Positions 1 to 34,625 of a stretch of 34,625 nt of DNA are shown piece after piece (position 1 is the first letter of the stretch; the number at the start of each line of letters is the position of its first letter). Under the pieces are notes generated by a model. That model worked only from the letters and a program-made list of their open reading frames with translations. It did not search any database and was not told where the DNA came from. Origin of the DNA: Flavobacteriia bacterium (lineage in GTDB: Bacteria; Bacteroidota; Bacteroidia; Flavobacteriales_D; Crocinitomicaceae); contig CANGHE010000005.1 in NCBI GenBank assembly GCA_947453545.1, positions 1-34,625 on the forward strand. Direction: 5' to 3'. The position numbers and the translations under genes were made by a program.

Positions 1-99
1 AATATGATGCCTTCTTCTGATTATTGGTTTACCGTAGAATACAAAAATCAAAATCAAGAAGCAAAGGTCTTTAAAGCGCACTTTGCTCTCAAAAGATAG
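1..99 (+). CDS. C-terminal end (partial) of a T9SS type-B sorted / gliding-motility-associated C-terminal domain protein
   Basis: Frame 1 reads NMMPSSDYWFTVEYKNQNQEAKVFKAHFALKR* with stop at 97-99. The 'PSSDYWF.VEY...FKAHFALKR' ending is the hallmark of the type-B T9SS C-terminal sorting domain. Confidence 0.85.
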   Translation, partial: NMMPSSDYWFTVEYKNQNQEAKVFKAHFALKR

Positions 100-110
100 G
101 AATGAAATTT

Positions 111-149
111 AAAAGGCTATTTAGGTTGTTTACTTAAATAGCCTTTTTT
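111..149. terminator. Probable bidirectional intrinsic terminator
   Basis: AAAAGGCTATTTA-ggttgtttac-TTAAATAGCCTTTTTT hairpin with a T-tract, lying between converging genes (stops at 99 + and 173 -). Confidence 0.75.
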
Positions 150-172
150 AAAGGTATTTATTGTGTGTAAAG

Positions 173-2221
173 TTAATAATCTAAAAGATCTTTAATCTTC
201 ACCCTAACCTTATCTACATTCGGAATCATTGTAAATTCCAACGTGCTATTCAGTGGTATTGCAGGCATATTTTCTGAACCAATCACCATGACGGGTGCAT
301 CCAAATATTTAAAACAGTTCTCCTGAATCAATCCTGCCAAACTTCGGGCAAACGAATTATTGGTTGGTTCTTCGGTGACAACCAAACATTTTTTAGCTTT
401 CTGAACTGATTTAAAAATAGCTTCTTCATCTAGTGGATACAACGTTCGCAAATCGATAATTTCCACTTGATTTTTCATCGTTGCCGAAGCATTCAATGCC
501 CAATGCACGCCCATTCCGTAAGTTATAACGGTAATCGTTTCATCGGTTTCTTGTTCCCAAATTTCCTGAACGATATTCGCTTTTCCGAAAGGTAAGATAT
601 AATCTTCACTCGGTTCGTTCACTTTTGCAGCATCGGTACCTTTCACTTTGCTCCAATACAAACCTTTGTGTTCTAAAATCACCACCGGATTGGGGTCATA
701 ATAAGCTGCTTTTAGCAAACCTTTCAAGTCTGCACCATTGCTAGGATAAGCAATTTTGATTCCTCGAATATTAGTCAAAACACTTTCTACAGAAGAGGAA
801 TGATAAGGACCACCACTTCCATAAGCACCAATCGGCACACGTAAAATCATACTCACCGGCCATTTTCCATTGGATAAATAACAGGAACGGCTCACTTCGG
901 TAAACAATTGGTTCAATCCTGGCCAAATGTAATCGGCAAACTGCACCTCAACAATCGGTTTCAAGCCCACCGCCGACATTCCGACTGTAGAACCTACAAT
1001 AAAAGCTTCTTGAATTGGGGTATTGAAAACACGTTCGTCTCCAAATTTTTGAGCCAACGTTGCTGCTTCCCGAAAAACACCGCCCAATCGTCCGCCAACA
1101 TCTTGTCCGTACAACAAACATTCTGGGTGTTTTCTCATTAATTCTTCCACTGCAAACAGGGCACAATCCACCATCACCACTTTATCTTCACGCTCCGGAT
1201 TTCGTTCGCCCACTTCTTCTGTAATCGGCGTTGGAGCAAAATCATGTGTGAATAAATCTTCTGGTTTTGGATCTTCGGCTAATTGTGCTTTATCAAAATC
1301 GGCTTGCACTTTGGCAACAGCTGTATCTTCTATTTTTTGAATTTCTTCATTTGTAAAACCAGCTTCCAACAATTGTTGTATCAAAACAGGATAAGGATCA
1401 CGTGATTGCGCTTCTTCCAAATCGTCACGATACCATTCCATTCGAACACCTGAAGTATGGTGATTCAATAACGGAACTTTAGCATGAACCAAAAACGGAC
1501 GACGTTCTTCTCGAATGGTTTTTACCACTTTTTGAACCGCTAAATAACTTTCGGTAAAATTAGCTCCGTCAATAGAAATCGCTTCAATTCCATGAAACCC
1601 TTTTGCATATTCAAATGCATTTTGAGCACGAGTTTCAGCAGCATTTGCTGAAATGTCCCAACCGTTATCTTGCACTAAATACAAAATCGGAAGTTTTTTT
1701 AAAGCTGCCATTTGCAAAGCTTCAGCAATTTCTCCTTCGGTTACAGAAGCATCGCCAAGTGAACATACAACTAATGGATTCTCTTGATTAGTATCTTGAA
1801 TTCCGGTGTTTTCTTTATACCAAAATCCCATAGCTGCTCCAGTTGCTGGAATGGCTTGCATACCCGTTGCCGATGATTGATGTGGAATTTTAGGTTTATC
1901 AGCATCTTTCAAACTAGGATGACAATAATACGTTCGACCGCCTGAAAATGGGTCGTCTTTTTTTGCCATTAATTGCAACATCAAATCGTAAGGTTGCATT
2001 CCGATTCCCAATAGCATAGCGTCATCACGATAATACGGAAAAGCATAATCTTGTGGCAATAATTGCATCGCCATCGCAATCTGAATAGCTTCGTGCCCAC
2101 GAGAAGTGGCATGCACGTATTTAGAAACTATTTTGAAATTATCTTCATACAAAGTCGCCATGGCTTTGGCAGTTGCCATTGTTGAAAATGCTTTTTTAAG
2201 AATCGATTTGTCTAAATTCAT
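173..2221 (-). CDS. 2-oxoacid dehydrogenase E1 component, fused alpha and beta subunits (branched-chain type)
   Basis: 682 aa. N-terminal ThDP E1-alpha-like region (SATGMQAIPATGAAMGFW, GDASVTEGEIAEALQMAAL) fused to an E1-beta-like half (LLYGQDVGGRLGGVFREA, TPIQEAFIVGSTVGMSAVG). Confidence 0.85.
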   Translation of the reverse strand: MNLDKSILKKAFSTMATAKAMATLYEDNFKIVSKYVHATSRGHEAIQIAMAMQLLPQDYAFPYYRDDAMLLGIGMQPYDLMLQLMAKKDDPFSGGRTYYCHPSLKDADKPKIPHQSSATGMQAIPATGAAMGFWYKENTGIQDTNQENPLVVCSLGDASVTEGEIAEALQMAALKKLPILYLVQDNGWDISANAAETRAQNAFEYAKGFHGIEAISIDGANFTESYLAVQKVVKTIREERRPFLVHAKVPLLNHHTSGVRMEWYRDDLEEAQSRDPYPVLIQQLLEAGFTNEEIQKIEDTAVAKVQADFDKAQLAEDPKPEDLFTHDFAPTPITEEVGERNPEREDKVVMVDCALFAVEELMRKHPECLLYGQDVGGRLGGVFREAATLAQKFGDERVFNTPIQEAFIVGSTVGMSAVGLKPIVEVQFADYIWPGLNQLFTEVSRSCYLSNGKWPVSMILRVPIGAYGSGGPYHSSSVESVLTNIRGIKIAYPSNGADLKGLLKAAYYDPNPVVILEHKGLYWSKVKGTDAAKVNEPSEDYILPFGKANIVQEIWEQETDETITVITYGMGVHWALNASATMKNQVEIIDLRTLYPLDEEAIFKSVQKAKKCLVVTEEPTNNSFARSLAGLIQENCFKYLDAPVMVIGSENMPAIPLNSTLEFTMIPNVDKVRVKIKDLLDY

Positions 2222-2251
2222 TTATTTAATGCTTATCTGAAAAGTAAAAAA

Positions 2252-2291
2252 CTTTGCGCTCGTTGCGCCTTCTTTGCGAACCTTGCGGTTA
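2252..2291. repeat. Imperfect 20-bp tandem pair rich in TTTGCG/TTGCG words
   Basis: CTTTGCGCTCGTTGCGCCTT / CTTTGCGAACCTTGCGGTTA in the spacer between the E1 start and the ilvE stop. Confidence 0.6.
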
Positions 2292-2295
2292 AATA

Positions 2296-3351
2296 TTATT
2301 TTGCTTCTACAATCCAACCAAATTCATCTGCTATATCTTGAACTTTTATCGCATTCAAAGTATCATTTACCATTACCGAAACCGGATTCGCCTCAGGGAA
2401 TTTAATTGACAAATTATTGTTACCAATTTCTTCAATCATAGCAATCCCAACGGCTGTTCCAGTTCCGAAAGCTTCTTCTAAAGTTCCTTTTTGAGACGCT
2501 TCAATAATTTCAGTAATAGTGATTGGTCTTTCGGTTACTTCAAAACCTTTACTTCTTAACAAATCGATGACACTCATTCGAGTAATTCCTGATAAAATGG
2601 AACCCGTTAAACTTGGTGTAATGAATTTTCCATCTATTTTGAAAAAAATATTCATCGTTCCCACTTCTTGAATGTATTCAAAATCTTGAGCGTCTAACCA
2701 CAACACTTGGTCAAAACCTTTCGCTTTTGCATATTCTGTCGGACGAATGGCTGCTGCGTAATTTCCGGCTGCTTTAGCTTCTCCTGTTCCACCGTTTACA
2801 GCACGAACGTATTTTTTTTCTGCATACAATTTTATTTTTTTAGTATAAAGAGGTCCAGATGGTGATGCCATAATAATAAACTTAAAACTTGTAGCCGCTC
2901 TCATTCCAATAAAAGGTTCGTCGGCATACATAAAAGGTCTTAAATAAAGAGCACTTCCTGTTGCGGTTGGTATCCATTTTTTATCCAAAGCAACCAGTTT
3001 TTTTAATCCTTCAATAAATAATTCTTCTGGAAAAATGGGCATTCCCATTCTATCAGCACTAAAATTTAATCGTTTGGCATTTTCATCTGGCCTAAACAAC
3101 AAAGGTGTTTCATCTTTACCTAAAGTCGCTTTCATTCCTTCAAAAATAGCTTGTCCATAATGCAAAGCCATGGCAGCAGGATGCGTTGGAATTAAGGCTA
3201 AAGGTTCAATTCTAGGGTTGTGCCATTCACCGTTTTCATAATCACAAATAAACATGTGATCAGTAAATGAATACCCCATTATGATATTATTAATATCTAC
3301 GGATTTAATTTTTGATTCTTGAATAAGTGTTGTTTTTATTGAATAGCTCAT
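2296..3351 (-). CDS. ilvE: Branched-chain amino acid aminotransferase
   Basis: 351 aa, class IV aminotransferase motifs (FEGMKA, LYLRPFMYADEPFIG, EVGTMNIFF, LTGSILSGITRMSVIDL). Confidence 0.88.
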   Translation of the reverse strand: MSYSIKTTLIQESKIKSVDINNIIMGYSFTDHMFICDYENGEWHNPRIEPLALIPTHPAAMALHYGQAIFEGMKATLGKDETPLLFRPDENAKRLNFSADRMGMPIFPEELFIEGLKKLVALDKKWIPTATGSALYLRPFMYADEPFIGMRAATSFKFIIMASPSGPLYTKKIKLYAEKKYVRAVNGGTGEAKAAGNYAAAIRPTEYAKAKGFDQVLWLDAQDFEYIQEVGTMNIFFKIDGKFITPSLTGSILSGITRMSVIDLLRSKGFEVTERPITITEIIEASQKGTLEEAFGTGTAVGIAMIEEIGNNNLSIKFPEANPVSVMVNDTLNAIKVQDIADEFGWIVEAK

Positions 3352-3374
3352 GCTTTTGTATATTGTTATTAAAC

Positions 3375-4664
3375 TTATAAATTACTATTTGTATCAAATT
3401 GTTCTAAATAATCCCCTACTTTTCGTAAGAATGAACCTCCTAAAAATCCGTCCACCACTCTATGGTCGAAGGATAGAGAAAGATACATCATGCTTCTAAT
3501 AGCGATTTCGTCTCCTTTTGAAGTCGTAATAACTTCAGGACGTTTTTTTATAATTCCGAAAGCTAAAATGGCCACTTCAGGTTGGTTGATAATTGGTGTT
3601 CCCATCAAACTTCCAAAAGTTCCTACATTAGAAATGGTGAAGGTACTTCCTTGAATTTGTTCGGGTTTTAATTTGTTATTTCTAGAGGCTTCCGCCAAAG
3701 TATTTACATCTTTTGCTAAAGCAACTAAATCTTTCTCATTGGCATTTTTAACAACAGGAACGATTAAATTTCCTGATGGTAATGCAGTTGCCATTCCGAT
3801 ATTAATATCACTATGAACGATAATATTTTTTTCATCCACAGAAACATTAATCATTGGAAAATCAACAATCGCTTTGGCTACAGCCTGAACAAATACTGGT
3901 GTAAACGTGAGTTTCTCATTGTATTTTTGTTGAAACTTATCTTTATTTTCATTTCTCCAATTGACCAAATCAGTTACATCAACTTCAATGTAAGAAGTTA
4001 CATGTGGTGAAGTTTGCTTAGAATATACCATGTGATCGGCAATCATTTTGCGCATTCTGTCCATTTCGACTATTCTATCTTTTCCTTCTACAAAATTGAT
4101 TTTAGGTTTTGGATAAGAAGAAGTTGCAGGTTGTCGGTTATCGGTTATCGGTTTACTTTGAATAGGATATTTTCTATTTTTTAAATAATTAAAAACATCA
4201 CTTTTTTGCAAACGCCCGTCTGTTCCTGAACCAGAAATAGTTTGTAATTCTTGAATCGAAAGATTTTCCTTTTGAGCAATGCTTATTATTAATGGCGAAA
4301 TGAAAGCATTTGGATTGGTTGTCAGTTTTCGGTTGTCGGTTATCGGTTGTTGATTTTGTGATGTTGATTGAACTTCATTTTTCTCAACAGAAACATCTTG
4401 TTTCTTGTTTCTTGTTTCTTGTTTCCCATCAGCATCAATCAATGCCAAAACGGTTCCAACCTCAACAACGTCATCTTTCTGAAAACGAATTTCAGTTATG
4501 ACACCCGAAACTGGAGATGGTACGTCACTATCGACTTTATCGGTAGCGACTTCTAAAATAGTTTCTTCAGCTTCTACAAAATCACCTACGTTTTTCAACC
4601 AACTGATTATTGTTGCTTCAGATATACTTTCACCCATTTTGGGCATTTTGAATTCTGTTATCAT
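3375..4664 (-). CDS. Dihydrolipoamide acyltransferase E2 of a 2-oxoacid dehydrogenase complex
   Basis: N-terminal lipoyl domain (EVATDKVDSDVPSPVSGVI), peripheral subunit-binding domain (ISPLIISIAQKENLSIQELQTISGSGTDGRLQKSDV), C-terminal catalytic motif SFDHRVVDG. Confidence 0.9.
   Translation of the reverse strand: MITEFKMPKMGESISEATIISWLKNVGDFVEAEETILEVATDKVDSDVPSPVSGVITEIRFQKDDVVEVGTVLALIDADGKQETRNKKQDVSVEKNEVQSTSQNQQPITDNRKLTTNPNAFISPLIISIAQKENLSIQELQTISGSGTDGRLQKSDVFNYLKNRKYPIQSKPITDNRQPATSSYPKPKINFVEGKDRIVEMDRMRKMIADHMVYSKQTSPHVTSYIEVDVTDLVNWRNENKDKFQQKYNEKLTFTPVFVQAVAKAIVDFPMINVSVDEKNIIVHSDINIGMATALPSGNLIVPVVKNANEKDLVALAKDVNTLAEASRNNKLKPEQIQGSTFTISNVGTFGSLMGTPIINQPEVAILAFGIIKKRPEVITTSKGDEIAIRSMMYLSLSFDHRVVDGFLGGSFLRKVGDYLEQFDTNSNL
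4129..4156. repeat. Heptameric tandem array (GGTTRTC) x4 inside the E2 CDS
   Basis: GGTTGTC GGTTATC GGTTATC GGTTTAC; on the minus strand it encodes part of the linker KPITDNRQP. Confidence 0.8.
4317..4358. repeat. Heptameric tandem array (GGTTGTC-like) x5-6 inside the E2 CDS
   Basis: GGTTGTC AGTTTTC GGTTGTC GGTTATC GGTTGTT GATTTTG; encodes linker QPITDNRKLTTN. Confidence 0.8.
4398..4425. repeat. Perfect heptameric tandem array (TTGTTTC) x4 inside the E2 CDS
   Basis: TTGTTTC TTGTTTC TTGTTTC TTGTTTC; encodes KQETRNKKQ immediately after the lipoyl domain. Confidence 0.9.
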
Positions 4665-4735
4665 TTGTCTATAATGAGAAATTTATCTCAACTTTATAAA
4701 TAGTAAAAAAAATACTAAAATTATTGATGCATGAA

Positions 4736-4966
4736 TTAAAATCGAAAAAATATTCGTTTTGGCTTTATAATAATATTGCCAAATATTTTAAAAAAAAGCA
4801 CCAAAACTATTAATGGCAAAACAATTGGCGCAACAGTTTCAATCATCATCATTCCGTTTCCTGATGGAATTATTTTATATCTAATAATAATCAGAAAGAT
4901 TAAAATGATGTAAAATAACAACGTTAAAAATGCACTTTTATATTTTGGATTTTCTATTTTAATCAT
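4736..4966 (-). CDS. Small hydrophobic membrane protein, unknown function
   Basis: 76 aa ORF with two hydrophobic stretches (FLTLLFYIILIFLIII, IVLPLIVLVLFF); ATG start, lies between same-strand genes. Confidence 0.55.
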   Translation of the reverse strand: MIKIENPKYKSAFLTLLFYIILIFLIIIRYKIIPSGNGMMMIETVAPIVLPLIVLVLFFKIFGNIIIKPKRIFFRF

Positions 4967-4970
4967 TCAA

Positions 4971-5567
4971 TTATTTTTTCTTAAACTCTTCTAATGTCTT
5001 ATAAAACGCTTCTTGTGTTGGCCTGTCTTTTGGAATTTCTCGCAACGGTTCAACGGCTTTTAAGGTTTCGTAACACTCTTTTGGTAATTGTTGGTACAAG
5101 GCTGTTCCTTTAGTTTTCCAGCCTATCATTTCATCAGAAACGTCTTTTATAATTGTGGCTGGATTTCCAACGACCATTTTTCGATTCGGAATTTGCATTC
5201 CGGCTTTAACAAAACTTAAGGCTCCGATAATACATTCATCACCAATAGTAACATCATCCATAATCACCGCATTCATCCCTACCAAACAATTGGCTCCAAT
5301 ATTGGCTCCGTGAATAATCGCTCCATGACCGATGTGTGCTCCTGCTTTCAAAACCATGATCTTTCCTGGAAACATGTGAATCGTGCAATTTTCTTGAACG
5401 TTACAACCATCTTCAATGATGATTTCGCCCCAATCGCCACGAATGGCAGCACCAGGACCAACATATACATTTTTCCCAATAATCACGTTACCCGTAACCG
5501 CTGCTTGCGGATGGATGAAACTACTTTCGTGTATGACTGGGATGAAACCTTTGAATTCGTATATCAT
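4971..5567 (-). CDS. paaY: Gamma-carbonic anhydrase-like hexapeptide-repeat protein (PaaY family)
   Basis: 198 aa left-handed beta-helix hexapeptide repeats (AAVTGNVIIGKNVYVGPGAAIRGDWGEIIIEDGCNVQENCTIHMFPG, GHGAIIHGA). PaaY assignment rests on paa context. Confidence 0.8.
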   Translation of the reverse strand: MIYEFKGFIPVIHESSFIHPQAAVTGNVIIGKNVYVGPGAAIRGDWGEIIIEDGCNVQENCTIHMFPGKIMVLKAGAHIGHGAIIHGANIGANCLVGMNAVIMDDVTIGDECIIGALSFVKAGMQIPNRKMVVGNPATIIKDVSDEMIGWKTKGTALYQQLPKECYETLKAVEPLREIPKDRPTQEAFYKTLEEFKKK

Positions 5568-5580
5568 ATTTTTTTAGAAT

Positions 5581-5654
5581 ATAGATGAAAGAATATAGAA
5601 AATAGACTTAACCTCATTGTCTATATTCTATTCTCTTTTTTCTTTGCTCTCTTA
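5581..5654. repeat. Two heptameric arrays of opposite polarity in the paaY-enoyl-CoA hydratase spacer
   Basis: ATAGATG AAAGAAT ATAGAAA ATAGACT (5581-5608) facing TCTATAT TCTATTC TCTTTTT TCTTTGC TCTCTTA (5620-5654); arms partly reverse-complementary. Confidence 0.65.
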
Positions 5655-6404
5655 CTTAAATTTTTTCAACGTCTCTTTCGTAAAATCAGACAATACTAAT
5701 CGTCCGCTGATAGCGGCTCTTTCGGCTAATAGATTATCCCAATCCTCTGTTCCTCTCCAAAATACCTTTTTCATTTCGAGCATGGCTTCAGGGTTGTAGG
5801 TACATAAATGTTCGGCGAATTTTTGAACCGCTTCGTCCATTTCTTCAATTGATTCATACACATTGGCAAATAATCCTTTTTCTTTTGCCCAAGTTGCTTC
5901 GTAAAATGTGTTAGCGTCGATTGCGATTTGTGACATGGCAGAAACGCCCATTTTTCTTTCGATGGCTGGTGACACTACGAATGGTCCGATTCCAACGTTT
6001 AATTCTGATAGTTTAATTGCTGCGAATTTTGTCGCCATACAATAATCGGTTGACCCTGCAATTCCTACTCCGCCACCCACAGTTTTTCCTTGAATTCTTC
6101 CGATGATAAATTTCGGACATTTTCTCATGGCATTAATGACGTTAGCAAAACCAGAGAAAAATACTTTCCCAGTTTCGGCATCGTTGATAGCTATTAATTC
6201 TTTAAAACTAGCTCCTGCACAAAAAGTACGGTCGCCACCACTTTTTAGGATGATGACTTTAACTTGTGAATTATTTCCAACTTCAGTAATCGTATTGGCT
6301 AATTGCGCCAAAATATGACCTGGCAAAGAGTTTTGCTCAGGATGAAAAAACTCGATAGTGGCTATGTTGTTTTGTACTTGTTGTTTTACGTATGCTTCTG
6401 TCAT
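5652..6404 (-). CDS. Enoyl-CoA hydratase/isomerase family protein (PaaF-like by context)
   Basis: 250 aa crotonase fold (GGDRTFCAGASFKEL, GKTVGGGVGIAGSTDYCMAT) with paa neighbours. Confidence 0.8.
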   Translation of the reverse strand: MTEAYVKQQVQNNIATIEFFHPEQNSLPGHILAQLANTITEVGNNSQVKVIILKSGGDRTFCAGASFKELIAINDAETGKVFFSGFANVINAMRKCPKFIIGRIQGKTVGGGVGIAGSTDYCMATKFAAIKLSELNVGIGPFVVSPAIERKMGVSAMSQIAIDANTFYEATWAKEKGLFANVYESIEEMDEAVQKFAEHLCTYNPEAMLEMKKVFWRGTEDWDNLLAERAAISGRLVLSDFTKETLKKFK

Positions 6405-6420
6405 TATATACTTTGTCTTT

Positions 6421-6495
6421 TTATTGAAAATACCTGACAGCCACTGGCTGTCCTCCTTTTAATTTCAAATGTTTTACGTATGCTTCTGTTGACAT
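6421..6495 (-). other. 24-codon mini-ORF whose first codons duplicate the start of the downstream enoyl-CoA hydratase
   Basis: MSTEAYVKHLKLKGGQPVAVRYFQ*; the 20-bp sequence TGTTTTACGTATGCTTCTGT occurs at 6382-6401 and again at 6470-6489. Confidence 0.6.
6436..6452. repeat. Perfect 7-bp stem-loop GACAGCC-ACT-GGCTGTC
   Basis: Perfect inverted repeat with a 3-nt loop in the spacer between paaZ and the enoyl-CoA hydratase. Confidence 0.7.
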
Positions 6496-6500
6496 TGTCT

Positions 6501-6528
6501 TTTTTCTTTGTTCTTTATTCTTTTCTCT
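6501..6528. repeat. Heptameric T/C-rich array at the paaZ stop
   Basis: TTTTTCT TTGTTCT TTATTCT TTTCTCT, running into the paaZ stop codon (6527-6529). Confidence 0.55.
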
Positions 6529-9022
6529 ACAAAATTCCAAACTGTTCGAAATGATGGTTCAAATGCTTTCTTTCTAATAGATAAGAAGCGTATTTATTCA
6601 TTTCTCCAAATACCATATTCTTTAAAACAACTTCTGGGTTTTCTTTGAAAAAGGTTTTATATTGTTCTCTAGCTTCTAAAAACTTCGCCTTTGCTGTGGC
6701 AAAATCGGGATGAATCAAATCTTCCAATTCATCTTTTTTCATCGTTGGAAACTTGGTCCCCATTGGAAATTTGTCATAATTATATAACGAATTATGAACC
6801 TTATCCAAAATCTTTTCGGGTGTGGCAATTTCGAAATCTTGAATTTCACCCGACATGATTCGGTAGCCTTCCTCCAAATGTTCTAACAAATGTTGTGGTG
6901 TTAGAATTCCCCAATTTGGTTTTGAATTTTCGGTAAGTTTATTCAAACATTCGGTTATTTTTTCATCGGTCATTTCCACAAAAACTTCTTGTTTTTTCTG
7001 AACCATTGTTAGAATAGTCGCTACAGCTACCAATTCATCATTGGTATCAAACACCTCTACAAACCATTTTACAATGCCACTCGGGTGTTCGGCTGAAGCC
7101 ACATCTCTATCTACTTTTTGTTTGCACGTTAAACGCACGTACACCGTATCATTGTGGTAAATTGGTCGCAAGAAACGACATTCTTCCAATCCATAATTCG
7201 CGGCAACCGGACCTTTATTTGGATACACGAACAAACCTGCTGCTGCTGCTAAAATGAAGTAACCGTGCGCCGTTCGTTTTTTAAAAATACTACCATCTAG
7301 CGAAGTAATATCAGTATGAGCATAAAAATGATCCCAAGTGATATTAGCAAAATTAATAATATCAGTATCGGTAACTGTTCTATTATGAGTGCGCAATGAC
7401 ATTCCCGGTTGAATGTCTTCCCAATGGTATTGGAACGGATGCTGCGTTATTTCTTTATAAGCCGAATTCGCTTGATAAATTCCTGTAATTTCAGTCAAAG
7501 TGGTTGGCGAACCTTGAATAGCACAACGTTGCATATAATGTGTAATGCCTCGAACACCACCCATTTCTTCTCCACCTCCAGCACGACCCGGACCACCGTG
7601 AACTAACTGTGGTAATGGCGAACCGTGACCCGTACTTTGTTTGGCATTTTCTCTGTTCAACACTAAAATTCTTCCGTGATGCGATGCCGCATTGACTACA
7701 TATTCTTTGGCAATAGCATCCGAATTGGTAACAATTGATGATACCAACGAACCTTTACCCATTTGAGCTAGTTCAATAGCTTCATCCAAAGTTGCATAAG
7801 GCATTATGGTTGAAACCGGACCAAAAGCTTCGGTTTCGTGAACGGCTAAATTGGTAAACGGATGGTCTTCGCGAAGTAAAATCGGACTCACAAAAGCCCC
7901 TTTATCATCGGCACCAACCAACGTAATTTTTTCTAAATCTCCGTAAACTATTTTGGCCGATTTGGATAATGCTGTAACGCGTCCTTTCAACACCTCAACT
8001 TGGTCTTTACTCACCAAAGCTCCCATTCGAACTTCTTTCAACCTTGGGTCTCCAATAGAAACTTTATCCAATGATTTTCCTAGTGCCACTTGAACGTCAT
8101 CCATCAGCTTTTCTGGAACAATCATTCTACGAATAGCCGTACATTTTTGTCCAGCTTTTACAGTGATTTCACTTCGCGCTTGATTGATGAATAAATCAAA
8201 TTCTGGAGTTCCTGGAACCGCATCTTCGCCTAAAATAGAAGCATTCAAACTATCAGCCTCCATCGTAAAAGGTACTGATTCTTGAATTAATCTTGGATGT
8301 GATTTTAATAATCTTCCAGTTGTTGCCGAGCCTGTAAACGTAATCACATCTTGACTTTCCACCGTATCAAAAATAGTTGTAGCAGTACCACAAATCAATT
8401 GCAAAGCACCTTCTGGTAAAATATTTGACGCTATGATTTCTCTGACAACAGCTTCGGTTAAATAGGCTGTAACTGGAGCTGGCAATACAACTGCTGGCAT
8501 TCCAGCCATCCAATTGCAAGCACATTTCTCTAACATTCCCCATATTGGAAAATTAAAAGCATTGATATGAATAGCCACTCCTTTTTTCGGAACCAAAATA
8601 TGATGCGCCATAAAACGACCGCCTTTCGACAAATCGATTGGATCGCCTTCAACGTGATAGGGTTGGTTTGGGAATAATTTTCGCAACGATGCATTGGCAT
8701 ATAAATTTCCAAAACCTCCTTCAATATCAATCCACGAATCGACACGTGTTGCGCCCGTTCGGTAACTGATTTCATAGAACGCTTCTTTGCGTTTGGTCAA
8801 ATACATCGCCAAACTTTTAATCATATTGCCACGTTCTTGGAAGGTCATTTTGCGGAGTTTCTCGCCACCTTTAGTTCTTCCATAGTGCAAAATAGCCGGA
8901 ATATCTAAACCTTCCACCGACGTTTCCGCAATGAATTCGCCAGTTACCGCATCATAAGATGGTTTCCCATCTCCAGTTGCCGAAGTCCATTTTCCTAATA
9001 CGTAATGTTGTGTTTTAGTCAT
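6527..9022 (-). CDS. paaZ: Bifunctional PaaZ (oxepin-CoA hydrolase / 3-oxo-5,6-dehydrosuberyl-CoA semialdehyde dehydrogenase) with an extra C-terminal DUF1569-like domain
   Basis: 831 aa. ALDH domain (FTGSATTGRLL, KAGQKCTAIRRMIVP, HGGPGRAGGGEEMGG), MaoC-like hydratase domain (WDHFYAHTD, RTAHGYFI), then about 148 extra residues ending ERKHLNHHFEQFGIL. Confidence 0.92.
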   Translation of the reverse strand: MTKTQHYVLGKWTSATGDGKPSYDAVTGEFIAETSVEGLDIPAILHYGRTKGGEKLRKMTFQERGNMIKSLAMYLTKRKEAFYEISYRTGATRVDSWIDIEGGFGNLYANASLRKLFPNQPYHVEGDPIDLSKGGRFMAHHILVPKKGVAIHINAFNFPIWGMLEKCACNWMAGMPAVVLPAPVTAYLTEAVVREIIASNILPEGALQLICGTATTIFDTVESQDVITFTGSATTGRLLKSHPRLIQESVPFTMEADSLNASILGEDAVPGTPEFDLFINQARSEITVKAGQKCTAIRRMIVPEKLMDDVQVALGKSLDKVSIGDPRLKEVRMGALVSKDQVEVLKGRVTALSKSAKIVYGDLEKITLVGADDKGAFVSPILLREDHPFTNLAVHETEAFGPVSTIMPYATLDEAIELAQMGKGSLVSSIVTNSDAIAKEYVVNAASHHGRILVLNRENAKQSTGHGSPLPQLVHGGPGRAGGGEEMGGVRGITHYMQRCAIQGSPTTLTEITGIYQANSAYKEITQHPFQYHWEDIQPGMSLRTHNRTVTDTDIINFANITWDHFYAHTDITSLDGSIFKKRTAHGYFILAAAAGLFVYPNKGPVAANYGLEECRFLRPIYHNDTVYVRLTCKQKVDRDVASAEHPSGIVKWFVEVFDTNDELVAVATILTMVQKKQEVFVEMTDEKITECLNKLTENSKPNWGILTPQHLLEHLEEGYRIMSGEIQDFEIATPEKILDKVHNSLYNYDKFPMGTKFPTMKKDELEDLIHPDFATAKAKFLEAREQYKTFFKENPEVVLKNMVFGEMNKYASYLLERKHLNHHFEQFGIL

Positions 9023-9139
9023 AATAATAGTTTTTACTCTTGGCGAGGGTAGAGAAAAATAAGCGAGTAGTTTAGATAAACTTAAATTAAGTCCAAAACC
9101 TCAACCTTTCCACGCTGTTAATGGCTGCTATTTATTGTT

Positions 9140-10264
9140 TTAGTAATTTACGATTTGTGATAATTTTCCGTTTTTGAAATATAATTTTAAAATTCCAATA
9201 TATTCCCATACTTCAAATTCACCATTTGCATTTTTAATTTTTTTTCGATTTAAAGTTATTCCGCAAATATCTGAACACATATCTTTTGACATTCCAATTG
9301 TTAGTTTCTTTTGGTAAACTAATTTTCCAAACTTTTCTCCATATTTCTTAATAAAAACATTTTCTTCTAACTTGTTTTTATTTGTATTTTCAGTTTTTAA
9401 TTTTTCAAGATCATTCTTCGTTGAAAGAACGTTTTCAAAGCTCCATCTACTGCCTTCTAAATCAAAAATAACTTTATCTTTTTCGTTACTTAATTTTACA
9501 GCAAGTAATGTTTCTTCATCATTTAAATCACTACTTTGCTCAATCTTTAAATCTTTTTTTCTCAATAATGTAAGTTCTCCTTTCCATTCCGTTCCTTTAT
9601 CAATATACAAGTCAGAATTCGATACTGGATTTTTTATTGCTGAAAAATCGCTAACCGCAATAAATGTTTTGCCATTTATTAATTCTTTCTTTTTCTCAAA
9701 ATATGGGACTAAAATAAATTGTGGATTGTATTGAGATTCAAAAACATAAATTGTTTCGTTGCTTAAATTATCTTTTAATTCAAAAAGTATACTTGCATAA
9801 AAATCTTTATTAAAATTATTTTTAGCTTCATTATACAATTCAGATTTTTCAAGAAAAGGATTTATACTAATAATAGTAAAATATTTATTTCCAATTTGCG
9901 ACCAATTTAAAGTTTCTATTTTGTCAGTTTTCTTTAAAAAAAGTATGCTACTTTTTTTATATTCATTAGAATAATTTGGATAATATATTTTTAAACCATT
10001 ATATCTTTTGTAATATTCTTCTTCATCACATTGTTTTTCTTCAAAAGGATTTTGACCACTTCCACTTTCAAGTATCTTTGTAACTTTAGCTTTATAATAA
10101 CCCGCATGATTAATAAAGTTTTCAGTTGGAATATATAAAGGAAACTTTGTTTTGTTTTCAATATCTACTGCTTTTTCGATTTTTCCCATTTCGATTTGCG
10201 AAAAACTTGAAATTGTAAATAGAGAAATAATAATTGTATTTAATAGTTTCTTTTTCATTGTCAT
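9140..10264 (-). CDS. Secreted/periplasmic hypothetical protein
   Basis: 374 aa with N-terminal signal-peptide-like MTMKKKLLNTIIISLFTISSFSQ; no recognised domain. Confidence 0.65.
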   Translation of the reverse strand: MTMKKKLLNTIIISLFTISSFSQIEMGKIEKAVDIENKTKFPLYIPTENFINHAGYYKAKVTKILESGSGQNPFEEKQCDEEEYYKRYNGLKIYYPNYSNEYKKSSILFLKKTDKIETLNWSQIGNKYFTIISINPFLEKSELYNEAKNNFNKDFYASILFELKDNLSNETIYVFESQYNPQFILVPYFEKKKELINGKTFIAVSDFSAIKNPVSNSDLYIDKGTEWKGELTLLRKKDLKIEQSSDLNDEETLLAVKLSNEKDKVIFDLEGSRWSFENVLSTKNDLEKLKTENTNKNKLEENVFIKKYGEKFGKLVYQKKLTIGMSKDMCSDICGITLNRKKIKNANGEFEVWEYIGILKLYFKNGKLSQIVNY

Positions 10265-10267
10265 ATT

Positions 10268-10849
10268 TTAATGTTTTCCAATTATTGGATTTAATTTTTT
10301 TGCTAAAATTCGCTCTAAAATATTAATATCATCTGCTATGTTTTCTTCAAAAAACATTACAGTATATTTTAGTTTAAGTTCTGTTTTTACTTTTTTCGCC
10401 CAAAAGTCTAATTGCAATCCGTGAGATTTTCTGTTTTTATGGTAACCTAAATGTTGTATTAATCTTCCCCAAGCACAACTTTTAACTTTCCCTACATATA
10501 AAATACCTTCATTTTTTGAAGTATGATTTTGTGCTGGAATATTTAATTGTAATTCTTCATTCACTTTTTTAATAAGATTTACTATTTCTTCTTTTTCAAT
10601 AAGTTCATTTATTTCAAAGAAATACAACGCTGGGAATTTTTCATATTCAATCATTTCTTGAAAGATTGCTGAAAAATCTCCACCTTTTGTTATATCAACT
10701 TTATCCGAATATTTTGAATCAAGTTTTTTTACGTCGATTTCAAAGCTAAATTTTTTCTTAAAACCATTTTGTGAAATCTGAAAAAAGTCTTCAGATATAG
10801 TTTTAGACTTATCTCGGATAAAATTTTCAATTTGTCTTAAATCTGTCAT
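10268..10849 (-). CDS. Divergent GIY-YIG nuclease-like domain protein
   Basis: 193 aa: FPALYFFEI ... GILYVGKVKSCAWGRLIQHLGYH ... LERILAKKLNPIIGKH matches the order of GIY-YIG motifs (aromatic strand, YVG, R..H, distal E and P). Confidence 0.55.
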   Translation of the reverse strand: MTDLRQIENFIRDKSKTISEDFFQISQNGFKKKFSFEIDVKKLDSKYSDKVDITKGGDFSAIFQEMIEYEKFPALYFFEINELIEKEEIVNLIKKVNEELQLNIPAQNHTSKNEGILYVGKVKSCAWGRLIQHLGYHKNRKSHGLQLDFWAKKVKTELKLKYTVMFFEENIADDINILERILAKKLNPIIGKH

Positions 10850-10953
10850 TTTATATATATATATATTTAGGAAGTTACCACTAACATTTCCAATTTAAAT
10901 AGATTAAAATCTACCTTTAAAATTTCATAATAATATATTCTTAATCAATTTGC

Positions 10954-10966
10954 GGGACAGCGTCCC
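10954..10966. repeat. Compact stem-loop GGGAC-AGC-GTCCC
   Basis: Perfect 5-bp GC stem in an AT-rich spacer between the XRE and GIY-YIG-like genes. Confidence 0.55.
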
Positions 10967-10992
10967 ACTTATTTGAATATAAATAAAATTCT

Positions 10993-11349
10993 CTATTTCA
11001 CAATAGCATCATTGCTCTTCAAAATTTTATAAAGTTCCTCAATTTTCTCCATCGGTAAATCGTGCAACAACTTGTTTACTTCCCCAATCGCCTCTGTTTT
11101 TGAAATCGAATGCAAAGCATGACCTTCTGGCAATGGATTTTTAGCATCATCAACAAAATCAAACAAATCATTCGGCGTACAATTCAGCGCCTTACAAAAT
11201 TGTTCCAATTTATCAAATCGAATAGAAATCGACCTTCCATGAACCAATTGTGAAGCATATCCATCAGAATTACCCAACTTAATCAAATATTGATTCGTTT
11301 TCGTAATTCCCTTAACCTTAAAAATCCTGCCTAAATTCAATCGTAACAT
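10993..11349 (-). CDS. XRE/Cro-C1 family HTH transcriptional regulator
   Basis: 118 aa: MLRLNLGRIFKVKGI...LIKLGNSDGYASQLVHGRSISIRFDKLEQFCKALNCTPNDLFDF. Confidence 0.8.
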   Translation of the reverse strand: MLRLNLGRIFKVKGITKTNQYLIKLGNSDGYASQLVHGRSISIRFDKLEQFCKALNCTPNDLFDFVDDAKNPLPEGHALHSISKTEAIGEVNKLLHDLPMEKIEELYKILKSNDAIVK

Positions 11350-11397
11350 ATTCTTTCAATTTAAATACAATACTACAAAAATAGTTATTTACATCTT

Positions 11398-11640
11398 ACT
11401 TACATCGTCTGCTTCTTTACTTATGTTATCTGCTTCTTTACTTATGTCTTCTGCTTCTTTACTTATGTCTTCTGCTTCTTTACTTATGTCGTCTGCTTTT
11501 TTACTTATGTTGTCCGCTTCTTTACTTATGTCGTCTGCTTCTTTACTTATGTCGTCTGCTTCTTTACTTATGCCGTCTGCTTCTTTACTTATGCCGTCCT
11601 TTTCTTCACTTATGTCGTCCTTTTCTTTACTTATGTTGTC
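11398..11640. repeat. 21-bp minisatellite, 11 full copies plus a partial 12th
   Basis: Consensus ACTTATGTCGTCTGCTTCTTT; the ATG-equivalent recurs every 21 bp from 11402 to 11633. Minus strand reads (DDISKEA)n, plus strand reads (LMSSASL)n. Confidence 0.95.
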
Positions 11641-11671
11641 CCACAACCGACATATTTCCTATTTTATCAAA

Positions 11672-11706
11672 AACTCATAATTCATAACTCAAAACTCATA
11701 ACTATT
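11672..11706. repeat. Heptameric array (AACTCAT) x5 spanning the thiolase stop codon
   Basis: AACTCAT AATTCAT AACTCAA AACTCAT AACTATT. Confidence 0.85.
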
Positions 11707-12900
11707 CTCAATAATCGCCGCATAGCCTTGCCCAACGCCAATACACATAGTGATTAGCGCATATCGTTTTCCAGTTAATTGCAATTCCAATGCCGCCGAA
11801 TACACAATTCGAGCACCAGTAACTCCTAGTGGGTGCCCAATAGCAATAGCTCCTCCATTAGGATTAATTCTTGGATCGTTATCTTGTAATCCTAACTCCC
11901 GAATGCAAGCAATACTTTGTGCTGCGAAAGCTTCGTTAAGTTCAATAATATCGATTTGGTCAAGTGTTAAACCAGCTTTTGCCAACGCCTTTTTAGTCGC
12001 TTCCACTGGGCCAATTCCCATAATTCTTGGCTCTACTCCCACTACTGCCGAACTTACAATTCTCGCTAATGGTTTTAAATTATATTGTTGAACCGCTTCA
12101 GCAGAGGCAATAATGGTTGCCGCCGCACCATCATTCAATCCCGATGAATTTCCTGCCGTTACGCTTCCATCTTTTTTGAAAGCGGGACGCAATTTGGCTA
12201 ACCCTTCCATGGACGTACTTGGTTTTACAAATTCGTCTTTTGAGAATTGAATAGCATCTCCTTTTCGTTGCGGAATTTCAACGGTTACTATTTCTTTAGC
12301 CAATCTTCCTGAAACTTGTGCAGCAGTAGCTTTTTGTTGACTATGCAAAGCAAATGCATCTTGATCTTCACGAGAGATGTTGTATTTTTCTACTAGATTT
12401 TCGGCAGTTTCACCCATGGCATCCGTTCCAAACATAGCATGCATTTTTGGATTGATGAAACGCCATCCGAAACTCGAATCGTACATTTTAGAATCGGTTC
12501 CAAAAGCCGATGATGGTTTAGAAACCACTAATGGTCCACGGGTCATGTTTTCAATTCCACCTGCTATAAACACGTGTCCGTCGCCTGCTTTTATCGCTCT
12601 ATTGGCATGAATTATAGCTGACAATCCCGAACTGCACAAACGATTCACCGTTTCTCCCGGAACGGTATAAGGCAATCCTGCTAATAATAATGACATTCTC
12701 GCTACATTGCGATTGTCTTCTCCCGCTTGATTGGCACAACCCATGATCACGTCGTCATAAGCATCCGTTGGAATATTTGGATTATTTGCTACTACGGTTT
12801 TAATGACCAAAGCCCCTAAATCATCTGGGCGAACCGAGGCTAGTGTTCCTTGATAACTTCCGATTGGCGTTCGAACGCCGTCTATGATGTATGCTTCCAT
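11689..12900 (-). CDS. paaJ: 3-oxoadipyl-CoA / 3-oxo-5,6-dehydrosuberyl-CoA thiolase
   Basis: 403 aa thiolase (VNRLCSSGLSAI, GGIENMTRGPLV, NPNGGAIAIGHPLGVTGARI, ALITMCIGVGQGYAAI) within the paa cluster. Confidence 0.92.
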   Translation of the reverse strand: MEAYIIDGVRTPIGSYQGTLASVRPDDLGALVIKTVVANNPNIPTDAYDDVIMGCANQAGEDNRNVARMSLLLAGLPYTVPGETVNRLCSSGLSAIIHANRAIKAGDGHVFIAGGIENMTRGPLVVSKPSSAFGTDSKMYDSSFGWRFINPKMHAMFGTDAMGETAENLVEKYNISREDQDAFALHSQQKATAAQVSGRLAKEIVTVEIPQRKGDAIQFSKDEFVKPSTSMEGLAKLRPAFKKDGSVTAGNSSGLNDGAAATIIASAEAVQQYNLKPLARIVSSAVVGVEPRIMGIGPVEATKKALAKAGLTLDQIDIIELNEAFAAQSIACIRELGLQDNDPRINPNGGAIAIGHPLGVTGARIVYSAALELQLTGKRYALITMCIGVGQGYAAIIENSYEF

Positions 12901-12901
12901 T

Positions 12902-12973
12902 TAGGTATTGGGTATTAGGTTGTGGGTTTTAGGTTAAACTTCATAAATCAAAAATCTTCAATCGTTAATTTTA
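12902..12973. repeat. Two consecutive heptameric arrays in the paaI-paaJ spacer
   Basis: TAGGTAT TGGGTAT TAGGTTG TGGGTTT TAGGTTA (12902-12936), then AATCAAA AATCTTC AATCGTT AATTTTA (12946-12973). Confidence 0.8.
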
Positions 12974-13399
12974 TTCTTCCCACTCTTTGTTTGTTCTGTA
13001 AACTACACCTTTAAAAAGTGCAACTAATTCATCTTTTTGACTTTCGACTTTCGACTTTCGACGAACCTCAATGATATTGAATCCTAATTTATTATTTACT
13101 TTTTCGATAACTGATTCAGCGGTTAGATAATCACCTTCATTTACTACTTCAATATGATTGATGGAAGTTTCGATGGAAACCGAAAACCGTCCATGTGTAT
13201 TGGCTGCAAAACCAAAAGCGGTGTCTGCTAATGAATAGGTTATTCCTCCATGTGCTTTGTTCATACTGTTGAGCATCTCTTTGCGAACAGTCATAGCGAC
13301 TTTGCAACGACCAATTTCGCATTCAAGAATTTCGATGCCGAGCCATTGGCTGTAAGCATCTTGAGAAAGCATTTTGTATGGTATTTTTGTCCCTTCCAT
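12971..13399 (-). CDS. paaI: Hotdog-fold thioesterase PaaI
   Basis: NKAHGGITYSLADTAFGFAAN motif. ORF-track start at 13426 overlaps paaH; the ATG at 13399 (MEGTKIPYKML...) starts right after the paaH stop (13401-13403) and is preferred. Confidence 0.85.
   Translation of the reverse strand: MEGTKIPYKMLSQDAYSQWLGIEILECEIGRCKVAMTVRKEMLNSMNKAHGGITYSLADTAFGFAANTHGRFSVSIETSINHIEVVNEGDYLTAESVIEKVNNKLGFNIIEVRRKSKVESQKDELVALFKGVVYRTNKEWEE
13041..13061. repeat. Perfect heptameric array (CTTTCGA) x3 inside the paaI CDS
   Basis: CTTTCGA CTTTCGA CTTTCGA preceded by TTTTTGA; encodes RRKSKVESQK. Confidence 0.9.
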
Positions 13400-13400
13400 T

Positions 13401-14549
13401 TTAGAAAAATGTTTTGTTATCCGCACCCATTCTACGCAATATAGGACTACATCTATATCGATCTTCGTGGTATTCGTTGTAGAGTTCGTCTAGTTTTTCA
13501 ACGCACCAATTAATTCCGAGTTCATCTGCCCAAGCCAGTAATCCTTTTGGATAATTGACTCCTTTGGTCATGGCGTTGTCGATATCTTTGGCAGATGCAA
13601 TATTTAAAAATAGGGTATCTGCTGCTTCATTAATTAGCATTACAATTACTCTTTCGAAAATTGATTTTGCTAAGACTAAATCTTCTTTGGCTTCTGGTAA
13701 TTCTTGGCTATAATTGTAAAATCCGCGTCCTGATTTTCTTCCTAAAAATCCAGCTTCCAATAAACGTTTTTGTGTGAATGATGGTTTGAATTTTGGATCG
13801 AAATAGAAGGCTGTGAATACGGTTTCTGTTACTATATAATTGACATCATGTCCAATCATATCCATTAATTCAAAGGATCCCATTCGGAACCCGCCGATAG
13901 TTTTTAAAGCCCAATCTATGGTGGCATAGTCAGCTACTCCTTCATCATAAATGCGCAAACTTTCACTGTAAAATGGTCGTGCTACACGGTTTACTATAAA
14001 TCCGGGTGTGTCTTTTGCTACAGCCACTACTTTCTTCCAATCGGAGATAATTTGCACTGATTTTTGTAACACTTCTTCGCTAGTTTGCACTGCTGGAATT
14101 ACCTCAACTAACTGCATCAAAGGCGCTGGATTAAAAAAGTGAATTCCAATGACGCGTTCTGGTTTTTGACAAGAAGCTGCAATGGAAGCTATGGATAGTG
14201 ATGATGTATTGGATGCGAGTATTGTATTTTCTGAGACTAGGGTTTCTAGTTCCGAGAACACCTTTCGCTTGACTTCGAGATTTTCTACGATGGCTTCAAT
14301 CACTAAATCCGAATCGGATAAGTCTTTTAATGTGTTAACGTAAGAAATATTGTTTTGGATTCGGGATTTTTCAGTGGCATTGATTTTTTCTTTTTCGACT
14401 AATTTAGTCAAGGTAATTTCAAGAGCCTTTTCACTTTTGGTTAAAGCTTCTTGATTCAAATCGAATAGTTTTACGGCACAACCTGAAGTAGCAGCAACTT
14501 GTGCAATGCCACTTCCCATGGTTCCTGAACCGATTATTGAAACATTCAT
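13401..14549 (-). CDS. paaH: 3-hydroxyacyl-CoA dehydrogenase PaaH
   Basis: 382 aa: MNVSIIGSGTMGSGIAQVAATSG Rossmann motif, ASNTSSLSIASIA, GIHFFNPAPLMQLVEV, GFIVNRVARPFY. Confidence 0.92.
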   Translation of the reverse strand: MNVSIIGSGTMGSGIAQVAATSGCAVKLFDLNQEALTKSEKALEITLTKLVEKEKINATEKSRIQNNISYVNTLKDLSDSDLVIEAIVENLEVKRKVFSELETLVSENTILASNTSSLSIASIAASCQKPERVIGIHFFNPAPLMQLVEVIPAVQTSEEVLQKSVQIISDWKKVVAVAKDTPGFIVNRVARPFYSESLRIYDEGVADYATIDWALKTIGGFRMGSFELMDMIGHDVNYIVTETVFTAFYFDPKFKPSFTQKRLLEAGFLGRKSGRGFYNYSQELPEAKEDLVLAKSIFERVIVMLINEAADTLFLNIASAKDIDNAMTKGVNYPKGLLAWADELGINWCVEKLDELYNEYHEDRYRCSPILRRMGADNKTFF

Positions 14550-14550
14550 A

Positions 14551-15336
14551 TTAATTACCTTTAAATTCGGGTTTTCTTTTTTCCACGAATGCTGTTACTC
14601 CTTCTTTGTAATCGTTGGATGAACTGGCTTCAATTTGCAAATCACTTTCTAAAACCAATTGTTGTTCTAAATTATTGGTCATTGATTGATTCAATAATCT
14701 TTTGGTTAAACCTAATGCCTTAGTAGGCATGTTGGCTAAAGTTGTTGCCAATGTCATTACTTCTTCATTAAAAAAAGATGTCGGATAAATTTTATATATC
14801 ATACCTATTTGAAGTGCTTCTTCGGCGTTCACTTTGTCTCCAAGCATCATTAAAGCAGTTGCTTTTTGAAAACCAATTAATCTAGGTAAAAAGAAAGTTC
14901 CAGCACTATCCGGTATTAATCCGATTTTACTAAACGCTTGTATAAAACTAGCGTGTTCAGAAGCTACAACTATATCACAAGCCAAAGCAATATTCGCTCC
15001 TGCACCAGCTGCTACTCCGTTTACTGCTGCAATTATTGGTTTTTCAATTGTTCTTATTTTTTGGATTATTGGATTGTAGTGTTCTTCCAATATTTTTCTA
15101 AAACCTGGATTTAAATCTGGGTCGGTTACTTCTTTTAGGTCTTGTCCAGCACAAAAAGCTTTTCCGTTTCCGGTAATTACTATTGCACGGACATTTATAT
15201 CGTTTTCACAATTATCTAAAGTTTCTTGTAACAGAAAAGCCATTTCACGATTGAAACTATTAAAAACTTCGGGTCTGTTCAGTGAAATCCATGCTACGCC
15301 ACTTTCAATTTTTAATTCAATTGAATTATTGCTCAT
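14551..15336 (-). CDS. paaG: 1,2-epoxyphenylacetyl-CoA isomerase PaaG
   Basis: 261 aa crotonase: GKAFCAGQDLKEV, VNGVAAGAGANIALACDIVVASEHASFIQAFSKIGLIPDSAGTFFLPRL, ending EGVTAFVEKRKPEFKG. Confidence 0.92.
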   Translation of the reverse strand: MSNNSIELKIESGVAWISLNRPEVFNSFNREMAFLLQETLDNCENDINVRAIVITGNGKAFCAGQDLKEVTDPDLNPGFRKILEEHYNPIIQKIRTIEKPIIAAVNGVAAGAGANIALACDIVVASEHASFIQAFSKIGLIPDSAGTFFLPRLIGFQKATALMMLGDKVNAEEALQIGMIYKIYPTSFFNEEVMTLATTLANMPTKALGLTKRLLNQSMTNNLEQQLVLESDLQIEASSSNDYKEGVTAFVEKRKPEFKGN

Positions 15337-15351
15337 ACCTATTTTATTTAA

Positions 15352-15424
15352 GATTGAAGATTAACGATTTTAGAAGTATAGAAATCTTAAATCAAAATTC
15401 AACAATCAGCAATCGTTAATCTTA
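15352..15424. repeat. Opposite-polarity heptameric arrays forming a perfect 13-bp inverted repeat
   Basis: GATTGAA GATTAAC GATTTTA (15352-15372) and AATCTTA AATCAAA ATTCAAC AATCAGC AATCGTT AATCTTA (15383-15424); AAGATTAACGATT (15357-15369) pairs with AATCGTTAATCTT (15411-15423). Confidence 0.88.
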
Positions 15425-15925
15425 TTATTTTAAACATTTAAAGTAGTCGAAGGGTTCTAAGCAATCTTCGCATTGGAAAAATGCTTTACATGCTGTGGAA
15501 CCAAATTGACTTACTAATTTTGTGTTCAATGAGCCGCATTGCGGACATTTCACTAATTTTTTATTGCCTAGAAGCGCTTCTTTATCAGCTGATTCAGATA
15601 ATGGAGAAGCAATTCCATATTTTTCTAAAGCTATTCTGCCTTTTGATGTTATCCAATCGGTTGTCCATGCCGGTGAAAGAATTAAATCCACTTTGGCTTC
15701 ATAACCTTTTTGTTGGAATGCTTCTTTAATATCGTCTCCTATGACATCCATTGCTGGGCAACCGCTGTAGGTTGGAGTGATTTCTACTTCAACAATTCCG
15801 TTTATTAGTTTGGCAGAACGAACTACTCCCATTTCCACTATAGAAAGTACTGGAATTTCAGGATCGGAAACCGTTTCCAGAATTTCGAATAGTTTTTGGT
15901 CGATATGTATTTTTTCTTCTGTCAT
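15425..15925 (-). CDS. paaD: Phenylacetyl-CoA epoxygenase accessory protein PaaD (MIP18/DUF59 family, Cys-rich C-terminus)
   Basis: VSDPEIPVLSIVEMGVVR, TPTYSGCPAMDVI, CPQCGS...FGSTACKAFFQCEDCLEPFDYFKC. The ORF-track start at 15937 is a GTG; ATG at 15925 (MTEEKIHID) is preferred. Confidence 0.92.
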   Translation of the reverse strand: MTEEKIHIDQKLFEILETVSDPEIPVLSIVEMGVVRSAKLINGIVEVEITPTYSGCPAMDVIGDDIKEAFQQKGYEAKVDLILSPAWTTDWITSKGRIALEKYGIASPLSESADKEALLGNKKLVKCPQCGSLNTKLVSQFGSTACKAFFQCEDCLEPFDYFKCLK

Positions 15926-16022
15926 TTTTTTAACCACAAAGAGCGCAATGATTTACACAAAGTTCGCAACAATTTTACTATATTTCTCTCAAAAGTGCAA
16001 AGGCACTATTTTTACTAATCAA

Positions 16023-16049
16023 ACTGAAAACTGCCACTGAAAACTGAAT
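16023..16049. repeat. Heptameric (ACTGAAA-like) array in the paaC-paaD spacer
   Basis: ACTGAAA ACTGCC ACTGAAA ACTGAAT (7,6,7,7). Confidence 0.65.
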
Positions 16050-16054
16050 ACTTA

Positions 16055-16807
16055 CTACCAAGTCATGTTGGGATACGTGCGTTGCATGTACTGCAATTCT
16101 GTTAGAATAAAGCCCATGTGCTCACTATGAACGCCTTGTTTTCCTCCTTTTTGGAAATATTCAATTGAAGGTGTTTGCAATGTAGCTTCTTCTAAAATGC
16201 TACTTACTTTTTTATAATAGTTTATTTTTAAAAGTGTAACATCAACTCCTATCCCTTCTGCAATCATAGCTTTATCAGCATCGGTTTGATGGAATAATTC
16301 GTCAGTAAAAATCCACAAATCATTAATCGCAGTTTGGATTCTGTTGTGACTTTCTTCAGTTCCATCACCTAATCTTTTAATCCAATCTGAAGAAAATCTC
16401 GTATGATATAACACTTCTTTAATACTTTTTTTAGCAATTGCAGCCAACATTTCGTCTTTGCTTTTTTGCAATTCTTCTAATAATGCCAAATGAAACACGT
16501 CAAACAAAAATTGACGTGTAATAGAATAACCAAAATCAGTGTTCGGTTGTTCTACTAAAAGTACGTTTTTATACTCTCTTTCCAATCTAAGGAAAGCCAC
16601 AGTATCTTCATTAGCACCATTACCTTGCAATTTTGCTACATATTGAAAATAACTACGTGTTTGCCCTAATAAATCAAGGGAAATATTGGTTAAGGCGATA
16701 TCGGTTTCAATGCTTGGTCCATGACCACACAATTCTCCTAAACGCTGGCCAAGAATCAATGAGTTATCTGCAATTCCGTAGATGTATTGAATTAAATTAT
16801 TGTTCAT
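16055..16807 (-). CDS. paaC: Phenylacetyl-CoA epoxidase structural subunit PaaC
   Basis: 250 aa: GIADNSLILGQRLGELCGHGPSIETDIALTNISLDLLGQTRSYF, SEHMGFILTELQYMQRTYPNMTW. Confidence 0.93.
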   Translation of the reverse strand: MNNNLIQYIYGIADNSLILGQRLGELCGHGPSIETDIALTNISLDLLGQTRSYFQYVAKLQGNGANEDTVAFLRLEREYKNVLLVEQPNTDFGYSITRQFLFDVFHLALLEELQKSKDEMLAAIAKKSIKEVLYHTRFSSDWIKRLGDGTEESHNRIQTAINDLWIFTDELFHQTDADKAMIAEGIGVDVTLLKINYYKKVSSILEEATLQTPSIEYFQKGGKQGVHSEHMGFILTELQYMQRTYPNMTW

Positions 16808-16815
16808 TTTGTTAA

Positions 16816-16899
16816 GGTTGTAGGTTGTAGGTTGTAGGTTGTAGGTTGTAGGGCTTTTAAATTTCCCTAAATCCTAATACCCAAATCCTAACACCTAAT
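16816..16899. repeat. Heptameric arrays of opposite polarity filling the paaB-paaC spacer
   Basis: (GGTTGTA)x5 perfect at 16816-16850, then CCCTAAA TCCTAAT ACCCAAA TCCTAAC ACCTAAT at 16865-16899. Confidence 0.92.
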
Positions 16900-17180
16900 T
16901 ACATGTGTTTTAATTCGTCAGGCAATTCATAAAACGTAGGATGACGATACGCTTTGTCCATTGCTGGTTCAAAAGTTTCTCCATTGTTTTCAGGATTGGT
17001 TGCTGTGATTTGAGCTGATGGTACAACCCAAATGCTAACACCTTCCATACGACGTGTGTATACATCGCGAGCATTTTCTAATGCCATTGTTGCATCACTT
17101 GCATGAAGTGAACCGCAATGACGGTGCTCTAATCCGTTTTTACTTCTTATAAATACTTCCCAAAGTGGCCAGTTTTTCAT
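16899..17180 (-). CDS. paaB: Phenylacetyl-CoA epoxidase subunit PaaB
   Basis: 93 aa: WPLWEVFIRSKNGLEHRHCGSLHASDATMALENARDVYTRRMEGVSIWVV. Confidence 0.94.
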   Translation of the reverse strand: MKNWPLWEVFIRSKNGLEHRHCGSLHASDATMALENARDVYTRRMEGVSIWVVPSAQITATNPENNGETFEPAMDKAYRHPTFYELPDELKHM

Positions 17181-17194
17181 AATATTTGAGTTTT

Positions 17195-17245
17195 CAGTCG
17201 CAGTCGCAGTTGGCAGTCTGAATACTGTAAACTGCGACTTTCGAC
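17195..17245. repeat. CAGTCG/CAGTTGG short repeats with a 10-bp inverted partner in the paaA-paaB spacer
   Basis: CAGTCG CAGTCG CAGTTGG CAGTCTG, with AGTCGCAGTT (17202-17211) pairing to AACTGCGACT (17230-17239). Confidence 0.75.
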
Positions 17246-17248
17246 TAT

Positions 17249-18205
17249 TTATATTGCTAGTTTTACTTCTTTATTTTCTTGTTTTTCGGCGAAAGCCATT
17301 GCGGCATCACGAACCCATTTACCGTCTTTGTGGGCTTTTACTCTTGCATCGATTCTTTGTTTGTTGCAAGGACCGTGGCCTTTTACAACTTGCCAAAATT
17401 CGTTCCAATCGATATCGCCAAAATCATAATGTTTTCTTTCTTCGTTCCATTTTAATTTGGAATCAGGAATAGTTAATCCTAATATATTGGCTTGTGGCAC
17501 CGTTTGATCTACGAAAGCTTGACGCAATTCGTCGTTGGTTTTTCGTTTCAATTTCCATTTTACAGACTGCTCTGTATTAGGAGAATCGGCATCACGAGGT
17601 CCAAACATCATTAAAGACGGCCACCACCAACGATTGATAGAATCTTGTGCCATTTCTTTTTGTTCAGGAGTTCCATTACAAAGTGTCAAAAGAATTTCAT
17701 AACCTTGACGTTGATGAAAACTTTCTTCTTTACAAATACGAACCATAGCACGTGCGTAAGGGCCATAAGATGTTCCCATCAAAGCCACTTGATTCATAAT
17801 TGCTGCACCATCAACCAACCAACCAACTGTACCCATATCTGCCCATGTAACAGCAGGATAATTAAAAATACTAGAATACTTGGCTTCTCCTGAATGCAAT
17901 TGTTCTATTAATTCGTCACGAGAAATCCCAAGAGTTTCCGCAGCACTATATAAGTACAATCCGTGTCCACCTTCGTCTTGAATTTTAGCCAATAAGGCTA
18001 CTTTTCTTCGCAATGAAGGCGCGCGAGTAATCCAATTCCCTTCAGGCAACATTCCAACAACTTCTGAATGGGCATGTTGTGAAATCTGACGAATATGCGT
18101 CTTGCGATACTTTTCGGGCATCCACTCTTTTGGTTCAATTTTTTCGTCGCGAGCAATTCGTGCTTCGAAAATTTCTTCTAAACTTTTCACTTCTTTTTCT
18201 GACAT
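17249..18205 (-). CDS. paaA: Phenylacetyl-CoA epoxidase catalytic subunit PaaA
   Basis: 318 aa: [68 protein letters not shown]. Confidence 0.95.
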
Positions 18206-18239
18206 AACTTTTTTCTGTTATTAAATTCAGGTTTATATT

Positions 18240-19313
18240 TTACAATCCGAAATCAACTACTACTTTTTTAGAAGTAGGCACGGCTTGACAACTTAATACA
18301 TAATTTTTCGCTAATTCATCTGCTTCTAATGAATAGTTTAATTTCATTTCAACCGAACCATCCACAACTTTACAACGGCAAGTACTACAAACACCCCCTT
18401 TGCAAGCATAAGGTAAATCAGCGCCAGCGGCAATCGCTCCATCCAATAGGGTGTCGAAATCCTGACCCATTACAAAGTGGAATTCTTTTCCGCCATCAAT
18501 AATAGTGACTTCTGTTCCTTCAACTTTTTTAGCTACGATATTTTTTATTCTTTGTTTGTCTGCTTCCGAAAGTCCTGTTGTAAACAATTCGTAATGAATG
18601 TTATCTTTAGATAAACCCGCATTTACTAATTCGTCACGCAACAAGAATATCATATCTTCTGGACCACATATAAAACATTCATCTGTAGATGGAATATCAA
18701 TGATTTTATCTGTCAATACTTCGATTTTTTCTTTTGTAAATCTTCCATTAAACAATTCCGAAGAACGGTGTTCTTTAGTTAAGAAATAAAAGATTTCAAA
18801 ACGATTGAAATACACGTTTTTCAACTGCTCTATTTCCTCTTTAAAGATAATTGATTTTACAGTGCCGTTTAAATAAAACAATTTAAAAGTGCTATTTGGT
18901 TCAGACGCTAAATGGGTTTTAATAATAGAAAGTATAGGTGTAATTCCACTTCCAGCAGCAAATGCAATATAGTTTTTTGCCTTTGTAGGATTGACTTCGG
19001 TAAAGAACGCTCCATTTGGAGGCATAACATCCAATGTGTCGCCTATTGCTAATTGTTCATTTACAAAAGTAGAGAATAATCCTTCGTTTATTTGTTTAAC
19101 GGCTACTTGCCATTTATTTTCTATAGGGCTAGAACATAACGAATAGGAACGACGTACTTCGTTGCCTTTGATATTGGTTCTTAGCGTTAAATGTTGTCCT
19201 TGTTTGTATTGAAATTCCGACTGCAATGCGGAAGGAACATCGAATGTAATTACAGAACAATCATTTGTTTCTTTATAAATATCAGCGACTTTAAAGCTAT
19301 GAAATTTTGACAT
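18240..19313 (-). CDS. paaE: Phenylacetyl-CoA epoxidase reductase subunit PaaE
   Basis: 357 aa: FNR-type domain (RRSYSLCSSP, AAGSGITPILSIIKT) plus plant-type 2Fe-2S motif CKGGVCSTCRCKV. Confidence 0.94.
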   Translation of the reverse strand: MSKFHSFKVADIYKETNDCSVITFDVPSALQSEFQYKQGQHLTLRTNIKGNEVRRSYSLCSSPIENKWQVAVKQINEGLFSTFVNEQLAIGDTLDVMPPNGAFFTEVNPTKAKNYIAFAAGSGITPILSIIKTHLASEPNSTFKLFYLNGTVKSIIFKEEIEQLKNVYFNRFEIFYFLTKEHRSSELFNGRFTKEKIEVLTDKIIDIPSTDECFICGPEDMIFLLRDELVNAGLSKDNIHYELFTTGLSEADKQRIKNIVAKKVEGTEVTIIDGGKEFHFVMGQDFDTLLDGAIAAGADLPYACKGGVCSTCRCKVVDGSVEMKLNYSLEADELAKNYVLSCQAVPTSKKVVVDFGL

Positions 19314-19331
19314 ATAATTCTATTTAGATCA

Positions 19332-19349
19332 AACTAACAATTGTTAGTT
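19332..19349. promoter_or_regulatory. Perfect 18-bp palindrome, candidate TetR operator in the paaE promoter
   Basis: AACTAACAA|TTGTTAGTT, between the paaE start (19313) and a -7 element. Confidence 0.75.
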
Positions 19350-19356
19350 AAACATG

Positions 19357-19364
19357 CAAATTTA
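19357..19364 (-). promoter_or_regulatory. Bacteroidota-type -7 element TAAATTTG for paaE
   Basis: Minus strand TAAATTTG fits TAnnTTTG, directly upstream of the palindrome. Confidence 0.55.
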
Positions 19365-19402
19365 ATGATTTTTTTTATACATTACGAAAACGTTGTAATT
19401 TT

Positions 19403-19972
19403 TTAAACAATTCCGTTTAATAGAACTTTAATCATATTGTCTGTCAATGCCTTTGAGCTTAATTTATTTGTTTTATTATACCAAATATATAATGTTCTAA
19501 GCGTAGATAAAATTGAGAAAATAATTACATCAAGATTATAATTTTTAATTTCACCATCTACAATTCCTTTTTCCATTATAGTTCTGAAATTATCTTCATA
19601 ATCATTTCGCATTTTTATAAAATAATCCAAATCAGAATCTGTTAAGTGCATCCAATCATTATTCAAACACGCTAGTGCATTCGAATCTCGAAGAGTAATA
19701 TCAATATGCAGTTCAATTATTCGCTCAATTTTCTTAATCGCTGAATCATTTGAATTTACCACCTCCCTCATTACGTTAGTAAACTCTTCAGCAATTTCAA
19801 TAACAATTAAAACAAGAATTTCTTGTTTTGATTTAATATGATTGTATAAACTTGCTGCTTTTATATCTAATATTTGTGCAATATCGCGCATAGTTACAGC
19901 GCTGTATCCTTTTTCTTTAAAAAGTTTAGCAGCTACATTTATAATTTCTTGTTTTCTATCGGAAATCTTCAT
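19403..19972 (-). CDS. TetR/AcrR family regulator, probable paa regulator
   Basis: 189 aa: KQEIINVAAKLFKEKGYSAVTMRDIAQILDIKAASLYNHIKSKQEIL HTH; adjacent to paaE. Confidence 0.88.
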   Translation of the reverse strand: MKISDRKQEIINVAAKLFKEKGYSAVTMRDIAQILDIKAASLYNHIKSKQEILVLIVIEIAEEFTNVMREVVNSNDSAIKKIERIIELHIDITLRDSNALACLNNDWMHLTDSDLDYFIKMRNDYEDNFRTIMEKGIVDGEIKNYNLDVIIFSILSTLRTLYIWYNKTNKLSSKALTDNMIKVLLNGIV

Positions 19973-19979
19973 TCGATTT

Positions 19980-19987
19980 CAAATATA
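19980..19987 (-). promoter_or_regulatory. Bacteroidota-type -7 element TATATTTG for tetR
   Basis: Minus strand TATATTTG ends 7 nt before the ATG region, implying a very short leader. Confidence 0.5.
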
Positions 19988-20005
19988 AAGATTTTTTTGA
20001 CTTGG

Positions 20006-20019
20006 GTAACTTTTGTTAC
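20006..20019. promoter_or_regulatory. Palindrome GTAAC-TTTT-GTTAC, second candidate TetR operator
   Basis: Shares the TAAC-N4-GTTA core with the paaE palindrome; lies between divergent tetR and rhodanese genes. Confidence 0.6.
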
Positions 20020-20041
20020 AACTTTACAGGTAGTAAATCAT

Positions 20042-20049
20042 TAATTTTG
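20042..20049 (+). promoter_or_regulatory. -7 element TAATTTTG for the rhodanese gene
   Basis: Matches TAnnTTTG, 28 nt upstream of the ATG at 20077. Confidence 0.5.
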
Positions 20050-20076
20050 CTTTAGAAATCAGAAAAATAAAAAAAA

Positions 20077-20385
20077 ATGGGACTATTAAGTATATTAGGA
20101 ATAGGTGGAAAATCAGAAAACGTTAATGACTTTGTTAACAAAGGTGCTGTTATAATTGATGTAAGAACACCCGCTGAATTTCAAGGTGGTCATATTAAAG
20201 GGTCTAAAAACATTCCATTAAATACAATTTCATCCAAAATAAATGACTTAAAAAAATTAAACAAACCTGTTATTGCTTGTTGTGCTAGCGGAATGAGAAG
20301 TTCTCAAGCAACATCCATATTAAAAAGCAATGGTATTGACGCTATGAATGGTGGAGGTTGGAGTAGTTTAGAAAACAAATTGTAA
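20077..20385 (+). CDS. Rhodanese-like domain protein
   Basis: 102 aa: GAVIIDVRTPAEFQGGHIKGSKNIPL, active-site loop CCASGMRS. Confidence 0.9.
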   Translation: MGLLSILGIGGKSENVNDFVNKGAVIIDVRTPAEFQGGHIKGSKNIPLNTISSKINDLKKLNKPVIACCASGMRSSQATSILKSNGIDAMNGGGWSSLENKL

Positions 20386-20388
20386 TTT

Positions 20389-21330
20389 CTAAAAATTCAT
20401 AAATGGGTATTTTAGTTGAATTTCACGTATTTTAACTAAAATAGTTTGTTTGAATTTTAAATGGCTTTCGGATTCAAAATTGAATGGTCTGTGAGCCATA
20501 GCTTTTTGAATATTGTTAATTTCAGCCATAGTATCAAGGCTAACTTTAGAAATTGCTATTGCTTCGAAACGTTCCCAAATATAATCAATAGCAATTTGAT
20601 TCGGATGCAACATATCTTCAGCATAAAATCTATAATCTCTAAGTTCGTCCATCACGATTTCATAACTTGGAAAATAGCTATGGATTGTGAATTTTGGATT
20701 GTGAATTGCCGTAATTAAATGAGATTTGCTTCTTTGATTTTCTACAAAACCATCTTTGAGATGGCGAACGGGAGAAACTGTGAAAATAAAATTACAATTA
20801 GGATTAATTTTTTGTATTAAAGCAATAGTATTTTCAATTGATTTTTCAATAACTGAAACAGTTAAAATTTCTTTTATAAATTGATTTTGAGATACCTTAT
20901 GACAATTGGCAACCACCTGATTGGTAGTTATATTTCTATAAACCCAAGATGACCCATAAGTAATTATTAGATGTGTTAACTGGGATATTTGTCCATTTAC
21001 TGTATCTAAAATTGAATTTAAATTACTTAATAATTCCTTTTTGTTAGAATTAGAAAATTCCGAATGAACTTCAAAACAATGCCATAGTTCATTATGAAAG
21101 AAAATATCTTGTTCTGTAAAATATCTCTTTTTAACGACCCGAGTAAGTACATTTTCAATCGAAATTGGGTTAAAAATAATTCCAAATGGATTTACGATTG
21201 TTCTAAATTTATAAAAATTAAATTTAGTTCCAATTTTATCAGCAAAACAAGATCCTATAAGTAGAATTGAAGCGCTATAATCAATTGGATGTATTGATTT
21301 AGAGATAGGTATCTTTGTAGAAAATATCAT
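20389..21330 (-). CDS. GSCFA domain protein
   Basis: 313 aa: ILLIGSCFADKIG (GSCFA motif), NPFGIIFNP, FTVSPVRH, YFPSYEIVMDELRDYRFYAEDMLHPN. Confidence 0.9.
   Translation of the reverse strand: MIFSTKIPISKSIHPIDYSASILLIGSCFADKIGTKFNFYKFRTIVNPFGIIFNPISIENVLTRVVKKRYFTEQDIFFHNELWHCFEVHSEFSNSNKKELLSNLNSILDTVNGQISQLTHLIITYGSSWVYRNITTNQVVANCHKVSQNQFIKEILTVSVIEKSIENTIALIQKINPNCNFIFTVSPVRHLKDGFVENQRSKSHLITAIHNPKFTIHSYFPSYEIVMDELRDYRFYAEDMLHPNQIAIDYIWERFEAIAISKVSLDTMAEINNIQKAMAHRPFNFESESHLKFKQTILVKIREIQLKYPFMNF
20681..20708. repeat. Heptameric (14-bp super-unit) array inside the GSCFA CDS
   Basis: TGGATTG TGAATTT TGGATTG TGAATTG; encodes IHNPKFTIH. Confidence 0.75.
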
Positions 21331-21373
21331 ATTTAGAAAAAACTAAAAGTAAACATACAAACCTAAAAATTTA

Positions 21374-21401
21374 AAAAAACCCCTTTAAAAAAGGGGTTTT
21401 T
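21374..21401. terminator. Intrinsic terminator downstream of the rpoBC-DUF3467 operon
   Basis: AAAAAACCCC-tttaaaaaa-GGGGTTTTT; A- and T-tracts suggest bidirectional function, although GSCFA reads away from it. Confidence 0.8.
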
Positions 21402-21411
21402 GATATTAAAA

Positions 21412-21720
21412 TTAGGCTTGTCCTGCTGTGCCAAAATTTAGTGGAATTGGAGGTTGTTCAGAATCCTGAATTTCTCCATGAGCCAATTCAAAACGATGCA
21501 CATTTTCTGCCAATGCCTTAACTAATCTTTTAGCATGCTGAGGAGTTAAAACTATTCTAGATTTTACTTTAGATTTTGGTGTACCTGGCATAATACAAAC
21601 AAAATCCACAACAAATTCAGAAGGAGAATGATTAATAATGGCTAAATTTGAATAAATCCCTTCAGCAATTTTTTCATCCAATTCAATATTTATTTGTCCT
21701 TGTTGATTAGAATCATTCAT
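21412..21720 (-). CDS. DUF3467-like small protein
   Basis: 102 aa: IAEGIYSNLAIINHSPSEFVVDFVCIMPGTPKSKVKSRIVLTPQHAKRLVKAL, immediately after rpoC. Confidence 0.85.
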   Translation of the reverse strand: MNDSNQQGQINIELDEKIAEGIYSNLAIINHSPSEFVVDFVCIMPGTPKSKVKSRIVLTPQHAKRLVKALAENVHRFELAHGEIQDSEQPPIPLNFGTAGQA

Positions 21721-21724
21721 AAGA

Positions 21725-24700
21725 TTAATAATTATATTCTTCTTTGTTAACGGTCATTTCTTTATACTCCTCTTTAGAACCAACAATAGTATGATCGTAC
21801 TCTCTCATTCCCGTACCTGCTGGTATTCTATGTCCTACAATTACATTCTCTTTTAAACCTTCTAAGTAATCTACTTTTCCAGCAACAGCGGCTTCGTTTA
21901 AAACTTTTGTAGTTTCTTGGAATGATGCTGCAGAAATAAAAGATTTTGTTTGAAGAGAAGCTCTTGTTATACCTTGCAAAACAGGTGTTGCTGTAGCTGT
22001 AACTACATCTCTAGCTGCAACTAAATTTTTATCATTTCTCTTCAACTGTGAATTCTCATCTCGTAATTCTCTAGGAGAAATAATTTGACCTGGTTTCAAA
22101 ACGTTAGAATCACCTGAATCTTCAACAACTTTCATACCATATAATTTATCGTTTTCAACAATAAAATCTTTTGTATGAATTAATTGTTCTTCTAAGAATA
22201 AAGTATCTCCTGGGTCTTCAACTCTAACTTTACGCATCATTTGTCGAATAACAACTTCAAAGTGTTTGTCGTTAATTTTCACTCCTTGTAAACGATATAC
22301 CTCTTGGATTTCATTTACTAAATATTGTTGAACTGCAGATGGTCCTTGAATTCTTAGAATATCTTCGGGTGTAATTGCACCATCAGATAATGGCACTCCT
22401 GCTCTTACAAAGTCATTTTCTTGAACTAAAATTTGATTTGAAAGTTTAACTAAATACTTTTTAACTTCTCCAAATTTAGATTCAATTACTATTTCACGGT
22501 TTCCTCTTTTAATTTTACCAAAAGATACAACACCATCAATTTCAGAAACTACTGCAGGATTAGAAGGATTACGAGCCTCTAAAAGTTCAGTAATTCTTGG
22601 TAAACCTCCTGTGATATCTCCTGTTTTAGATGATCGTCTTGGTATTTTTACTAAAATTTTACCAGCTTTGATTTTCTCTCCATCATCAACCATTAAGTGA
22701 GCACCAACTGGTAAGTTATAAGAACGAATCAACTCACCATCTTTACCATAAATTAATAAAGTTGGAATCAATTTTTTATTTCTTGATTCAGAAATAACTT
22801 TTTCTTGGAAACCAGTTTGTTCATCAATTTCAACCATAAATGACTGCCCTTGTTCTAAATCCTCATATGCAATTTTTCCTGTAAATTCTGATATAATTAC
22901 ACCATTATATGGATCCCATTTACATATAACATCACCTTTTTTAACTTCTTGACCATCTTTAACAAAGATGCTAGAACCATAAGGTATATTATTTGTACTC
23001 ATCAAGATTCCCGTTTTAATATCAATCAATTTCAATTCTGTAGAACGAGAAATAACAATATCAACCATATTACCGTCACCATCTTCACCTTTAACGGTTT
23101 TTAAATCCTCTATTTCTAAACGACCATCGAATTTAACTAAGATATTAGACTCTTCTGAAATACCACCTGCAACCCCTCCAACGTGGAACGTTCTAAGAGT
23201 TAATTGTGTTCCAGGTTCTCCAATTGATTGAGCTGCAATAACACCTACTGCTTCACCTCTTTGAGTCATTTTCCCAGTTGCTAGGTTTCTACCGTAACAT
23301 TTTGCACAAATCCCTTTCAAGGCTTCACAAGTTAACGGAGAACGTACTTCAACTTTCTCAATTGGTGAATTTTCGATTGCTTTTACAATTGATTCCGTTA
23401 TTTGTTGGCCAGAATGAACTAAAATTTCTGAGGTTAAAGGATTTATTAAATTTTGTAAAACTACACGACCTAAGATTCTTTCACCTAAAGATTCAACAAT
23501 CTCTTCATTTTTCTTCAAAGCAGAAACTTCAATTCCTCTTAAAGTTCCACAGTCATTGGTATTAACAATAACATCCTGTGAAACATCATGTAACCTTCTA
23601 GTTAAGTAACCGGCATCTGCGGTTTTCAATGCCGTATCCGCTAAACCTTTACGAGCACCGTGTGTAGAAATGAAATATTCTAAAATTGAAAGACCTTCTT
23701 TAAAGTTAGATAGAATAGGATTTTCAATAATCTCGCCACCTCCAGCTGTTGATTTTTTTGGTTTAGCCATCAAACCACGCATACCCGTTAACTGACGAAT
23801 TTGTTCTTTTGAACCCCTTGCTCCAGAATCTAGCATCATATACACTGAGTTAAATCCTTGTTGATCTTCTCTAATGTTTTTCATAGCTAATTCCGTCAAT
23901 TGAGCATTGGCAGAAGTCCATATATCAATAACTTGGTTATAACGTTCGTTATTTGTAATAAGACCCATGTTATAATTCATAGAAATCCCCTCAACTTGTT
24001 CTCTTGCGTCTGCAATTAACTGTGTTTTTTGTTCAGGAATTTTAATATCACCTAATGAAAATGATAATCCTCCTTTAAATGCAAATTTGTAACCCATATC
24101 TTTCATACTGTCTAAGAAAGCAGCAGTTGTAGGTACATTTGTTACGCTTAAAATTTTTCCAATAATGTCTCTAAGATTTTTCTTAGTTAAAACATCATTT
24201 ATATATCCTGCAGCTTCAGGCACTACTTCATTAAAAAGCACACGCCCAGCAGTTGTTTCAATAATTTTAAAAACTAATTCACCATTTTCATTAAAGTCCT
24301 TAGCTCTAATTTTTACTCTAGCATTTAATTCTAACTTTTCTTCATTTAAAGCTATATTAACTTCTTCAGCAGAATAGAAAGTCAAACCTTCTCCTAAAAT
24401 TTTAATTTCAGGTGTTGAAATTCTTTCTTTAGTCATGTAATAAAGCCCTAAAACCATGTCCTGAGATGGTACCGTAATTGGAGCTCCATTTGCCGGATTC
24501 AATATATTATGAGAAGCTAATAAAAGTAATTGTGCTTCTAAAATAGCTTCTGGGCCTAAAGGCAGGTGAACTGCCATTTGATCCCCATCAAAATCCGCAT
24601 TAAACGCCGTACACACTAATGGGTGCAATTGTATAGCTTTTCCTTCAATTAATTTTGGCTGAAAAGCTTGAATACCCAAACGGTGAAGTGTAGGTGCACG

Positions 24701-26041
24701 ATTTAGTAATACTGGGTGGCCTTTGATAACATTTTCAAGGATATCCCAAACTACAGGTTCTTTTTTGTCAATTATTTTTTTTGCAGATTTTACTGTTTTT
24801 ACAATTCCTCTTTCTATCAATTTACGGATAACGAAAGGTTTGTATAATTCAGCAGCCATATCTTTAGGAATCCCACATTCGAATAATTTCAATTCAGGTC
24901 CAACAACAATTACCGAACGAGCAGAATAATCCACACGTTTTCCAAGTAAGTTTTGACGGAATCGACCTTGTTTTCCTTTTAGGGAATCTGAGAGTGATTT
25001 CAAAGGACGATTAGATTCTGTTTTAACAGCAGAAGCCTTACGAGTATTGTCGAACAATGAATCTACTGATTCTTGTAACATACGTTTTTCGTTACGCAAG
25101 ATTACTTCTGGTGCTTTGATTTCCATCAAACGTTTCAAACGATTGTTACGGATGATTACACGACGGTATAAATCATTTAAATCTGAAGTTGCAAAACGAC
25201 CTCCATCAAGCGGCACTAATGGACGCAATTCTGGTGGAATAACTGGAACTACTTTCATAATCATCCATTCAGGACGATTCTCTCGGTTCAAGTTAGATTC
25301 ACGGAAAGATTCTACAACTTGTAATCTTTTTAAAGCTTCTGTTTTACGTTGTTTCGATGTTTCATTATTAGCAGAGTGACGTAATTCATATGACAAAGCA
25401 TCTAAATCGATACGTGCCAATAAATCCATAATACATTCTGCTCCCATTTTAGCAACAAACTTATTGGGGTCTAAATCATCTAAATATTGATTTTCTAGTG
25501 GAAGAGTGTCTAAAATATTTAAATACTCTTCTTCTGTTAAGAAATCCAACCTTGCTATTTTTGATCCATCAGAATTGTTAGCAATTCCTGGTTGTATTAC
25601 GACATATCTTTCGTAATAAATAATCATATCTAGCTTCTTAGATGGCAATCCTAAAATATAGCCAATTTTATTTGGCAAAGAACGAAAATACCAAATATGA
25701 GCAATTGGCACAACTAAATTGATGTGTCCAACTCTGTCTCTTCTAACTTTCTTTTCTGTTACTTCTACACCACAACGATCACAAATAATTCCTTTGTAAC
25801 GAATTCTTTTGTACTTACCACAAGCACATTCAAAATCTTTTACTGGGCCAAAAATTCTTTCACAAAAAAGACCATCACGTTCTGGTTTGTGTGTTCTATA
25901 ATTAATCGTTTCTGGTTTCAAAACTTCTCCTCTTGAATCCGCTAAAATCGATTCAGGTGATGCTAAACCAATAGTAATTTTACTAAATCGTTTAATTCCA
26001 GAAGGTTTGTTGTTATCTTTATTATTTCTATTATTCATCAT
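21725..26041 (-). CDS. rpoC: RNA polymerase beta' subunit
   Basis: 1438 aa with the [15 protein letters not shown] active-site motif and zinc ribbon [23 protein letters not shown]. Confidence 0.99.
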
Positions 26042-26086
26042 AGTTCTTACTATAGATATTATTGAAATTATATTTTTTTTAAGTCT

Positions 26087-26127
26087 TAAGAGTTCAATTA
26101 AAACTATTTGCTTTAACTGAACTCTTA
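26087..26127. repeat. Strong stem-loop in the rpoB-rpoC spacer
   Basis: TAAGAGTTCA...TGAACTCTTA perfect 10-bp arms, with a further TTAAA/TTTAA pairing. Confidence 0.75.
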
Positions 26128-26137
26128 TTACTAAGAT

Positions 26138-29100
26138 TTATTCTTCTAATCTGATGTCTAATCCAAGACCTTTTAATTCATGCATCAATACGTTAAATGA
26201 TTCAGGTAAACCTGGTTCTGGCATAGTTTCGCCTTTAACAATTGCTTCATAAGTTTTAGCTCTTCCAATTACATCATCTGATTTAACAGTCAAAATTTCA
26301 CGCAATGTACTTGATGCTCCATAAGCTTCAAGTGCCCAAACTTCCATTTCTCCAAATCGCTGACCTCCAAATTGTGCTTTACCACCTAATGGTTGTTGTG
26401 TAATTAATGAGTATGGTCCAATTGAACGTGCATGCATTTTATCGTCAACCATGTGTCCTAATTTCAACATGTAAATTACTCCCACTGTTGCTGGTTGATG
26501 GAAACGCTCTCCTGTTCCACCATCATATAAGTAGGTGTGACCAAAACGTGGTATTCCTGCTTCATCAGTTAATTCATTGATTTGGTCTAAAGTTGCACCA
26601 TCAAAAATTGGAGTAGCAAATTTTCTACCCAAGTTCATTCCTGCCCAACCTAAAACTGTTTCATAAATTTGTCCTATGTTCATACGAGAAGGTACACCAA
26701 GCGGATTCAATACAATGTCAACTGGCGTTCCGTCTTCCAAGAAAGGCATGTCTTCGTGTCGAACAATTCGAGCAACGATACCTTTATTTCCATGTCGACC
26801 CGCCATTTTATCACCTACTTTCAACTTACGTTTTTTAGCAATGTAAACTTTTGCTAATTTTAAAATTCCAGAAGGTAATTCATCTCCAACAGTAATAGTG
26901 AACTTTTCTCTACGCAAAGCACCTTGCAAATCATTTAATTTGATTTTATAATTATGAATCAAATCATTAACCATGATATTAGATGCTTCATCTGAAACCC
27001 ATTGTCCTTTTGTTAAATGAGCAAAATCTTCAACTGCATAAAGCATTTTCTGATTGTATTTTTTACCTTTTGGTAAAACTTCTTCACCTAAATCATTCAT
27101 TACACCTTGAGATGTCTTTCCGTTAACAATTAAAAAAAGTTTTTCAATTAACTTATCTTTAAGCTCAACGAATTTAGTTTCAAAATCCATCTCAAGAGTA
27201 CCTAAATCATCTTTGTCTTTAGATCTTTTGCGTTTATCTTTTACCGCTCTAGCAAATAATTTTTTATCCAAAACAACTCCATGTAAAGAAGGAGAAGCTT
27301 TTAAAGAAGCATCTTTTACATCACCTGCTTTATCCCCAAAAATAGCTCTTAATAATTTCTCTTCTGGAGTTGGATCTGATTCCCCTTTTGGAGTAATCTT
27401 TCCAATAAGAATATCGCCAGGTTTTACTTCAGCTCCAATTCTGATCATTCCATTTTCATCCAAGTCTTTAGTAGCCTCTTCAGATACGTTAGGGATATCA
27501 TTAGTTAACTCTTCATTTCCTAATTTGGTATCTCTCACTTCTAATGAATAATCATCAACGTGAATAGAGGTAAAAATATCGTCCCGAACAACTTTTTCAG
27601 AAATAACAATTGCATCCTCAAAGTTATACCCTTTCCAAGGCATAAAAGCAACTTTTAAATTTCTACCTAAAGCTAATTCTCCATTTTGTGTTGCATAACC
27701 TTCAGATAAAACTTGACCAGGAATAACTCTATCACCTTTTCTTACAATAGGTTTTAGATTTATACTTGTACTTTGATTGGTTTTTCGGAACTTTATTAGA
27801 TTATATGTTTTCTCGTCTGCTTCAAAACTAACCATTCGTTCTTCATCAGTTCGATCGTATTTAATTGTAATTATATTTGCATCAACATATTCAACAACTC
27901 CGTGACCTTCAGCATTTATTAAAACTCTTGAATCTGAAGCTACTTGTCTTTCTAAACCAGTACCTACAATTGGAGCTTCTGGACGTAATAAAGGAACAGC
28001 TTGACGCATCATGTTTGACCCCATCAACGCACGGTTTGCATCATCATGCTCTAAGAAAGGAATTAAAGACGCAGAAATAGAAGCAATTTGGTTCGGTGCA
28101 ACGTCAGTATAGTGAACAGCAGATGGGTCAACTACAGGGAAATCACCTTCTTCACGGGCAATAACTTTATCTGCAGTTATTTTTCCAGTACCATCCATTT
28201 CAATGTTTGCTTGAGCAATCATTTTTCCTTCTTCTTCCTCTGCACTTAGATAAACAGGAGTAGAGTCTAAATCAACAACACCATTCGTTACCTTTCGGTA
28301 AGGCGTTTCAATAAAACCCATTCCGTTTACTTTAGCATAAACGCCAAGAGAAGAAATTAATCCAATGTTTGGTCCCTCAGGTGTTTCAATTGGACATAGT
28401 CTTCCGTAGTGTGTATAGTGAACGTCACGTACTTCAAATCCTGCTCTCTCTCTAGAAAGTCCACCTGGCCCAAGTGCTGATAATCTTCTTTTATGTGTTA
28501 TCTCTGCCAATGGATTCGTTTGATCCATAAACTGCGATAACTGGTTTGTACCAAAGAAAGAGTTGATAACCGAAGATAATGTTTTAGCATTAATTAAATC
28601 GATTGGTGTAAATACCTCGTTATCTCTAACGTTCATTCTCTCACGAATAGTTCTAGCCATACGAGCTAAACCAACACCAAATTGTTGTGATAACTGTTCA
28701 CCAACAGTTCTTACACGTCGGTTTGACAAGTGATCAATATCATCAATCTCTGCTTTAGAGTTGATTAATTCAATCAAATATTTTACTATGGTAATGATAT
28801 CTTCTTTGGTAAGCACTTGCTTTTCCATTGGGATATCAAGATTCAATTTTTTATTCATTCTATATCGACCAACTTCACCTAAGTTATAACGTTGATCAGA
28901 AAAGAATAATTTATCTATAATGCCTCGTGCCGTTTCTTCATCAGGCGGTTCAGCATTTCGTAATTGTCTATATATATGTTCAACTGCTTCTTTTTCTGAA
29001 TTAGTTGGATCTTTTTGTAATGTATTGTGAATTATTGCATAGTCACCTTGATTGGCATCTTCTTTATGAAGCAAGATTGATTTGACATTTGCATCAATAA

Positions 29101-29953
29101 TTTCTTCTACATTATCTTTGTCTATTAAAGTATCTCTATCTAAAATAATTTCATTACGTTCAATAGAAACTACTTCTCCAGTATCTTCATCAACAAAATC
29201 TTCATGCCAAGTATTCAGAACACGAGCTGCAAGTCTTCTGCCTATGTATTTTTTTAAACTTGATTTTGAAACTTTAATTTCTTCTGCAAGATCAAATATT
29301 TCTAAAATATCTTTGTCTCTTTCAAAACCAATTGCTCTAAATAGTGTGGTTACTGGTAATTTCTTCTTTCTATCGATATAAGCATACATTACACTGTTAA
29401 TATCGGTAGCAAACTCTATCCAAGATCCTTTAAAAGGGATAACTCTTGCAGAATAAAGTTTAGTTCCATTTGCATGAAAAGATTGACCAAAGAAAACTCC
29501 TGGTGAACGGTGTAATTGAGAAACCACAACACGTTCAGCACCATTAATTACAAAAGTACCACTTGGTGTCATATATGGAATTGTTCCAAGATATACATCC
29601 TGAACTATAGTTTCAAAATCCTCATGTTCAGGATCTGTACAATATAACTTTAATCTTGCTTTTAAAGGGACACTATACGTTAAACCTCTTTCAATACATT
29701 CTTGTATAGTATAGCGTGGTGGATCTACAAAATAATCTAAAAATTCTAATACAAAATTATTTCTTGTATCAGTTATTGGGAAATTTTCCATGAAGGTATT
29801 GTATAAACCTTCGTTGCCTCTTTCATCTGATTTAGTTTCCAGTTGGAAAAAATCTTTAAAAGACTTAACCTGAACATCCAAAAAGTCTGGATAGGCAGGA
29901 ATATTTTTAGTAGAGGCAAAATTCAATCTTTCAGTCTGATTTGTTATCATCAA
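26138..29953 (-). CDS. rpoB: RNA polymerase beta subunit
   Basis: 1271 aa: [73 protein letters not shown]. Confidence 0.99.
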
Positions 29954-30171
29954 TGGACAAAATTTTGATTAAAAAAAAGTAATTTTGTGTAAAACACTGT
30001 TATATATAAAACAATCTATACTTTTCTTTTTATAATCAATACCTCTTTAAAAATAAAAATAAGAAAAATAAACCTTACCCTTATTTTTTTGCATCGTATT
30101 GATTTAAAAACCTTCTCGTATTTTAAACTATTTTATAATAAAACTTGATATAATTTTATTATACGAAAAAT

Positions 30172-30208
30172 GGTTTAGGTCATTGGAAACAAATCCAAGA
30201 CCTAAACC
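30172..30208 (-). promoter_or_regulatory. Candidate attenuator/processing hairpin between rplL and rpoB
   Basis: GGTTTAGGTC-a-TTGGA-aacaaa-TCCAA-GACCTAAACC; on the minus strand it is followed by ATTTTT, about 220 nt before rpoB. Confidence 0.65.
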
Positions 30209-30230
30209 TAGTTCTCAAAACTGAATTAAA

Positions 30231-30599
30231 CTATTTAAGTTCAACTACAGCTCCAGCTTCTTCTAAAGCTTTCTTAAGACCTTCAGCTTCTTCTTTAGAA
30301 ACTCCTTCTTTAACAGGTCCTGGAGCTCCATCTACTACATCTTTTGCTTCTTTAAGACCTAATCCAGTTAATTCTTTAACTAATTTTACAACTGCTAATT
30401 TAGAAGCACCAGCCTCTTTTAATATTACAGTGAATTCTGTTTGAACATCTTCTGCTGCTGCTTCGCCACCTGCTGCAACAACAACAGCTGCTGCTGCTGG
30501 TTCAATACCATAATCGTCTTTTAATATAGTTGCTAATTCGTTAACTTCTTTAACTGTTAGATTTACTAATTGTTCTGCGAATTGTTTCAAATCTGCCAT
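30231..30599 (-). CDS. rplL: 50S ribosomal protein L7/L12
   Basis: 122 aa: [56 protein letters not shown]. Confidence 0.98.
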
Positions 30600-30674
30600 T
30601 TTTTCTATCGTTTTAAAATGATTTGTAAAATATAATGTTTTAATGTGCGCTTGTTTATAGCTTAAATAAAAAGC

Positions 30675-31166
30675 TTAAACCTCTTCTTCTTTGAATTGGT
30701 TTTTAAGAGCGGAAATAACTCTTTGTGCTGGTGATTGAAGTAATCCAATGATTTCTCCAATAACCTCCTCTTTAGATTTAAGCGATGCTAACGAATCTAA
30801 AAGATTGTCACCAACATATACTTCAGAGTTTATGTAAGCTCCTTTTAAAATAGGCTTGTCTGATTTCTTGCGAAATTCTTTTATAATTTTTGCTGGTGCA
30901 TTTGCAACATCAGCAATAAGAATAGAAGTATTACCTTTTAAAGTTGCAGGTAAGTCCCCATAATTATTCTCAGAAGCCTCCATTGCTTTTGCAAGCAAAG
31001 TATTTTTAACTACTTCTAATTTAATTCCAGCTTTAAAACAAGCTCTTCTCAAATTTGAAGTTGTTACTGCATTAAGTCCAGATATATCTGCTAAATAAAC
31101 AATATTTGAATCTGCTAATTGTGCAGTTAAATCTTTAATTGCGATTGATTTTTCTTCTCTTGTCAT
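30675..31166 (-). CDS. rplJ: 50S ribosomal protein L10
   Basis: 163 aa, directly upstream of rplL; FKAGIKLEVVKNTLLAKAM. Confidence 0.97.
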   Translation of the reverse strand: MTREEKSIAIKDLTAQLADSNIVYLADISGLNAVTTSNLRRACFKAGIKLEVVKNTLLAKAMEASENNYGDLPATLKGNTSILIADVANAPAKIIKEFRKKSDKPILKGAYINSEVYVGDNLLDSLASLKSKEEVIGEIIGLLQSPAQRVISALKNQFKEEEV

Positions 31167-31188
31167 GCTAAAAATTATTAACTACCAA

Positions 31189-31878
31189 TTATACTGCTTT
31201 AGTGTCTAATGCAATTGCAGGACTCATAGTGCTAGTAAGGTAAATACTTTTAATATAAGTACCTTTAGCAGCAGTTGGCTTAAGTTTGATTAATGTTTGA
31301 ATAATTTCGTGTGCGTTATCAACTATTTGATCTGCTGAGAAAGAAATTCTTCCAATTCCAGCATGAACAATACCTGTTTTATCAACTTTAAAGTCAATTT
31401 TACCCGCTTTCACTTCTTGAACAGCCTTACCTATTTCCATAGTTACTGTACCTGTTTTGGGATTTGGCATCAATCCTCTTGGGCCTAAAATACGACCTAA
31501 TGGACCTAATTTACCCATTACAGACGGCATAGTGATAATCACATCAACATCTGTCCATCCATCTTTTATTTTTTGTAAATAATCATCTAATCCAATAAAA
31601 TCAGCACCAGCAGCTTTAGCTTCGGCTTCTTTATCAGGTGTAACTAATGCTAATACTCTAACATCTTTACCAGTACCATGAGGTAATGTAACTACACCTC
31701 TAACCATTTGATTTGCTTTTCTTGGATCTACACCCAAACGAACAGCAATGTCAACTGATTCATCGAATTTTGCTGAAGCAACTTGTTTGATAAGTACAGA
31801 TGCATCCTTTAATGAATACAATTTATTCTTTTCAATTTTAGAAGCAGCTTCTTTTTGTTTTTTTGTCAATTTTGCCAT
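31189..31878 (-). CDS. rplA: 50S ribosomal protein L1
   Basis: 229 aa: [22 protein letters not shown]. Confidence 0.98.
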
Positions 31879-31889
31879 ATCTCTTAAAA

Positions 31890-32327
31890 TTAAAAAGGAG
31901 CATCTCCTGTTACTGTTATTCCCATAGATCTTGCAGTTCCTGCAACCATACTCATTGCTTTTTCAATTGTAAAAGCATTTAAATCTTGCATTTTATCATC
32001 AGCAATTGCTCTAATTTGTTCCCAAGTAACATTTGCTACTTTTTTACGATTTGGTTGACCAGATCCAGACTTTAATTTTGCTGCTTCTAATAATTGAATT
32101 GCAGCAGGTGGAGTTTTTACAACAAAATCAAATGATTTGTCTTTATACACAGTAATTTGTACTGGGCATACTTTGCCGGCTTTATCTTGAGTTCTTGCAT
32201 TAAATTGTTTGCAAAATTCCATGATATTAACACCAGCAGCTCCTAAAGCAGGTCCAACCGGTGGCGATGGGTTCGCAGCACCTCCCTTAACTTGTAGTTT
32301 AACTACTTTACTAATCTCTTTAGCCAT
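31890..32327 (-). CDS. rplK: 50S ribosomal protein L11
   Basis: 145 aa: [36 protein letters not shown]. Confidence 0.98.
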
Positions 32328-32390
32328 TTTTAAAAAATTTATGACACATTAATATGGAAGCAAAAATGTGACTATTTATGTAACAAAAAA

Positions 32391-32939
32391 TTATACTTTT
32401 TCAACTTGTAAAAAACTCAACTCTAAAGGTGTTTTTCTTCCGAAAATTTTAACCATAACCTCAAGTTTTCGTTTTTCCTCATTTATTTTTTCAACTGTTC
32501 CATTGAATCCATTAAAAGGACCATCAATAACTTTAACTGTTTCTCCTAATGTAAATGGAATTAACTGAGTATCTGTATTGATAGTCAATTCATCAACTTT
32601 TCCTAGCATTCTGTTTACTTCAGATAACCTTAAAGGAACTGGATCTCCACCTTTTACTTCTCCTAAAAAACCAATTACACTAGTTATAGATTTTATAATA
32701 TGAGGTATTTCTCCAGTAAGATTAGCTTCAATCATTATATAACCTGGAAAATAAACTTTCTCTTTAGCGATTTTTTTTCCATCTTTTACTTGTACTACTT
32801 TTTCAGTTGGGACAAGTACTTGAGAAATATAGTCGGAAATGCCTAGTCTATTAATTTCATTTTCAATATAAGCTTTGACTTTATTTTCTTGTCCACTTAC
32901 TGCTCTAACAACATACCATTTCTTAACACTATCAGTCAT
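32391..32939 (-). CDS. nusG: Transcription termination/antitermination protein NusG
   Basis: 182 aa: KKWYVVRAVSGQENKVKAYIENEI, KOW motif VKVIDGPFNGFNGTVEKI. Confidence 0.97.
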   Translation of the reverse strand: MTDSVKKWYVVRAVSGQENKVKAYIENEINRLGISDYISQVLVPTEKVVQVKDGKKIAKEKVYFPGYIMIEANLTGEIPHIIKSITSVIGFLGEVKGGDPVPLRLSEVNRMLGKVDELTINTDTQLIPFTLGETVKVIDGPFNGFNGTVEKINEEKRKLEVMVKIFGRKTPLELSFLQVEKV

Positions 32940-32949
32940 TAGATGAAAT

Positions 32950-33147
32950 TTAAGATTTTAACCATGTAAAAAATGTTTCAATTGTTTTTGCAAATACCTC
33001 ATCAACACCCCAAGTTGCTAATGAAAAAGTAATAGAAAAAACAGCAACTATAATTGTTAGACGTTGCACTTCTGGCCACGAAGGCCAAGTTACGTTTGTT
33101 TTTAATTCCCCAAACGCCTCTGATATGTAATTAACAATTTTTGCCAT
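32950..33147 (-). CDS. secE: Preprotein translocase subunit SecE
   Basis: 65 aa: ELKTNVTWPSWPEVQRLTIIVAVFSITFSLATWGVDEVF. Confidence 0.93.
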   Translation of the reverse strand: MAKIVNYISEAFGELKTNVTWPSWPEVQRLTIIVAVFSITFSLATWGVDEVFAKTIETFFTWLKS

Positions 33148-33164
33148 AAAACGATATTTTTTTG

Positions 33165-33235
33165 CACGGGCGGAGGGATTCGAACCCCCATCAACGGTTT
33201 TGGAGACCGCTATTCTACCCTTGAACTACGCCCGT
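33165..33235 (-). tRNA. tRNA-Trp (anticodon CCA)
   Basis: Minus strand ACGGGCG...GCGGT-CTCCAAA-ACCGT...GGTTCGAATCC...CGCCCGT-G; complete acceptor, anticodon and T arms. Confidence 0.95.
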
Positions 33236-33236
33236 A

Positions 33237-33276
33237 TAAAAACCAGCAACACTTAAAAGAGTGTTGCTGGTTTTAA
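33237..33276 (-). terminator. Intrinsic terminator after tuf
   Basis: Minus strand AACCAGCAACAC-tcttttaa-GTGTTGCTGGTTTTTA, 12-bp stem and T-tract. Confidence 0.88.
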
Positions 33277-33290
33277 AATTTATTATATAA

Positions 33291-34478
33291 TTATTCTACT
33301 ATTTCAGTAACTTGTCCAGCACCAACAGTTCTACCACCTTCACGGATAGCGAAACGTAAACCTACATTCATAGCAATTGGACTTAATAAAGAAACTTCAA
33401 TTGTTAAGTTATCACCTGGCATTACCATTTCTACCCCTGCAGGTAAAGTAATAACTCCTGTTACGTCAGTAGTACGTACATAAAACTGAGGACGATAATT
33501 ATTATGAAATGGTGTGTGACGACCACCTTCTTCTTTTTTCAAGATATAAACCTCAGCTTTAAATTTAGCGTGTGGCTTAACAGAACCTGGCTTAATAATA
33601 ACCATACCTCTTTTGATGTCTTCTTTTTGAATACCTCTTAAAAGAATACCTACGTTATCTCCAGCTTCACCTCTATCAAGGATTTTACGGAACATCTCAA
33701 CTCCTGTAATTGTTGAAGTTAATTTTTCAGCTCCCATACCAATAATTTCAACAGGATCTCCTGTATTTGCAACTCCAGTTTCGATTCTTCCTGTAGCAAC
33801 AGTTCCACGACCTGTAATTGAGAATACATCTTCAACTGGCATTAAGAATGGTTTTGCAACATCTCTTACTGGCTCTTCAATCCAAGCATCAACAGCATCC
33901 ATTAATTCAAGAATTTTAGGAACCCAAGCAGGATCATTATTCAATCCTCCTAAAGCTGAACCTTGAATTACTGGCCCATTATCTCCATCATATTCGTAGA
34001 AAGATAATAAATCTCTAATTTCCATTTCAACTAATTCCAACAACTCAGCATCATCAACCATATCCACTTTATTCATGAATACTACCATTCTAGGAATACC
34101 TACTTGACGACCTAAAAGGATGTGCTCACGTGTTTGTGGCATTGGTCCATCTGTAGCAGCTACAACAAGAATAGCACCGTCCATTTGAGCAGCACCAGTA
34201 ACCATGTTCTTTACGTAATCCGCGTGACCAGGACAGTCAACGTGTGCGTAATGACGGTTAGCAGTTTCATACTCAACGTGAGATGTATTAATAGTAATAC
34301 CTCTTTCTTTTTCTTCTGGAGCATTATCAATTTGATCAAATGATTTTGCTTGACAGTAACCTGCATCAGACAATACTTTTGTAATTGCTGCTGTTAAAGT
34401 TGTTTTACCGTGATCTACGTGTCCGATCGTACCAATATTTAAGTGTGGTTTCGAACGGTTAAAGGTTTCTTTTGCCAT
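33291..34478 (-). CDS. tuf: Elongation factor Tu
   Basis: 395 aa: [70 protein letters not shown]. Confidence 0.99.
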
Positions 34479-34539
34479 TTTACTTAATTTTTAATCTTAG
34501 TTATTATATATTTATTAGTGTTCAAATTTCAAATTCTTG

Positions 34540-34611
34540 AGCCAACTACGGGAATTGAACCCGTGACCTCTTCCTTACCAAGGAAGCACTCTACCCCTGA
34601 GCTAAGTCGGC
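34540..34611 (-). tRNA. tRNA-Thr (anticodon GGT)
   Basis: Minus strand GCCGACTTAGCTCAGGGGTAGAGTGCTTCCTTGGTAAGGAAGAGGTCACGGGTTCAATTCCCGTAGTTGGCT; loop TTGGTAA. Confidence 0.95.
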
Positions 34612-34625
34612 AGTAAAGTTTTTGT

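What the first reader, a model, noticed from the sequence alone, without database searches (positions are those of the whole stretch)
4129..20708. A family of degenerate heptameric (period-7) tandem arrays with locus-specific units
Loci read directly: 4129-4156 GGTTRTC, 4317-4358, 4398-4425 TTGTTTC, 5581-5608 ATAGAAA, 5620-5654 TCTATTC, 6501-6528, 11672-11706 AACTCAT, 12902-12936 TRGGTWT, 12946-12973 AATCNNN, 13041-13061 CTTTCGA, 15352-15424, 16023-16049 ACTGAAA, 16816-16850 GGTTGTA, 16865-16899 NCCTAAN, 20681-20708 TGGATTG/TGAATTT. The unit differs each time but the period stays 7, across spacers and coding sequence. The closest analogue I know is the heptameric STRR elements of heterocystous cyanobacteria; I do not know a formal description in Flavobacteriia. 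Constant period with varied sequence suggests a recurrent generating process (slippage with a fixed register, template-directed synthesis or recombination) rather than copies of one mobile element. This is the best candidate here for an undescribed system.
Basis: partly seen in the sequence, partly recalled or inferred. Interest (0 to 1): 0.82.

Follow-up and report, generated by a model that had tools for sequence, protein, structure and literature searches.

The report
Swappable seven-base-repeat hairpins between genes
The seven-base repeats are real, and most are the two matching arms of RNA hairpins that fill the gaps between genes of one Flavobacterium operon; close relatives carry hairpins built from quite different seven-base units in the same gaps, so the gaps are swapped whole while the hairpin is kept.

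Summary
In window 4001-21000, period 7 gives 10 strong segments against 0.13 in shuffles; 13 of the 15 listed loci are well above chance (12946-12973 and 16023-16049 are weak). In 520 orthologous spacers of the phenylacetate (paa) operon from about 80 Bacteroidota loci, 166 are period-7 against 2.3 shuffled, and no period outside 7/14/21 comes near. Most arrays are arms of intercistronic hairpins: 136 of 151 heptad spacers fold as one hairpin, starting about 3 nt after the upstream stop codon and ending about 14 nt before the next start codon, where an A-rich Flavobacterium-type start region begins. The arms fit each other, not foreign arms. Units come from a recurring repertoire (AACCGAC, AACCTAC, AAAGTCG...). 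Whole hairpins are replaced: at PaaA|PaaB the family changes at least 29 times among 54 taxa, and among genomes 93-95% identical 57% of intra-operon spacers are replaced, while the promoter spacer is conserved. Copy number changes by 7 nt. No RAYT or reverse transcriptase association. Heptamer excess as such is already described; the hairpin architecture and whole-module turnover appear not to be. The window contig is mis-binned in its assembly.

The parts
17181..17248 (-).
   Evidence: MFE -27.4, z -7.2; 18-pair consensus held in 12 sequences
16865..16898 (-). PaaB|PaaC spacer, left arm (TTAGGTG TTAGGAT...), G/U-rich, directly after the PaaB stop
   Evidence: identical in L022
16816..16853 (-). 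PaaB|PaaC spacer, right arm (CCTACAA)n, A/C-rich, next to the PaaC start; one more unit in relative L022
   Evidence: 28/28 period-7 matches; hairpin z -3.6; +7 nt in L022
15337..15424 (-). PaaD|PaaG spacer: hairpin of the GATTAACG/AATC family; L022 and L023 carry two other modules at this site
   Evidence: z -3.5
16020..16054 (-). PaaC|PaaD spacer: orphan left arm (TCAGTTTTCAGTGGCAGTTTTCAG), no right arm
   Evidence: no hairpin, z 0.6
12901..12970 (-). PaaI|PaaJ spacer: chimera of a GATT-type left half and a CCTAAA/CCTACAA-type right half; arms do not pair
   Evidence: z 0.1; same chimera in L022
13035..13062 (-). in-frame heptads (GTCGAAA)n near the 3' end of PaaI
11672..11706 (-). left-arm-type heptads (GAGTTAT)n across the PaaJ stop codon; a 2.7-kb stretch follows before PaaZ in the window
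   Evidence: 22/28 matches
5568..5651 (-). ech2|PaaY spacer: hairpin of the AGAATAT/TCTATTC family (left arm 5620-5651, right arm 5576-5608)
   Evidence: z -4.1; same family at ech2|PaaY and PaaY|E2 in relatives
6495..6528 (-). PaaZ|ech2 spacer: degenerate AAAGAAT/AAAGAAC heptads, no paired arm
   Evidence: score 17
4121..4156 (-). in-frame heptads (AACCGAT) in the E2 (lipoyl-dependent acyltransferase) inter-domain linker
4317..4358 (-). in-frame heptads (AACCGAC/AACCGAT) in an E2 linker
4396..4425 (-). in-frame heptads (GAAACAA)n in the first E2 linker
   Evidence: 21/21 matches; other units at the same linker in relatives
20681..20708 (-). in-frame heptads in ORF o313 (20389-21330), at the spot (nt ~632) where other species carry CTTCCAA, AATTATC, ACTTTCG, CCTACAA, AACCGAC etc.

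Best explanation
Most heptad arrays are arms of intercistronic mRNA hairpins in a long, SD-less Flavobacterium operon. Shown: the hairpin (predicted fold) starts about 3 nt after the upstream stop codon and ends about 14 nt before the next start codon; helices of mostly 2-7 bp alternate with small symmetric internal loops that recur every 7 nt; the A/C-rich arm adjoins the start codon; the arms fit each other in each species although the unit is quite different; arrays change length by 7 or 14 nt; whole modules are replaced by others of a limited, genus-wide repertoire without the flanking gene ends moving with them; modules within one genome resemble each other more than modules of different genomes at non-orthologous sites. 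Inferred: (1) replication slippage with a preferred step of 7 nt makes and homogenises the arrays, the right arm being the more regular at loop positions; (2) modules are copied between spacers within a genome by an unidentified, rather short-tract process (gene conversion or non-autonomous transposition); (3) selection keeps a module if it folds up the intercistronic RNA, leaves the A-rich start region free and lies in the right orientation. The likely job is to tuck away the spacer, separating the end of one cistron from an open start region for the next, perhaps also protecting the message. In coding sequence only stop-free A/C-rich units survive, in flexible linkers.
For: Period 7 in 166 of 520 spacers against 2.3 shuffled. 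Exact runs in all loci and samples: 180 at period 7, 2-16 at periods 5, 6, 8, 9, 10. 136 of 151 form one hairpin of >=12 bp (median 22 bp over the 151); offsets 3 nt (IQR 1-5) and 14 nt (IQR 9-16); arm composition G .233/C .095 left, G .095/C .247 right. Own arm duplex -20.6 against -6.7 kcal/mol with foreign-unit arms; own better than 95% of foreign in 88%. Loops mostly symmetric (227 of 1x1, 76 of 2x2); period-7 identity at loop positions .41 left arm.62 right arm. Codirectional spacers 161/764, convergent 0/50, divergent 2/90; operon promoter spacer 0/54. Leader A peaks at -12/-11, -6, -3, as in F. johnsoniae (A at -12/-13, -6, -3; low pairing -20 to +20; PMC6847099). Turnover: bimodal, 57% replaced at 93-95% CDS identity, promoter control 0% replaced; >=29 family changes at PaaA|PaaB; flanks of same-family pairs not more alike (p 0.72), and resemblance above threshold at different sites 11.7% within a genome against 3.5% between. 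Gap lengths 7 (12x) and 14 (2x) stand out. Exact arrays A/C-rich on the coding strand 114, G/T-rich 20.
Against: Not all arrays pair: the window's PaaI|PaaJ spacer is a chimera that does not fold, PaaC|PaaD holds an orphan arm, and arrays in E2 and o313 mostly have no partner. The same spacer can be 1-4 nt long in other species, so the hairpin is not needed for expression. Non-heptad spacers fold well too (median z -2.3 against -3.4), so hairpin formation is not special to heptads. Pairs and loops come from predicted folds, so paired-position statistics are partly circular. Within the ACTGCG family only 1 of 18 pairs shows a two-sided change. Heptads are 3-4 times rarer elsewhere in the genomes than in the paa operon, unexplained. 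No enzyme for copying was found.
Confidence: 0.6

Rival explanations
1. Plain heptamer simple-sequence repeats: a polymerase that slips preferentially by 7 nt makes arrays wherever sequence is tolerated, and the hairpins are a by-product of inverted duplication with no function.
For: Heptamer SSRs are over-represented in many bacteria and a 7-nt polymerase contact was proposed (Mrazek 2007, cited in PMC4679880 and PMC4692102). Indels of 7/14 nt. Arrays also in coding linkers without partner arm.
Against: Does not explain fixed orientation (114 to 20), absence from convergent and promoter spacers, fixed offsets to stop and start, arms that fit each other across very different units, or whole-module replacement by recurring families.
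Confidence: 0.22
2. A non-autonomous mobile element family (REP/REPIN- or MITE-like) moved by a transposase such as a RAYT, with arms that happen to be heptads.
For: Dispersed families with conserved cores, empty and filled sites, several modules in tandem, higher resemblance within genomes.
Against: No Y1 transposase match in heptad-rich genomes G009/L036, G020/L060, G024/L066, G025/L068, G026/L069 (some are incomplete MAGs); no target-site duplication noticed by eye; at least seven unit families share one geometry; near-fixed orientation to transcription.
Confidence: 0.12
3. Arrays are binding sites for an RNA-binding translation regulator, as proposed for TAACTGA heptamers upstream of start codons in Beggiatoaceae.
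For: Position just upstream of start codons, forward orientation, A/C-rich repeats that are single-stranded when the hairpin is open; similar placement in PMC4679880.
Against: 67 distinct exact units and replacement of the unit at the same gene argue against sequence-specific binding; TAACTGA arrays were not predicted to form structure by themselves, these are.
Confidence: 0.04
4. Intrinsic terminators or attenuators between cistrons.
For: Stem-loops just after stop codons.
Against: Only 1 of 111 has 5 or more T in a row within 10 nt after the hairpin, the leader is 52% A, and the element lies inside an operon next to the following start codon.
Confidence: 0.02

Closest known systems
Heptanucleotide simple sequence repeats / LSSRs (Mrazek et al. 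2007; Xanthomonas and Nostoc GGGAATC-type repeats, PMC4692102; STRR of Calothrix)
   Same: Period 7, tandem, intergenic, copy-number change by whole units; some inverted pairs noted in Xanthomonas
   Different: Here many units in one genus, organised as paired arms of intercistronic hairpins, with replacement of the whole element at orthologous spacers
TAACTGA direct repeats of Beggiatoaceae, Cyanobacteria and some Bacteroidetes (MacGregor 2015, PMC4679880)
   Same: Heptamers in fixed orientation just upstream of start codons, also within ORFs; found in Gramella, Aequorivita and Elizabethkingia, where other heptamers accompany them
   Different: One unit per network, no predicted hairpin by itself; here many units and complementary arms
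REP/BIME and REPIN elements of enterobacteria and Pseudomonas
   Same: Intercistronic stem-loops, multicopy, dispersed families
   Different: No single conserved palindrome shared by the families, heptad-built arms, fixed orientation, no RAYT association
Flavo-1 RNA (Rfam RF01705)
   Same: Dispersed structured element in spacers of the same operon
   Different: No Rfam hit on any heptad hairpin; Flavo-1 is one of the modules that share these spacers

Membership tests
Heptameric simple sequence repeats (SSR/LSSR) | Tandem 7-nt units in excess of chance, other unit lengths not | tested here: met
Heptameric simple sequence repeats (SSR/LSSR) | Length change by whole units between relatives | tested here: met
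   gaps of 7 (12) and 14 (2) among 75 same-site pairs
STRR of heterocystous cyanobacteria | The particular cyanobacterial heptamers and host group | tested here: not met
   operon and relatives are Flavobacteriaceae; the cyanobacterial unit sequences themselves were not searched
TAACTGA repeats | Unit TAACTGA | tested here: not met
   cyclic unit AACTGAT is not among the 60 commonest of 67 exact units
TAACTGA repeats | Forward orientation, close to a downstream start codon | tested here: met
REP/REPIN with RAYT | Presence of a Y1/RAYT transposase in carrying genomes | tested here: not met
   several heptad-rich genomes have no PF01797 match; MAG incompleteness is a caveat
REP/REPIN with RAYT | One conserved palindrome in many copies per genome | tested here: inconclusive
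   families with unrelated units share one geometry; genome-wide copy number per family not measured
Intrinsic terminator | Hairpin followed by a T-run | tested here: not met
   1 of 111
Intercistronic structured RNA | Arms co-vary between species | tested here: met
   own against foreign arm duplex; base-pair covariation within one family is slight
Intercistronic structured RNA | Structure formed and functional in cells | not testable with these tools
   needs probing and reporters

The most novel reading that the evidence does not exclude
Flavobacterium operons use an exchangeable set of 'spacer cassettes': sequence-unrelated but structurally equivalent heptad hairpins that are swapped whole, in fixed orientation, between stop and start codons by a dedicated unidentified copying process, serving as translation-start insulators in bacteria without Shine-Dalgarno sequences.
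Probability: 0.25. Interest if true: 0.85.

Novelty: new variant of a known kind. Interest (0 to 1): 0.62.

Why it matters
It turns a vague excess of 7-nt repeats into a defined, testable architecture: hairpins of fixed geometry that persist while their sequence is replaced at least 29 times at one spacer. That offers a natural experiment on what an intercistronic region must do in bacteria without Shine-Dalgarno sequences, and a tractable place to ask why slippage prefers 7 nt and what copies short modules between spacers.

Tried and rejected
Chance: rejected by shuffles. Decayed copies of one transposon: rejected, many unrelated units. Long-tract recombination between species carrying the spacer: flanks of same-family pairs are not more similar; short tracts not excluded. 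Reverse transcriptase (PF00078) and Y1/RAYT (PF01797) as makers: absent from several heptad-rich genomes. Known RNA family: none at the heptads. Terminators: no T-run. Sampling the window's own assembly for genome-wide excess was misleading because the contig is mis-binned. Plain autocorrelation over crude intergenic regions of G000 gave only weak signals. Spacer-length bimodality was looked for and is not clear.
Full report
CHECK OF THE OBSERVATION. Within 4001-21000 period 7 gives 10 segments of score 12 or more and period 14 gives 9, against 0.13 each in shuffles; the other periods tested between 5 and 15 give none. Two of the 15 (12946-12973, 16023-16049) are weak alone. The window is a phenylacetate-degradation operon with neighbours, all on the minus strand (PaaA 17249-18205, PaaB 16899-17180, PaaC 16055-16807, PaaD 15425-15937, PaaG, PaaH, PaaI, PaaJ 11689-12900, PaaZ, an enoyl-CoA hydratase, PaaY, an E2 acyltransferase; families scored, the rest named from gene order). 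The arrays lie in its intercistronic spacers and in a few coding linkers.

THE CONTIG IS MIS-BINNED. PaaC of the window is 98% identical to Flavobacterium-type MAGs but only 53-60% to the best copies of most congeners of its nominal assembly G000. G000 holds another PaaC on C121. Two 3-kb probes from other G000 contigs have no real match in the 98% relative (weak negatives, as no positive control was in the set). Period-7 statistics on the rest of G000 (one exact run in 395 kb) therefore say nothing about the window's organism.

COMPARATIVE SET. PaaC brought in 80 loci from Flavobacteriaceae and other Bacteroidota with up to 10 kb on each side; a few record titles name other groups (L058, L060, L062), although these loci fall inside the Flavobacterium tree. 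In 520 orthologous spacers (51.5 kb) period 7 reaches score 12 in 166 against 2.3 shuffled; 14 and 21 follow as harmonics; no other period exceeds 15. Exact runs with 11 or more matches: 180 at period 7, 2 to 16 at periods 5, 6, 8, 9 and 10. The spacer before the operon's first gene, TetR|o357, has none in 54 (that it bears the promoter is inferred). Over the loci, 161 of 764 codirectional spacers, 0 of 50 convergent and 2 of 90 divergent ones hold heptads. Outside paa, in samples of F. aquatile, F. filum and the L022 genome, 15 of 248 codirectional spacers do: genome-wide, but 3-4 times less dense than in this operon, which I cannot explain.

ARCHITECTURE. Of 151 heptad spacers 136 fold as one hairpin of at least 12 bp (median 22 bp over the 151), beginning a median 3 nt after the stop codon and ending a median 14 nt before the next start codon. 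Helices of mostly 2-7 bp are separated by symmetric internal loops, and unpaired positions recur at lags 7 and 14. The left arm is G/U-rich and the right arm A/C-rich; exact arrays are A/C-rich on the coding strand in 114 cases and G/T-rich in 20. The arms fit each other and not those of other units: -20.6 against -6.7 kcal/mol. At loop positions the left arm is hardly periodic (.41) while the right arm is (.62), as if the right arm were the tandem array and the left arm held only by pairing (inference, since pairs come from the predicted fold). Between hairpin and start codon lies an A-rich stretch with A peaks at -12/-11, -6 and -3, the signature of F. johnsoniae initiation regions, which lack Shine-Dalgarno sequences and are little paired from -20 to +20 (PMC6847099). 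T-runs are missing, so these are not ordinary terminators. In the window, four heptad-bearing spacers fold clearly (17181-17248, 16808-16898, 15337-15424, 5568-5651); 12901-12970 is a chimera of two families' halves and 15938-16054 has an orphan left arm.

UNITS AND TURNOVER. Units are not arbitrary: identical cyclic units occur at different sites in 2.1% of between-genome and 6.3% of within-genome comparisons, against 0.23% for letter-shuffled units. Families such as ACTGCG, CTTTCGA, ACTGAAC, AATTATC and TCTATTC recur at different spacers, nearly always in one orientation, and so do AACCGAC and CTACAAC. At PaaA|PaaB the family changes at least 29 times on a tree of 54 taxa (shuffled mean 35.8; families assigned by eye). 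Replacement is stepwise: at 93-95% coding identity 34% of intra-operon spacers are conserved, 57% replaced and only 9% intermediate, while the promoter spacer stays conserved in all 8 comparable pairs. The window, L022 and L023, about 95% identical, carry three different modules at PaaD|PaaG. Flanking gene ends of same-family pairs are not more alike than expected (p 0.72), so long-tract recombination between species is not supported, and modules at different sites resemble each other more within a genome. Gaps between similar same-site modules stand out at 7 and 14 nt. So two processes seem to run side by side: slippage by 7 nt within arrays, and replacement of whole modules by an unknown short-tract copying process.

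CODING ARRAYS. In the E2 linkers and at one spot (nt ~632) of the ORF at 20389-21330, different species carry different stop-free A/C-rich heptads in frame. These mostly lack a partner arm, which shows that array formation does not need the hairpin, and argues that pairing is a selected use of arrays rather than their cause.

ENZYMES. Y1 transposases (PF01797) and reverse transcriptases (PF00078) are missing from several heptad-rich genomes. No maker has been identified.

WHAT IS KNOWN. Heptamers as the most abundant long SSR class in most genomes, with a 7-nt polymerase contact suggested as cause, are attributed to Mrazek et al. 2007 in PMC4679880; PMC4692102 describes G-rich heptamers in Xanthomonas and Nostoc; PMC4679880 describes TAACTGA heptamers just upstream of start codons, also in some Bacteroidetes. 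I found no description of paired heptad hairpins with whole-module replacement, but the held library lacks most subscription journals. I therefore file it as a new variant of a known kind.

LIMITS. Gene ends come from tblastn and simple ORF calls; many loci are MAG contigs; folds are predictions; sequences are related, so counts are not independent. Function (start-region insulation, perhaps mRNA protection) is inference.

Noticed in passing
window 1-34625 (G000:C5): The contig appears to be a Flavobacterium contig mis-binned in assembly G000, which has another PaaC on contig C121.
   Followed up: yes
window 11396-11640: A separate 21-bp x 11.7 tandem array (TTACTTATGTCGTCTGCTTCT) inside a 2.7-kb stretch between PaaJ and PaaZ; the three ORFs of that stretch (o118, o193, o374) had no match in the relatives' loci.
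   Followed up: no
window 12901-12970 and L022 PaaI|PaaJ: Chimeric spacer made of the left half of one hairpin family and the right half of another; it does not fold.
   Followed up: partly
L053:18675-18752, L054:18572-18649, L045:18139-18216 and others: Flavo-1 RNA (RF01705) lies in the same operon spacers, scored on the strand opposite to transcription.
   Followed up: no
paa spacers of relatives, e.g. L049, L050, L054, L099: Other recurring non-heptad modules: CTTTGCG-type repeats before start codons, the ACCTGCAAGGTTTTCAAAACCTTGTAGGT palindrome, and CCCCTCCTTTGGAGGGG...GGGCGGGG.
   Followed up: no
L023 and L038 (one MAG, G043): One MAG carries two different PaaC loci (98% and 86% to the window), which suggests contamination or two operons.
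   Followed up: no
paa operon against the rest of Flavobacterium genomes: Heptads are 3-4 times denser in codirectional spacers of the paa operon than elsewhere; cause unknown.
   Followed up: partly
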